Below, one piece after another: positions 1 through 64,000 of a stretch of 64,000 bases of DNA. The notes beneath the pieces are model-generated. The model did not search any database and had not been told where the DNA came from. It saw only the letters and a program-made list of their open reading frames with translations. Both the position numbers and the translations under genes were made by a program. Each line of letters begins with the position of its first letter. Position 1 is the stretch's first letter. The stretch is from Letharia columbiana. Taxonomy: Eukaryota > Ascomycota > Lecanoromycetes > Lecanorales > Parmeliaceae. The stretch covers positions 1,426,501-1,490,500 of the forward strand of contig NW_023501037.1 of assembly GCF_014066305.1 (NCBI RefSeq), given 5' to 3'.

Positions 1-2065
1 GACCCAAAAGTATCCGCCGAATCGGACTTCCATAGATCATTGTACGAATTGTACATGACCAGATTTGAGCCGCCACCAAAAGCCGCTTTCAAGCTGGCAA
101 TGGCCGCAGCTTGATTTTCCGGACTCGGTATAGCTTTGTTGTTTGGGTCTCCTTGATGAGGCCACCCTGACTCTGTAACGATGGTCGTCTTCCCTCCTGC
201 AGCTTCTGAAATTTGCTTGACCCAATTTTGTACAAATTGTCCCGCGTCCTCGGGCAAGGTATTGCCGTCGAAGAATGCGTGACAATTGATGGCACAGAAG
301 TCAGAAGCGGTGCAAAGTTCAATGTTGTTTTTCATGGCCACTAGACGATTTCAAGTCAGTATTTCGTCCTCGATATGAAATTCGGACTAGAAAGACTTGA
401 TTCTAGACTTTGATAAGAACGTTCTCCTGCGATATCTCGGACGAATCGAAGTGCGGTCCCAAATGAGACGGAGAGCCTCGAAAAGCATGCTTACTCATAG
501 TATCAACTGTAGCAATTGGCCCGTTATAGCCAGCAGCCTTGAGGGCAGCCTTAGCAGTGCCCTGGAATGTGATTTTGGAGTCAGTATTGCTTGTTTGATC
601 GGTGATATCGAGCTTTGAAACATCTTTTGAGAGTAAAACCTCCCAAGACATGTCTCAAGACTCAGGATTTGGTCCAAAAAGAGGACATGGACTCCGAGAA
701 CACGTACAAGGGCGGCAACGACTTGCGATGCAGATGCCTGACCCGTGTTCACCAGCTGTGCAGATTTCGGAGTCAGCATTGCTTATACGAGGTAGGGAAT
801 GAAAGACAGATCTTGGGAGTAGAAGGTTCTCTTGCTCCCGAAACATGTCTTGCCACTCAACTTCAATACAAAAATAGGAAGAATCGGCTCCGAAATACAC
901 GTACCTCGTTGCCAACACTAACGCTGTTCACGAGCGACCAGTCCCCGTTGACGGCCTGTCGGTCATGCCGGAGTCAGCATTTCTCCACAAAACACATATT
1001 GAATTACGAGACAGGTCTTGTAAGCAGTATCGAAGACGAAGCACATGTCTTCAACTCGAAGTATGTCCTGCGACTAAGAAAATTATACATATTAGTCCAA
1101 AACAATACGGAAATAACCTATACCGAGGATATAATTTGAACTTCGCTTTGTAAGGAATTGATATCGAAGATGCCGAGAAGAAGTTTGACGCTACTGTGCG
1201 TAGCAGCGATTACATTGCTAATTTGATTGCAGTCTGTTCCATACAACCGTACTACCTCATAGCCGCTGATTTTTTGAAAGTCAGCCGCCACTTGGGAAGC
1301 GCTTTTGCAGGATTGATCGGCGTTGTATGCTTGATGATTCCGGAGTCAGCATCACTCTTTCGGGAGGAATCTGAGTCGCGAGAGATGTCTTAGGAGCGAA
1401 GAACTCTTTAGACATGCCTGACAACTCATGAGACAGCATGAATGGGGAAGAATTGCCTCGGAAATTATAACGTACGCGTGTAAGCAACGGCGGAGCTGAA
1501 CCCTGGACCACTTGAACCAGATTCTTCGGGGCTTGGGTTTTGGCTTGGATTAGGTGAAGGCGCTGGGGCCATTGCTTCCGTGGGTTGAGACACCGGCGAT
1601 GGGGCTGGAGCTGGAGTCGACGGCTTCGGCTTGGGAGCTACCAAGGGCGAAGAGGGCGATTTCGAAGGAGGTGCTGGAGGGGTCGAAGGCGATTCTGGGG
1701 GAGGAGCTGGAGTGTTAGAAGGCGACTCGGCGGGAGGCGCTGGAGGGTTAGAAGGTGTTGGCGCCGGGGTGTGCGGCACAAGTCCCTTGTACACTGTGGT
1801 TGTAGACACGGGTTGATTTGCGTCGTTAACGTACACGATTACGTCTTCAGAATCATAGGTGACATATTTTATGTCAGTGACAACGTCGGTGACAACATCT
1901 GAACAGACATCCTGTCGTTTTGCGTGGTGATGTTTTAGATGGTCTGATCATGGCAAGTCAGCACCTTGTCCCGGATGCGGAATTGGCCAATTCCATACCA
2001 TGAAGTTGCGCCGTAGATAGCCGTAGCAATGCTACGCAACCGATTATGAGAAGTCCAGCCCTCAT
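1..2065 (-). CDS. Secreted GH17 cell-wall beta-1,3-glucan-modifying protein (Scw4/Scw10-like), 3' end outside window
   Basis: Glycoside hydrolase family 17 protein of the soluble-cell-wall-protein type, expected to cleave or transglycosylate beta-1,3-glucan outside the cell. Spliced exons read 2065-1999, 1943-1476, 1329-1124, 955-905, 755-708, 561-495 and 340 to the window edge, and the phases agree throughout. The protein starts with a hydrophobic signal peptide (MRAGLLIIGCVALL...). A His-rich stretch ending HAKR follows, a likely Kex2 site. Next comes a cysteine segment and a long Pro/Ser/Ala linker of PAPP-SPS repeats (about 1500-1790). The catalytic domain begins at AYTPYNADQSC. The GH17 acid/base is seen in SVGNE and the nucleophile in TESGWP. 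The stop codon lies left of position 1. Six introns are present and five of them belong to one repeated intron family (listed separately), a heavy load for one gene. Family assignment is firm; the exact substrate is inferred. Confidence 0.9.
341..494 (-). repeat. Introner-like element, intron 6 of the GH17 gene (diverged copy)
   Basis: 154-nt intron in phase 1 with donor GTAAGC. The 3' end reads AATACTGACTTGAAATCGTCTAG, matching the shared 3' block of the family (A-A-T-G/A-C-T-G-A-C-T-C). The rest is more diverged than in the other copies. Confidence 0.65.
562..707 (-). repeat. Introner-like element, intron 5 of the GH17 gene
   Basis: 146-nt intron in phase 0. It has donor GTACGT, a central GACATGTCT block and the 3' block AATACTGACTCCAAAATC before CAG. 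Confidence 0.8.
756..904 (-). repeat. Introner-like element, intron 4 of the GH17 gene
   Basis: 149-nt phase-0 intron lying directly after the codon of the catalytic Glu of VGNE. Donor is GTACGT and the 3' block is AATGCTGACTCCGAAATC. TTTCGGAG near the 5' end is perfectly complementary to CTCCGAAA in the 3' block. Closest relative by eye is 36876-37030 in the EFM5-like gene (shared GGAGCCGAT...CTTCCT and GGAGCAA...ACCTT...CT blocks). Confidence 0.85.
956..1123 (-). repeat. Introner-like element, intron 3 of the GH17 gene
   Basis: 168-nt phase-0 intron, the longest copy. It contains GAAGACATGTG, AAGACCTGTCTCG and the 3' block AAATGCTGACTCCGGCATG. The donor is GTATAG rather than GTACGT. Confidence 0.75.
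1330..1475 (-). repeat. Introner-like element, intron 2 of the GH17 gene
   Basis: 146-nt phase-1 intron. It aligns over its whole length with the copy at 44947-45093 (147 nt) in an unrelated gene. Both open GTACGTTATA, continue with GAGGCAATTCTT, TCATGCTGTCT and ATGAG, share TCCTCCCGAAAGAGT, and end GAATCATCAAG or GAAATCATCAAG. This pair is the clearest proof that the introns are copies of each other. Confidence 0.9.
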
Positions 2066-3343
2066 GGTGTTCGAACGCTCCTGCTCGCGGAAAACGTGTA
2101 TGAGGCCTCAAGTGTCCAGGCTTGGGTGGGATGTGCAGACGTTGTCAGCGTTAGCGATGCAGGGACGCATTGAAATGGTCCGGAGTATTAAGTGAATAGG
2201 GACAGCCACCGTCTTTGTTCTGTAGCAGAAAGGAATGGGCTTCGGCTTAAAGAGAGATATGTTTTGATAAAATTAGTTCGACGAAAGATTGAGAGGAAGC
2301 GCGTCAACGCGACGGTTTGCTTGCCCAGAGAGGCTTGGGTGCAGGGAGGGGTGGTGGATAGTGAGGAGGCAGTCAATGGCCTCAAGGGGTAGCTGGTGTC
2401 GACCGTGCTAATCAAACGAAGGTGGATTGCGTATCGCGCTCACCTCATACGCATGACGAAGTGACGATTCGCAGTTGAATATATCAGACGTGGTAAATAA
2501 GTAGGCAAATGATGGAAGGAAATTGAGAAGAGGTGTGAGTAAGGTAAGGTAGGTTACAATAATAGGGTCGCAAACCTCCTTCGTCCTTTGCGACTTGCGA
2601 CATCGTTGGCGCCGCCCCCTCCCCCAACCCGTCCCTCTTTCGCGCTTGTTCCAAATCACGATATGAATACCTAAGTAATGCGAGCATAATGGCAAAGCTT
2701 TCCGTATTTCTATGCCTGACAATTGGAACTATCAGATGTATCCTTCGTGGCCTTGGGGACAGCACTCCGCTCTCCTGCAAACGATTTATCTCAATCAATT
2801 CCGTCTCCAACTTCCCGACGCGGTCCTAAACAAGACGTGCCCTTTCGCATATTAGCGATCCTATCCTACTGAATGATTGATCGCATGAAAGCCCCAAAGT
2901 AATTTGGCAAGCCTAGGCCTGTTGGATGGTGACGGGCAGGAAGAAAGGGTGCGTACTGGACAGAGTGATGGTAAAATTCTAAAATTGTTAGTCCTGAAAA
3001 ACGGCGGCACGGCGCGCTTGCGAGCCAAAGATGAGATCCAGGAACCAGGCCATCCTGATAGGCTAATAAAGTAAAGTAGGCTGGCTGACTGGCTCACTCG
3101 CCAACATCAAAAGGAAACCACCTTGGCCTTCAAAGGCCAGGGAAAAGGATTACCTACGTTATTACCAGAATTGCTTTGCAAAGGGCCACGAGAACATCGA
3201 ATCAAATCACACATGATGATGATACAGTATATAAAATATTAGACATATGATCCAATCGTCTCCGAGAATGCATATTAATAACAAGAAGCCACCAGATGAT
3301 GGCCCCTATTGCCTTTTCTCCCCTTCCTTTCCTTTCCTTCCTT
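2066..3343. other. Intergenic region, no convincing gene
   Basis: Upstream of the GH17 gene (minus) and downstream of LCB1 (minus). Short open frames exist on both strands, but none gives a recognisable protein or a coherent splice model. The minus-strand frame around 2484-2830 has a short Leu/Glu-rich helix-like stretch but cannot be joined to a credible start. It should hold the GH17 promoter and the LCB1 3' UTR. Confidence 0.5.
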
Positions 3344-5098
3344 TTATCGCCGCTTATTGACAATTTTAGTGACTGCGTGTCTAATGGTAATCCCAGCCCG
3401 CTCAATCTCCTTTTTCGAGAGTCCAGACGTAACGCAGACCTTCAGTGCCGGCTGAAGCTCCCATCCGATGTCCTTGGTCGTTGCATTGATTGCTCGCGGC
3501 ATACTCTTTAGCCTCGTTATCAGTACCCCGTTTGCCAACGTCTAAGAAGCTGATCAGTAATGCTCTTTGCCCTTTGCGCAATCCTGCATTTGACGTACTT
3601 CATCGACAACTTCCTGCAAGAGCTGCTCCTGATCTGCTATCCTCAGTTTCTTGCTGGCAATCAAGTCCGCCTTCAACGTCAGGACTATGATTGGATTCTC
3701 AGCAGAGCTTGTACAATGTACCCAATCACTCCTAGGATCCAGCTGCGCCCACATGGTCTTGATGTTCTCCCTGACTGTAGTCAACATCTCCGGGTTCGTC
3801 TGCAGCATTGACAAGACTTCGCTTGCAGTGGTAGCAAGCATTGCTGGGAGGGCAGCCGAGAACGTGTACGCAGATGCTGAGATCCGCTGATGCTCCACGA
3901 TAGCATCTGAGCCTGCGCAGAAGCCGCCACCAGCACATAATGGTCCCGCCAAAGAGCCAACGATCATGTCAACTTCCGCAGCGTCGACGTTTTGGTGCTC
4001 GGTGATGCCTCGACCAGTCCTACCCAAAACGCCGAAAGACCAGGTCTCGTCCAGAATGAGTCGGAACTTGTACTGGCGGCCAAGCTCGATCTGCCACGTC
4101 CGGATAAGCAGGGAAACAAGAAGCAAGTATATAGGACCCACGTACGATCTTGGGCAAGTCAATCATATCTCCTATATTTTCGAAAAGCCCCTCCGTAATA
4201 ATGAATCGCCGGGTCAGCGGCTTCTTCGCCTGCTCAGTCACAACATTTTCCAGCACTCGCTGCAGGTCATGCATATCATTGTGTTCATACCACCGAATTG
4301 TGCTCCGCGATATCTGAATACCCTTTCGAATGGCATAATTGACGGCTCTGTCCGCGACGATGATATCGCCTCGTTTCGAAAATGCTGATATGACGCTCGA
4401 GATTGTGGAGAAGGCCTGGGCGTAGACTATGCATGCTGGTGTGCCCAAATGTGCTGCTATATCTGCTTCGGTCTTGATATGTACATCTTGTGTGCCGTAA
4501 AATCCTGGAGGGCTGCAAGGACCAACTCCGTAGGTGCGAAGGACTTGAATGGCTTTCTCTTTCAAGGTCTCATTGCTGATGAGATTGTAAAAGTTGTAGG
4601 AAGCAAGATTTGTGACCGTACGGCCATTTGAAAGTTTTGATTTCGGACCTGTGGGTCTTGATACCTGTCAGTTCTACCAAAGATTTCATGACTTGTAGAT
4701 GTCCAGGTTGCATTTTACCCAACAATCACAGGCCTCTTTTCATTCTCTGCTTCTTCGAATAAGGTAAGAGGTGCTACAAGAGGTTCCGGGGTCCATTCGT
4801 CAATTAGCTCGTCAACCTCCTTTAAAGATGTCAGCAATTGGCCGATGTCGGAATGAAGACGACAAGCCTCTTCTGACAGCGTCACGAATGATTTCTTCTG
4901 CGTTGAGTAGGCAGGCGCAGCGAGGTATCTGATAGCGAATAGGACAAGGAAGAGCTCGACAGCAGACCTCACGGGGTCGTTCTGGTAACTTGACTTGACA
5001 TATCGTAGGAATATCGCGGAGCCGGGGACTTTATGAAAATGGATGGACACTTCCATCAAGATATCATTGAGCCAGCTTTGTACGTCTTGCAAGTCCAT
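3344..5098 (-). CDS. LCB1: Serine palmitoyltransferase subunit 1 (LCB1)
   Basis: Subunit of serine palmitoyltransferase, the ER-membrane enzyme that condenses serine with palmitoyl-CoA in the first step of sphingolipid synthesis. Exons are 5098-4868, 4819-4719, 4656-4146, 4090-3599 and 3541-3344, giving about 510 residues, the usual length. The start MDLQDVQSWL is chosen because the segment from there matches the family; an upstream in-frame ATG at 5188 adds unlike sequence. A membrane segment (ELFLVLFAIRYL) is near residue 50. The alpha-oxoamine-synthase core follows with TNLASYNFYN, GVGPCSPPGFYG and ILDETWSFGVLG. At the position of the PLP lysine the protein reads IVGSLAGPLCAGGG without a lysine, as known for Lcb1, which needs Lcb2 for catalysis. 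Between SEE (4868) and EVD (4819) there is a 48-nt in-frame stretch with GC-AG borders and a branch-like TGCTGAC; I treat it as a GC-AG intron. Confidence 0.93.
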
Positions 5099-5704
5099 TG
5101 TGCCATGGAGAATGCCAATTGAGGGGGAAGGGGAAGAACGGATGTGGACTTCTATACCTGACTTTACTTGTAGACATCGACCAAGCAATCAAGCTTAGCG
5201 CTCAGCCCTACAAGCGTTGGCGTCAGCAAAACAAAGCCTTAAATCTCCCAAGCTAGTGAGGGTCAGAGTACGAGTAGGTACATATCTGACATAGAATCTG
5301 TCGATTTGCATGGGCAGATGCGAAAGCATGGGCTCTAGTTGTGCTAAGCGTCTACCCCATTTATCCATTAAATTACACGAATGGATTCCCTGAAATGCAT
5401 TGCAATGCTAGCCATTCGAGGCAAAGCACGTCCATTACCAACTAGTAAAGCTAATCTTCCGCTGCCGCAACGTGTAGAAATGCAAGGTTGCTGGAAGAGT
5501 ACAATCATGTGCAGAGAGCACCAAACGAGTGACATCATCTATCCCATGCGCCCAGGTCCCCCAGCCAGGAGACAGACAACACTCCGATTGATATGCTGTC
5601 ATTAGTCTGCCGGATACGGAGACAAGCCTCAGGCCGAGACAAGTATTTGTACAATTTTTTAATGAATCGTCAATCTTGTTGCTTTCAAGCAATTGCCACG
5701 GTCA
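5099..5704. other. Intergenic region between LCB1 and FKS1
   Basis: Contains the LCB1 promoter and the FKS1 3' UTR (both genes on the minus strand). No further gene, RNA or repeat recognised. Confidence 0.5.
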
Positions 5705-8700
5705 TTACGAGGATGACGAAGATGTTGCCGCTGCACTTGCACTCGCACTCGCCGCGGCACCCAGCCCGTTGAGGGCAGAGCCCGTCACTCGGTTACTGGT
5801 GTCATTGTTGTTGAGGCCAGTGGGTTGCATGAGTTGCAGGGGAATACTCAGGTTGCCGAGGTACTTCCCAGCGACGATTGGTCCGACGATCAAAGCCATG
5901 AATATGATGAACATGAAGAAGTAGAGCATGGCGAAGCGGATGACTCTACGCTTGCGTAGCTTCGATTGCTTTAGTGAGTAGATTGGAGGTCGGATTTGAC
6001 GACTGGAGAAATATTAACATTTCGCAGCTCCAAATTCGAACTCTGGAAAGACTTACCTTGGTCGAAGCCAGAAAAGCATGACGGAGTGGATTTTGTCGAT
6101 GTACGGCAATGCAATGACCGGAAGCATTATGAAGAGGAGTAGGTGCCCAAGGATAAAGTCTGCTGCAAAGAGGCCGAGTTCGGTGATCTTGCAGAGAAAT
6201 TCTCTCCCAGGCTGAGAGAGCGAGTGCCATCCCATATTGTACCATTTCCCAGTCCACCAAGCAATGTTCGAAGAATCGGACTTGAACTCACGAGTAAGAG
6301 CAAGGGCAATTATTAGCTTCAGGATGAATCTCTGGAGCGCAACGACTGCAATCATGCCAAGCAGCGCCTTCGCGAATACAAATCCCTCGAGGAAGAACAT
6401 GACTTCAAAGAAAGCGAGAAGCACGATGACGGCTATACCATGAGCAATGGCAGCGAGGACTGATCCAAACTTTTTGCAGCACATGCTGAGGAGGGGTCCC
6501 ATGCAGCAAGCCATTCCAAAAAGACCTGCCAAGACTCCAGCGTTTATTGCGATTGGCGCAAACGCAACAGCGGCGACCCGAATCAGGGAATTGGTGGCCG
6601 TAGCGTCTTTAACGCCAGTTTGTGCGTTAATGAAAAGGTAAGGAACCAGCGTTGAGCCCACAAGTAGCAATGGACTGATGATTTCACTGAAGAAAATGTT
6701 GGTGAAATGAGCACGTGGTGCGTCGCCAGAGAGCTTCGATGATGGTTCTCCGAGTGCTTTTCGCTTGTAACCAGTGAGACGAGTTCGCGATAGGCGGCAG
6801 AAGGCAATCCACGAGGATGCATGAGATCTGGAATTGCCGCGAGACAGCCATCTTAGGAAGTCACGGTAGTCAATGAAGAAGTCGTTCCACGAAAACTGGT
6901 GAGGGTTGAAGAGGAAGGGACAGATGCAGAAGGCGAGTAAGGACACCCAGAAGTATATCAGCTCAATTCCCCAGATGGTCAAGGTGGCGAATAGCAACAT
7001 CATTAAGAGTCGCGAACCTAAGTAGATTGAGGGACCAGCGAATCTCGAGTATAGGACGCCGAAGGGAATGCGAGCGGTTGCAAATCCACGGCCGGTTCCT
7101 ATGTAGCGCGCACCGCCGTAAGAAAGGTCCTGACTGAGGGAGCTGGCGTAGATCTGGCAAACAAACACTTCGAACAGAGGCGAGAAGGATGAGAAGTGTT
7201 TGGATAACCGAGTAGCTGCACGCCAAAATCCTCGTTCTGTAAGCTCCTGTACAATGAGAGGTATGAACGAGATGAAAAACACGATGAAAATGGAGACAAC
7301 GCAGCGGTACACCCAGTCGAGGATGGGAACAAGGTTGGCGCATCCGGTGGGCTTCAAAGGATCAGTGATAGGCTTATTCCTGTCGTACCTGCAAATGATG
7401 GTTTCGTGGCGGAGAGCTCCGATGTTAATCAAACAGATCATGAACATCTGAAGCGATGAGATGATGAACAGATTGTTGATGTGGAAACCAGGATGGGCGT
7501 AGTAGAACGAGAGGAATCGGTCCAGCGGAAGCTGAGTGCCAAGGTAATAGTACTCCCTGGAGAGCATTTGCTCGCCCATACCAGTACCGATCTTTGTTGT
7601 GAAGTTCAAGATGGATCCAAACCCAAGATCACGACCCTTTCCACATTGGTAATATTCACAGTGCTTTATGCGCCCACCCCGAAGCAGAGCATTCATACCA
7701 GCGTAAATATCTTCGTTTAGGTGCAGGCCTTTTTGCGCCTTGGAGACACCACCCCGAGTACTCATAAAGATACCATTGAGGAAATCGGGGTGACCGTAAT
7801 GCAATTTTCCACCAATCTGGGCCAGAGTTCGCGAGAAAAGAGTACCGAAAGTCTGTTCCTTTCCGGCAGCGACATCTCCTAAGATACCAATGTTCTCGGA
7901 AAAGATGTATTCACGAGCACCAAGGATAGCAACAGGGGCGACATCGCTAGCTGGCACACCGGGGGAGTATGGGGAGACGTTGTCAGTGGTCATCTCTTCG
8001 AACTCAGCAAGCACACTACGGATCTTCAAACATTCTTCGAGATAGTTGTCTTGGTTAGCGTCGATCAACTGAATGTATTCTCCGCGATAAAATATTAGTG
8101 AATGATTTTGGTTGTCCGATTTGCCGTCTCCCAGGATTGGGTTGCCAGACAGCTGTATCCGAAACTTGGGACGACGCATGCCATTGTCCATGAGCTCAGA
8201 GTGGCCGTCAATCAAAGCCGAGTAGAGACGCGGCTCTTCACCTTCATTGACAGGAGGTTCCTCGTCAAGATACGCAAGTTGCAGGTCAGGGTAGGCTCTG
8301 AGGAGGAACTCCGTGTTCTCGCGCTCTTCCTTGTTGAACTTGGCATATCGCTGCATAGAAACAACGATCTTGAACTTTCGGCGAGCCATGCGCTCCAATT
8401 CGCGCTCTAGTTTTTCCGAATTGCCTCCAAACATTTGCACGACCTCGGGATTTTCGACACGGTAAAGTAGTTTGATTGCACGGCTGTAGTTCATGAATCC
8501 AGAGATTGTACGGTAAAGCGTTTGAGAGCGCAATGAAGCCCAGATCCGGGTCCGCAGGGTATACTCCGGAGCAGCCGATTTGAAACCGATGCAGTAGAAC
8601 GGAAGATCGTCAATCTTGCTCTTAGCAGTATCCTTCTCGGATTTCTCATAGTCTCCGTTGAATTGAGATGTCTCATCAGCTAGAATCTTGGTGTCCTTGA

Positions 8701-11651
8701 CGAAACAGTCCCATTCGTGGGGATGCAACTGCTTGAGGTATTCGAGTAGAGTCACTCTTGAGTAGGGCTCGTCTTCGCGGATAATTTCCCGCAGAGAAAG
8801 AAGGATCTTCTCACCGTAGTGGGGAATCAGCACGGTGAAAGTTGGCATGTTATCAACGGGCAACGGCTCCGGGATGGGCGTGGACAGTGATTGGGCAAAG
8901 AATGAGATGCGGCGTTCGGCCTCGCTCTGTGTTGGAAAGAATTCCGTCTTGAATGAATGGTCCTCTTGAGACACAAAGAATGTCGGTGCACGTAAGGTCC
9001 TCTTGCCTTCCTGTTCCGAAGGCACCTGGTGGTAAAGCAGCTTTTGGACATGATCGATGGCCAGGAGGTGCTCTCGATACATGGAGATCACTATGGCGTT
9101 CCAGATCTGAGATATCAGCACCTTAGGCTTGTATTTGATTTCCATGTCGGTCGTTGCAAGGATCTTAGAGTAGACTCGTTTTGGCAGGCGAGAAAAGATG
9201 TTTCTCCAAGGAGTCCAGATGGAAACACCGAGGTAAAAAGACCGAGCCACGGAGAATACACAATTGAAGACGATGTACCAAAGATATGTGTCGAGGAAGA
9301 ACAGACAGATGTCAGTGACAAACATAAGACCGAGTGTGATCCTTGGTTGCTGTTTGCACAGAACGTCGCCGATGATTTTATCACCCACGCATCTGCTGAT
9401 CTTCATCTCGGACAGAATGCGAATAGGGTCACGGAACGACAATGTCAGGAAGAAGTAGGACTCAGAGAGTTTGGCTGTGAACACCAGAACCCAGAGACCA
9501 TAAGACATCCACATGTCATTGCCCTTTAGGTGAGGAAAGCTTGCCGTGAAGGTCTGACTCGCCACGTATTGCCGGGAGTTTTTCTTCATGTAGCTACCAA
9601 ACAGGCCACCAAGTGGCATGAAGGCGAAGAAGATGAACGTTGCAAGGGCGACGAAGAACTGAATAACACCGAGGATATGGGCGATCTTAGTTGAGTCGCT
9701 GACGCCGAAGATGTAAACACTGGGCGCGATGTTAATGACGAAGATGCCGATGAGGAAAAACAGACGCTTTGTCAGATGCTGCGCGCCAGCCCATCGACGC
9801 GGAACGTACATCCATTCAGCGACGGTAGCAAGGATCATGATTAAAGAAGCAAGGGTACCTCCGAGTGCAACAGCGGACCAATTAGCTGCAGGCTTCGGTG
9901 GATTGTTTAGTTGCTGTTGGTAGTGCTTGGTATAAAATGTTGGCGAGTTGTGGGATGTGTAGAACCAGAAAGCGGTCAGATGGATGACCCAGATGCGATT
10001 GAAATTGACGAGTAAGTGGAACCAAGATCTTGTTTCCTTGTAAGTCTTGAAGAACACCTTCTTCCACGTCACCTGGCTGAGCTTGAGATAGCGCTCCCCG
10101 GCTGGGAAATCCACTAGTCTGGTCTTGTCTTCCATAACGATCCTTTCAATGCCTTCAGGATACCAGAAAAGTTGGTTGATGTCATCGTAACCGATGACGC
10201 TGCTGTGATCTTTCTCCCGTCGGACATACTTGCCATCCAGAATCTCGTACCCTTGATCTCGGCAGTACTGGTACAATGGGGTGATAACAGTATTAAGGTA
10301 GGTGAACTCCTCAATTGGCTCCACTCGATTTTGACATTCGGGAGTCGCAAGATAGTCGAGGGCACACTTGTAGATAAAGCACAGACATTCGGGCATAAAG
10401 CGGACCTGATTGGCTTCACCCCAGCAAAGCAGATATAAAGCCACTTGCCGGACACGATCGTGCTGTGACATACGGTTCATGCGTGTCTTCCATCGGTACT
10501 CTGCAGCCTCCAGGCTGTTATCGCCCTCGAGGCTCTCGAGCGTCTGGTCCTCATTCTCAGGTTCCTTCGAGGCTGCTTTTTTCGCTGCCTTCCGTGCTTT
10601 GCGAGTCCGTCGGTTAGCCTTGCCAAGTTTCATGTTTGCGAATCCAACTGCATCGTCCAGATCTAGATGTGCCGCAAAGTACCAACGCCGGTAATTGGCA
10701 TTGTCGCCACCAATGTAGTCGGCGTGGAGAGACAGCAAAGCTTGGTTTGGCGTCATACGAGACGCACGAGAATCAAGTAGAGTCATGAAATGATCATACA
10801 TGTTCCTCATGCTGTCACGCTGGAAACCGAATTTGGCAGTCAAGTCCATGAATATGTCTTCAACTTCCTCCTTTGAGACAGGGATTTGAGCGTCCGAAGT
10901 CCAAGCAGGATATGGCTCGCGAGATCTTTGACCGGCAGGCAGCGCATTGCCGTAGTCCATTCCATAAATAGGAGTTGACGCTCCAGACGAGCGGTTGCCT
11001 CCATACGAGATCTGTGATGAAGCCGGTCGATACGTACGCCCTCCACCTTGACCCTCATTGTAGCTGTTGTAACGCTCATCGCCACGACCATAGTAGTCCA
11101 TTTCAGCAGCTCGAGCCATGTCGGACCTCATGGTGAAGTCGCTGAAGGTCTCCGAGTCTTCTTCTGAATCGTGACCACGACGCTTTGGTTTGGCTCTGCA
11201 GATTGTAAGTAGAAATCTCAAAGAAGATAGAAGAAGCACAAACCCATAGCCGCCCTGACCATACTGGGGTTGCTGCCCTGCAGCTGGCGTTCCTTGGTCG
11301 TAGTATTGATCGTTGTAGTACTCGTCTTGGTAGCCTTGCTGATGACCTTCGTAGTAGCCGCCGTCCTGTTGGTATTGGTTGGTGGCATCGGCATTGTAGT
11401 ATCCCCTGTCGCTCGTGAGCAAAAAGTGTGCCAATGTTTGAAGTGCAAACTCACGACTCGTCATAGTAGCCACCATTCCCATTCCCATTTCCTTGCTGCT
11501 GGTGTCCATAGTCTTGCGGCGGCTCGCCATGCTGCGGATATTCCTGCTGGTCGTAATAGCCTTGATTGTGCTCGTCCTGATAATATGAATCTGTGGCTTG
11601 ATGTTCATGGCCATAGCCATCGTCGTAGTGGTCTTGAGGATGGCCCGACAT
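5705..11651 (-). CDS. FKS1: 1,3-beta-glucan synthase catalytic subunit (GT48)
   Basis: Plasma-membrane glucan synthase that polymerises UDP-glucose into beta-1,3-glucan, with Rho1 as regulatory partner in the family. Exons are 11651-11455, 11405-11244, 11195-6057 and 6002-5705, coding for 1931 residues, normal for the family. The first ~130 residues are Tyr/Gln/Gly-rich and disordered. The Fks1 domain follows, then a first set of membrane helices, the large cytosolic GT48 domain (about 850-1400), and a second set of helices ending in a short Ser/Ala tail. The region known in yeasts as echinocandin hot spot 1 reads FLTLSFRDP and hot spot 2 reads DWVYRCVV. The last intron falls just after the codons for FWLRP, so a single-exon reading would lose the final ~100 residues including the last helix. 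The gene faces a GH72 glucanosyltransferase across 2.2 kb. Confidence 0.97.
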
Positions 11652-11684
11652 GATTGAGGATGACCGAAAACTCTGAGAATGTGC

Positions 11685-11800
11685 CTGCATACCGTTAGAC
11701 GACGACTAGAAAGACGGGTGGTAGTGAAGACAATGAGAAGGGATTGGTAAGACAAGGAATGTGGATGCAACCAGAGACCTATGGACGCGGAGAAACTTAC
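11685..11800 (-). other. Probable 5' UTR intron of FKS1
   Basis: On the minus strand GTAAGT at 11800 and CTAACGGTATGCAG ending at 11685 make a good donor, branch site and acceptor. They lie 33 nt upstream of the FKS1 start codon. Not a member of the repeated intron family. RNA evidence is needed to confirm. Confidence 0.45.
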
Positions 11801-13861
11801 CTCAAAAGCTACCCATTGAACACAAGAATGGAATGAGATTATAAAACGGTAGGCTGGTGATGGGTTGATTGAATATGACGATCAATCTGTCGCGTGCAGT
11901 TTTGTTTTGCCAACCTGAAACTTGGGTACAAGAAGCGAATGAAAAGTCTGATCCACCCCACAACTATTCTTGATTATTATGGCGACGATGTCAGATTGCT
12001 TCTATCGAGTGCTGAAATGATCGAGGATGGATGACGTTGCTGATGGACTGGTGTGGTGTTGATAACGAACGTGGAGGAAGGACCAGGCAAGTTGTTTGAC
12101 TGCGCAGTTGCTCCGCGCTACCAAATTTTGCGCTGTGCCTTCCAACAGGTCCAGTGAACGATACTGCTGACCTTTTCTGCCAGTAACAACCCCGAGCGAG
12201 CGACAGATATCGCCAGCAGCAATGACAGGCAGATCGATTGAGGTGCGGAAGTAAAGAGAGACGGTGTGAGGGTAGGAGAAGAATAGGAGGGGGCTTGGTG
12301 AGAAAAGGGAGAAACAAAGCACGGCGATACCCACCAGGATTTTCCGCTAAGCTCAGGTGGATTATCACACCCTACAGAAGCTGTTGTGATTGGCTGACGC
12401 TTGTACTGATGTAATTTGTTGACATGTGTACCTTACAATATTACATACCCCAAACCTGCTGCCTGTACGGAGTAACAGCGCCCACCAGAGCACACACAAA
12501 GTACGGACTTAGTCGGTTCCCACAATGCCAAGGTCCTTCTACATTATTGACTTACTGTTCATGTCGATTCCGACACACATTAGGGCGACAACTCTTCTCC
12601 AACCGAAATACTCAATAACTTTGTCAGGAAGGCGGAATGTAGAGTTTGCGAGGTCCCGATATACATGGTAATTGATCCCGCCAGTTTCGACGGCCACAAG
12701 CTATAAGACATCACGGCTTCCTCGATGCACGGATTCTACGACTAGCTAGAAGAAGCCATTATGATGCCCTCCTTCTCTCTTACCAAGTTTTCTAATCGGT
12801 ATCCCTCTTTCTGTTTTGTGAGCAAATCGAATGAAGAAAATGGTTGGACCGGTTGATAGGGCAGCGAAATCGAAAAGGGGATAAAAATAGTTGTTGGTGG
12901 CAAGTCCTTGCTGGGATCATCGCGAAGATCATGGATAAAGGGGCACCCACCCCCAGTCTCACGGCCTATCTGCTGCCATGAATAGATTGGAAATTTACAG
13001 CCGCTGCATTACAGTACATGTATGGTATCTCGATAAAATACGGTTTTCAATACTGCTGACTTGCTCAACCCCATGAAGGTTTATAGGGGGCTCAGAAAGC
13101 TTATGCTCCGGTTGCCGAGACAGAGAGAGCGATGCTGCCTGCAAGGCCACGTCCGCACCGGCTTGTACGCCATACACGCTGGCTCTTGATATTTATGCCC
13201 TAGACTTACCATCCACCGGTCACCGTAGCAGCAGTAACCACTTGGCAACGGTTGCTGGTCCTACCCGTATGAGCTTGTGCACGTGACCTGTGTCTATCTT
13301 TGCCCTTTTATTAGCGTGAAGGCTTGCGTGGCTCGCTCAGGAGGAGGCAAATTGGACCAACCTAACTACATAGGTAGGTAGAGTAACTCACCAATGACCT
13401 ACGGAGTACCTACCTTACCTATTTCGACTTAGCTCAAAGACGAAGTACGTGCCGTGTTTTAGAGGCTTAGACGCCGACTTCTGCGGCAATGGCATAGGTG
13501 TTTCGAAGTCAACACTACTTTACTTAGTACTTACCTTACTTTACAGTTTACTATTCAAAATTCCTGTCAAACCCTCTCTTCTCCTCATTACTCACTATCA
13601 TTCTCTCACCACTTCCCATCTCTCATTCATACCCTCGTTTGTCTACTTGGTCTCAGAGCGACACTTCATTGAGGCATTGGGGCGGGGCCGAGTCTCTCGT
13701 TCACCTGCACCTTCCCACTTCATTGTTAAGTGTTTCTTAATTCCCTTTCGGGCGCAGGACAACAGGACACGCTCGACTCTTGCATTGACATCATCAACAA
13801 CAAATTCATTCAATCATCATCCACATCTCCTTCTTCATCGCTACACCCATCACTAGTAGTC
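11801..13861. promoter_or_regulatory. Divergent promoter region of FKS1 and the GH72 gene
   Basis: About 2.2 kb separate the two start codons and no gene is seen between them. The part near the GH72 start is pyrimidine-rich (13560-13860), as often seen in highly expressed fungal promoters. Around 13371-13425 there are repeated TAGGTAGGTA and ACCTACC tracts and a TACGGAGTA palindrome. No specific factor site can be claimed. Confidence 0.4.
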
Positions 13862-15719
13862 ATGAAGGGCCTGGGAATTGCGTCGGCGGGTATCGCTGCC
13901 GCCACATGGTTCGCTGCGTCAGCGGTCGCTCAACTTGACCCGATCGTGATCAAAGTATGCTCTTTCCACTGGCTTTCCTCTTCCAGCTTCTCTCTGATAA
14001 CCTTATGAATCGTTCAGGGCTCCAAGTTTTTCTACAAGACAAACGGCACTGAATTGTAGGCAGCCCCGTGGCAGTACAAAAGGAGCGTGCTCACCACTTT
14101 GCCCACAGTTTCATCAGAGGCGTGGCCTACCAACGTAAGCTCGCCGAAACCACCGTCCACGCAAATCAGCTCTGACTTGCATTAGAGGATTTTTCTGGCA
14201 ACGGGTCTACAACGACGACCACTGGAGGCACTGGATACACAGACCCGTTAGCAAATGCTACGAATTGTGCCCGCGATATTCCTTTGCTACAAGGACTCCA
14301 GACGAATACCATCCGTGTCTATGCTGTTGACCCAACACAAGATCACTCCGAGTGTATGCAGATGCTCACAAAGGCTGGGATCTATGTCATATCCGACCTT
14401 AGCGAGCCTGCCGTATCTATCAACCGAGATACGCCTGAATGGAACGAAGCAATTTTTGACCGATACGCCAGTGTTATCGATGCTTTTTCGAACTACACCA
14501 ACACCATTGGCTTCTTCGCCGGCAATGAAGTGTCGAACGCTCCCAACAACACCGCTGCAAGCGCTTTTGTCAAGGCCGCCGTTCGAGACATGAAAGCTTA
14601 CATTGTTAGTAAAAACTATCGAGCCATGGGCGTTGGATATGCGTCGGACGATGATGATACTCGGATAGAGCTTGCAGATTACTTCAATTGCGGCACTGCC
14701 GCGGAAAGCATCGATTTCTGGGGTTACAACATCTACTCCTGGTGCGGGCAATCTTCCTACAGTGCCTCTTCGTATGAGGCTCGGACCCAGGAGTTCTCAT
14801 CCTACAACGTTCCTGCGTTCTTTGCTGAATACGGTTGCAACAAGGTTGAGCCGCGACCGTTTGATGAAGTGGGCACACTTTTCGGCTCTGATATGACTCC
14901 CGTTTGGTCTGGCGGGATTGTTTACATGTACTTCCAGGAAGCTAACGATTATGGTAAGCTCTGTGCTTCGTGCTTTTGTCAACGGTGCTGATTAAAGCAG
15001 GGCTCGTGACAATCGGCAGCGACAACAAGGCTACGACGTTGTCCGACTACGACAATCTCTCCACTGCGATGGCCAAAGTGTCACCAAGTGGCGTCAACTC
15101 AGCCTCTTACACGCCTTCCAACTCTCCCCAAGCTTGTCCTACAACCAGTACCTGGCAAGCTGCAACCAACTTACCTCCAACTCCCAACGACGCCATTTGC
15201 CAATGTATGGTCCAGAATCTTACTTGTGTTGCCAAATCTGGCCTCAGTGAAGATAGTATAACAACTCAGTTCAACTACATCTGTGATCCCGCACAGGGCA
15301 ACAATTGCGGTGGTATCCTTGCCAACGGCACTACCGGTGTGTACGGCGCATTCTCTGGGTGCAGCGACAGCGAAAGACTCTCTTATGCCTTCAACCAATA
15401 CTACCTGAACCAGACCGCCACAAACACCCAAAACACAAGCCCTTGCGAGTTCTCTGGGACTGCTCAGAAGGTCACCCCTAAGCTTGCCTCCAGTTGCAAG
15501 GCCGTTGTAAGCCAGGCGGGCTCGGCAGGGACTGGCTCTATTACGAGCACGCCTACCGGTGGTAGTAGCACTGGCAGTGGCTCTAGCTCTGGCACCACTT
15601 CTACCAGCAAAGCCGCCGCAATTATACTCAGTGTGCCTACCTTCGACTTCGGGATTCTCAAGCTTGCTGCCTATGTCACAAGTGCAATGTTTGTTGGTGC
15701 TGGAATGGTCCTACTGTAA
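13862..15719 (+). CDS. GPI-anchored 1,3-beta-glucanosyltransferase (GH72 plus CBM43/X8)
   Basis: Gas/Gel family enzyme that cleaves a beta-1,3-glucan chain and joins it to another, elongating wall glucan at the outer membrane face. Introns are 13955-14017, 14056-14108, 14135-14185 and 14954-15000. The order is signal peptide ([20 protein letters not shown]), GH72 catalytic domain, a Cys-rich X8/CBM43 domain (about residues 360-450, beginning near [10 protein letters not shown]), a Ser/Thr/Gly-rich stretch, and a C-terminal hydrophobic segment ending VGAGMVLL, as for a GPI signal. The two catalytic glutamates are in FFAGNEVSN and FFAEYGCN. Closest described homologues are Gel1/Gas1-type proteins with the CBM43 module. 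It is transcribed away from FKS1, whose product it would act on. Confidence 0.94.
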
Positions 15720-16101
15720 TTTATCGTACATCAAGATATCTGTTGGGGGGAAACGTGCTTTAGCCGCCTTAGAGCAGGCCGTTGGACCTCCAAACGCTTA
15801 GATGAGGATGCGCTCAAGAATCGAAGTGCTTTAACAGTGACTGTGTCACAATGGTTTTCTTTATTCACGTTAGAAACGAAGGTCATTATGGGTGTATGCA
15901 TGCCTCAAGAGGCAATACAATGATAAACACAAATGATAAACACAGAAAATGTACTGGCATCCTTTGCAAATTAGTAATCGGAACTGCTGAAGCAATTTGG
16001 CGGAAGTGTCGCCCCAGGAAACGGAAAGTAAACACAACTTCTCCCTGCCGACTGGAATACCAGTGACTGAATCTGTAGCTGAATTTGAGCAAGGCTACAA
16101 C
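15720..16101. other. Intergenic region before the SprT-like gene
   Basis: 3' end of the GH72 gene and promoter of the SprT-like gene. The frame of the next gene stays open back to about 15997, but only non-ATG codons precede 16102. No other feature seen. Confidence 0.4.
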
Positions 16102-18241
16102 ATGGCTAGACTTAATGATCCGTTAGACAGTGACGATGAACTTCCGGAGCTTTCTACCATACTGAGGCCTCAGACAGACGCCATCATTAGAATTCTGGCC
16201 AAGACTCCGAAGCAAGAGCACCGCAAGATGCCATCCCAAACAAAAGCAACCAAGACCTTAGCAAACGAGGATTTACTAACAGAAAGGCATATAATTGCTC
16301 CGAGCACCTTCACTAAAGTCTCTTCGACCGAGCCGCAGTCCAAGAAGCAACGGCCTCTAGGGCATCTAAAGCAAGCTCACGTAAACTCCCTGCTTCTCCC
16401 TATTTCCGACGCAATAATCAGTAATGCCAGGAGCGAAGATTGTCGGAGCATAGAGGCAGGGGATACCGTATCAAATCGAGCCAGTCCATGGAGATTAGCC
16501 AAGGCTACTGCGGACTATAGCAAGCTTGCTCAAGCGTCGGCCAATACAAGCATACTGAATCATCATCATGACGATTCCTCCACCGATCTTTCTGGTTTCA
16601 TAGTGCCTGATTCTGCTAGTGATGGGGAATCACTGTTACCAAGGTCGCTGAAGATGAAGAAGAAGAAGAAGAGCCGAACCCCGAAGAAGATTTCTACAGC
16701 AAACCCTCAAGAACCCGGCTTTCGAGAATCTAGACGGCCTCAATCAAACACACTGCAGCCCTCTGGAACGACTGCTTTGATCTCACCTGAAGAGAAGAAC
16801 AGTAGTGGAGTATGCCTGGAGTCTCCACCAAGTAATGGGCCTTTCGGATCCGAGCTGCTTGAGGCAAATCCAAACCAAGATGGCCATCTCACATCGTAGG
16901 TTCTTTGTTCAAATTCGCCATTGCAACAGCTAAGTACTGTGAAGCTCCCCTACTGAGTTCAGATCGCCATATGAGTCCGAAGACAAACATCATCCATTCA
17001 CGCCTCCATCGAGTCCATCGAAATCGAAATTGAAGTCGCCCTCCAAACGGCCTTGCATGCCACCGTCACCATACCGGCCGAGTATAGACGCGTTCTGGAG
17101 CCAAGATCTTGTCAACGACTGGACCGAGCAGTACTCGCCTAGGAAAATAGTCGAGTCTCCACATAAGTTTCGACTTCCTTCTATGGATAAAGACGAAGAG
17201 TTATCGCCTGCTGAATGTCCCCACAAGGTTCCAATGAAAAGCCCAGCAAAGAAAGATAAGAAAGTTATCGAACAACGGAAGCTGTTCGATGAGAAAAAAC
17301 ATGAGCTTGGCACCGTTTTCCTGGCCGAGCTTGATCAGACAATTACTAATGGACAGATTGCTTCAATGGCACAATCAACCGGAGGTGTTCATATCATTTG
17401 GAGTAAGAAGCTTTCATCCACTGCGGGTAGGGCGAGTTGGAGACGGGAGGCCATAGGCTCAAAGAATGATGATGGATATGTATCGAACACCACCCATCGT
17501 CATCACGCATCCATCGAGCTCGCCGAGAAAGTCATTGACGATGAAGGTGAAATCAGTCCCAATCACCCCATCATGAAACAAGCTGACAAGATCTAAGACC
17601 GTCTCATCAACGTAATAGCACATGAATACTGCCACTTGGCCAACTTCATGATTAGTGGCGTAAAGGATAGTCCACATGGCAAAGACTTCAAAGAATGGTA
17701 ATTCTCCTCCCTGCCGCTCTCACTTCCCCTTCAAGAAGTGAGTACTGAGACGTCCTCTTCGATTTCTAGGGCACGCAAGTGCACCAACGCTTTCTCCCAT
17801 CGCGCCATCAACGTCACAACAAAACACAGCTACACCATTGCATACAAGTACATCTGGACTTGCATGTCTCCCACATGCGGATTAGAGTATAAAAGACATA
17901 GCAAGTCGATTGACCCGTCGAAACATTCATGCGGCAATTGCAAGGGAAAATTAGTGCAGGTGCAGCCAGCGCCGAGGAAGGGGGTAGGGGCAGGTAAACG
18001 AAGTGGGTATCAGGACTTTGTCAAACAAGAAAACGAGCGGGTACGACTCGAGAACCCGAAGGCAGGCTTCGGGGAAGTAATGTCCATCCTAGGTAAGGAA
18101 TTCAAGGAGCGGAAGAGGAATGAGGCTGAGAGAGCGAGCGGTGTTAGAAAACATAGCGCTTTGGAGAAGACTAGTTCAAGTGAGCTCGATTGTCTGGATT
18201 TTGTGGTCAGGAAGTTGGATTTTCTGAATCTAGAAACCTGA
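16102..18241 (+). CDS. SprT-like zinc metalloprotease domain protein (GCNA/ACRC-like)
   Basis: Likely nuclear protease of the SprT class, whose members process DNA-protein crosslinks or chromatin proteins. Exons are 16102-16895, 16963-17546, 17598-17697 and 17770-18241, about 649 residues. The N-terminal half (to about residue 330) is low-complexity, Ser/Lys-rich and acidic, with a KKKKKSRTPKK basic run, typical of the disordered arm of GCNA-type proteins. The SprT domain follows (KKVIEQRKLFDEKKHELGT...). Its HExxH zinc site is in INVIAHEYCHLA, encoded in the 100-nt third exon. A second histidine follows in SPHGKDFKEW. The C-terminal part has a four-cysteine zinc ribbon (CxxxxC...CxxC, in TCMSPTC and SCGNCKGKL). 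The start at 16102 gives MARLNDPLDSDDELPEL. Domain identity is clear; the cellular substrate is not known from sequence. Confidence 0.85.
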
Positions 18242-18403
18242 GCACGTCTCTGTATAGTGCATTGTGGGCGTTGTACCGTGCATATCGGCACTCTCTAGGC
18301 ACCATGGTCATTCATACTCCGCTCTCCCTCGCCCTGAATATTTAACAAGGGTGGCAATTACCGTATCGTCCATCTAAGATACTTTCAGCCTTATGTTCTC
18401 AAC

Positions 18404-19355
18404 TTACTCGCCGCTGAACAGTCCCCAGTCTTTGATCGCGAAGCTCGTCACAATCTGGTGGTACATATTTCCTACTTCCTGTTCGGTCTCCCCGTGTAGT
18501 GTCCCGGTTTCTGTCTCATTTGGTATCTGGCCCTCGGTCTCACTAGCGAGATGGGGTGTGTTCAACGTGATGACTATATCCGTGCTCTGCTCTACCAGCC
18601 GGATGAGAGTGAAATAGATGTCGGTATGAGTAGGGGTGAGAGAATTTGCAGCTACGGTCGAAGCAGGAGGTTTGGTGATTGCTGTGAGAGCAAGAACGGG
18701 TGTGGGAGGTCTGTGGGGGAACAAGCGGGGTCAGGAAAGTTCCAAGTAAGATGAATGAACAGGAGCATCATCAGGTATATTCTATGTATTCATGATAGAA
18801 GAAAATTCCACGCATACCAGAAAGTGGAAGAAGACGAAAGCTTACGGGAAGTTAGGCAGCTCTGCGTTTTCAACAATGGACCTCATGCTCTTAGTATCTT
18901 TTTCCGCAACGATATCAGCGAAGTGGTATTCCAGAGCTTCTTTGTCAGTTGAAAGGTGAGAGACTCGTTCAGTGATATCGAAAGTCAGGGATATGAAGCC
19001 GTTTTTGTCGAGGTAGGCTTCTTGATTGTCTGGAACTTGGCGAACATTGCTGTCAGAAAAATGAGGGTTAGCTGATGCAAACAGTGAAGAAATTGGCCGA
19101 AGCATCAATGGTGGTTCTTGTACTGTGAGATAGGAATTGCAGAAATCTCTACGTAAGTAGCTGCTCATCGGACCGGCAAGAAAGAGACTTGGGAAAGAGA
19201 TAACCATGAATGGGTTTGACGACCGTGAGATTCTCCAAGGTGAAGGCAGTGAGATGACATAGTGATCTGTCTTACCTGACATCGGCAAAGTTGGAGGGTA
19301 TATTAGCTGTGATGGCTCCGCCAAAGAGTTCTGTGTGTTCGAAAGCCGTTGTCAT
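18404..19355 (-). CDS. MOG1: Ran-binding nuclear import factor Mog1
   Basis: Small Ran GTPase-binding protein that promotes nucleotide release from Ran and supports nuclear protein import. Exons are 19355-19276, 19049-18846 and 18710-18404, 196 residues, normal for Mog1. The N-terminus MTTAFEHTELFGGAI and the segment VRQVPDNQEAYLD...DITERV are family hallmarks. The end reads FAIKDWGLFSGE. The first intron (226 nt) and second (135 nt) are long compared with most introns nearby, but I see no convincing match to the repeated intron family. Confidence 0.9.
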
Positions 19356-20136
19356 GATATACAACTTTGTTGAGAGCGAGGCTCGATGAAAGGCGGGCAG
19401 TCGTTGTCCGTTGACTCTACGTAGAGGCTGACGGATATATGAGAGGAAGGGGAGTAATTATGATTGGGAGGGCTGGGACTCATGGGTTCATATATTGCGA
19501 GATGGACGAGCCGATTCCACCGGAGTTTCAGGCAGAGTAGGCAGCAAGTCCAACTCAGGCTGCCGTTAGGTAGACTTTCTCGAGTTGTCGATACCATTGT
19601 TAGAGTAGTGGACCTCATCCTCATCACCTCAAAAGGTGGCAACTGTATCTTGACAAGTAATTTTCTAGATGATGGCTAACATCGCCTTGACTTTGGCATG
19701 TCAATTATGAGAATCACCAGAACGAGACAAAATTCGTGTGCCTCGTGCCATCATGCCTTCCCCGCACGACCTCCAGTCCCTTCTCAAGTCCCTTGCCAAC
19801 CAATTTCAGTCTTCAAAGCTCCTGCTCTCTTCTACACCACTCAAAGCTATTCATATATCGCTTACAGTCTTCGCCGCTTCTAAAATGGCCCAAGGTCCAC
19901 GTTGGGTAAGGTAGGTGACAATTAGCCTAGCCTGCCTTTCCTTCGGGACTCCAACGCGCCCAAGAGCTACCCCCCAGTCGTACCGGATTAAAACGTCTTC
20001 GTCTTCGTACGTACCTCTTTCATGATCCTTCACAGGTTAATGAGGCCATTGGGCTTGTGAGACACGACGTTTCAAGAAAAACCTTTCCACTTCTTTGGAC
20101 CACCACAATTCATATCCTGAGAGACGTATGCTAATA
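19356..20136. other. Intergenic region with an uncertain small open frame
   Basis: Upstream of MOG1. On the plus strand an ATG at 19756 opens MPSPHDLQSLLKSLANQFQS and stays open to a GGTAAGG donor-like site near 19906. A following exon from about 20036 (after a CACAG acceptor) can be joined for about 30 codons. I do not recognise the product and cannot tell a real short gene from chance or from the 5' part of a decayed gene. Confidence 0.25.
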
Positions 20137-20645
20137 CTGAGAACGTGATTCAAGGACTATGAAGGACCCTTTCCGGAAGTCTGCTTACAACAGTGATATC
20201 CTTCAACCTTCAATGATCCCGATTTTTCACACCCTGAAACCCGCAACTCCCTTTAATTCCACACGGCGGATCAGCATAAGATGTACTGAAAGGCGCTACT
20301 CATGGGCGATGATGCAGTCGCAGAGAAGATACTAGTAGGGTCAGGACCTGCTGAGGCGAAGGCGTTGAGTAGGGAGATGAGTAACTTTGATCAGGAGGTG
20401 TGGGATGCGAACTGCAACGGAGTTGTGGAGGAAGGGAATCTTTTGAAGTTTCAGCGAAATGAAAACTTGAAGGACGTGCTACTGGCACCACCAGGACTGG
20501 GCATGTGTGGAAACGAGTCCGACTAACAAGGTATGGGCAATTGGCTTCAACACAGAGGACGCAGTAAAGTGTGAGAGCGACTGGGGGGGAGAATAAGCTT
20601 GGAAAGGCATCGATGAAAGTCAGGGAGCAGTTGGCTGCTCATTGA
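20137..20645 (+). pseudogene. NADAR-domain protein pseudogene
   Basis: The plus strand encodes a clear NADAR (YbiA-like) domain remnant. Members are proposed to act on ADP-ribose or riboflavin-pathway N-glycosides. The readable path is a YPSTFNDPDF segment, then FHTADQHKMY, KALLMGDDAVAEKIL, AEAKALSREMSNFDQEVWD and VVEEGNLLKFQRN, then after a frameshift near 20490 CVETSPTNKVWAIGFNTEDA. In-frame stops interrupt it at about 20196 (where the family has Trp), 20255 and 20288. A second frame change near 20585 precedes the last segment, which ends at 20645. The stops and shifts occur inside the most conserved motifs, so it is broken rather than mis-spliced. Confidence 0.8.
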
Positions 20646-20871
20646 CTGCTCAGAAACCTTCTTATACTAGGTACCATTTCCTTCGACAAGATATTTCAAG
20701 TTTTAGCGTATCCAAAATCCATAGACATTCCCCCTCCCCTAAGTTGCCAAGCATTGCCATGGATTTTGAATACGCTAAATCCGGGCGGAGAACGCGGTCC
20801 ACCTCGCGTGATTCCACTAGCCAGCCGAGCCAGATTGATTCTCTCCTCCTATCGATCCAAGACCTTACACA

Positions 20872-22394
20872 ATGACAATGGATGGCTCGAACTGCGCAAC
20901 TGCCGCAGAAATTGATACGCTGGCAAAAAGTCTGCGCTTGCAACTGAAAGAATGGGAGCAATCTTTCGCAATGGCGCATCAAGGTCGCAAAGCTGGACGC
21001 GAAGACATCAAGCAGCACCCCGATATAGGTCAGAAGCTCTCAATTTGTTATCTTTCGCAACCATCTGCTGATGCAACCAAGCATACAAGTACAAGCAGTA
21101 TGATAGACTGCGAAGATCTTCTTCAAAACAAGCCACCCCTCACAACACCACTCCCTCGAGAAAGCGGCCTACTACCAACCCATACCCTGTGCCCTCAGCC
21201 CGCTCTCCATACAAGCGTCCGAAGCACGCTCACTATACCCACCCCTTAACAAGTCGCTCCAGTGACCCACCGTCTCCTACGCACGTGTCTCCTAGGATCC
21301 ACCGCACGTCGATCGGGCCTACACCTCAGAAGGATGGCCAAGTCCTCGGGCTCTTCGATCAACTTTCCACATCCTCAAACTTGCAGACACCTTCCAAACG
21401 AAAAGCGCTTCGCTCGGTAGGAGGCAACATGCTAGCTACACCCTCCAAGCGTCCCCAACCGAAGGATCGAAAGGACACAGATAGAATGCACCAAAATTCT
21501 CCCATAAGCGGCACCAAGAGCGAGCTTCTCAACGATCTTTTTACCCCTTCTACCCGCCGCACAACGGATTGTTCCACTCCAGCTTCGCGGAGTGGAGTAT
21601 CGAAACTTCGCTCCGACGACACACCTGCCTTTCTAAGGCGAGATAGCCAGCGCGCTGACGTGGAAAAGGAGAATGTCTTAAGAGATGAAACGGGAGTCTC
21701 ATGGAGTCCAGTAGCCATCCGCAGACTGCCCAAGGCTGCTGGCCGAGGTCTGAGCGCACTCGTGAGAGGATTGCGGCAGATGGAGGATGAAGGGTTGGAT
21801 GAAGAGTTGGATATGCTAAGAGAGATGGAAAGCGAGATTACTCCCAGAAACCACTTGGATCAGCCCAAGGTCTTTGTCAACGATAGCCAGAGGCCGGATA
21901 TGCCTCTTGGGCCCGACGGCGGCCTTGAAAGCGATGAAGATGGCGTGGAATATGCGAACGAAGGAAAAGGAAGGAACGGCAAGCCATTGAAGGTGTGGAA
22001 GAAGAAGGGGCAAAAGCGGACGACGAGAAGGGTGCTCATGAAGCCGAATACCGCAAAATGGAAGCCCGAACCGGCTTGGAAAGTTGGCCAAGCTAATAGA
22101 GATGAAGAAGATGGTATTGCTGAGACACAGACCGTGAGTGCTGATCGGTCGATAGACTGGAAAGAACGTGGCTGCGACAGCGACGAATACAAAGACATAG
22201 AAGGTAGTCAAGGAGCAACGAGGGCTGAAAACGGTAAGAGGGATGCGGTTGACAAGTTGGGAAAGAAAGAAGGATTAGCAAAGAAAGTAAAGAAGAAGAT
22301 CAGCGCAACAGCGCATGCCAACTTCAGAGCGCTTAAGATCAAGAACAAGCAGTCGAAGGGGAAGAAGGGTGGTAAATTCGGTCGGAAACGGTGA
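20872..22394 (+). CDS. SLD2: DNA replication regulator Sld2
   Basis: Replication initiation factor that, when phosphorylated by CDK, binds Dpb11 to load the replicative helicase. One intron (21029-21081) gives 489 residues. The N-terminal domain with LKEWEQSFAMAHQGRKAGRED and IKQHPDIAYKYKQYDRL is the conserved Sld2/RecQL4 signature. The centre is rich in SP/TP sites (for example SPIS, TPSK, SPTH), consistent with CDK control. A Trp/Lys-rich block (PLKVWKKKGQKRTTRR) and a very basic C-terminus with ATAHANFRALKIKNK follow, as in other fungal Sld2 proteins. Spliced phases agree and the start is the first ATG of the frame. Confidence 0.9.
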
Positions 22395-22611
22395 TTGAAA
22401 CTCAGAATGCAAAGCGGGTGTCTACCTCAATAAATTGACCCCTCAGTTCATCTCTTCTTTATTGTAGTGCTCGGGCCTGCGCTGGGCGACATCTCACGTT
22501 CAAGAAGCTCCACCTCACCTCCTGGCGGCCGTGCTAAGTCGTTGACTGGAAAGCCTCACATGATGGTGCCCGAACGCTCCTTGGGTGTTTGAATTTGGAT
22601 ATTGATCATGC

Positions 22612-23720
22612 TCAGCCGGGACCGGAGGGGTACTGGCTGCTGTATCTTGGGAGATGACCGCGATACGGGACATAGCGGTCACTGCGTCCGTACGAGGTTC
22701 TCCGAGCCGGGGCCTTTGAATGCATTGAGTCGATCCTATGTTGCGGTTGTTCCATGCTCCTTCGGCTCTGACCATGTGGAGATGTCTGGGCTTTGTATTC
22801 AGGCCTCGTGATAGGAATATCGTATTGCACGTGGCGATCCCAGTCTTCCAATGACGTGTATGGACTTCGGAGCCACGCTTTGAGCTCATGAAGAAACAAA
22901 CGAGTATTGTCTCTCCCTAGGAATTCCTGCAGCATGTCTTCCGCCTGACTGCCTTTCACGTCCACAGTTTTCAAGATTGCAACAATGTACTCGAGCAGAA
23001 ATTCCGCATTGTTTGCTCTTCTGGTGACGCCCTCTTCCCAAATGCCGTCTGGGTTCAAAAATTGAAATACCTGCAATTCCCTTCGTATCCATTTCTTTGC
23101 ACGCGAGACTAGCTCTTGATGTTGAACAAACAGCTGAGGTGTCAGGTCTCGAAATCTTGATAACCGATTCGAGCCAACATGAAGTGAGTAGAGCCGGAGG
23201 CTGTAAATGTCCTTGCGATGCAGTAAAGCGGTGTCTAGGTTCACTGGGACTCGAATCCGGGGTCTTCGCGGTCTCCAGCTGGAAATCCGCCGCTGATCAT
23301 GGCCGTTATTGAAATGAGAGGGTCTCGAAGGGACAACGCTTGATGATTTCTCTCTTGTGTTCGATGTAACTTTGTAGACTTTGAAGTCCTCTGGCGAATT
23401 CCAGTCGTATTCCACTGAGTGCACTTCAGTGTTACCTGCGGCTCCTGTTAGCCAGAGCATCTCTCGCCAGAGGGTTCTCAACACAAACACAAGGGACAGG
23501 CAGAGCGTTCTTGAAGCCAGCTCACAAGGCACAGGAAGTCAAAGCTGTAATGGCGACATGGGGAGGCCACAGCTCTCTCAGAGACCGTGTCAAGGCATAT
23601 AACGCAAGGGTCGATATGAGTGCCTGTTCCCTCTGTAGTCGCCTTGATCTCGTCGAGGGTACCCTCTAGCACCCTTATTTTAGTAACGTTGATACTCTTA
23701 TCCTCCTCCCCCTCCATCAT
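22612..23720 (-). CDS. RING-finger protein, probable E3 ubiquitin ligase (Topors-like)
   Basis: The N-terminal quarter holds a C3HC4 RING: CVICLDT, SPCRH, FLCLVSW and CPLC, expected to recruit an E2 enzyme. One 53-nt intron (23436-23488) falls directly at the last RING cysteine codon, so CPLC continues with [11 protein letters not shown]. The rest (about 260 residues) contains a helical region around [17 protein letters not shown] and [15 protein letters not shown]. It ends in a Ser/Arg/Tyr-rich tail. The arrangement of RING plus a following helical domain resembles Topors/Asf1-type fungal RING proteins, but this is weaker than the RING call. The gene is divergent from the HAD-SAK gene, with 314 bp between start codons. 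Confidence 0.75.
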
Positions 23721-24034
23721 GCGCAGCTCCTAAATTGTCAAGCAGACGAAACAAATGGCCCTGGGCGCGGGGTTCTTTGATTTGCGCCACAGGCCCCAGC
23801 TTGGCGCGCTAAAAGCGGTAACGGCGGAACTTCGGAGGCAAGGATGCAGCGATTCGTTGATATTACATATATGTACCCTTAGAGTTCTTCTATTGGAACA
23901 GACACTGGAACAACCTTCAAGCAAGCGTCAGGTCTCGTCTTCTCCATAAAATACATTCTTGACAAGTGGATAGATATGAACGACTAATGGCCCAAGCATG
24001 ACGTATGTTTATAATAAGGTTGTGCCTTGAGAAG

Positions 24035-25934
24035 ATGACTGCATCCTTTACCAATGGGCCAGGGCCAATGAACCAGCGCAAGGTGGTTTCCCATACTCTC
24101 ACAGGCCTGAAAAGATGGTCATGCCACAGCCGAGAGCTGCCTCGTAGGCTACATCTCCTGTCTCCCGCTCCTGCTCTGTGTAATTCACTAAATCAGAAAC
24201 AGCTGTCGACCAAGTGAAAGCTCTCCATGTCTACGACTTTGATAATACCTGTATGAGCTTCCAAACTCTGCCAAATCACCTCCAGAGTAGGACTTACCCA
24301 TCTCAGTGTTTATGAGTCCGTTGCCAAACCAGAAGCTATGGAACGGACAAACTGTAGGCTTCTTACAGACACAAGAATGCTTCGTCAATGGGGGTTGGTG
24401 GCATGACCAGCGTATTCTGGAGGCCACCGGTCAAGGGATTGAGAAGGAGGAGCCAAAGGCGTGGGAGGGCTGGTGGAACGAACAAATTGTACGCTTGAAG
24501 GATGATCGGGAACGGCCAATGCTGACGAAGCGAAGGTCGACCTCGTGGGACTCAGTATCAAACAGAACGACACGCTGACAATTCTATTGACGGGACGAAG
24601 CGAGCATAACTTCGCTGACCTGATCAAACGCATCGTTGCCAGCAAAGATCTTTCTTTCGATATGATTTGCTTGAAGCCACAGGCTGGTCCGAACAGTGAG
24701 CGATTCCGCTCAACTATGATGTACAAACAAGCTATCCTAGAGGATTTGGTACATACCTATAAGGATGCGGACGAGATACGGATCTACGAAGATAGACCAA
24801 AACAGTACGCGGTTTTCTAATCGACCTCCTATGCAATACTAAAATCTTGTTAGCACCAAAGGTTTTCGTGACTTCTTTGAGAGCTTCAACGCCAACCTCC
24901 TTTCCCCAGCAGCGCAAACTCCTCGGAAACCCATAGTAGCTGAGGTGATTCAAGTCGCAGATCAAGTGAAAACACTCGATCCAGTCGTCGAGACCTCAGA
25001 AGTCCAGCGTATGATCAACAGCCACAACTCTCAAAATAAAGCCGGCCGGAATCTCGAGATCAAGCGCACGGTCTTCTACACCGGTTACCTGATAGCACCC
25101 ATGGACACCGCCAAGCTCCTGACCCTCGTCAAGCCTCATCCCAACATGCCTGAGACCGATGTCAAATTCCTTGCAAATAATATTCTTATCACATTTGGGC
25201 CCGCCCAGTCACCTCTTCTCAACAAAGTTGGGGGTATTGGTTTCAAGCAGACTTGGCAAGTCACTGGCTTTGCTTCTCTGGACTCTAAGGTTTGGGCTGC
25301 GCGCGTCTCTCCTGTTCCACCTATATCGATATTTCACACAGACAATCATGTACCCTTCGTCCTTTTGGCTCACCACAAAACCGCGCGGCCTGGTGACGCA
25401 AATCGAATCCAAAATTGGCAGCCAGTCAGTGCAGATAAGCAATACGTGTTTCAGACCACGGTCGGCGAGAAAGTGCAGCTCCGAGTGGAGCCTGAGACCG
25501 AAGGCGAAAGTGAGTATGATAGTCTTTTCGACCGGAGAAATCTCAAGAGACGGCATAGTCCGCCGCCTGGACCTCAGCAAATCCATAGGAACGGCCATGG
25601 TAATGACGAGAATCGAAGACTCAATGGCGGGAACGGAAATAGAGGCGGCACCCAGAATCGAGGTCGTGGCGGAGGTGGTGGACGAAGTGGAGGTAATAAT
25701 AATAATAGAGGTGGCAGAGGGGTGGGTCCTGGTCGAGGCGGAGGTGGTCACAACAGAGGAAGGGGAGGTGGGCAAAGAGGAGCCTATAAATCGCTTGACG
25801 ACGTGGGCTCCGGTGGTGGTCGCTACAATGCGCAGAGAGGCGAGCCAAATTACGATGATTACGTACCGGGTGGGGACAACTACAATGCGGCGTTTCCTGC
25901 CCTGGGCGGCGGAGGCTTACCTTACGGCAAATAA
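24035..25934 (+). CDS. HAD-family 'Swiss army knife RNA repair'-like protein with RGG tail
   Basis: Exons are 24035-24143, 24197-24250, 24307-24488, 24536-24804 and 24854-25934, 564 residues. The N-terminal half matches the fungal HAD_SAK_1 domain: LTGLKRWSCH, the HAD nucleophile motif VYDFDNTLF split by an intron after the Thr codon, the invariant-looking NGGWWHD, motif II LLTGRSEHNF, and an aspartate-containing ending DEIRIYEDRPKH. The middle (HTKGFRDFFESF onward) is a second folded domain of unknown role. The last ~100 residues are RGG/GGN repeats, a typical RNA-binding tail. The family was named from bacterial multi-domain RNA repair proteins, so an RNA end-processing role is inference. 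An upstream in-frame ATG at 24005 would add 10 residues. Confidence 0.8.
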
Positions 25935-26466
25935 GTCTGTATGACATCTTCTCGCTAAGGTTCCGGTATGCGCTACATTAATATTGAGGACACTGGACGA
26001 GAGGAGCATCACAATGGGAGCTCTAACAGGCTACAGGTAGGCTGTTATAATGAGACCCCCCCGGCTTCCACTTGTCCTATTGCTTGTTCATACTCTATAC
26101 GCATTTGTATATATTCCGTTTTCTTGCATTATGTATAATGATAATGATGCCTGTCTCTACATCCATGGCCCGTTGCCAGGATTGTGGCAAGAGTGGTTTG
26201 GAAGAACACATCGCTCTCTGATGTTGGTTGGTATTTGCTCGCTCCAGACCCCTGAAAATGCAACTCTGATCGACCGAGGAGATGATTTAGATGCGCTGTA
26301 CAGTCGGCATAAAGGTGAGGAAGGGTATATGTGAGCCGTCGGTCTTTTCCACCATGATCAACCCAAGTAATGCTCGCTGAAAAACGTCAAAACAGGTTAC
26401 TTCTCATCTTCAATTTCCTTGCTTTGCGTCTACTGTTCCAATCGCAATTCGCAATCGCCCGATCGA
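25935..26466. other. Intergenic region between convergent genes
   Basis: 3' ends of the HAD-SAK gene (plus) and FIG1 (minus). A 94-codon open frame at 26050-26334 starts with a hydrophobic stretch but has no family resemblance I recognise. I leave it as non-coding. Confidence 0.35.
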
Positions 26467-27444
26467 TCATTCGTCTGTCAATTGATCCAAAATCCTGATA
26501 CTCAAGATCATGACCAACAAACCAATCGTGACGATGATCAATAGCGCAAATCCAAACCATCCCAGAATCATGGCGGCGGTCCCCACTCCACTTTTAACGC
26601 TACCATTGCCTAAGTCCTGGGCGATCGTACTTGCTCCCACGGACGCCGTGTGTTGCCATAGGACGGAAACTAGTACAAAGACGGAGGCGACGAAGATGAG
26701 GGCGAGGGCGACTTGAGAGACCGGGCGTGAGGGAAATGGTTTAACTTCTCGGTCGGAGCCGTTGTCATCGTGCTCTTCGTGCCAACCGGGAAAAGTGGCG
26801 AGGAGGAGGAAGCAGACGAACGCAAGGACAATGGCGACGATTCTGAAAAGGGGCGTCAGCAAACCCTTCGCGGAAAGGACAAATTGGGAGAGACACTCAC
26901 ATTAAGTACGGAAACACAATACTGTCCTTGAAAGTATTTGCCACCCATATAAGATTCAGCGGATCCTGGTCCACGGAAACCTGCGTCGCCAAACTCGACG
27001 CATTGTTACTGCACAAAAATGATCCACCGTCGGGGTTGATGCATATACCGAAATAGCCAACACGGACTTCGAGTTGCGCTTGTCCAACGATGTTGGCAAT
27101 TGCCGTTGTGACACCAGGGTCGACCTGTGAGGGATCGAAGCTCGGCGGGTAGGACTTATAATAGAGGGATATCAAGAATATGCTGGGAATCAGAGGCGAG
27201 GAGGAAGAGCAGCCTGCTAGGAGGAGTGCTAGTTCGGAGTCAGTCAAGAGCAGCCTCGGAGGGGATTCCCAGGGAGGCCCACAGAGCAGAATGATCGCTA
27301 TAGCAATGAGGATCATGAGAACATGGTGATAGCCCAAGAATGGTAAGACCCCTGAAGTGAGATGTTAGTGACGATCGCTCTAAAGGCAAATCTTTGGAAG
27401 CAGGACGTACTCCGAAAGCTCATGACGAATCTCATGTTCGCCAT
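26467..27444 (-). CDS. FIG1: Fig1-family Ca2+ influx and membrane fusion regulator
   Basis: Fig1 proteins are claudin-like four-helix membrane proteins needed for calcium influx and cell fusion during mating. Exons are 27444-27411, 27351-27283, 27216-26901 and 26842-26467, 264 residues. Helix 1 is LMILIAIAIILL. A small-residue and Cys turn (GCSSSSP) follows. The extracellular loop carries the family motif GYFGICI followed by CSNN with conserved cysteines. Helices 2-4 are IVAIVLAFVCFLLLATF, LALIFVASVFVLVSVLW and GFALLIIVTIGLLVMIL. The 66-nt intron (27217-27282) contains TGACTCCGAA, reminiscent of the repeated-intron 3' block, but is too short to be assigned to it. The first exon codes for only 11 residues. 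Confidence 0.88.
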
Positions 27445-28304
27445 CTCGATGGTCCTTGGGCTTCACCGCCGGCCTCACTGAACTGTCTTCCCAATTGCCC
27501 TGTGCGCACCTGTCCTTCGAAAAGGACAATACCTTTGTGTCCGCTCAGTCCTTGGACAGCTTGATGTTTTTCCGTGGAATATTTATGGTAGCGCAAATGT
27601 GGAATGTGGAGGAGCTAGATCTGTTGAAAGAGAATATGGAAGAAATGGTAGAATTTGGTCTCGTAGGTTCGTCAGAAGGTATCTCTGGATAGTAGTAGTG
27701 GTATCGATGTAAAGGTAATGTGTTGATATCGAGGAGAAATGTCTTGATATCCAGCTTAGGTTCCCCAGGGTGCGCAGCGACTAGGATATGCAAGCAGCAT
27801 GGCGGGCTTCAATAATGTGGCAGGTGTTTACTTTTACTTGCGGGTTGCTATGGGACAAGCGCAGAAATGGGATAAGCGCAGAAATAAGGTTTTTGGTAGT
27901 CAAAGCCCAACTCAACTCACTGTACATATGCCATGACTAGGTATTCACCGAGTACAGCTTGATGAGGAACCACCAAACCACGTAGTCATACAATGTCATC
28001 TGTCACAACATTGAGATTCGGTTGAGCGTCCCTATTTCTAGAATACTTCACCTCTGTGAAGACTACGAGTACTCCGTAGAGTACTCCGTTACGGCAATGT
28101 CAAATTCAACGGTTGCCGCGATTACAGAGTCCCGCTACGCTCCAAGCCCAATCCCTCACAAATGCTGGCATATGGCTCGAGAACTCCATGCGCACACTAG
28201 AGGAAGCTTCTTCATCTCAGGCTTTTCTCTTCTTTGGCGCCTTCTATGACATCTGTGGCGTATGTACATAATGAAGCAATGCGCCAACTAAATGCGACAG
28301 CGGG
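27445..28304. promoter_or_regulatory. Intergenic region with a doubled ACTCCGTA palindrome
   Basis: FIG1 promoter side and 3' flank of the complex I gene. At 28068-28090 the sequence has two adjacent GTACTCCGTA-type palindromes (GAGTACTCCGTAGAGTACTCC). The same core occurs near 12470, 13401 and 41287. No gene is recognised; the 27456-27692 open frame has no support. Confidence 0.35.
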
Positions 28305-29892
28305 TCACTGATCGTCAATGACATGCAGGTATTTCTTCTCTTCTCTCTTTTCCCGCTCTGTAGCTGGTGGGAGATCGTAGAAAGCCGAGCTCCTATACCC
28401 TTGCTGATAATTTCGCAGTCGGGTCAGTCTATCACTTCCCATATCTTGGGCACCTCCGGGGAACTGACCAGATAATGAAACGTGAAATTCTTCAGTTCAG
28501 CCGGCTCCATGCCCAAGTCCTTGAAGGTCTTAGCCTTCGGGTCGATCTCTTGATCAATGTACTCTCTTTCAACCTCATCCGCAGATGTGGTCTTCCACCA
28601 CAGGAATCTATTAAGATATTTCGCCGCCGGCTTCAGCAGAGGTTTGGGAAGATTCAAATGCCGACGTTTCTTGTAGATTTCTTTGTCAACCAGTTCTGCT
28701 ATTTCAGCCATGGAGTAGTTGGTGGGGCCATAGAGCTCAAAGGTCTCGGATGCTGTATTGTCGTCTTCTAACATAAGTGATAGAGCAGTGCCCACATCGA
28801 TGGCCTGAAGGAGCATCAGAGTTTGCCATAGACGCTTAAGTAGATGAGAGAAGACGCTCACATGTACAGGCCAGAATCTTTCCTGCATGTGGTTCGACGT
28901 GAACAGATTCGTTACGCCCGCAAGTTTGTGCAGCAAGCGATCCTCGAAACCAAAGAGAGGGGCCGGTCTGACAATTGTTGTCTCGGGAAAGATATTGCGT
29001 ACTACTTCCTCTCCACGAGCCTTTCAACTTCTCAGCAGGCTTTACTGTTTTCAGCTCACTTCAAAATACCTTTGTACGGAAAAATTCTGATGGTGAATTC
29101 TTATTCGCATTATAGGACGAGACATGAATGAAGCGGTCAACATCGTATTTGGCAACGGCTTCGGCTATCCGTTCTGCGCCTTCGACATGGACGTCTTCAA
29201 GATCGAAGTTCCTACGGACTATCAGTACAGGTCTTTCTGATTATTCGAATACGCCATACTTGGTAGGATAGTCCCGTCCAACAAGATTGTAAACGACATC
29301 CGAATGTCGAACGCTTTCTTCTAGGGACGCCGTATTTCGAAGGTCGTATTCCCGCAAAGACTATCAGCCTCTAGGGAAAGGAAAAGGCCACCGAAAGACT
29401 CACCATGAACACGACTCTGCCCAGATCGCCTGTAACCTTCAAATGCCGTTTTGCCATCTCTTCGCGAAAAGGTATGACAACGGTACATCCTCGTGAGGCT
29501 ATCCTCCGTCAGCTGATGCCGTAAGAGTCAACTCTCCCCATTTTCATACCTAGCCTGTGAACGATGTAGCGCCCCAAGAAGCCTGTAGCCCCGAAGACTG
29601 TTGCGGTATGTCCTGATACTGATCAACGTAGTCCTACGGCGGGCATTGCGAAGGCATACCTCCAAGTGAGGACCTAAGGGTAATTTATGAGTACGTCTCA
29701 GGCGATATTAAACTTGCAAAATGGCGCTCGAGCTTACCTGCCACCCTGTATCCTAATGATTGGCTTTCCCGTCCTCGAGATAGCTACATCCCGTAATGTT
29801 CTCCGAAAGACAAGGGCCGCGTTGAGTGGTCTTCGGGAATTGATTGCAGAACGCAAGCTATTGGAACCCTGTTGGGCCCAACACTTCTGCAT
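28305..29892 (-). CDS. NADH:ubiquinone oxidoreductase 40 kDa subunit (NDUFA9 type)
   Basis: Accessory subunit of mitochondrial complex I with an atypical short-chain dehydrogenase fold that binds NADPH. It is split into about nine exons. The chosen start gives MQKCWAQQGSNSLRSAINSR, an Arg/Ser-rich mitochondrial presequence, followed by ISRTGKPIIR. The second exon is only 14 nt (29660-29673, SSLGG). The dinucleotide site is TATVFGATGFLGRYIVHRL. Further hallmarks are REEMAKRHLKVTGDLGRVVF, VVYNLVGRDYPT, VSSYNAN and RPAPLFGFEDRLLHKLAG. The C-terminus after a final intron reads RSSAFYDLPPATEREKREEK and ends at 28305. The gene is divergent from RPN9 across 231 bp. Confidence 0.9.
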
Positions 29893-30123
29893 GATTGTGT
29901 GCTGGACCATCAGACCATCTTCTACCGGGGAGAAAGAGCGCAGATTGAGTTGTTGCGACGCCGGACGGGGATAAGAAACTCCGCACTAACGCGCTTCTCG
30001 CAGCCGCGCGAGCTTGAAGGCTTCATGAAATTTAGGTGGGCAGGATCTTTCCAACAGGCACCTTCGAAATCTGGACCTAGCTAAACCAAGACTGAAGGGT
30101 TCCAACTCGAACGAGAGTCAGCT

Positions 30124-31502
30124 ATGGATCCGGAGGTTATCTCCAACTTCCTCTCCGAACAGCGAGAGGCTGCGCCAGAAGACCTACAGCAGAGCTTCTT
30201 GACGATCGAGGACTACTGGGACCGAAAGCTGTGGCATCAGCTCACCGATGTACTTGTCGAATATTTCAATACCATTGCCAGCGCCCCGCAAAGACTGGCC
30301 CTGTTCCGCAAATTCATTCTGAGTTTCGCTGAGAAGATAAATCAGCTCAAATTTGTGTCGTTGGGATTCCTAGCAGCTTCGCAATGTCAAGGTTCGTATT
30401 GTAGTTTGCCCAGGAAGTTAATACATAATCCCTAACTATGGTAAAGATGACAATGAGCGTCTCAGCTTCCTTACAGATCTCACTAAGAAGGTCAACAAAC
30501 CGTCGTCTCAAGATGCCTACGTCTACGCCTTGGTAGCTGCGGCGGAGGTCAAGTTACAATTGCATGACTTGAGCGGTGCTCGTAAAGACCTCGATACGGC
30601 AGATTTAATACTTGATACGTTCGACTCCGTTGAAACCGAGGTCCATGCGACGTTCTACCGCATTAATGCCAGCTACTACCAAGTAAGCCTCATATCTCAT
30701 CTGAACAACATCCTTTGCTGACCATGACAGGCCAACGAAGACTTCGGCGCCTATTACAAGAATGCTCTCCTCTACCTCGCCTGCATCGACCTCTCTACAC
30801 TTACTCAGACAGACGCCCAATCCCGCGCTTACGACCTTAGCATAGCGGCTTTAGTCTCTGATGCCATTTACAATTTCGGGGAACTCCTGCTGCATCCCGT
30901 TCTTGAGACTCTTGCGTCGACTGCCCACGCTTGGCTCAGAGATCTCCTGTATGCGTTCAACCGCGGCGATCTGGCCGCTTACAGTGTCCTTGAAGCGAAT
31001 TTGTCCAAGGCCCCGCAGCTTGAGCAACATAAAGAGTTCTTGTACCAGAAGATCTCCCTGTCCGCACTTACGGAAGCAGTATTTCGCCGTCCTCCACACG
31101 ACCGGGCCATGACATTCCATACGATCTCGAGAGAGACGAACGTGGCGCCGGCGGAGATCGAGATATTGATCATGAAGGCCTTGAGTTTGGGGCTTTTGAG
31201 GGGCAGTATCGATCAAGTTGCGGAGATTGCACGGGTTAACTGGGTACAGCCAAAGGTGTTGGATCCTGGGCAAATCGATGGGATGAGGGTACGACTGAGA
31301 GAGTGGGATAGCAGTGTCAATCAGTTGGGGAATTGGATCGAGGGGGTAGGGAAAGACGTCTGGGTGAGTTAGCTTTTCAAATCCATGTCTTCCTGATTCG
31401 TATTGCGTTTTGAGTTCCGAGGCTTGTCAAAGGAATGAAAGCAATCCTCCAATCTGGTCCCACAAGAGACAGCCTGACTCTAATATCCTATAGGCTGCTT
31501 GA
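30124..31502 (+). CDS. RPN9: 26S proteasome regulatory subunit Rpn9
   Basis: Lid subunit of the 19S regulatory particle. Exons are 30124-30391, 30447-30682, 30731-31363 and 31494-31502, 381 residues. The N-terminus has IEDYWDRKLWHQLTD, then helical repeats, then a C-terminal PCI domain (KISLSALTEAVF...PAEIEILIMKALSLGL). The last exon encodes only two alanines and the stop, joined to VW after a 130-nt intron. That intron is twice the local norm and its 3' end reads GCCTGACTCTAATATCC, which weakly recalls the repeated-intron 3' block. Confidence 0.93.
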
Positions 31503-31791
31503 ATCAGAATGGGAGGACGGCCGAAGAGACCACCAGCATTTCTCGGAGCTTTTAAGCGTTCGTGATTTGAAAGCGTACGGCACAATGCAATAGACCCGAA
31601 ACAAACTCTGAAATTCTGTGTCCTAAGAAGTTATATGAGCACAAGGAACCAGCATTTGGCTCCAGATTGGCCGGTACTTTCTGCAAATATGGAATCAATC
31701 AATGCATACAAGTTCCGCCGTGCAAATTAATAGATGAATGAGTCTCCGTCATATCTTCCAAATTCTTTATCATTGTATAAACTTTTCTATC
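31503..31791. other. Short intergenic region between RPN9 and GAA1 3' ends
   Basis: The two genes converge here. The sequence is moderately AT-rich, with no coding or structural signal recognised. Confidence 0.5.
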
Positions 31792-33752
31792 CTAATTAAC
31801 GAGAACACCTCCAATCATCCAAGCGGGCCACCAAACACACCAGACAACAACTTGGGTCCACAGCCCATTGACCTTCCAGCCAAACGCTGCCTCTGCCAAT
31901 GTCTCACCTAAGTCAGCACCCCATATATAGCATACAGCCCATACCACTACTGGTGGGGACAGAAGCTGCAATACGAGGGTCGAGATGTATTTACGAGCAT
32001 TGGAAGGAAAGACATCCTTGGCATCAACGGAGGATGAAAAAGGGTTCCCCGTGAAAGTCAAAGGCGTCGACAGGAGCCCAATGAACAGTGAAAGCGAGAA
32101 GTTCAAGGTGGCAAGCGTGGCAAGAGACATGCCTAGGACAAGTAGTGAGATTGACTGGAGAAGTAAATGATGTTGTGGTGTTAACGGCGTGTGACGGTGG
32201 ATGGAGGTCGCCAGGACAGTTGGTAGGATAAGATTGAGAAAGGTGAAGAGGAGGAAGCAAGAGGGGAGAGTCTGGGATGAAGATCAGCCTGTGCTGCAAG
32301 ACAGGAAGGCGATTCAGGACTTACATTGCGAGACGAGTTGATGAATACATAGAGGGGTATCACGCCGAGGAAGTGGAGCGACACTACCAGGGCTACAGGC
32401 AAGAATAGTTGGCGTTCGAGTATGGTCAGATTCTCCTTGGGTGTGATTGCTGTCATGCCATCCTTTTGGACTATCTCCATTTCGGTTTTCTCTTTTTCGG
32501 GCATAGTACTTGCGACCTTTGGCGCTGGCGGTCGGCCGCTGCGAATCCACAACGCGATCGCCATGATGGTAAAATTGACTGCCACCAACATAGCACTTGG
32601 AAGATAAGTTCCAATACTGACGAAGCGGTCTGCCTGCATGAGCAAGTAGAAGAAGAAGCTCTGGTGGAAGTGCTCGAGAAGATTGTTGAGGCTTCGAAAT
32701 ATGCTCTCTACGCATCTGCCCATTGCCATTTCGTCTTGCCAGCCGTCGCCAACGGCCTGCAACGTGATGGCGTCGACATGGTAAGGAATGAAACTGCTGT
32801 GTGGCCCAGAGGAGTGGCCCAATCCTTGGCTGACCATGCCTCGTAGCATTGTCTGTAGACGTTCTTGATAGCTGTCATTGTGCTTCCACATGCGCTGGAG
32901 GGAAACTCCAATACCCAACTGCCCGCTGGCAATGGAGACTGCAGTGTTGAATAGATCAAGGTTTGGCAACTGACCGTTGATCCCGTCGTAAACAATGTGC
33001 AAAGACTCGAAACGATGGTCGAGGGCATTATCGATAACCACGACGCCTTGCAATGCGCCACTTTTCAGCGGTAAAGGGGCAACAAAGAAAGACGTGTGCT
33101 CATCGTGATACGCATCAACCCAGGCTTGAGGTCCAGCTCTACTATCGCCAGTGATCAGGATAATTATGTCCTTCGACCAGAGAGACCATCGCTTGAAATA
33201 TCTTGCCAATGCCAATGCAAGAGCCACTCCGCTCTGGTTCAAGTCCCCATCCATGTTCGTCCAGGCAGCAACGAGCACAATAGCTTCCGTAGCATCTCCC
33301 CGTGGTGCATGAAGTATAGCATAGACATTCTCTCCGCTGTAGGTAGTGCCTGCAGCGTGGTATTCGTATTTCTGCCTCGCAGGTCTCAAGTTGGCTGATT
33401 CGAAAATGTCACTGAGCTTTTCATAGATCCTGATCGCAGTCGGCTATTAGAAAATATGTACTCTAGCAGAACTCCTGCATACGCACGCTTCCTGATCCTT
33501 GCCAACCAGAGCTTGGATCTCGTACTTGTAGGCATTGAAAACATTCTGTTCGCTCCCTCCGAAATACGTGTGCACCTGGCCTGGGAGGAGAGCATTCTCA
33601 GAAATGTACGTGTGTCTTGAATATTCGTTAAGAGGGAGCAGGCAGAGCCAGACTACCCCTATGAAGATGCATAGAGCTGAGAGGTACGGGGGAAGCTTCA
33701 GGAGGCGCGGGTCTCGTCGCAATGCCAAGATGGTCGGAGCTTCTATGGCCAT
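31792..33752 (-). CDS. GAA1: GPI transamidase component Gaa1
   Basis: ER-membrane subunit of the GPI transamidase complex, with an M28 peptidase-like lumenal domain thought to present or join the GPI anchor. Exons are 33752-33487, 33429-32325 and 32271-31792, 616 residues. The first helix follows LKLPPYLSALCIFIGVVWL, then the conserved EYSRHTYISENALLPGQV and YFGGSEQN. The lumenal domain has EAIVLVAAWTNMDGDLNQSG, KDIIILITGD and VVVIDNALDH. Several C-terminal helices end with WWPAWMIGGVLVN. It is a partner in anchoring proteins such as the GH72 enzyme at 13862-15719. Confidence 0.93.
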
Positions 33753-34792
33753 TAGTACATACAGTATGCGCGGGAGCTACTTATCTCTTTTAAGGACTTA
33801 CATATAAAAGCCATGGTGGAGCATCACGGTTGACGGTTAAAAGTCCGGTGTCAAGAATCCAAATTTATACGAACATGAAAAGTTGCCGTGCCGAGGAAGG
33901 CCCAATTCTTGACAAACATGGTCAAAGTGAAACCCTTGTGAAATCTGTTTTGTATATGATTCCAACGACTGCCACAATTTTGAACAATTTTGATGTCTTC
34001 TGGCCTCGCTATCCCACAACGCATCTGGCGGCGTCCCTGTTGCTCCGCATATTTTGCCAGCTACTGCGGTGAGGACTCCACTTTCTCGGACGAACATTCT
34101 ACTTTTCTATTGGTATATGATGGGGGATCAATTCACGAGGGTATTTGGATGATCAATCGTACATGTTAGAGCACGCATTATTCAGACGACGGAGAGGCTG
34201 ACAAATAGAATGGCGGGCTGCTGCTCGTCCTGCGATAGCATTAGACCGTGGCAGACAGCAGTGAAATATAACTATTAGACCTTCATCAGCATGCTAAGGA
34301 CAGACGAGAATCTCTAAAATCCTTCCAATCCATGCCAAAAGTTCGATGCAGCTTTCCCCTCCGAAATCCACTCTTGAGATGTCAGAGCAGGCATTTGAGC
34401 TCGTCGAGCTCAGAAACGGTGTATTTCGCAACGATATCCTGACAGGCCATGCACGCTTGGGGCCGGAAGGTGGATTCTTTACAGTAAAGGTGAAGGCAGT
34501 CGAATGCAAAAGAGTCCACAAGCGCTTCAAAGACTCAAAGTTTCAAGGCTGCCAAGATACCACGATTGATAAAGAAAAGCGTTGCCTACAAGCCCACCAT
34601 TAGACCTCGGGTATGTCTCATTGATGTTGGTCAATATGAACGGCAGGAAAGCTTGAAAGTCATGGTTTGGTACATTTAGATAGATTGTACGTCGCAACCT
34701 GCTTCACTCAAACTGGACGACAGGTTCCTCGAAATTAATAGCGATGATACTTTCTTATTTCGACAATGCCATTCGATGGCTAGAGTGAGATA
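33753..34792. other. Intergenic region, no gene recognised
   Basis: Between GAA1 (start) and RBD2 (end), both on the minus strand. Short open frames on both strands (for example 34346-34603 plus) have no family resemblance and no splice support. Confidence 0.4.
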
Positions 34793-35974
34793 CTATGGCC
34801 CTAGTCTTTCCGTGGATCCGATGTATGAGCCCTCATTTACGCCGTCCACGCTAGGCGCGTTCGTAGTCGGCAGCACGCCATACCTTCCATATGTTTTCTG
34901 GTCTATAGAGACATAATGCGGAAGGCGACCGAGGAGGTTTAATTTGCCCTCGATCCAACGAAGAATCTTTTCAGGAGGTGCAAGGATCTTGAGGTAACCT
35001 AGGCCATCTGGTGTACGTGGAATTGTCAGTATATTCATGTGAGTGACGTGGCACTTCACACGGAAAGCGATTCAAGAAGGAATTGCACAGAGAGACCACT
35101 GACAGATATAGCCGATGCCGACGCTGCAAAGATGGCCAAGAAAGGATGTATTTGGTACGAGTGCGGTGACGAAGACAAGTGCCAGGAGCGGAGTGGTCCA
35201 CGTCGGTATGCGACTTGTGCCAATACTTGCGTATGCATGTCAGCTGAAGCAAGGGTAGAGAAGGGTGTAAGTGGGCGCACGCAAAGTACGGATTCGCCCT
35301 GAATGCTTTGATGCCCTCTGCGCCGAGAAGTACAAAAACCCAGACACTGTGGATGGTGTTAGCATTATCAATAGTCCCTCCAGCTCTTCAAATGGCTTTT
35401 TTTTTCGCACCTTGCGCCCATGACCGCTGTATTTCCCCTCAAAAGCCCACGTTCGATCAAAAGATAAGCAGCCGCGGGGAGAGTGGATAATGCTAGCGAC
35501 AATTGGTTAATTAATGGGGAACTCGTTTGACCTTCGGATGTATACGTACGCCCAACAAACATCGCTGCGGTTAAGAGTGTGCCATGGTCGGCTTCAAATC
35601 TTTCTAAGAGTGGAGCAAGCGCCACGGTATTGAGAAGGGCATGAAGGAAGCCTAAATGGATCAAAGGATATGTATTCAGCCGGTACACTAAAGAAGGGTG
35701 TCAGGTCAGCTTGATTGTTTACGAATACTTTATATCTTCTAGTCCATCACCATTTGTGGGACGCTTCCTAGGTGCTAGCACTTGTAGACATACTTGTGCC
35801 TAAGTTGACTTCCAAAGGCACTAACGCCCCCCATTGTGCAATGTCCCACGCGGTCTGAAACTCTAGGATCCAGAACAGTATGATAAGAAGTAAAATGATG
35901 CGTGTAAAGAGTGGAATACGGAAGACATAGGACCGCAGCCTAGCAGGATTGAACTGAGGAAGAGTAGGTGCCAT
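34793..35974 (-). CDS. RBD2: Rhomboid-family protein Rbd2
   Basis: Golgi-type intramembrane protease of the rhomboid family; in other fungi Rbd2 is needed for cleavage of the sterol-sensing SREBP transcription factor. Several short introns split it; the spliced protein starts MAPTLPQFNPARLRSYVFR. Hallmarks in order are RLNTYPLIHLGFLHALLN, LLERFEADHGTL, GNTAVMGASVWVFVLLGAEG with the presumed catalytic Ser in GAS (its codon is split by an intron at about 35365-35427), SFLGHLCSVGIGYIYGLGYL with the presumed catalytic His in GHLC, and the cytosolic end APPEKILRWIEGKLNLLGRL, STERLGP. Length and motif order match other ascomycete Rbd2 proteins. Confidence 0.88.
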
Positions 35975-36428
35975 GTTGAGAGGCTCGCGTGGGGATCGCT
36001 CAGCCAAATTCCGCTATCTTTGCATCGACAATTTAGCTGGTATTTGCGCTTTTCTGTCGTTCTGGTTGCTTAGAACACAGCCCATCGTAAATTATTCGTA
36101 TGCTGTAGCTCAATCAAAAATGAAGTGGACTTCTGGCTTCTGCTGCTGGCAGTAGCACGCGAGCCTCGGGCCCTCGGTGAGCCACGCCGACGTCGCCGAG
36201 GAGCCACCCTCGATTGCCTTACCCGCAACTCTAAATAGCCGCTGTACTTACTCCAAGAATCCAACCCTTCATTTTCAACAAAGGGCGAAAATCAGGATTT
36301 CTCGAAGCTCTGTTAGAGTACTCTGTTCCACGCCGTCTGTTACGGGAAATTGGTCTATTGGGTCCAACAGTTCGAAGTCCTTTCTTCGCGACAATCGGAC
36401 GAGGAGACTGCGGTGGCCCTTCCTTACC
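35975..36428. promoter_or_regulatory. Divergent promoter of RBD2 and the EFM5-like gene
   Basis: 454 bp lie between the two start codons. No gene or repeat is recognised and there is no evident TATA box. Confidence 0.35.
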
Positions 36429-37789
36429 ATGAGCGGAACTGAACAAGATGATGACGAGCAATTGTGAGATCCTCTCCAACGTGATAGTGGACAGACGTTT
36501 CTAGTGCCAACCTGCCTCCATTCTTTGCAAGGCTTATGACTGATGTAATAGTAAATGAAGTTCGTTTATTAATAGTAGCTAGGGAGCTTCACGGTGATAC
36601 TCTTGCGGCATTGCACGAGTTCTACTCGGAAAGGGAATTGAAAGAAAAGCGCTTTCAAGACCTGAAAAGCAGTATTGAGCAAAAGAGCTCTCCGGCCCAA
36701 TTGAGCATGGACATGTTTTCAGAAGATTGGAATGCAAGTCAATTCTGGGTATGCCTCAGATATCTTGAAATCCTTTCTGGAGTCTAACGTGCTCAGTACA
36801 GCGACGAAACAGCGAGTGTCCTTGCAAAACAACTTCTCCAGGGTTCCACTGCTGCTACAACCAATATTTGTATCGTACGTACATCTTGGAGCCGATCCTT
36901 CCTGTTCGGTATTGAAATTGAGTCACACGACGACTTTCCGGAGCAAAGGGACCTTTCTACTTCCAAAACCTGTCTTGCAACTCCACTTTTCTGCCTCGAA
37001 GAAACAATACTGACTCCAAGAGCTGCGTAGATCTCTGCGCCGAGTGTGTTCGTGCAGCTCAAAAACTTGATTGTCAAATAACATTCCGCAGTTCCCATAT
37101 CTTGTTCATCTCTGGCTAAACGATGTCAGGCTTCAGACAAGTACCAGGTCTCGAGTATCTGCCTTCTCGAATTCGACCATCGATTTGACGTTTTCCGAGA
37201 ATTCATCCATTATGACTTTGAACATCCATTAGCGCTTCCTGGTCGGTCGACAACCTTGTCCGTTCGTTAGTAGTCGTCAACATCTAACAGCGCTTATCAG
37301 GTGACATGAAGGGCAAGTATGACTGCATCCTCTGCGATCCCCCATTCCTGAGTCCTGATTGTCAGACGAAAGGTAAAGCTCGTGACAAAAGCGCAACAGG
37401 ACAATCGGCTGACTGCTTGTATGACAGCCGCCATGACGATTCGCTGGCTCTCGAAACCTGCCTTACCAGACGCAGATATACCTAGCCCAAGGATCATCGT
37501 CTGCACCGGCGAGAGGATGGAGGTACGAATATTCTGAGTCTTAATTGCCTATTTCATCCCAAACCTTGCGCCTTGAGACACGTCTAGGCAGTTGCTCACG
37601 ACTCGAAAACCCTTCCCGAGTAGAGAATGCTGACTCCGAAATCATCAAAAGGAGCTCGTGCTCAGGCTGTACCCTGGAATCACAACGACCACCTATGCTC
37701 CTCAGCATGCTCAGAATCGACTCAGCAATGATTTCAGTTTGTACGCAAATTTTGAAAGCGAGGCATGGTCATGGCGACGAGGAGCATAG
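36429..37789 (+). CDS. Protein-lysine N-methyltransferase EFM5-like (N6-adenine-MTase fold)
   Basis: Seven-beta-strand methyltransferase of the EFM5/EEF1AKMT1 type, which methylates translation elongation factor 1A. Exons begin at 36429 (35 nt), 36583 and 36797, and several more follow. The key splice joins give DDDEQLELHGDTLAALHEFYSEREL, then MDMFSEDWNASQFW-YSDETASVLAKQLL, ISAPSVFVQLKN, VSSICLLEFDHRFDVF, and the catalytic DPPF motif in YDCILCDPPFLSPDCQTK. The end is ESEAWSWRRGA. Two introns (36876-37030 and 37523-37651) belong to the repeated intron family. The first intron (119 nt) is also long. The acceptor chosen at 36582 is supported by the resulting match; another acceptor at about 36528 would insert about 18 foreign residues. 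Confidence 0.82.
36876..37030 (+). repeat. Introner-like element in the EFM5-like gene (copy 1)
   Basis: 155-nt phase-0 intron with donor GTACGT, GGAGCCGATCCTTCCTGTT, CGGAGCAAAGGGACCTT, AAACCTGTCTT and the 3' block AATACTGACTCCAAG. Best relatives are 756-904 and 45758-45915. Confidence 0.85.
37523..37651 (+). repeat. Introner-like element in the EFM5-like gene (copy 2)
   Basis: 129-nt phase-0 intron with donor GTACGA, GAGACACGTCTAGG, CTCACGACTCG, CTTCCCGAGTAGAG and the perfect 3' block AATGCTGACTCCGAAATCAT before CAAAAG. Confidence 0.85.
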
Positions 37790-38565
37790 ACTGTGTCCGA
37801 GCTCTCTCTCTTACCGCGTAGTATGTGTGCAGGTGAATTACTTCATCCGGTAAAGCGTGCCGCATCTGGCTAGCCTGCCCCTCGCCGCCCTCCGCTTTCT
37901 GCTGCTCTCCCCTCGCTTTTTGGCTGCTATCACAACTCTTGGATGCTCTCTCCCTATCAGTGTGAAGAATACACCTCCATATCCTACTCTCCGCGGTAGT
38001 GGCAGTAGACTTAAGGTTTTCATCTAGCGCCCGACGCCGCGCTTACACAATGGTTTGAATTTCGGTGATCTAGGAGTTTCACATTTGCAACTCGTAAATC
38101 AGTCGGGCATTTATTTTTAACACGCCTTTTGGCGTCTACTCTTCAATCGAGTATCACCACTTAAATAGACAAGGACCGAATGTCTTTGTACATGCTTTCC
38201 TCATACCTACTTTATTATTACGCAGATCCCTAAAGTCGCCTGTTTGACACGAATTTGGCGTTACCTAATGTTGTGGGCGGGCAATGTTGGAATTAGGCTG
38301 TTGGGCTGTTGGACAAGAAACCATCAAAAAGCCCCACCTCGCTCGCTCGTATCAATGAATTGGCATCAATAAGCTTCGCCTCGCTCGTAATTCATGGAAA
38401 TGAGGTTGGTGCCCTCGGTGCTAGAGGCTACAAAGCCATCTCCATCCTCCATCTTTTGACGGTTTTCTTTTAAACAACTCTACATCTCCTCCCTTTTTCG
38501 CTTCCTGCTTTTCATTCTTTCACTACCAATCTTTACTTCTTAGATCATACGGCCTGATCTTCAAG
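37790..38565. other. Intergenic region before the secreted protein gene
   Basis: 3' flank of the EFM5-like gene and promoter of the next gene. A pyrimidine-rich stretch (38450-38540) precedes the start codon. No gene seen. Confidence 0.4.
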
Positions 38566-39517
38566 ATGCAGGCACTCACCTTTCTTTTCCTCCTCTTCGA
38601 TGCACTGTACTTTGCACATGCTGCGGCGGTGCCTCATTATGTTGATCTGGCGCCTCGTAACATTACTCCCCTTGCTGAGGCGGCTCTCATCAAAGCTACT
38701 GCGTCCACAGTGAGAAAAGTTCTCCGGGTACCGCCAATCTCTTATCTAACGAGTTATAGACGAATTTTGCACCCCCTCCTGGTACCGATCTCGAGGTGTA
38801 TCCCACCAGCTACACCCCTGGGGGCCCTATTCCCACGGGAGGTCTCACTGTCGTCTTTTCAATTACGACCTCAGCGCAGCTCAGGACCGCATACCAAGCA
38901 CATTGCGAACCCCAAGGACTCGACTACTCGGATTGCAGTAATGCGTTGGCCCAGATTGTCGGAAGCCAGCAATCTATTCAGAAGAGATTTACGCCGTCAC
39001 CGGCCGGAGTCGTGCTCGGATTAATCGCATTTATCTTTATAGGTGTTGCGAGTTTTCTTTCGTCATCAGCGGCAATAGGCAATCAGGGCGCAAACACGCC
39101 AATCACCGTATCTATTCCGCCGAGTGCCCTAAGCACGATCCCGACAGCGAGGTTCGTCGGAACATGATCAGACCTTCGCTCTCTGTCTATAAGCAGCTGA
39201 TATAAGGCAGCGCACCAACAACCAACCAAGTAGACGTGACCTGCTGGCCGCAAAAGGACTGTTCGGGCTCCGCGCTCTGGTCCTACAACACCACAAACGT
39301 CGCGGCTACACCAGGGCAAACCCCAACTTGCTACACTCAAACAAACTGCCAATGTATAACCTATGCCTCGACCGATGTCGCTATCCAGGTCTGGAATGGC
39401 CACGAATGTACCGGGAGCAATTCATTCGCGTACGCACCGTCAGCTTGCCATGTGCAGGCGAATGGAAAGGTGGAAACGGCCGGGACGAATTCTTTGCAGT
39501 TTATTCCCATTTGTTAA
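38566..39517 (+). CDS. Secreted or membrane protein with a C-terminal cysteine-rich domain, unknown function
   Basis: Exons 38566-38709, 38760-39151 and 39211-39517 give 280 residues. A clear signal peptide (MQALTFLFLLFDALYFAHAA) starts the protein. A moderately conserved-looking lumenal segment with PTSYTPGGPIPTGG and a Cys pair (AHCEPQGLDYSDC) follows. One strong hydrophobic helix is next (AGVVLGLIAFIFIGVASFL). The last ~100 residues carry eight cysteines (TCWPQKDCSG, CYTQTNCQCITY, HECTGS, ACHVQ, FIPIC), likely disulfide-bonded. I do not recognise the family. The second intron (39152-39210) was placed to keep this cysteine domain in frame, so that junction is less certain than the first. 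Confidence 0.65.
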
Positions 39518-42485
39518 ATGGTAGGAGGAAGTTGAAACAGGCTGTGCAGGGTGCTCTGTATATGGAACAACGTGCTGGGATACTTAAATCACTGCAATGA
39601 ATCTAGCTCCATCTTTCCTCTTCCGTCGCTACCCGACTCGCTTTGATTTCAGTTCTCCAGCTCTGTCTTTGTTCGGTGGATCTCCAGCTATGGGACCTGA
39701 TCTCCTTCAGCATAGAGCATTATCTTGATAAGTACATTGCCGTGGTAGCTAGAGACTCTCCGAGCCAAGGAAAGATGGTCTAGCCGAGCCAGGGAGTGGA
39801 TTAAACAATGTGCAGCAGCCCCACCACGGATCAATTTGCGAGTGGAGTACTCGTAAGCGGTAGTAGCAGACTCCCCGCTTGTACCGAGCGTCTTTACTGA
39901 TCGCACCCATGAGTCAATGATATGCAATATCGAAAGAGTGCTGTAATCATCCATACCAACCCATCCTTTCCCTTCCCTTCCCTTTGGCTAGAGCCTTCAA
40001 GGTCATGAGCCATTGTTGGAGATTTTTGCGCCAGAGCGTCATCATACTCGACCATTCACTCCAAAAAAATCAAATCTGCCATTACGTTCGAGAGGAGCCT
40101 GGCTCCCTGTATGACTACTTGCGACTCAAGACTCGTGTGAGGGACGTATGAGCTTGGTTTGTCATATTGGGCCTGTGGTAGGTGTGGATAGGGGAAGCAG
40201 CATGGAGGAGTGGTATAGATGGGTGGACTGAATAATGCTGGGAAGGGCACGCTGAGTACGGATATAGAGGACTGCGGACCAGAGAGTACGGCGTAAGCAT
40301 GCTGGTGTAAGTGATCCGTTAAGTAGTAAATCTTCGTGCTTAAGGGCTATACGGCAAAGTTGCTTGATACCATCAGATGCCATTTCATGGTACCGGAGCC
40401 GAGGATTAGGAAGAGAGACTTGGCCAAGATTGAGATAATTTCTGCACCAGGGAGATTTTGTCGCCAATTGAAATTTGTAACTGACAAAGTGCTTCGAGCT
40501 ACACAGTCTTTCTTGTCTATCAAATAACTAAATACCCCGTACAAGAGGACGACTTTTTATCAGCAGAATCAGCATAAATAGCAACATTGTGCTCGATCAA
40601 GGCGACGATCAGTACCCTCGCCCACCACAGCCGGCCATCACAGCAGCTATCTAGAAGAATGTCGTGGAAGTTGAATACATCTGTTTAGAAATTCAAAAAT
40701 CAACAAATTTTGCTCTAGCTGTTTTCGTCACGTTAACCTTGCAATACCACACCATGGCTTTATTGAGCGCCTGTCGAACTTCCTTTGTCGGCATCCACGC
40801 TGTTCCCATCATCATCTCCCCCCTGAGAACGAGACGATCGGTTAATCACCTGTACTCTATGAGTCTGCTGGCCCAGGCTTTGAAACAGCCTAATCATTTA
40901 TACTCATGCTACTGTGCTTATGCTGGTGTTTTGACGTTTCATTGTTTCATTGTGCTAGCACTAACCGGAAACTATGAATAAGGGTAAAATCTCCGTCTTA
41001 AACGTTTTGGCATATTGCAGCACTTTTGCCAGCTCATTAAATTGAGGTCAAGGGTTTAGTCGGTCGAGGTCGGTATAGGCTGCCATAGGTACGGCAGGCC
41101 GAGGGGGGTTTCTGGCGTATTTAGAAACATTTGGATATTAATACATAGATGACAATAACGAGGCTCAAAGCTGTGAAAATTCTCCATCGCAATATTTGTT
41201 TCCGTTTAATAAAAGTAGAAATCAGGTAACAGCTCAGCCGTGCTGAAATTGAGGGACATTTTACAATATAGAAGGTCCCCAGAATTTGGCTATCTACTTG
41301 TAAGTACTCCGTAGCCATCAAATCGTTCTGAAAATTACTCATCAATACCGTTACTATAGGTAAATTGCACACAAACTATTACGCGTCTAGCTGCTCCGCC
41401 ATAAGTTAGCTCATCTGCCCTACAGCGCGAATGATGGACCTACGCTGTGATCTAGTAACCGGAATAACAGGATATTTATCGTTATTTAAGGCTGTGAAGG
41501 AGCGTAAATGATTTAGAAGCTTGGCAAAGGAAACGCATAAATCACTGGTGCTGCTGGTGCAAAGAGGGGTTGCCGTGCTTCTGCGGTTCCTTTTGGTCTC
41601 CTTCGGCAAGGCATTAATAAAGGCCGGCGGCCGGCGGAGATAAGGTAAGCAGTGAGTCAAGCATCGAGGCTTGCCGCAAGAGTGGCGGATTATGAGAACC
41701 TTACCCACAGACCGCTGAAATACATACTTACTTAATCATGACTGCGTTTGCGAAGAAAAGTACGGATCGTTGCGGCGCCGGGCAAGTTGTGAGATGGAAA
41801 GCGTAAGAAGGTGGGCAGGGTGTGGAAGCCGAAGATTCCGAGACTTGCAGCTGATACTGCTGTCATGTTGTTGGCGACTAATTACATGTACCATGACTAG
41901 CACATATGTCATCTGCCCAAGAAAGATAAGCAATCGGTGAATCAATCAAAAGATGCTCGATGCAACACACGGGCTTCCTTCTCTCACCATACTTATCCTG
42001 TGAGACGTCGGACAAGGCGAGACAAAGGGCTTTATGCTCGGATGTACTCAGTGTTAGCCTCTAACATTTAAATAAGTTGACAGCATTCCGTTTTGATTGG
42101 AGAGCAGATTCCGAACTTTTCCAGCCTTTTCCAAGACCGACTTCTCTACAACTCGCATCCTTACATCAATTACATCACAAGGTAAACTGAGAAAGAAAGG
42201 CTTCCGACCGTGGCCGCCGGGGATGTCGCTGACATATCCGAGTCAGCTGGCAATGTCATCACGTTGGCATTCAGCACTCTTAATAAATTCCTCACTCCTC
42301 CTACAGCCTGAATGTAACTTGACCTTAGCTTCACTCAAGCCCCTGTTCATTTATCTGATCTTTTGCACTCTACCTAATCATCCCTTCAACTTCACATTCA
42401 CACAAGCACTACCGCTCACTCTACAAATAGCAGTGGAACAAGGAAGAAACAATCATATCAAGAAGTTGAGGGAAAAGATTACCTA
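39518..42485. other. 3-kb region without recognisable genes
   Basis: All open frames are shorter than about 130 codons, are scattered over both strands and show no domain or splice consistency. Base composition is mixed, with AT-rich stretches (for example 41100-41380). There is no long repeat, inverted repeat or tRNA I could identify. A TACTCCGTA palindrome lies at about 41287. It must hold the YTP1-like promoter at its right end. Confidence 0.45.
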
Positions 42486-44375
42486 ATGGTACATACATCA
42501 AGTCTCAGACTCATTGGCGCGATCTTGCTGCTAGCGACAACATCTGTGGTTCTCGCGCATGGTCATGATGACCATGCTGGCAAAACGGCAAATATAGGGT
42601 CTGCGCCAAGTTCCATGTCAGCTGCAAGCATGAACTCGTCGAGCGCTTCGCTGCAGAGCTACTTTACCTACCCAGCTTTAGGCGGCTTGATGTTGGGGCA
42701 TATCGTCGTCATGACCGCTGCATGGCTCTTCGTCCTGCCCATTGGCAAGCACACGTCTGAATGGCAACATCTTTTCTTCTGCTAATCATTGTGTTCTAGG
42801 CGTAATGCTAAGTGTTGCGCGGTCTCGGCTTGCTCTCCCTGCTCAGTTATCTTTCTTAGGGTTGCACTCAGTTGGTCTGTTGCTTGGGACTGCCTACAGC
42901 TCCAAAACGCCCGACCTATATCAGAACAACGCTCACACTAAGATTGGGTGGATTGTCACTTGGATCGTCGTAGCGCAGTGCATTATCGGACTTGTCAAGT
43001 TGGCTGTCAGTTTCAAGAAACCTCTGGATGTTGATGATGAAGAGCCAGCTGCGTTTTTGCCCATATCCATCGAAGCTCTGGCGCAACACCACCAGGCAAT
43101 TTACTCCCCAGACGAGTATCGCTATTCGCGTGATAGTGGTCATTTTACAGCATCAGAAGCCTCTCGCAGCCAGTCTATCTCGTCAACACAGGACCACGAA
43201 AACGAAGAGCACGAAAAGTTCCTCGAGTATCAGAACCATGATGCAGATACGGAGCCAGAGTACCTAGAGAAGCAGGGCTTTTTGAGTAACACGAAAGCGC
43301 AGCGCCTCGCATCCCGCATAGCCGCTATGGTGTCTCAGCGAACAATGAGAGCTCTAAATGTTACCTATAACGCCATCGATTGCGTGAGCCTGGTACTTGG
43401 GTTCGCTGCTATCGTATCTGGTGCAGTGGTCTACGGAGGCGTATTCGTAAGTTATGATCAGTACTCTCACCCAAGGCACCGTCAGAGCTGACTTTCACAT
43501 AGCGCGGCAACAACGTGTTCAATGGTCTTGCGCATACCGTCAAAGGCGGAGTATTCTTTTGGTATGGACTTCTCACCCTGGGACGTTGGATGGGCTGCTT
43601 CAGCGAGATGGGCTGGGCATGGAACGTCCGGCCGCCTGTCGGAGTTGTCAGCCGTCGGATGGCTACGATGCCCTCCGCGGAATTTGTCGAGTCTTTCGTT
43701 ATCTTCCTCTACGGCGCATCCAACGTTTTCCTGGAACATCTTGCTGCATGGGGACATGCATGGAGTGCGCAAGACTTGGAGCATGTATCGATTACGATCA
43801 TGTTCTTTGGTGGTGGCCTATGCGGTATGATTATCGAGTCGACGCGGGTTCGTGACCTGCTTAACACGGCAATTTTAATTTCCCCGGCCGCGAAAGCTGA
43901 CAAGAAGCTTTCGAGTGCGCCAAAGACGTACTCATTTTCCATGAATCCATTCCCAGGCCTGATCATTCTTCTTCTAGGTCTAATGATGAGCTCCCATCAC
44001 CAAGCGTCCATGATATCCACTATGATCCACAAGCAGTGGGGCACCCTGTTTGTCGGATTTGCAATGGCACGTGCGGTCACCTACGTCCTACAATATGTGG
44101 CCCCACCATCGTCATGTCTGCCATCACGTCCACCTTCGGAGATCATTAGCTCTTTCTGCCTCATATCGGGCGGTCTGATATTCATGGCCAGCAACAAGGA
44201 CACCGTTGCGGCTATGGAGCATTACAACCTGCATGCTATGTTTCCTTTCACTGTAACAATGGGATTAACGTCCTTACTCATGGCTTGGGCCATCTTTGTC
44301 CTTGCGTTCAAAGGGTGGGCGGTGAGAAGCAGGCAGGCGCTCCCGATGTCCGGCTTCTCTACCGTTGATGCCTAA
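42486..44375 (+). CDS. YTP1-family multi-spanning membrane protein
   Basis: Fungal-specific membrane protein of the Ytp1/DUF2427 family; molecular role unknown. Exons 42486-42744, 42800-43446 and 43503-44375 give 592 residues. After a signal-anchor (LRLIGAILLLATTSVVLA) comes a His-rich start of the mature part (HGHDDHAG). The DUF2427 helices follow (YPALGGLMLGHIVVMTAAW and onward), then a Ser/Glu-rich cytosolic loop (about 180-270), and then the Ytp1 helices with FNGLAHTVKGGVFFWYGLL, GRWMGCFSEMGWAWN, LEHLAAWGHAWSAQDLEHV and LLGLMMSSHHQ. The first intron (42745-42799) has a GC donor (GCAAGC) with a normal branch and AG acceptor; reading it as GT is impossible here. Confidence 0.88.
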
Positions 44376-44827
44376 GAGCATGCGATCAAGACTACAAGGA
44401 CTTCTTTTCGGATTCCTGAAGCGATTTAGCGGAACGAAATTATGCATTCCTCTCAATTGAATCAGGCGTGTCGGTGCAGCAGGGTTGTTTTATGATACCA
44501 CGTTGACGCTGTCGACGAAGTTTGAGCGATTCGTGTCTGCCTCAATGGCGGTCAACATGTCTATAGAGCTCTTTAGAAGATAGGCGAGACTACTTGAAAG
44601 CTACCAATTAGCTCCTCAATTTTTGCCTCAATCGCGTAATGCCCACTCCAATGAATTTGCCCTACGTTCAGAAGATGATTTAAATTCCGAGGAAAAAATG
44701 CATCCATTATACACCAACTATTTAACCCCTATTCAGTCGCCTTGCAAAAGTCTTGCTGCTCGAGAAGTAGAGTAATGAGAGGTCCCTCGCTATGATGCTC
44801 TATCGTGCATTGATAAAGACCCACCAC
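44376..44827. other. Intergenic region
   Basis: 3' flank of the YTP1-like gene and promoter of the small Prp3-C-like gene. No other feature recognised. Confidence 0.4.
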
Positions 44828-45444
44828 ATGACGTCCCGCAAAAAGATCACGGCCATCACCAAGGCCGCCAAGAAGTGCAATTGTGCTGTGTATTTAAAGT
44901 CTGGAGTGCACCCACCGGGCGTGATGGTTGGGGAGTGCGGTGGAGAGTACGTTATACTTTCGGAGGCAATTCTTTCCCGGTCATGCTGTCTTATGAGTCG
45001 TCAGACATGTCTACAGAGTTCTCTGTTCCTAGGACATGTCTCACAACTCTGAATTCCTCCCGAAAGAGTAATGCTGACTCTGAAATCATCAAGACAAGGA
45101 GAACTAGACTTAAAGGAGTGGGTGGGGAGTGTCAAGGTAGCAAATTTCCTGCTTCTAATGTTACATCCGCTCCTCTGCTTGATAGAACATACGTCCCTAG
45201 ATCAGTCAAGAGAATTCGCTGTTGCTGGCATTCCGCTGACGTGAGAATCCTACGGAAATAGCGACTGAGGTATAAAGATTACAAGCTTCTATGCTCGGAA
45301 ACTGTGGAGCAAGGCCGGTTGCTGGTCAAGAGTGGTGATGTGAAGGAGTTCCACTCGATGAAAGCATTGGCCCATGATTTGGGCGAGTGCGAGATCTTGG
45401 ATTGGTGGAGCTTTCATATGGGATTTACGAAAGGCGACGGTTAA
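44828..45444 (+). CDS. Small protein resembling the Prp3 C-terminal/DUF1115 domain
   Basis: Exons 44828-44946, 45094-45136 and 45262-45444 give 114 residues. The start MTSRKKITAITKAAKKCNCAV, then SGVHPPGVMVGE and the segment LKEWVGSVKRLRYKDYKLL followed by a short C-terminal helix and ILDWWSFHMGF follow the pattern of the DUF1115/Prp3_C domain. This is the C-terminal half of RWDD2 and Prp3, with a glycine-proline turn, a W/R-rich helix and a terminal MGF/LGI. As a stand-alone domain the function is unknown. An in-frame ATG at 44792 would add 12 residues. Intron 1 is the best preserved repeated-family intron of the window. Intron 2 (45137-45261, 125 nt) is also long and contains CCGCTGACGTGAGAATCC near its end. 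Confidence 0.6.
44947..45093 (+). repeat. Introner-like element in the Prp3-C-like gene (best hairpin copy)
   Basis: 147-nt phase-2 intron, donor GTACGT, ending GAAATCATCAAG. Nearly full-length match to 1330-1475. It folds on paper into nested stems: 44957-44966 with 45056-45066, 44995-45011 with 45033-45049 (15 of 17 pairs) and an apical 45013-45018 with 45021-45026 (ACAGAG/CTCTGT). Confidence 0.9.
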
Positions 45445-45653
45445 ACAATTTGCCTACTGTCCTACTGTGTTACCTAAGACCTGGCTTCGGACTATGAGAG
45501 ACGTATATCTGAGGCAGAACACAAACTGTCAACCCTACAAAGGTCAGACCCTTTTTCATGCCTCCATGTCATCTTTACCAAGATGTCTAGACTGGACGTG
45601 TGCATTCCAGGTCACTACTCGGAGAAAGTAGTCAACCTATCACGCGGGCCTCT

Positions 45654-46648
45654 TTACCATGGCAATGAGCCATCTTTGTTTGTGAACGTCCCATGTTCTC
45701 CATCCTTCCCTGCCTTTGCCAACCCGCAAGCGTTCAAAGCACCAACGCTAGGATGAGCTACGCACATCTCCGAGTCAGTATTGCTTATTCAAGGCAAGGA
45801 ACCTCCATTGATGAGATAGGTCTCAAGAGTAGGAGCAGGGTTCTGCTCCCGGACTATGTCTTGTGGCTCGAAATTTGGTGCAAAATAAGGAAGAATAAAT
45901 TCAAAATGTGCGTACCTCCCATACCTCCACTCGGTCCTGTGGCATTCAGCCCAGGACAGCACACATTGACCTTGAAGCCTTCTCCCTTGAGCTTCACCGC
46001 ATTCGTAGCCATGATCATGTTCAAAGCTGCCTTCGAAGCCTTGTACTCTGGGGAGTCGAGACCACTTGATGATTTCGGAGTCAGCATTGCTGTTTTGGGT
46101 GGATTTCTGAGTCGCGAAACTTGTCTTAAGAGCAGATAATTCTCTGACGACTCATAATGCGGAAGCATTGCCTACTAGTACTGGGAGGCCGGGTTCAGAG
46201 TATCGCCTATACTACCTAGCTCCGAGCTCATAAAGATAATGCGTGGCTGCGGGGATTTACAGAGGAGAGGAATGAAAGTCTCGGGGAGACAGGCTGCACT
46301 GATAGCGTTGGTGTCCATAATCTGTGCGTAACGTTGGCGGGTCGTCAGGCCTTCGGGTAAAGCTCGTTGTGAAATACCCGCATTGTTTATGAGGACATCC
46401 AGATGGCCAAACTTCCCTTCTACGGTGGCGAAGGCTTTGGAGATGGAAGAATCAGAGCTGATGTCAAGCTCAAGTGCTTCGATGGCAAGGTTGGAGAAGG
46501 AAGATGCCGCGGCTTCGGCCTTTGGAGAAGGAACGGCATCCCATATGGACATGGTAAGAAGGGTTTCGGTGGCGAGCTTTTCGGAGATCCCACAGCCGAT
46601 ACCTTGATTGGCGCCACTGATAAGCACAATCGTCTTAGAAGAGGCCAT
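45654..46648 (-). CDS. Short-chain dehydrogenase/reductase
   Basis: Classical SDR oxidoreductase, presumably NADP(H)-dependent and cytosolic; substrate unknown. Exons 46648-46176, 46064-45916 and 45757-45654 give 241 residues. The cofactor site reads ISGANQGIGCGI, followed by DVLINNAGIS, the region of the catalytic Ser in IIFMSSELGS, and the catalytic YxxxK in YKASKAALNMIM. The PG motif is VNVCCPGLNATG. The C-terminus reads GTFTNKDGSLPW. Both introns are members of the repeated intron family. One lies just before the YKASK active-site exon and one just after the PG motif. Confidence 0.88.
45758..45915 (-). repeat. Introner-like element in the SDR gene (intron 2)
   Basis: 158-nt phase-1 intron, donor GTACGC, with ATTCTTCCTTATTTTG, ACAAGACATAGTCCGGGAGCA, GAGACCTATCTC and the 3' block AATACTGACTCGGAGATG. 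Groups with 756-904 and 36876-37030. Confidence 0.82.
46065..46175 (-). repeat. Introner-like element in the SDR gene (intron 1, short copy)
   Basis: 111-nt phase-2 intron. It starts GTAGGCAATGCTTCCGCATT, which aligns inside the longer copies. ATTATGAGTCGTCAGA, TTAAGACAAGT and CGCGACTCAG follow, then the perfect 3' block AATGCTGACTCCGAAATCAT. Relative to 44947-45093 it lacks parts of the 5' and middle sections. Confidence 0.85.
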
Positions 46649-47132
46649 AGTCTTGATGGCTGCTTCTGTAGCAGTCGACGAATACTAGAGTAAATGTGGA
46701 GATGCAATACTGTAGTAAATTAACCCTATATACGGACAAAATACTTTGTAGGGGACTATGAGATGAGGAGATGGAGTGAGCGGAAAGAATGGGTAATGTC
46801 AGATACAAGGGAGAGCGTGGTTGGTCTTCCTGAACGCAGAGTTTGAGATTTCTTAGGGAAGTCAAGTTATGTTAATGGCGGATCTTGCCTCGGCGTCAAC
46901 GAAAGAGCTTCGGACATAGAGATTGATGTTGTTGGTCGATCAGGTTCAAGCGCATCTACTCTACCGAGGTCAATTTTGATCCGCGGAAGTATCTCCGCCG
47001 ACTGGGTTAGTCTATGGGCCAAAATGTAAACAAGAGAAGCCGCGTACCTTGCCACGACATAATAAGAATGCCTGTCTCTTGAGCCAACTGACTTCTCATC
47101 TGCCCCTCTGATCAAACGCTGCACTTGCAAAT
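46649..47132. promoter_or_regulatory. Divergent promoter of the SDR gene and MIS14
   Basis: 484 bp between start codons, with no gene recognised. Confidence 0.35.
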
Positions 47133-47878
47133 ATGGACGCCCATCACCGCAAAATCGATCTCCAGTCGCCTTCAGATCTCACTTACCTCTTCAATAACAT
47201 CAAGGCTGCTGCTCGACAGAAAATGGATCTTGCGATACCTCCGTCAGCTGCGCCCGAAGGTGAAGACGCGTACAGATCTAAAGTAGAGGAGCTCGTACAA
47301 GAAGTAATTTTCTCTTATGCTCTTCTCAGTTTGTTGCAAGTTTTCGCCTAAGTACGTCCGTCTGATCATGCATCTGTCCCTAGTATATAGTTCAGACGCT
47401 CACTCGTGCCCTTCCATCCCTGACACTCAATGGTCTTGACCCCTCACCTACCCTTCTACGCCCCAATGCTGCCCCTGAAGCCAACACACCAGATGACAAC
47501 AGCAACTACGAACCCTACGACCCTCGCCTCGCCGAGAGATTGCGTACCCTATATGCGGAATTTGACACTCAATCGACACGTATTGCGGAACTGAGAAGGG
47601 ATGCGCCTGGGGCAGCAGCGAGAGGATACGTCGAACGATTGGAAGCCGAGCTCAAGAGGGAGAAAGAAATGGAGAAGGAGAGAGAATGGCAGGGTTTACA
47701 CATGGAGGCGGAAAATCTCGATTTGGGAATAGTGAAGCGAAAAGACGACATGGAGAGGATGTGGGGAAGAGGGACAGAGCGACTGGTGGAGCTAGGAAAG
47801 ATTCCAGGCGTATTGGCCAAGCTAGAACGAGCGGAGAAGGCAGTAGAGGTCGTGAAGGAAGGATCTTGCAATGTTTAA
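47133..47878 (+). CDS. MIS14: Kinetochore protein Mis14/Nsl1
   Basis: Subunit of the MIND/Mis12 complex that links centromeric chromatin to the Ndc80 complex. One intron (47304-47383) gives 221 residues. The N-terminus HHRKIDLQSPSDLTYLFNNI is the family signature, followed by KVEELVQE-YIVQTLTRALPS and LNGLDPSP. The C-terminal half is a long charged coiled coil (YVERLEAELKREKEMEKERE and onward). Confidence 0.88.
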
Positions 47879-48204
47879 GTGCAGACACGGCGAATTGGCG
47901 TCTAGGTTACATAGTCTAAAAGAAAGACAAGCCTTGGGTGTGCTCTTTTTCGACTAGGTACGAGTCAACGAGGAAAAAGAAATGATTGGGAGCTCTATAA
48001 TGCATTACAGGTCTAATTAGGGTATGACAACTGCGTGACAGCAATGCCTGCAAGCTGTCCTCGGTCTTGTCCTTCGCTTTCAATTCCAACAAGGTCTTAG
48101 TATCAGGCTTGAAAGTCACACGCTGCCTTGACACTTTTTCAATACCTAATGACCCACTGGTGCTTTTTCGGCGCCTTTGATTACCCTGCCAGCTCCCATA
48201 CACC

Positions 48205-49379
48205 TTAGGCAGTCTGAGGCTGCACAGCAGATGTAGTGCTGGTTGGTTTACTCGCCTTTGATTCTCCTTCTGTCCGCGCCCCTTTTGGTGCTTTGGTCCA
48301 CTCGGAGTCTTGCCTGTAATAACGACGCCAGTCAACAACAACCGGACAAAGTTTACTTGAAGATGCACTCACCAAGGACCCTCGTCGCTCAGGGCGCAGC
48401 CGCCTTCGCACGCGCAAGTTCCGCCGAAAAGCTTTGGCAAGTTCTGCTTTGGTACTTGTCCAAGCAACTCGGTTTGATAACCACTACCCAGAACGTGGAT
48501 CTTCTGAACAGTCACAGGGTCAAGAAAGCCTTTTACCACGCTGAAGACAGAGGAGAAGCCCCAAGGGGCATTTATAAGATAGAGCTTCCCCAGCCGCTCA
48601 GGATAGTAATTCTGGGAGATTGCCGAAGCCTGTTTGACATAGCCATACACGGAGCTCACTTTGGAGATACCGACCCCTTTGAGATCCATGATGGTGCAAC
48701 AGGTTTCGAGCAACTGTCCAGACTTGCGTGAACAGGCAGGCAGGCGGGGATCAGCGAGCTTCTCGTACTCGACCACAAGGTTTTGCAACATTCGTTCAGC
48801 GGTGGTGATCTTGTACATGGCGGCAAGGTCGATTTTGCCCAATTGCTCGATGTAGACTGGTCGCCCCTCCTTTCAGAACATCAATTCGGTATGCCTCCTA
48901 TTAGGGTCGCGTTGGAATTACCTTGTCCGTTCTATGATAGTACTGTGGGTAGTACTCGAAGACCTTCGGCTTCTCTATGTAATCAAATGTCCGTACGAGC
49001 TCGTCAACACCAAAGTCTTTCCTCCATTTCTCGCAATCTATGAACCTGATATTTTCTCTCAGATCACAGCCATAGATCTGAACGGTAAGTACTTACATTT
49101 GCTTTGCATGGTCGACGTTGAACTTTCGTGCGCGTAGGAACCTAAGCTATTGAGTGTCAAAGATGCACTGGGCCGAAACACCACATCCACGATGCTGACC
49201 ATGCATAAAGTGTCTAATCGCTCCGTGTAGCCTGCTTGCTCTAATTGTGTGCGCAGCTGGAAGACCTGAGCATCTTGCTCTGGCGTTGTATGCCCTGGAT
49301 GGCCACTCTGAACATTAGGGCTTGTGGTGGGGTATTCATAGTCGTCGTACTTAGGATCGGTCTTCAGCTCAGAGGCCAT
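48205..49379 (-). CDS. SEC14: Sec14-family phosphatidylinositol/phosphatidylcholine transfer protein
   Basis: Lipid transfer protein that supports Golgi secretion by coordinating phosphoinositide and phosphatidylcholine metabolism. Exons are 49379-49200, 49146-49097, 49045-48922, 48869-48373 and 48313-48205, 319 residues. The CRAL-TRIO N domain has [20 protein letters not shown]. The lipid-binding domain has [63 protein letters not shown] and [13 protein letters not shown], all close to yeast Sec14. A short Ser/Lys/Thr tail follows the last intron. Confidence 0.93.
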
Positions 49380-49690
49380 GATGACGGGGGTAAATAAAGG
49401 GATTGCGAAGTGGGTGGTACCGAGTCAATCGTACGTATGGAGAATACTTTATAGATTCCGTTGTTGACAGCAGCGCAAGAATGTCGAATGATTGGCGGGG
49501 TCCTGCGCCATTCATTTAAGCGAACAACAGGTTCCAAATGGACTTTACTTAGTTCACCTTTCGACGATAGAGTACTTGGGCATGAAAGTCTCCTAACTTG
49601 TTCAATCGAAGGTGTTAAATTGAACGGACTTCATTTTGGGTCCTTTCCCATACACAAGACGCCTTTTGCCGCAACGCCGGGCCTGATAAA
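49380..49690. other. Intergenic region between SEC14 and GAR1
   Basis: SEC14 promoter and GAR1 3' flank. Nothing else recognised. Confidence 0.4.
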
Positions 49691-50526
49691 CTATGATCCT
49701 CGCCCACGAGGGCCAGGCCTTGTAAAATTAGGATTACCTCCTCGACTACCTCTCCCAGCACCGAACCCTCCTCTTCCTCCTCCCCTAGCACCCCCTCGTC
49801 CTCGATCACCAAAACCTCCTCGACCTCTTGGCGCACCTCTGGAGGCGCCTCGGCCTCCACGTATAGGACCACCTCTTGAAGCACCACCTGTACGCTTTGG
49901 TTTCAATGCACCTGGGGGTGGTTTGGGTTTTGGTAGAAATCTTGAAAATAGTCAGCGCATGCTCCTTAAAATCAACTGAAGACGTCCGCACTTCTCCAGT
50001 GGTAGAAGTTTATCTCCTCCGATGTAGAATTTATCTCCAGCCTTGAATGATGTTGCAACGATACCCTCTTGCGGCTTAATGGTAAAGAAAACCTGGTTTA
50101 TTGGGCCCAGAACTTCGTCGACTTTGCCAATTGAGGTCTAAAGAGTCCTTAGTTCCCATGATGTGAGGTGGTGTCCTAAGCACTGACCTTGTTCTCTAGG
50201 TAGATTGGGGCGTTAAAGTATGGCAGCTTTGGGTTGACAGATTCGCAGACCATCTCGCCTTCGCATGCATGGACGAAGGATCCCATCTCTAGGTGCGGTC
50301 AGTTAGTAGGTGCCACACTTCTCAAGGAGATCAGCGGACCTAACACAACTGCTGGTGGTCCATATGACTGCTGAAAACCGCCGCGACCTGTTCGCACATG
50401 GAATCAGCGGTCAAGTCGCATTGCGCAGCTTGGACCGAAGTCTGACATACCGCCTCGCGCTCCGGCTCCACCTCGACTTCCACCGAAGCTACCTCCTCGT
50501 CCTCGGGGTGCACCTCGGAAAGACAT
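49691..50526 (-). CDS. GAR1: H/ACA ribonucleoprotein subunit Gar1
   Basis: Nucleolar protein of H/ACA snoRNPs, needed for rRNA pseudouridylation. The protein starts [20 protein letters not shown] (N-terminal GAR domain), then after two introns the Gar1 core: [55 protein letters not shown] and KFYIGGEKLLPLEKFLPKPK. A C-terminal RGG/GRG domain ends GPRGRGS. Each end is a Gly-Arg repeat block flanking the folded core, the classic Gar1 layout. The open frames on the opposite strand of the Gly-Arg block are shadows. Confidence 0.93.
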
Positions 50527-50644
50527 ATTGATATTGACGATGCTTCCGGGCGAAGGATTTGTTGGCTTCCTCTGTGTTCCTGGTAATGCCAAGCCGCTAG
50601 TATTTTTCGGCAATACCCTCGCTTGATCGTACTCCACGCCGAAT
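50527..50644. promoter_or_regulatory. Compact bidirectional promoter GAR1/THS1
   Basis: Only 118 bp separate the start codons of GAR1 (minus) and the threonyl-tRNA synthetase (plus), so both translation-related genes must share promoter sequence. No TATA box is evident. Confidence 0.6.
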
Positions 50645-53382
50645 GTGACTCAACGCGCCATGGAGCAGTCAGCAATGGAAACTCGAGCGAACGGAGAAGC
50701 TGCTGGATCTTATGAGTCACGCAATGATCTGGCACTCCGTTCAGCAGCGAGTGACCCTGCCGCAGAACCGCGATCCAATCCCCCAAATGCTCGAGGCCCC
50801 GCATCTCCACATGCCCAACAGTATTCGAAGAGTGAATTAGAAGCTGCACAACCACTGCCGGAGCCCAATGCTCAGAGTCCCAAATCTAAGCATTCCAGGA
50901 AAACCTCCAGGAACGGCCCCAAAGCTGGACATTTACAGCCTCAGGACGCTCCAAATTCCCATATCTCTTCTAAAGAAAACGGATCACCTTCAAGAAGTGC
51001 GGCGAATCAAGCCATGGCTTCCTCGCTCCCAGATATTATTCTACGACGCAACGAGTTGTTTGACAAGCTCAAGCGCCGACGTCATGCGGAGATCCTGGAG
51101 AAGGAGAAAGCAGAGATCAACGTTGTCCTGGAATTTGGACCAGACAAGCAGGGCAAACCAAGAGCGGCAATGCCCGTCGCCGCAAAGGCATGGGAGTCTA
51201 CTCCAGGGTCATTTCTTAAGCATGTGGATAAGGATGTTTGTAGCGATGTTGTCATTGCAAAAGTGGACGGGAAGGAGCTCTGGGATCTTGATAGGCCATT
51301 GGAGTATGGGTGTCGGGTCAGCTATGTTCCTTTCTCCACTGCCGAAGGTCAAAAGGTCTTCTGGCATTCCAGCGCCCATGTTTTAGGGGAAGCTTGCGAG
51401 TGCCAATTCAACTGCCTGCTGTCACATGGTCCGCCCGTCAGACAAGGGTTCTTTTACGATATGGCTATAGCCGAAGGGTAGGCTAGCCACTCGATGACGA
51501 GTAAAAAATAACGCGCTGACGAGTCTCAGACAAGTGGTAAAGGAGGCAGACTGGGCACCCCTGGAAAAAAAAGCGACACAATTCTTCAAAGAGAAGCAAC
51601 CCTTTGAGAGACTGCACGTGTCGATTCCGGACTTGAAAGAAATGTTTGGTTACAGCAAATACAAAATGTACTACATTGAAAATCTACTACCTCCCGAAGG
51701 AAGCACTGTATACAAGTGTGGAACCTTGGTGGATCTATGTCTTGGGCCTCACATCCAAAATACCGGAAAAATTAAGGCATTCCAGATCATGAAGGTTGGT
51801 GAAAATGATCGTGAATGAGACACACTGCTGACAGATGACTTACTCAGAATTCATCATGCTATTTTCGAGGCGATAAGGACGACGATTCGCTGCAACGGAT
51901 ATACGGCGTTGCTTTCCCGGATAAGAAGCACATGACAGATCACAAAAAGTTCCTCGAAGAGGCATCTAAGCGAGATCACCGTAAGATCGGTGCCGAGCAA
52001 GAACTGTTCTTCTTTGATGAAGTCTCTCCCGGCAATGTTTTCCTTCTGCCGCATGGGACTATCATCTTCAACGCTCTCCAGAAATTACTGCGCTCCGAAT
52101 ACCATAAACGTGGATATCAGGAAGTGCAATCTCCTAATATGTATGACGTTGACTTATGGAAAAGGTCTGGCCACTGGCAGCATTATCAAGACGATATGTT
52201 CAGCCTCGAAATCGAGAAGAAAAAATGGGCTCTGAAGCCAATGAACTGTCCGGGACACTGTGTCATATTCAGTCATAGGGAACGGAGTTACCGTGAATTA
52301 CCGTTGAGAATGGCCGACTTCGGTGTTTTGCATAGAAACGAAGCGTCTGGTGCCCTCAATGGCATGACCAGAGTTAGAAAATTCCAGCAAGACGACAGCC
52401 ATATCTTCTGTACTCAAGACCAGGTAAGCAACTTGGCAATATTTTCTTATACGCACGAAGTGACTTTCTGATAGATAACGCAAGAAATTGAGGGACTGTT
52501 CGATTTCCTCAAATGTATCTACGGGCTCTTTGGGTTCCCGTTCAAGCTTGAGCTTTCAACGCGGCCCGAGAAGTACCTCGGAGATCTGGAGACCTGGGAT
52601 GTTGCAGAGTCTAAGCTTAAAGAAGCTCTAGACGAGTTCACAGCGTCCGGCGGTGGGCAATGGGAGCTCAATGAGGGAGATGGTGCCTTTTATGGACCCA
52701 AGATTGATATTGGAATATCCGACGCCTTGATGCGAGATTTTCAGTGCGCTACCATCCAGCTCGACTTCCAGCTTCCACAAAACTTCGAATTAGAATACAT
52801 GACCGCGGAGACGGGCTCGAAGCCCAAAGCCAACGAGTCAGTGGACGCGCAGCCAGACGGTTCTGCTGGCTCCTCGAGCAAACCAAAAGCGCCTGGCCCT
52901 GGACGTGCTCGTCCCGTCATGATCCACCGTGCGATTGTTGGAAGTTTTGAACGGTTCATGGCCGTCATAACCGAGCATTTTGCGGGGAAATGGCCTTTTT
53001 GGTTAAGTCCGCGACAGGTCCTGGTCATTCCAGTCATGCCAACAGTCAATGATTATGCCGAGGAGGTGCAGCAGTTACTCAGAGCTCAGAAGATGCACGC
53101 GGACATTGACATCAGCGGGAATACGATGAAGAAGAAGATCGTTATTGGGCAATTGGCACAATATAATTTCATCTTTGGTAAGTTCGAAAAGGCTCTTGAT
53201 AGCAGTGATTCAGCTGATATGAACTAGTGGTGGGAGCCCAAGAAAGGGAATCGCGCTCTGTGAATATTCGCAACCGTGATGACCAGGAAACGCAATCGAA
53301 AGGGGAATTGATACCATTGGCCGAAGCCATCCGGAAGTTGAAGGCTCTCAGGAAGGAACGGCGCCTCACCAACTCCATCTAA
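50645..53382 (+). CDS. THS1: Threonyl-tRNA synthetase
   Basis: Class II synthetase charging tRNA-Thr. Exons are 50645-51477, 51530-51794, 51848-52423, 52475-53177 and 53228-53382, 843 residues. A Ser/Pro/Asn-rich N-terminal extension of about 120 residues precedes the conserved start near [19 protein letters not shown]-like domain follows, then the editing (SAD) domain with its HxxxH in [10 protein letters not shown] and [13 protein letters not shown]. The catalytic core has MNCPGHC, motif 2 ([16 protein letters not shown]) and motif 3 ([16 protein letters not shown]). The anticodon-binding domain ends [10 protein letters not shown]. Alternative in-frame starts at 50660 and downstream could give isoforms with different N-termini, perhaps for mitochondrial versus cytosolic use; this is inference. 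Confidence 0.95.
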
Positions 53383-53608
53383 TATGGGATATTGGTTTGA
53401 GCACCGGCTGTCTCGGTGAAAAGAGAAAACTGGCAGAATAGACGCTTTGATCCAACGGTCGCAACATTACTGTGAGAAATAAAACAGACAATCTTCCCAA
53501 ATCCTCAAACCAAGTATTGACATGCAGTGTCTTACCCAATTATTGTAATATTACAATAGTAGAAGCCGGGGTTGTTGGAAGAAGGCATTTGAGGCTGCTA
53601 CTGTATTA

Positions 53609-55599
53609 GGGGCTATCAAAGTTACTTCTACTTATGATAAGTAGAAATGCAATAAGCTACTAGTTCTTTGACAGCACCTCATCTATTTCGACTTATAAAT
53701 AATAAACATTTCTTCAATCTTCCGAACCATGTAACTCGCCACTTGCTGAATTCCTTACGAGGGAACTCTACTGTGTAATTACCTACTTTATCCTATATCA
53801 CACGTATAGAATAACCCTAATCAAGTAAGATCCGACAGAATTCTAGTAAGCCTTCGTCCCCTTTTAAGACTTCCTCCCTATACCGATAGACATCCACTCC
53901 ACTCCCTTTCTTACGATTACCTCGTTTCTTAGCAGCTTATTTTAAATACGTCTCGAACTAAGGCTTTGGGCCAGGCTTCTTTCATCCAGTATTATTCTCT
54001 TTATTCTCGTTAAAACGTATTTGAGAGGCAAATGCGAGTGCTTGAAGTCCTTGATTTCTATAATTCTCAACAACAAGAGCCTCTTTAGCCATATTCTTCT
54101 CATTCTAAATCTCATCCCATAAGAAAATCAATTTCCCTTTGCCGTTGATTTTGCCTTATAACCACTCCCCTTCCTCGTTAATTATACTTTTACTATAAGC
54201 GATCTTGCCAGAAATCATATATATAGCTTTATCATCCTCTTGATTAGTTCGTCCTATTAATTTCGAGCTTATTTCCTCTCCCGAGGCACGTTAAATAGCT
54301 CGATAATCATACTCGATACGCTTAGCTTTGGCTTCGTCTGTAGATACGACATTATTTACCCAATCCCAATATAAATAAGCCCTTATAAAGGCCATTCGAA
54401 GCTCCCGATATTCATCCGTCAATTCAGATTTTCAATAATAGAATTTCTTACCATAATTATAATCATATATAATTTACTTAAAGCGTGACTCCGAGAGAAG
54501 CTTTTGATTACCGTCTGTATCGCGCTTAGTGCCGAGAAGATTTAGCTCTTTTATATGCTGTAAAGTATCCTTTTTCCGATTTTCCAGCGTACTAACAATA
54601 TACTTAAAAATCCTCTCTTGCTCCGCTTCTAATGGATATAATAAACGGCCGAAGCGAAGGCGATCTTGATGACAAATCTCATGAAGAATATTGATGTTCC
54701 AATCTTCGGCTATTTTCAAGGCCTTACGATAGTAATAACTAATCGTTGATTTGGGAGTATCGGTGTGATTGTCTTGAATTTCTCGTAGAGAATACTCTGC
54801 TTTAACTAGGGCTACATTGCTTATTCTTTAATCAATTCTCCACTCCCATCTATCGATTAATGGCTCCCGAGGTTTTTAGCCCTTATAGTTATACTTCTTA
54901 CGAGGCATAATTAAACGAATTAGATATTATAATAGTGTGTGTAGCTCACAATAATTGTTTATTTAGATTGTTTGTTTACTGGACTTAAGCCGAGGCAAGT
55001 CCGAAATTATGAGGCTACCTAGAATAGGATAAGTGTTCAAAGATTAAAAACCGCCCTGAGTAGTCTCGTAGTAATAATACCGTGTTAACTACATTCGATA
55101 TAGGGCCTTGACGGATAGAAACGGCCGGAGAACGCCTCCCAGAGTCTCAACAGTGGCCCATGGCCATATAAAACACCTCCCAAAGCCATTGCAACGACAA
55201 TAATACCTCAGCGCAGTCATCATGACTTCTGTCTGCATCACGGGATCCGTCTCTAAATCAGACGAGCTGGAATCGCTGCTGTTTAAAGCCTTACTTACCT
55301 TCTTGATAAGTAGATAGCTGATGCAGACGAAGTAGATAGCTGATGCAGACGTCTATCAGGGCGCGTTTAGGCTTCTTTCTGGCTATAACGCCTGTAGGAT
55401 TAGGCTTGGCTATGATAGCGTGTTATATGTGTAGAAGGCTACTCTAGAGCGTGTAATAGAATACGAAATAAGTAGCTTATGGAGTGTTGTTGCTCGAGCA
55501 ACTCAGAAGTCGTTTTTTTCTACTTATCATAGGGCTGATATAGGGCTGAGGGGTAAATAAGTGACTTATTTCATAAGTAGAAGTAACTTTGATAGCCCC
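53609..55599. mobile_element. Tc1/mariner-like DNA transposon, 1991 bp, defective
   Basis: Bounded by perfect-looking terminal inverted repeats (GGGGCTATCAAAGTTACTTC at the left, its complement ending GATAGCCCC at the right) with TA on both sides (53607-53608 and 55600-55601), the target duplication of Tc1/mariner elements. The left half holds a broken minus-strand transposase frame; the right half is non-coding. Inside the right part a short direct repeat (AGATAGCTGATGCAGACG, twice near 55313-55352) occurs. The element is AT-rich compared with flanking genes. Confidence 0.85.
53690..54910 (-). pseudogene. Transposase pseudogene inside the Tc1/mariner-like element
   Basis: The minus-strand frame starting at about 54909 begins MPRKKYNYKG and continues with a helix-turn-helix-like N-terminal part (SLREIQDNHTDTPKSTISYY), a middle part with DWVNNVVSTDEAK, and FLWDEI...GVDVYRYREEVL, which follows the pattern of fungal Tc1/IS630-type transposases. 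It has many in-frame stops, including one within the first 12 codons. It lacks the expected catalytic C-terminal end, which is replaced by terminal repeat sequence. It cannot encode an active enzyme. Confidence 0.65.
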
Positions 55600-55756
55600 T
55601 ATTGTACAACGTTAAAGTAGGTACCCATGTATTGCGTGTGTTGAGGGATGACGTTCGCCGGAACCTTTTTTGAACCTAGTCAACAAAGGTGGTAGGCTCG
55701 TAGGGTACTAGTACTTCACCATGAGGCGTATTTAATGTTATACTCCATTAATAGTA
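55600..55756. repeat. Duplicated flank, copy 1
   Basis: Sequence starting TTGTACAACGTTAAAGTAGG and running through ACTAGTACTTCACCATGAGG. It is repeated almost exactly after the second element at 56416-56575. The duplication includes sequence outside the transposon ends. Confidence 0.85.
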
Positions 55757-56415
55757 GGGGCTATCAAAGTTACTTCTACTTATGATAAGTAGAAATGCAA
55801 TAAGCTACTAGTTCTTTGACAGCACCTCATCTATTTCGACTTATGAATAATAACTATTTCTTCTTCTTCTTAAATAGTCTCGTAGTAATGATACCGTGTT
55901 AACTACATTCGATATAGGGCCTTGGCGGATAGAAACGGCCGGAGAACACCTCTCAACAGTGGCCCATGGCCACATAAAACACCTCCCAAAGCCATTGCAA
56001 CGACAATAATACCTCAGCGCAGTCATCATGACTTCTGTCTGCATCACGGGATCCGTCTCTGAGTCAGACGGGCTGGAATCGCTGCTGTTTAAAGCCTTGG
56101 TTACCTCCTTGGTAAGTAGATAGCTGATGCAGACGAAGTAGATAGCTGATGCAGACGTCTATCAGGGCGCGTTTAGGCTTCTTTCTGGCTATGACGCCTG
56201 TAGGATTAGGCTTGGCCATGATAGCGTGTTATATGTGTAGAAGGCTACTCTAGAGCGTGTAATAGAATACGAAATAAGTAGCTTATGGAGTGTTGTTGCT
56301 CCTCCAGAGGAGCAACTCAGAAGTCGTTTTTTTTCTACTTATCATAGGGCTGATATAGGGCTGGAGGGGTAAATAAGTGACTTATTTCATAAGTAGAAGT
56401 AACTTTGATAGCCCC
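55757..56415. mobile_element. Non-autonomous deletion derivative (MITE) of the same transposon, 659 bp
   Basis: Same terminal repeats and TA flanks (55755-55756 and 56416-56417) as the 1991-bp element. The first ~95 bp match the left end. The sequence then jumps to the equivalent of about 55060 in the larger copy and matches it to the right end with few differences (for example an added GCTCCTCCAGAG stretch near 56306). The transposase section is entirely missing. Confidence 0.88.
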
Positions 56416-56575
56416 TATTGTACAACGTTAAAGTAGGTACCCATGTATTGCGTGTGTTGAGGGATGACGTTCGCCGGAACCTTTTTTCACCTAGTCAACA
56501 AAGGTGGGTAGGCTCGGAGGGTACTAGTACTTCACCATGAGGACGATATTACTTAATGTTCTATTCCATTAAAAG
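56416..56575. repeat. Duplicated flank, copy 2
   Basis: Second copy of the 55600-55756 flank with small indels near AACCTTTTTT and the GGTGGGTAGG segment. Confidence 0.85.
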
Positions 56576-56998
56576 TATCACGATTCACTCTTTGCAGCAT
56601 TTTTCCTAAAACTGCCTTGCTCCTTATTCCTTACTCAGGGAGGGATCCTAGTAGCTGGAGTAGCAACATTCACCAATTCTTCCAGTAAGCCGGGGCATCC
56701 GTAAATCTACAATTCGATTCCTATTGTGCCCAATTCAACGAAGTGGCTCTCCGAAGCAGCCACCGCTAAGCCTCGTCCGTCATTAATGAAATCGTACAAG
56801 CTGCTTCGACCAGCCTTGCAACAAAGTGCTTGTCCAAAAAGAGCTACTCGATCCTCATATCCTTACGCCCTTCTCATTCTCTCTACTAGCCGTCAGCTAC
56901 AGCTAGACAATTACCCGGCGCCATAAACAGAGCCTGTTGACTCGCTCTTATCCTTTCGCAATATTTTACCCTTCCACAGTCATCTTTGCGTCTGGTAT
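56576..56998. other. Intergenic region upstream of SLM1
   Basis: No recognisable gene. It probably contains the SLM1 promoter and 5' leader. A 66-codon frame at 56726 has no support. Confidence 0.4.
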
Positions 56999-57148
56999 GT
57001 ACGTTCTGGAGCAAGAATTTCCTGAATCAAGGCCGCAATCTGGGTCGCATGACATGTTTCGGGAGCAGTGCCGAGGGGTTTTCCCCCCAATCGGTGCCCC
57101 CTAGAAAGTCTTATGAGCTGGCATGGACTGACGACGAAACCTTCATAG
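56999..57148 (+). repeat. Introner-like element in the SLM1 5' leader
   Basis: 150 nt with donor GTACGT, TTCTGGAGCAAGAATTTCCT, CATGACATGTTTCGGGAGCA (close to GGCAAGACATGTTTCGGGAG in copy 756-904) and a 3' end GACTGACGACGAAACCTTCATAG. The acceptor lies 4 nt before the SLM1 start codon, so it is best read as a 5' UTR intron. It is identified by sequence only, as no coding frame constrains it. Confidence 0.7.
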
Positions 57149-57152
57149 TGGA

Positions 57153-59859
57153 ATGGCTCAGCGGCAGGTCGGAGCAACAGAATTCGCCCAAGGTGGATCC
57201 GATCCCCTTGCACACTCGAACTTGCATAACCAGTCTGTTCACCGTGACGGAAATGCCATGGTCGGTCACCCAGGGTCCTCTACAGCTGGGGACAGCGACA
57301 CTCACAACATTACTTCCACCATGTCCCAGTCACATACTTTGACGCCCTCGCGCGGGGGCACCCTTAAAAAGCGACAGTCGCTCAGTAGAAAGAATAGCTT
57401 GAAGCGAAGCGGAAGCAGGAAGGACAGTCGCCCAGCGAGCGTGAAAAGCTTGACTTTCGCAGACGATGTGGGTGGATACGGATCGGAGATGACGAGCGCC
57501 TTCTTCACCCCTGTACCCACGACTGGAAGCCCCACAGAGATCTTAGCGAACAGGTTCCAAGGTAGGTTTCGTTTTGCAGATCGTATGGAGCAGCTCCAAA
57601 AAGGACATGTGCTGATACGTCTAATCGTCAGTTTGGCGGAAGGTGCTCAAAGATCTGATCACCTACTTTCGGGACATCCAAAAATCCTACGACGCCCGCT
57701 CCAAATCTCTCTATACAATTTCAAATGTCATTACGAACATCCCTACTCCTCCCCACTTCGTATCAGAAGGAGGAATCAGTGACGCTATATATGTTTTAAG
57801 AGACTTCCATAAGCAATCGATAACGGAGGGCAATAAGGCCAAGTCCATTGAGGAAGAGGTAATCGTGCAGCTCACAGGCCTTCGGAGTGATCTGGGCCAG
57901 AAGATCAAGGAGATAAAAGGCCTTTCTGGTGACTTTAAAAACGGCGTAGACAAGGAGACTGAGGGTACTAGGAGAGCAGTACGGGACTTGCAGGACGCTT
58001 TAGGTGCTGCAAATACGGACGCGAAGAACGACCCCTATTTAATCAGACTTGGAGTTGACCGACAATTGGGGAGACAAATCGAAGAAGAGAACTATCTGCA
58101 TAGGGTATGTTAATGCGAAGCTTTCATGCAGAGCTCATGCTGACTGTTCAGGCGTTCTTGAATCTGGAAAGCTCTGGTCGAGAGCTCGAGTCGATTGTCA
58201 TGGGAGAGATCCAGAAAGCATACAGCGCGTATGCTGGAATCATCAAAAGAGAAGCAGATGAGGCGTATGAGACCGTTGAAAGACTCCGAAGCGGTCCTTT
58301 GGCTATCCCGAAAGACTTCGAATGGAACGCTTTTGTTGACAACAATGAGCATTTCGTAGATCCCAGGCTCCCAGTACGCAGAGTGGAGAACATTACGTAT
58401 CCGGGTAAAGATGATGCGGCTGCTTCAGAAGTCAAGGCGGGAATGCTTGAGCGTAAGAGTAAGTACTTGAAAAGTTATACGCCTGGATGGTAGGGATCTT
58501 CTTGAACTCCTATTTGAAATGCTTTCATTGACCTCGCATAGGTATGTGCTATCTACCACGCATATTCATGAGTTCAAATCTCCAGACCGGATATCTAGCC
58601 AAGCGCCAGTCATGTCTCTGCCACTCGCAGACCAGAAACTCGGCTCACATTCGAACGCTGACTCCACCTCCCACAAATTTATGCTCAAAGGACGTCAGAG
58701 TGGCGGTATGCATCGAGGACACGCATGGGTATTCAGAGCCGAGTCATTTGATACTATGCTCGCCTGGTTTTCCGACATCAAAAGTCTAACTGAAAAGACT
58801 GGCGCGGAACGCAAAGAATTCATTCGAAGGTCCCATGCACGGAGTGTAAGTGCAGGCAGCCACAAAGCAGGCTCTATCAGCAGCGATGGCGGTATGGATG
58901 AGGATGAAGCAGACGAAGTCCCATATTCTGCAACCGCTTCTCAAGCCGAAATACCACCCCAAGTGGAAAAGCTCCCACAGCGCCCTAATCCAGGTGGGCG
59001 TTTTCCGAGTGCTTTGAAGATCAATCGAGACTCACAAGTGCCCGTTTCCCCTTCTAGTCCGTCGAGCTCCACAGGTGACCGAGAAATAGTTGCTGCTGCC
59101 AGCGCACTCCCGGAATCTGGTGTTCCTTTTGGTAGCTCGGGGCAGCAGATGCAGGTTGGTTATGATGAGACGAACCCCGCGAGAGGAGAGCTAGACGGTG
59201 CATCTGCAGCGCCACTGGCAATGGATTCATACTCTCCAATGGCAACTAAGCAGGGCCTTAAAGGCCTACCATTGCAGAAGGGATCGAACTGGGCCACAAT
59301 AGCTGGCGTTAAGGACCATAATTCACCTGAACAAGCTCAGAGTATCGGTTCATCGGATGATCCAGGTTCTGTCACCTATCATCATCAACAGGTTGAACCT
59401 ACACCACGATCATTGCCCTTCAATGTGGAAAGACATGATAGCAAGTACGGCGACTGGCTGGCCGGAGCAGGGGGTGCAGCAGTTGGTGCTGCTGGGATCG
59501 AAGCCTACCGACACGTTGGTAAAGAAATAGAGCCAGCTGCTCACGAAGACCAGCCCGGCCTACAGACTACTCCTGCTGCCACTCAAGTTTCCGCTCCGGT
59601 ACCTCAGGAGTCAGGACAGCCGCCTGTCCAAGGAGCCATTTTTGCCGCTTTCCCGTTCGCCTCTAGTAGCACGAATGACACTGCCAATCAAAGCATTTCG
59701 CCAAATATAGGCGACCCGACCTCACATGCCTCTGATCCAGCGTCACCAATTAAAGACCTGGCAAGTAGACCTTCGCTGGGAAGCCGTGTAGCTACAATTA
59801 GCGAGTTGCACGTGCCTGGGGAGTTTCCCAAGGGCAACCTCCCAATGAATTCATCGTGA
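57153..59859 (+). CDS. SLM1: Slm1/Slm2-type F-BAR and PH domain protein (TORC2 effector)
   Basis: Plasma-membrane phosphoinositide-binding protein that works with TORC2 in actin organisation, sphingolipid control and stress response. Exons 57153-57561, 57632-58104, 58152-58489 and 58542-59859 give 845 residues. A Ser/Lys-rich start (LKKRQSLSRKNSLKRSGSRK) precedes the helical F-BAR-like domain (WRKVLKDLITYFRDIQKSYD through YETVERLRSGPLAI). The PH domain follows, with GMLERKSKYLKSYTPGWYVL and HAWVFRAESFDTMLAWFSDI. The remaining ~300 residues are disordered. An in-frame TGA at 57129 supports the chosen start. The first residues, MAQRQVGATEFAQGG, lie directly after a repeated-family intron. Confidence 0.9.
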
Positions 59860-60518
59860 AGGAAGCGAAAGGCGATGATTCTTTCAGGATTCGTGCGTTC
59901 TTGTAGCGTCTGGGGGCGTCTCAAGTTAGCCTGTCGCCGAGCGGTCATATTTCTCCGTCATGAATCAACTGCTGCCGAAGAAAGGGGTCTGTGTACCAGT
60001 TTGAAAGAACTGTGGACATCAAGTCTTGACTTAAGCAATCTCAGATTGCACTATCATTTGGGGCAAGTCCGCCAAAGCATGTCCGTTTTCATGGCTACTT
60101 TATCTTCAATACTCATACCTTGCACAGCCAACTGTGCGAGCGCTATCACTTCTTTTCGAAATCTGAGCGACTATGACCTAAAGAGTAGATGAAGAACAGA
60201 ACTCCCTCAAATGCAGGAGCTTTCAGTGGAGTACAATTTGAGCGACTTGTGCAAAGGTAGCATTATATGTAGGGAACGAGAAAGTGAAAGGTGATAATCA
60301 GGTCAACGAAGTTTGCATTTTGTTTTTCTGGGTATATAATAAGCCACTTTCTGGGTAATGATGGCATAATGCAGAGCCGTCCCTGTGAATCCCGACTTTC
60401 TGTACTCTTTATGTAGTTTGTCTAAGCTGTTGAATTCCACCCTATTTGCTGAATGCAACCTTCTGACATTGCAGGCCTTCCCCCAACAATCTCAAATGCA
60501 ACCTTCGAAAAGAAACCC
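59860..60518. other. Intergenic region between convergent genes
   Basis: 3' flanks of SLM1 and the J-protein gene. No gene, repeat or RNA recognised. Confidence 0.4.
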
Positions 60519-61490
60519 TCACGACTTTGATTCCTGACCATGATCATGACCTCTTTGATTGATAACGTCGCTCATGCATATCTCCGGCTGTTGCAGGAGC
60601 TTCCGATAGCTTTCTTCCAGCGGGTCTGTAACCCCGTAGCCGTGTGGATCCCTCGTTCTCAGGAAACTTTGTAACCTCTCATCTCTATTTCCGAATCCTT
60701 GGGACTCTGTCCTCCGCTGTCGAACTGCTTTGCTGGCATCATCATGAACCTTTTCAACTTGCCTTTGGAACATATTCTCTCCAACTCGGATAGATTGCCC
60801 GAAGCCACCGAGAAAGACGGCCGCGAGCACAAGCATCAAGAATCCACCATTAGAGAAATAGACAGGCTCTTGCTTGGCTTTGCCCCTCTGATACCACTTT
60901 TCCCAATCCTCCCAAGTTGCATTCCTGAATGGGGAATCATTCGTGTCAAAGCCGGACCATCTTTTATCATTGTTTTCCCCCCAGTGGTACTTCGGGGCTC
61001 CATGATCTGGCTGGCCATTCCAACCGGCTCCAAATTTGTCGTAAGCGCTCCGTTTAACAGGATCTGAAAGGATCTCGTGGGCAGTGACTACCAGACGGTA
61101 GCGCTCCATCCTTATTGACCCAGGTAGATCACTTGTATCGGAGGACCCGGACTCGTGGTCATTCTTATCCGGATGATAGACTTTGACGAGTTCGTAAAAC
61201 CTGCGCTTCGAGTATGGCGAGTCTTTCTTCAGTCTGAAGATCTGATACGGAGTCGGCACTGCATTGGGCAAAGGTAGATCAGGCCAAAATGGGTCTTGAG
61301 GTGAACCCGTATGGTGAATGTCCGAGCGAACAGTTGCAAAGCATCGGAACGCTAGTTTCCTCGGATGAGAGTACCTTAGTCGTTGCGACTTCGGAGATGA
61401 TGTTGATGTATGGACGGGAGTTGATTGAGAGCAGTAAAGACAGTGCAAATTGCTGTAATTTGGGAGCAGTAGGCTTGGCTTCTTCAACAT
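60519..61490 (-). CDS. Mitochondrial-type J-domain (DnaJ) protein with one membrane helix
   Basis: Single-exon gene of 323 residues. The N-terminal ~55 residues are rich in Ser, Arg and Lys and lack acidic residues, as in mitochondrial presequences. The J domain (about 80-150) has YQIFRLKKDSPYSKRRFYEL, the HPD motif in VKVYHPDKNDH and AHEILSDPVKRSAYDKFG. A short aromatic region with WEDWEKWYQRGK follows, then one hydrophobic helix (GGFLMLVLAAVFLGGFGQSI) and a charged coiled tail. This organisation suggests an inner-membrane co-chaperone for mitochondrial Hsp70; localisation is inferred. There is no Cys-rich or substrate-binding DnaJ domain. Confidence 0.85.
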   Translation of the reverse strand: MLKKPSLLLPNYSNLHCLYCSQSTPVHTSTSSPKSQRLRYSHPRKLAFRCFATVRSDIHHTGSPQDPFWPDLPLPNAVPTPYQIFRLKKDSPYSKRRFYELVKVYHPDKNDHESGSSDTSDLPGSIRMERYRLVVTAHEILSDPVKRSAYDKFGAGWNGQPDHGAPKYHWGENNDKRWSGFDTNDSPFRNATWEDWEKWYQRGKAKQEPVYFSNGGFLMLVLAAVFLGGFGQSIRVGENMFQRQVEKVHDDASKAVRQRRTESQGFGNRDERLQSFLRTRDPHGYGVTDPLEESYRKLLQQPEICMSDVINQRGHDHGQESKS

Positions 61491-61740
61491 GATACCAAGT
61501 CAAGTCCAAGAGCTCTGTCACTCGTCATCTCTGACGTGGAAGAAAGGAGGTATGTACAAAGTCTCTGTTGAGAATAAGGAATCGAAGGACCATGACGTTC
61601 CGCGGGAAGAGCATAGAGGACGATCTGGGTTTAGTGTAGCATACGGTATACGGTATCTTATCTTAGCGCACTTTATCGAAAATGAACAGTCGCGCGTCTT
61701 TTTGGCGAGATTCTGACATGTCCAGCCAGGATGTCCGATA

Positions 61741-62290
61741 CAGTAGGGACTTTCAGACTAGGAGTTTTCAAGTTCTACATACACTGTCTTAACTGTCTTA
61801 CGCTAAGAAGATACTTTCGGGCCTCTAGATCGCCGTTAGTGTTATTTAGTAATTCAGCTTTTAGCACGCTTAGACAGCTAATTCAGCTTTTAGCACGCTC
61901 AGACACACTCGAGGGCTTATATTAGCAATTCAGTCTAGACACACTAAAGTCGGATTACGCTAATAACGAAATCTACGAATATATATAATAACTTTATACA
62001 TATTTATTGAATTAAAAAATTTTATATATAAAATTTATTCTTTATATAATTCTTTATAACTTTTATATATATATCTTTTTCTAATTATTATTATTTATTT
62101 ATTTATAAGGGATTGAAAGTTTTGGTGTGTGTGTTAGTGTGTCTTAACAGACTAAGATATATCGTTATTCTGAGGGACACTAAAATCTCGGAAATTACGA
62201 TCCAAAGACCCGAAAGTAAAATTCTTAGCGTAAGACAGTCAAGACAGTGTATACACAGCTTAAAAACTCCTAGTCTGAAACCCCCTACAG
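61741..62290. mobile_element. 550-bp MITE with ~85-bp terminal inverted repeats
   Basis: Left end CAGTAGGGACTTTCAGACTA and right end GTCTGAAACCCCCTACAG, flanked by TA on both sides (61739-61740 and 62291-62292). The inverted repeats continue for about 85 bp (61741-61826 and 62204-62290) and include ACACTGTCTTAACTGTCTTA and its partner. The centre is extremely AT-rich (61970-62110) and has a tandem repeat of AATTCAGCTTTTAGCACGCT at about 61850 and 61880. No coding capacity. It resembles Tc1/mariner-type MITEs and is a different family from the 53.6-56.4 kb elements. Confidence 0.9.
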
Positions 62291-62473
62291 TAATGCACGC
62301 GCTTTGCTACTTATTGAGTTGTTCAATGTCTTAGATTTTAACCGCTACTTTGTCTCGAAGCGCGCCTGTCACGTGCTATAGCTTCGCCGCGTGTTTGCTC
62401 TGCGGAAACATGGTGTCTTGATCTTCTGCCATCCTTTGGAGGGATTAGTCCCCCGAATTACGATTACGGAAGC

Positions 62474-64000
62474 ATGAAGAAGGGGCTCATGAGAACTGGT
62501 GTCTTCATTGCACCCAACAGCTACCATGGCTCAAACCATAGAACCATCAATGGGACCATCAAACATGACGAGTCCGGCCAAGTCTTCACCGAGGTTTCAT
62601 GTCCAGGAGGACCTATGACCTTAGACTGGGTATGGAAAACTCAGGGTAGCTCCAGGGAAGCGGCATGCTTCAGATCATCAGGTCCTGGATGTTCATCACT
62701 CGCCAACATGGCCATTCGAAGCGCCCTTAGTCATTCATTCAATATCACTGCCGAGAGTCTTGAGGGGCTACCTTGGGAGGTTGCAAGTCTGCTTTGGGAA
62801 AGACTCGTCGCTTCGTATGCTCAATTTTGACTCCTGACTGGCACAAAACAAGGCTAACAAGAGGACTTGCACAGACAACTAGTCAGCGTGAAGGTCTGGA
62901 AGGCTTTTGCTGTTGCGTATCCGAATGAAGGCATCGATGCCCTGAAACGAAAGCATCACGTCATAGCAAGACCCAACATGAAACTCGGCGATTATGTCGC
63001 CTCTCTTATCTCACCCTTATATCATTGGGTGACCTTCCTGTCGCTGAGCAACGTCACCTGCGTACGTATTTCCGGAATCCATCTTTCCTATTTCGGATGA
63101 ACAGTTGGGTCTTGGGACATGCCATGGGATTGTCTACTTTGTAGACATGTTCCAAGGCTCAATGCACCCCTTCAAAGGCACTACTGACTCCAAAGTTGTA
63201 AGCCAGTCCCGCACCGATCTTGTCCAGATTTCCCAGCTTACTAACCTCGGAGTCTTGACTATCGGACGGAAATTTACCACTCCAGACATTGGGCTCGACG
63301 ACAGTACGTCTTCATTTCGGCGCGATCTCTTTGTAATCTCTACCCTAACCTGAGTTCTGATACACGTGTCGAGAGTATCGTACTCATTGGCCTTGTTTTG
63401 TGAATCCTTTTCCACAGCAAAGAAGCAGTACTGATTCGCGAAACTTGAAGGCATCATCAGAGGCTGGGGACGAAGTGCTTCATCAACAGATGCCTTTAGA
63501 TTACTCCGAGTCCTCAATTGCCGTTCGCAAAAGGACATCACTGCCAACGTCTTCGCCCATCTCAACCAATTTCCGGCGCTATCGGTATTCAATGTCGAGG
63601 ACTGCAATCTTGGTCCCAAACACAGACAAGCGGCACAAAACCATAAATGGAATTACAAAACGGGAAAAGACCTCAGCGAATGGCTCGTAAAAGGCGGTGC
63701 GACTAGCGCTGGATGGGATTCGATAGTTCACGCGAGCTTTCAACTTGGCGGAGCATTTAGCAAGACGACATTGACGGCTGAAGGTGTGGAGGCCATTGAT
63801 GCAATCCCAGTACTGCACATGTCCATAGGAGCCAATCAACCAGACGCGCTGGTCGACGTAACAGGAGATCAAAGCTTGAGGTCATTCTACCGTGAGTGGG
63901 TTGACACCTTTAAGTTCCCAAATAAGAGACCGTTGAGTCAGAACATTGCACCAAGCATCAAGATGTCTTACCAAAAGCGAACCTTACGAGCATCAAAGCA
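62474..64000 (+). CDS. Conserved fungal protein of unknown function, 3' end outside window
   Basis: Exons 62474-62814, 62875-63061, 63208-63303 and 63452 to the edge. The spliced protein reads through ITAESLEGLPWEVASLLWER, VWKAFAVAYPNEGIDALKRK, DYVASLISPLYHWVTFLSLS, LTNLGVLTIG, GLDDSIIRGWGRSA, NQFPALSVFNVEDCNLGPK, LVKGGATSAGWDSIVHASFQ and AIDAIPVLHMSIG. This pattern recurs in hypothetical proteins of filamentous ascomycetes with no assigned role. The start is uncertain; an upstream exon cannot be excluded. Introns 2 and 3 belong to the repeated intron family. Ignoring either breaks the frame, and the 63451 acceptor is the only one giving an open frame. Confidence 0.7.
63062..63207 (+). repeat. 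Introner-like element in the right-edge gene (copy 1)
   Basis: 146-nt phase-0 intron, donor GTACGTATTTCCGGA, with GTAGACATGTTCC and the 3' block ACTACTGACTCCAAAGTTG before CCAG. Confidence 0.8.
63304..63451 (+). repeat. Introner-like element in the right-edge gene (copy 2)
   Basis: 148-nt phase-1 intron, donor GTACGT, ATTTCGGCGCGATCTC, CACGTGTCGAGAG and the 3' block AGTACTGATTCGCGAAACTTGAAG. More diverged than copy 1, which lies only 96 nt upstream. Confidence 0.7.

What the first reader, a model, noticed from the sequence alone, without database searches (positions are those of the whole stretch)
341..63451. A dispersed family of at least 13 near-copy introns (introner-like elements) in six unrelated genes
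Seen: introns at 341-494, 562-707, 756-904, 956-1123, 1330-1475, 36876-37030, 37523-37651, 44947-45093, 45758-45915, 46065-46175, 56999-57148, 63062-63207 and 63304-63451 share a GTACGT-like donor, ACATGTCT-like internal blocks and a 3' block around AATGCTGACTCCGAAAT. They lie in genes with no common ancestry and on both strands. Every copy is in sense orientation to its host gene, and the 12 within coding sequence occupy all three codon phases. Known: introner-like elements have been described in some Dothideomycete and related fungi. Inferred: this genome has had, or still has, an active intron-multiplying element. The density (13 in 64 kb) suggests a large genome-wide family.
Basis: partly seen in the sequence, partly recalled or inferred. 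Interest (0 to 1): 0.92.

Follow-up and report, generated by a model that had tools for sequence, protein, structure and literature searches.

The report
Self-multiplying hairpin introns in wolf lichen
A lichen-forming fungus carries several hundred related introns that seem to have copied themselves into new genes, most of them descended from a few hairpin-shaped parent introns, which gives a new place to study how introns are born.

Summary
Profiles built from copies outside the window hit all 13 intervals (30-146 bits; reversed control at best 9.5). By published assembly statistics the genome is Letharia columbiana, a lichen-forming Lecanoromycete. The family is genome-wide but smaller than extrapolated: roughly 750-1,050 copies, the window about ten-fold enriched. 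They are not near-copies: three subfamilies, at most 91% identical among 86 full copies. Coding flanks lie in sense for 49 copies, antisense 6, unresolved 34; no target-site duplication. At seven positions in two genes, relatives' proteins show no intron-sized break. Each subfamily consensus folds into a long hairpin (z -6.2 to -7.9) that decays in resident copies with little or no compensation. Best reading: fungal introner-like elements spreading through an RNA intermediate. New clue: three back-to-back introner pairs with no exon between (0.04-0.07 expected), as predicted if introns re-enter already spliced junctions. A new member of a known kind; I found no report from lichen fungi.

The parts
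341..494 (-). degenerate introner, GH17 gene
   Evidence: 39.1 bits, independent profile; frame open after removal
562..707 (-). introner, subfamily C, GH17 gene
   Evidence: 124.0 bits; frame open; best-scoring genome relative 84%
756..904 (-). introner, subfamily B, GH17 gene
   Evidence: 123.8 bits; frame open; best-scoring genome relative 84%
956..1123 (-). most degenerate introner of the GH17 gene; possibly older
   Evidence: 30.0 bits; frame open; the Alectoria protein P0126 has five extra residues at this junction
1330..1475 (-). introner, subfamily A, GH17 gene
   Evidence: 145.6 bits; frame open; best-scoring genome relative 90%
36875..37030 (+). introner, subfamily B, EFM5-like methyltransferase gene (Pfam N6-adenineMlase)
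   Evidence: 122.9 bits; host domain from a typed spliced fragment; start corrected from 36876
37523..37651 (+). introner, C-like, same EFM5-like gene (junction ERME|ELV)
   Evidence: 57.5 bits; clustered with C; frame open after removal
44947..45093 (+). introner, subfamily A, host gene not identified
   Evidence: 146.2 bits; no Pfam match for a host fragment
45758..45915 (-). introner, subfamily B, SDR gene
   Evidence: 98.3 bits; frame open after removal
46065..46175 (-). 5'-truncated introner, matched by the subfamily A profile, SDR gene
   Evidence: 78.0 bits, model 18-147; frame open
56999..57148 (+). degenerate introner just upstream of an ATG, presumably of the BAR/PH-domain gene that follows (donor may be GTATGT at 56995)
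   Evidence: 30.9 bits; domains BAR_4 and PH_20 in the ORFs downstream
63062..63206 (+). introner, subfamily C, unnamed gene
   Evidence: 102.4 bits; acceptor CCAG at 63206 gives a continuous frame, read by eye
63304..63450 (+). degenerate introner, same unnamed gene
   Evidence: 44.7 bits; frame continuous by eye

Best explanation
[quoted passage not shown] Whole spliceosomal introns, complete with donor GTACGT, branch point CTGAC and AG, multiplied into exons of unrelated genes. Each of at least three subfamilies came from a source intron whose RNA folds back over most or all of its length, leaving the two terminal Gs unpaired. After excision such an RNA (stable as a hairpin, ends near each other) is inserted seamlessly in sense into a new site through an RNA step: reverse splicing into RNA or transcribed DNA, followed by conversion to DNA. 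Once resident, a copy is kept mainly as a working intron and its hairpin decays. Shown here: the family, sense bias, absence of target-site duplications, hairpin-forming subfamily consensus, loss of pairing with divergence, uninterrupted relatives at the sites tested, three zero-exon tandems. Inferred: splicing in vivo, the RNA intermediate, reverse splicing, and the need for the hairpin.
For: Independent profiles and reversed control; 35 vs 0 and 510 vs 21 pattern counts. After excision, 75+75-nt joined flanks are open in sense for 74 of 89 copies, antisense 38 of 89, junction shifted by 1-2 nt 56.5 of 89 on average, unspliced 18 of 89; random positions 36% open. Coding strand 49 sense vs 6 antisense, 34 unresolved, p=1.8e-9. 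Neighbours within 1.5 kb: 37 pairs on one strand, 1 not; that one lies in two genes. No TSD: 4-nt repeat at the junction in 1 of 90 vs 0.36 expected; nothing stands out over offsets of +/-12. Same-gene copies no more alike than others (0.572 vs 0.595), so not local duplication. Subfamily consensus MFE -47.8, -64.8, -56.6 kcal/mol, z -6.2, -7.3, -7.9. 91 copies: median z -1.87 vs -0.21 for 87 flank controls; stability falls with divergence, rho -0.55. Pairs kept about as after shuffling in A and C (0.870/0.868, 0.822/0.825). Relatives without an intron-sized break at 2 SDR and 5 GH17 positions. Three zero-exon tandems vs 0.04-0.07 expected.
Against: No RNA-seq was available, so splicing is inferred from frames and motifs, and the scripts looked for GT and AG near the model ends, so those dinucleotides are partly by construction. 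Inverted ends are also a DNA-transposon trait; yet they are imperfect here, since no 5' arm matched the 18-nt 3' motif within 3 mismatches. RNAalifold finds no common structure over 58 copies of all three subfamilies. Only 0-1 pairs per comparison are doubly compensated between subfamily consensus sequences. Subfamily B shows a weak excess of kept pairs (0.787 vs shuffle mean 0.777, maximum of 300 shuffles 0.790; doubly changed pairs 36 vs mean 26.8, maximum 37), which could mean some maintenance or shared ancestry. A near-terminal stem is predicted in only 2 of 22 A copies (B 24 of 26, C 11 of 23). The branch-point A is unpaired in consensus A and B but paired in C. Consensus sequences fold better than single copies in part by construction. 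34 of 89 copies are unresolved for coding strand and 6 look antisense.
Confidence: 0.72

Rival explanations
1. Non-autonomous DNA transposons (MITE-like introners) with terminal inverted repeats, moved by a transposase; those that splice well survive in genes.
For: Inverted ends, partly palindromic interior, hundreds of dispersed copies. Most non-ascomycete introner families show TIRs and/or TSDs (PMC9860276, section 4).
Against: No TSD at any offset tested; sense bias although the element is nearly symmetric; GT and AG lie at the element ends. Of 75 matches to the end motif in the window and L002-L070, 64 lie in a defined copy on its strand, none on the opposite strand of one, and 11 outside; read by eye, most of the 11 look like ends of degenerate or truncated copies, with L061, L012 and L020 unclear. 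No end of a larger element was recognised.
Confidence: 0.15
2. Hairpin intron RNA is captured as filler during double-strand-break repair and copied into DNA, as proposed for symmetrical Hypoxylon introns.
For: Seamless sites with only weak bias; a hairpin that leaves the terminal Gs unpaired and, in B, next to each other, as in PMC8469720 and PMC12403724 (sections read).
Against: Random breaks predict equal orientations before selection, and give no reason for three insertions exactly at an introner 3' end. G at -1 (39 of 90) and C at -2 (39 of 90) are commoner than other bases.
Confidence: 0.2
3. Ancient shared introns with convergent splice motifs, or local duplication within genes, rather than a mobile family.
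For: Short GTACGT and CTGAC motifs are splicing signals, and the oldest members score only about 30 bits.
Against: Similarity spans the whole intron up to 91% identity in different genes; same-gene copies are no more alike; relatives without an intron-sized break.
Confidence: 0.02

Closest known systems
Fungal introner-like elements of Dothideomycetes (Fulvia fulva, Dothistroma septosporum, Zymoseptoria tritici; van der Burgt 2012 not read, known through others; Collemare 2015, PMC4457414, parts 1-2 of 4 read)
   Same: Whole spliceosomal introns in many unrelated genes, several families per genome, decay towards ordinary introns, stable predicted RNA structure, insertions co-linear with transcription
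   Different: Another class (Lecanoromycetes). Most similar sampled pair 91% rather than the 98-99% reported for active species, so nearer the low-identity state reported for D. septosporum. Sequence relation to published families was not tested.
Internally symmetrical sister introns and stwintrons of Hypoxylaceae and Xylariaceae (PMC8469720: sections 9 part 1, 14, 17; PMC12403724: abstract, sections 14, 16)
   Same: Terminal or near-terminal inverted repeats, intron hairpin, terminal Gs unpaired, no TSD, symmetry lost with age
   Different: Ordinary 147-156-nt introns in the three subfamilies, read as single introns; hundreds of copies in one genome; zero-exon tandems, which I did not see mentioned in the parts read
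TIR/TSD introners of algae and protists (Huff 2016 recalled; Gozashti 2022, PMC9860276, section 4 read)
   Same: Dispersed elements that create introns, with inverted ends
   Different: No TSD; both splice sites carried by the element. That survey states that ascomycete families have no TIRs; this one has imperfect ones.

Membership tests
Fungal introner-like elements | similar full-length introns in many unrelated genes | tested here: met
   91 of 98 hits above 30 bits have a GT..AG defined by script; genome counts
Fungal introner-like elements | similarity runs from donor to acceptor | tested here: met
   86 of 91 defined copies match model positions from 3 or less to 139 or more of 147
Fungal introner-like elements | efficient splicing | not testable with these tools
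   no RNA data; only frame evidence
Fungal introner-like elements | recent gain at positions empty in relatives | tested here: met
   7 positions in 2 genes; protein evidence only, no DNA of relatives. P0029 and P0084, both listed with a 21,145-bp contig, look like two unspliced halves of one gene, which suggests that the metagenome proteins are called without splicing
Fungal introner-like elements | stable predicted secondary structure | tested here: met
   consensus z -6.2 to -7.9; single copies median -1.87, 29% below -3
Fungal introner-like elements | sequence relation to published families | not tested
   published family sequences not at hand
DNA-transposon introners | target-site duplication | tested here: not met
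   90 copies
DNA-transposon introners | terminal inverted repeats | tested here: met
   imperfect: consensus 60-72% identical to its own reverse complement, shuffles mean 50-51%, maximum 58-59%; no 5' arm within 3 mismatches of the 18-nt 3' motif
DNA-transposon introners | autonomous partner with transposase | tested here: inconclusive
   no larger element recognised among loci fetched by the end motif; no genome-wide transposase search made
[D1,2] stwintrons | internal intron splitting the donor between positions 1 and 2 | tested here: inconclusive
   copies read as single introns; not screened systematically

The most novel reading that the evidence does not exclude
Introners here insert through the spliceosome at exon-exon junctions of already spliced RNA. 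Three places in the genome have one introner directly abutting the 3' end of another with no base of exon between them. A 2012 review (PMC3443670, passages read) suggested that reverse splicing may favour positions that have already undergone splicing. If true, this is direct sequence evidence for intron transposition by reverse splicing, with the hairpin protecting the RNA intermediate.
Probability: 0.3. Interest if true: 0.85.

Novelty: new member of a known kind. Interest (0 to 1): 0.62.

Why it matters
How new spliceosomal introns arise is an old open question. This lineage offers hundreds of related introns of graded age in a fungus with a sequenced sister species (L. lupina), so gains can be dated and polymorphic copies sought. 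It is an exception to the statement in the 2022 survey that ascomycete introners lack inverted repeats. It suggests a division of roles: the hairpin characterises the source introns, whereas resident copies keep mainly the splice signals. The zero-exon tandems give a specific, countable prediction that distinguishes reverse splicing from DNA transposition and break repair.

Tried and rejected
Target-site duplications: none; the best of 3,750 offset/length combinations has z 3.6, which I take as chance for that many tests. Local or within-gene duplication: rejected. Known RNA family: none at Rfam's gathering scores for the window. Consensus structure over all three subfamilies: RNAalifold gives no pair. 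Co-evolution of the two arms within copies: own-arm duplexes not significantly better than swapped ones (A p=0.95, B p=0.12, C p=0.73); B leans that way here and. I first thought the stem was kept between subfamilies by compensatory change; only 0-1 doubly compensated pairs per comparison were found, so it is kept mainly by conserved sequence. In simulated unconstrained divergence 0 to 2 of 200 sequences are as stable as the real one in five of six comparisons, 26 of 200 in B to A. 'Younger introner downstream' in the tandems: clear in L071 (older 73%, newer 90% to consensus B), slight in L050 (85%, 89%), not in L065. A first automatic acceptor rule took AGs too close to the branch point and was replaced by one asking for at least 11 nt; the second still ends the 63062 copy 4 nt early. 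A call for A1 aligned the 13 intervals on mixed strands; its identity figure is not used.
Full report
WHAT WAS CHECKED. The window is G000:C2:1426501-1490500 of a 52,243,142-base genome in 161 contigs. Contig C1 has 2,188,364 bases and C32 666,803. A published table gives Letharia columbiana Lecol_v1.0 161 contigs, largest 2,188,364, 52.2 Mb, and a figure of 666,803 that I take to be the N50 (PMC9146135, passages only). The genome is therefore that wolf-lichen fungus (Parmeliaceae, Lecanoromycetes; classification recalled). The nearest named protein to the SDR host gene is from L. lupina.

THE 13 INTERVALS. Profiles built from 73 copies that lie outside both the window and the 20 tiles (and from subfamilies A, B and C among them: 19, 23 and 20 copies) hit all 13 intervals at 30.0 to 146.2 bits. 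The same sequence read backwards gives at best 9.5 bits. Removing the introns leaves the GH17 glucanase frame open across five of them, the SDR frame across two and the EFM5-like frame across 37523-37651. A closely similar 417-residue protein (P0121, 98% identical over the alignment, source not shown) is recorded with a 2,014-base contig. By my arithmetic from the window coordinates that is slightly too short to hold the gene with all its introns, so at least one is missing there.

HOW MANY. Pattern AATGCTGACTCCGAAATC: 35 exact sites, control 0; 510 with up to 3 mismatches, control 21. In the window plus 20 evenly placed 10-kb tiles (264 kb) the pattern found 11 of 17 copies (the 15 defined copies plus two truncated ones at window 46071 and L025 2708), so 489 net sites mean about 750 copies. 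The tiles alone (4 copies above 40 bits in 200 kb, two weaker ones above 20) give about 1,045, with a wide error. The window holds 13 in 64 kb, about ten times the tile average. The tiles were regularly spaced on contigs C1 to C7, not drawn at random.

SUBFAMILIES. Of 98 hits above 30 bits, 91 had a donor and acceptor by the script's rule. 86 of these were full length and were clustered: B 26 copies (about 156 nt, 69% mean identity), C 23 (147 nt, 69%), A 22 (147 nt, 82%) and 15 others. The highest identity is 91%, and copies in the same gene are no more alike than others. Most of these loci were fetched by similarity or by the end motif, so the sample favours well-preserved copies.

GENES AND STRAND. 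With all defined copies excised, 75 nt of each flank joined gives an open frame in sense for 74 of 89 copies, against 38 in antisense, 56.5 for shifted junctions and 18 unspliced. By codon bias the coding strand is sense for 49, antisense for 6 and unresolved for 34 of 89; phases are 23, 15 and 11. In close neighbours 37 pairs share a strand and 1 does not; that pair is in two genes of the window.

INSERTION SITES. No target-site duplication was found. G is commonest at -1 (39 of 90) and C at -2 (39 of 90); AG and CG are the commonest final dinucleotides (13 of 91 each). At two SDR and five GH17 positions, proteins of relatives were tested for an ungapped alignment within 8 residues. SDR (15 unnamed metagenome-type proteins): 15 of 15 at the first position, 3 of 15 at the second; the other 12 are 244 residues long against 241, a difference far too small for an intron of 111 or 158 nt read through. 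GH17: 17 of 17 at four positions and 16 of 17 at the fifth; the exception, P0126 from Alectoria, has a five-residue insertion at the junction of the oldest copy. Of the 17, four come from named genomes and may be spliced predictions, one (P0121) has no source shown, and 12 are metagenome-type. P0029 and P0084, both listed with a 21,145-bp contig, look like two unspliced halves of one gene, so metagenome-type proteins seem to be called without splicing and an uninterrupted one means no intron, unless the contig derives from RNA.

STRUCTURE. The elements are imperfect inverted repeats over much of their length: a profile made from the sense strand also hits the same copies in antisense, and consensus sequences are 60 to 72% identical to their own reverse complements against 50-51% for shuffles. 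No 5' arm, however, matches the 18-nt 3' motif within 3 mismatches. Consensus RNAs fold at -47.8 (A), -64.8 (B) and -56.6 (C) kcal/mol, z -6.2, -7.3 and -7.9; B folds end to end, A leaves the last 20 nt free. In 65 of 71 subfamily copies both terminal Gs are unpaired; a stem of at least 4 pairs joins the end regions in 24 of 26 B, 11 of 23 C and 2 of 22 A copies. Single copies are weaker (median z -1.87 of 91; 87 flank controls -0.21) and weaken with divergence, rho -0.55, p 2e-8. Within subfamilies pairs are preserved as after shuffling in A and C; B is near the top of 300 shuffles. Own arms fit not significantly better than swapped arms, and RNAalifold finds nothing over 58 copies of all three. 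The hairpin thus seems to belong to the source introns rather than to what is maintained after insertion, with B a possible partial exception.

ZERO-EXON TANDEMS. Among 48 neighbour gaps, one of which I take to lie inside a single element, two are zero once the ends are extended to the splice sites; the next smallest is 51 before extension. A genome-wide pattern for an introner 3' end followed at once by GTACGT finds three sites, control 0: L065 (474-580, 581-725), L050 (454-676, 677-830) and L071 (449-610, 611-749). From the frequency of GTACGT in the tiles, 0.04 to 0.07 are expected (P 8e-6 to 6e-5). This model ignores a possible preference for AG sites; I judge, without a computation, that such a preference would not raise the expectation near 3. 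Removing both introns leaves at least one frame open over 150 nt in L050 and L065, weak evidence in itself; L071 was not tested.

COMPARISON. The closest known kinds are fungal introner-like elements and the symmetrical sister introns of Hypoxylaceae, which share seamless insertion, co-linearity with transcription and fold-back structure (PMC8469720, PMC12403724, PMC4457414; parts read as listed under Closest known systems; PMC3443670 and PMC10512270, passages only). The 2022 survey states that ascomycete introners have no TIRs or TSDs (PMC9860276, section 4); this family has imperfect inverted ends and no TSD. Searches of the held library for introner with lichen (2 papers, incidental by their titles) and with Lecanoromycetes (0), for intron gain with Lecanoromycetes (8, none on introners by title) and for Letharia, introns, genome and spliceosomal (1, on Cladonia) found no report. 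The library lacks most subscription papers, and the supplements of the 2022 survey could not be read, so Letharia may be listed there.

VERDICT. A real, well-preserved introner family in a fungal class where I found none reported, with one uncommon mechanistic clue. The family assignment is firm; the RNA route is likely; insertion at spliced junctions is a lead.

Noticed in passing
L050:454-830, L065:474-725, L071:449-749: Pairs of introners lie back to back with no exon base between them.
   Followed up: partly
L050:454-676, L064 around 495-713, L058 (minus strand): A longer type of about 220 nt that by eye seems to hold a second inner hairpin; not in subfamilies A-C.
   Followed up: no
window 31367-31487, +: Weak further match to the family (23.3 bits, E 1.7e-5), possibly an old degenerate introner.
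   Followed up: no
P0126 (Alectoria fallacina), junction of window 956-1123: The predicted protein has five extra residues at this junction, as if Alectoria has an intron there with a misplaced acceptor; the oldest copy may be shared.
   Followed up: no
P0117 (Alectoria fallacina): A predicted protein joins an EFM5-like methyltransferase to an SDR; both lie in this window at 36-38 kb and 45-46 kb, so it is probably a mis-joined gene model.
   Followed up: no
window 6053-11881, -: Open frame of 1,942 codons (stop to stop) that reads like a 1,3-beta-glucan synthase (recalled from sequence, not searched).
   Followed up: no
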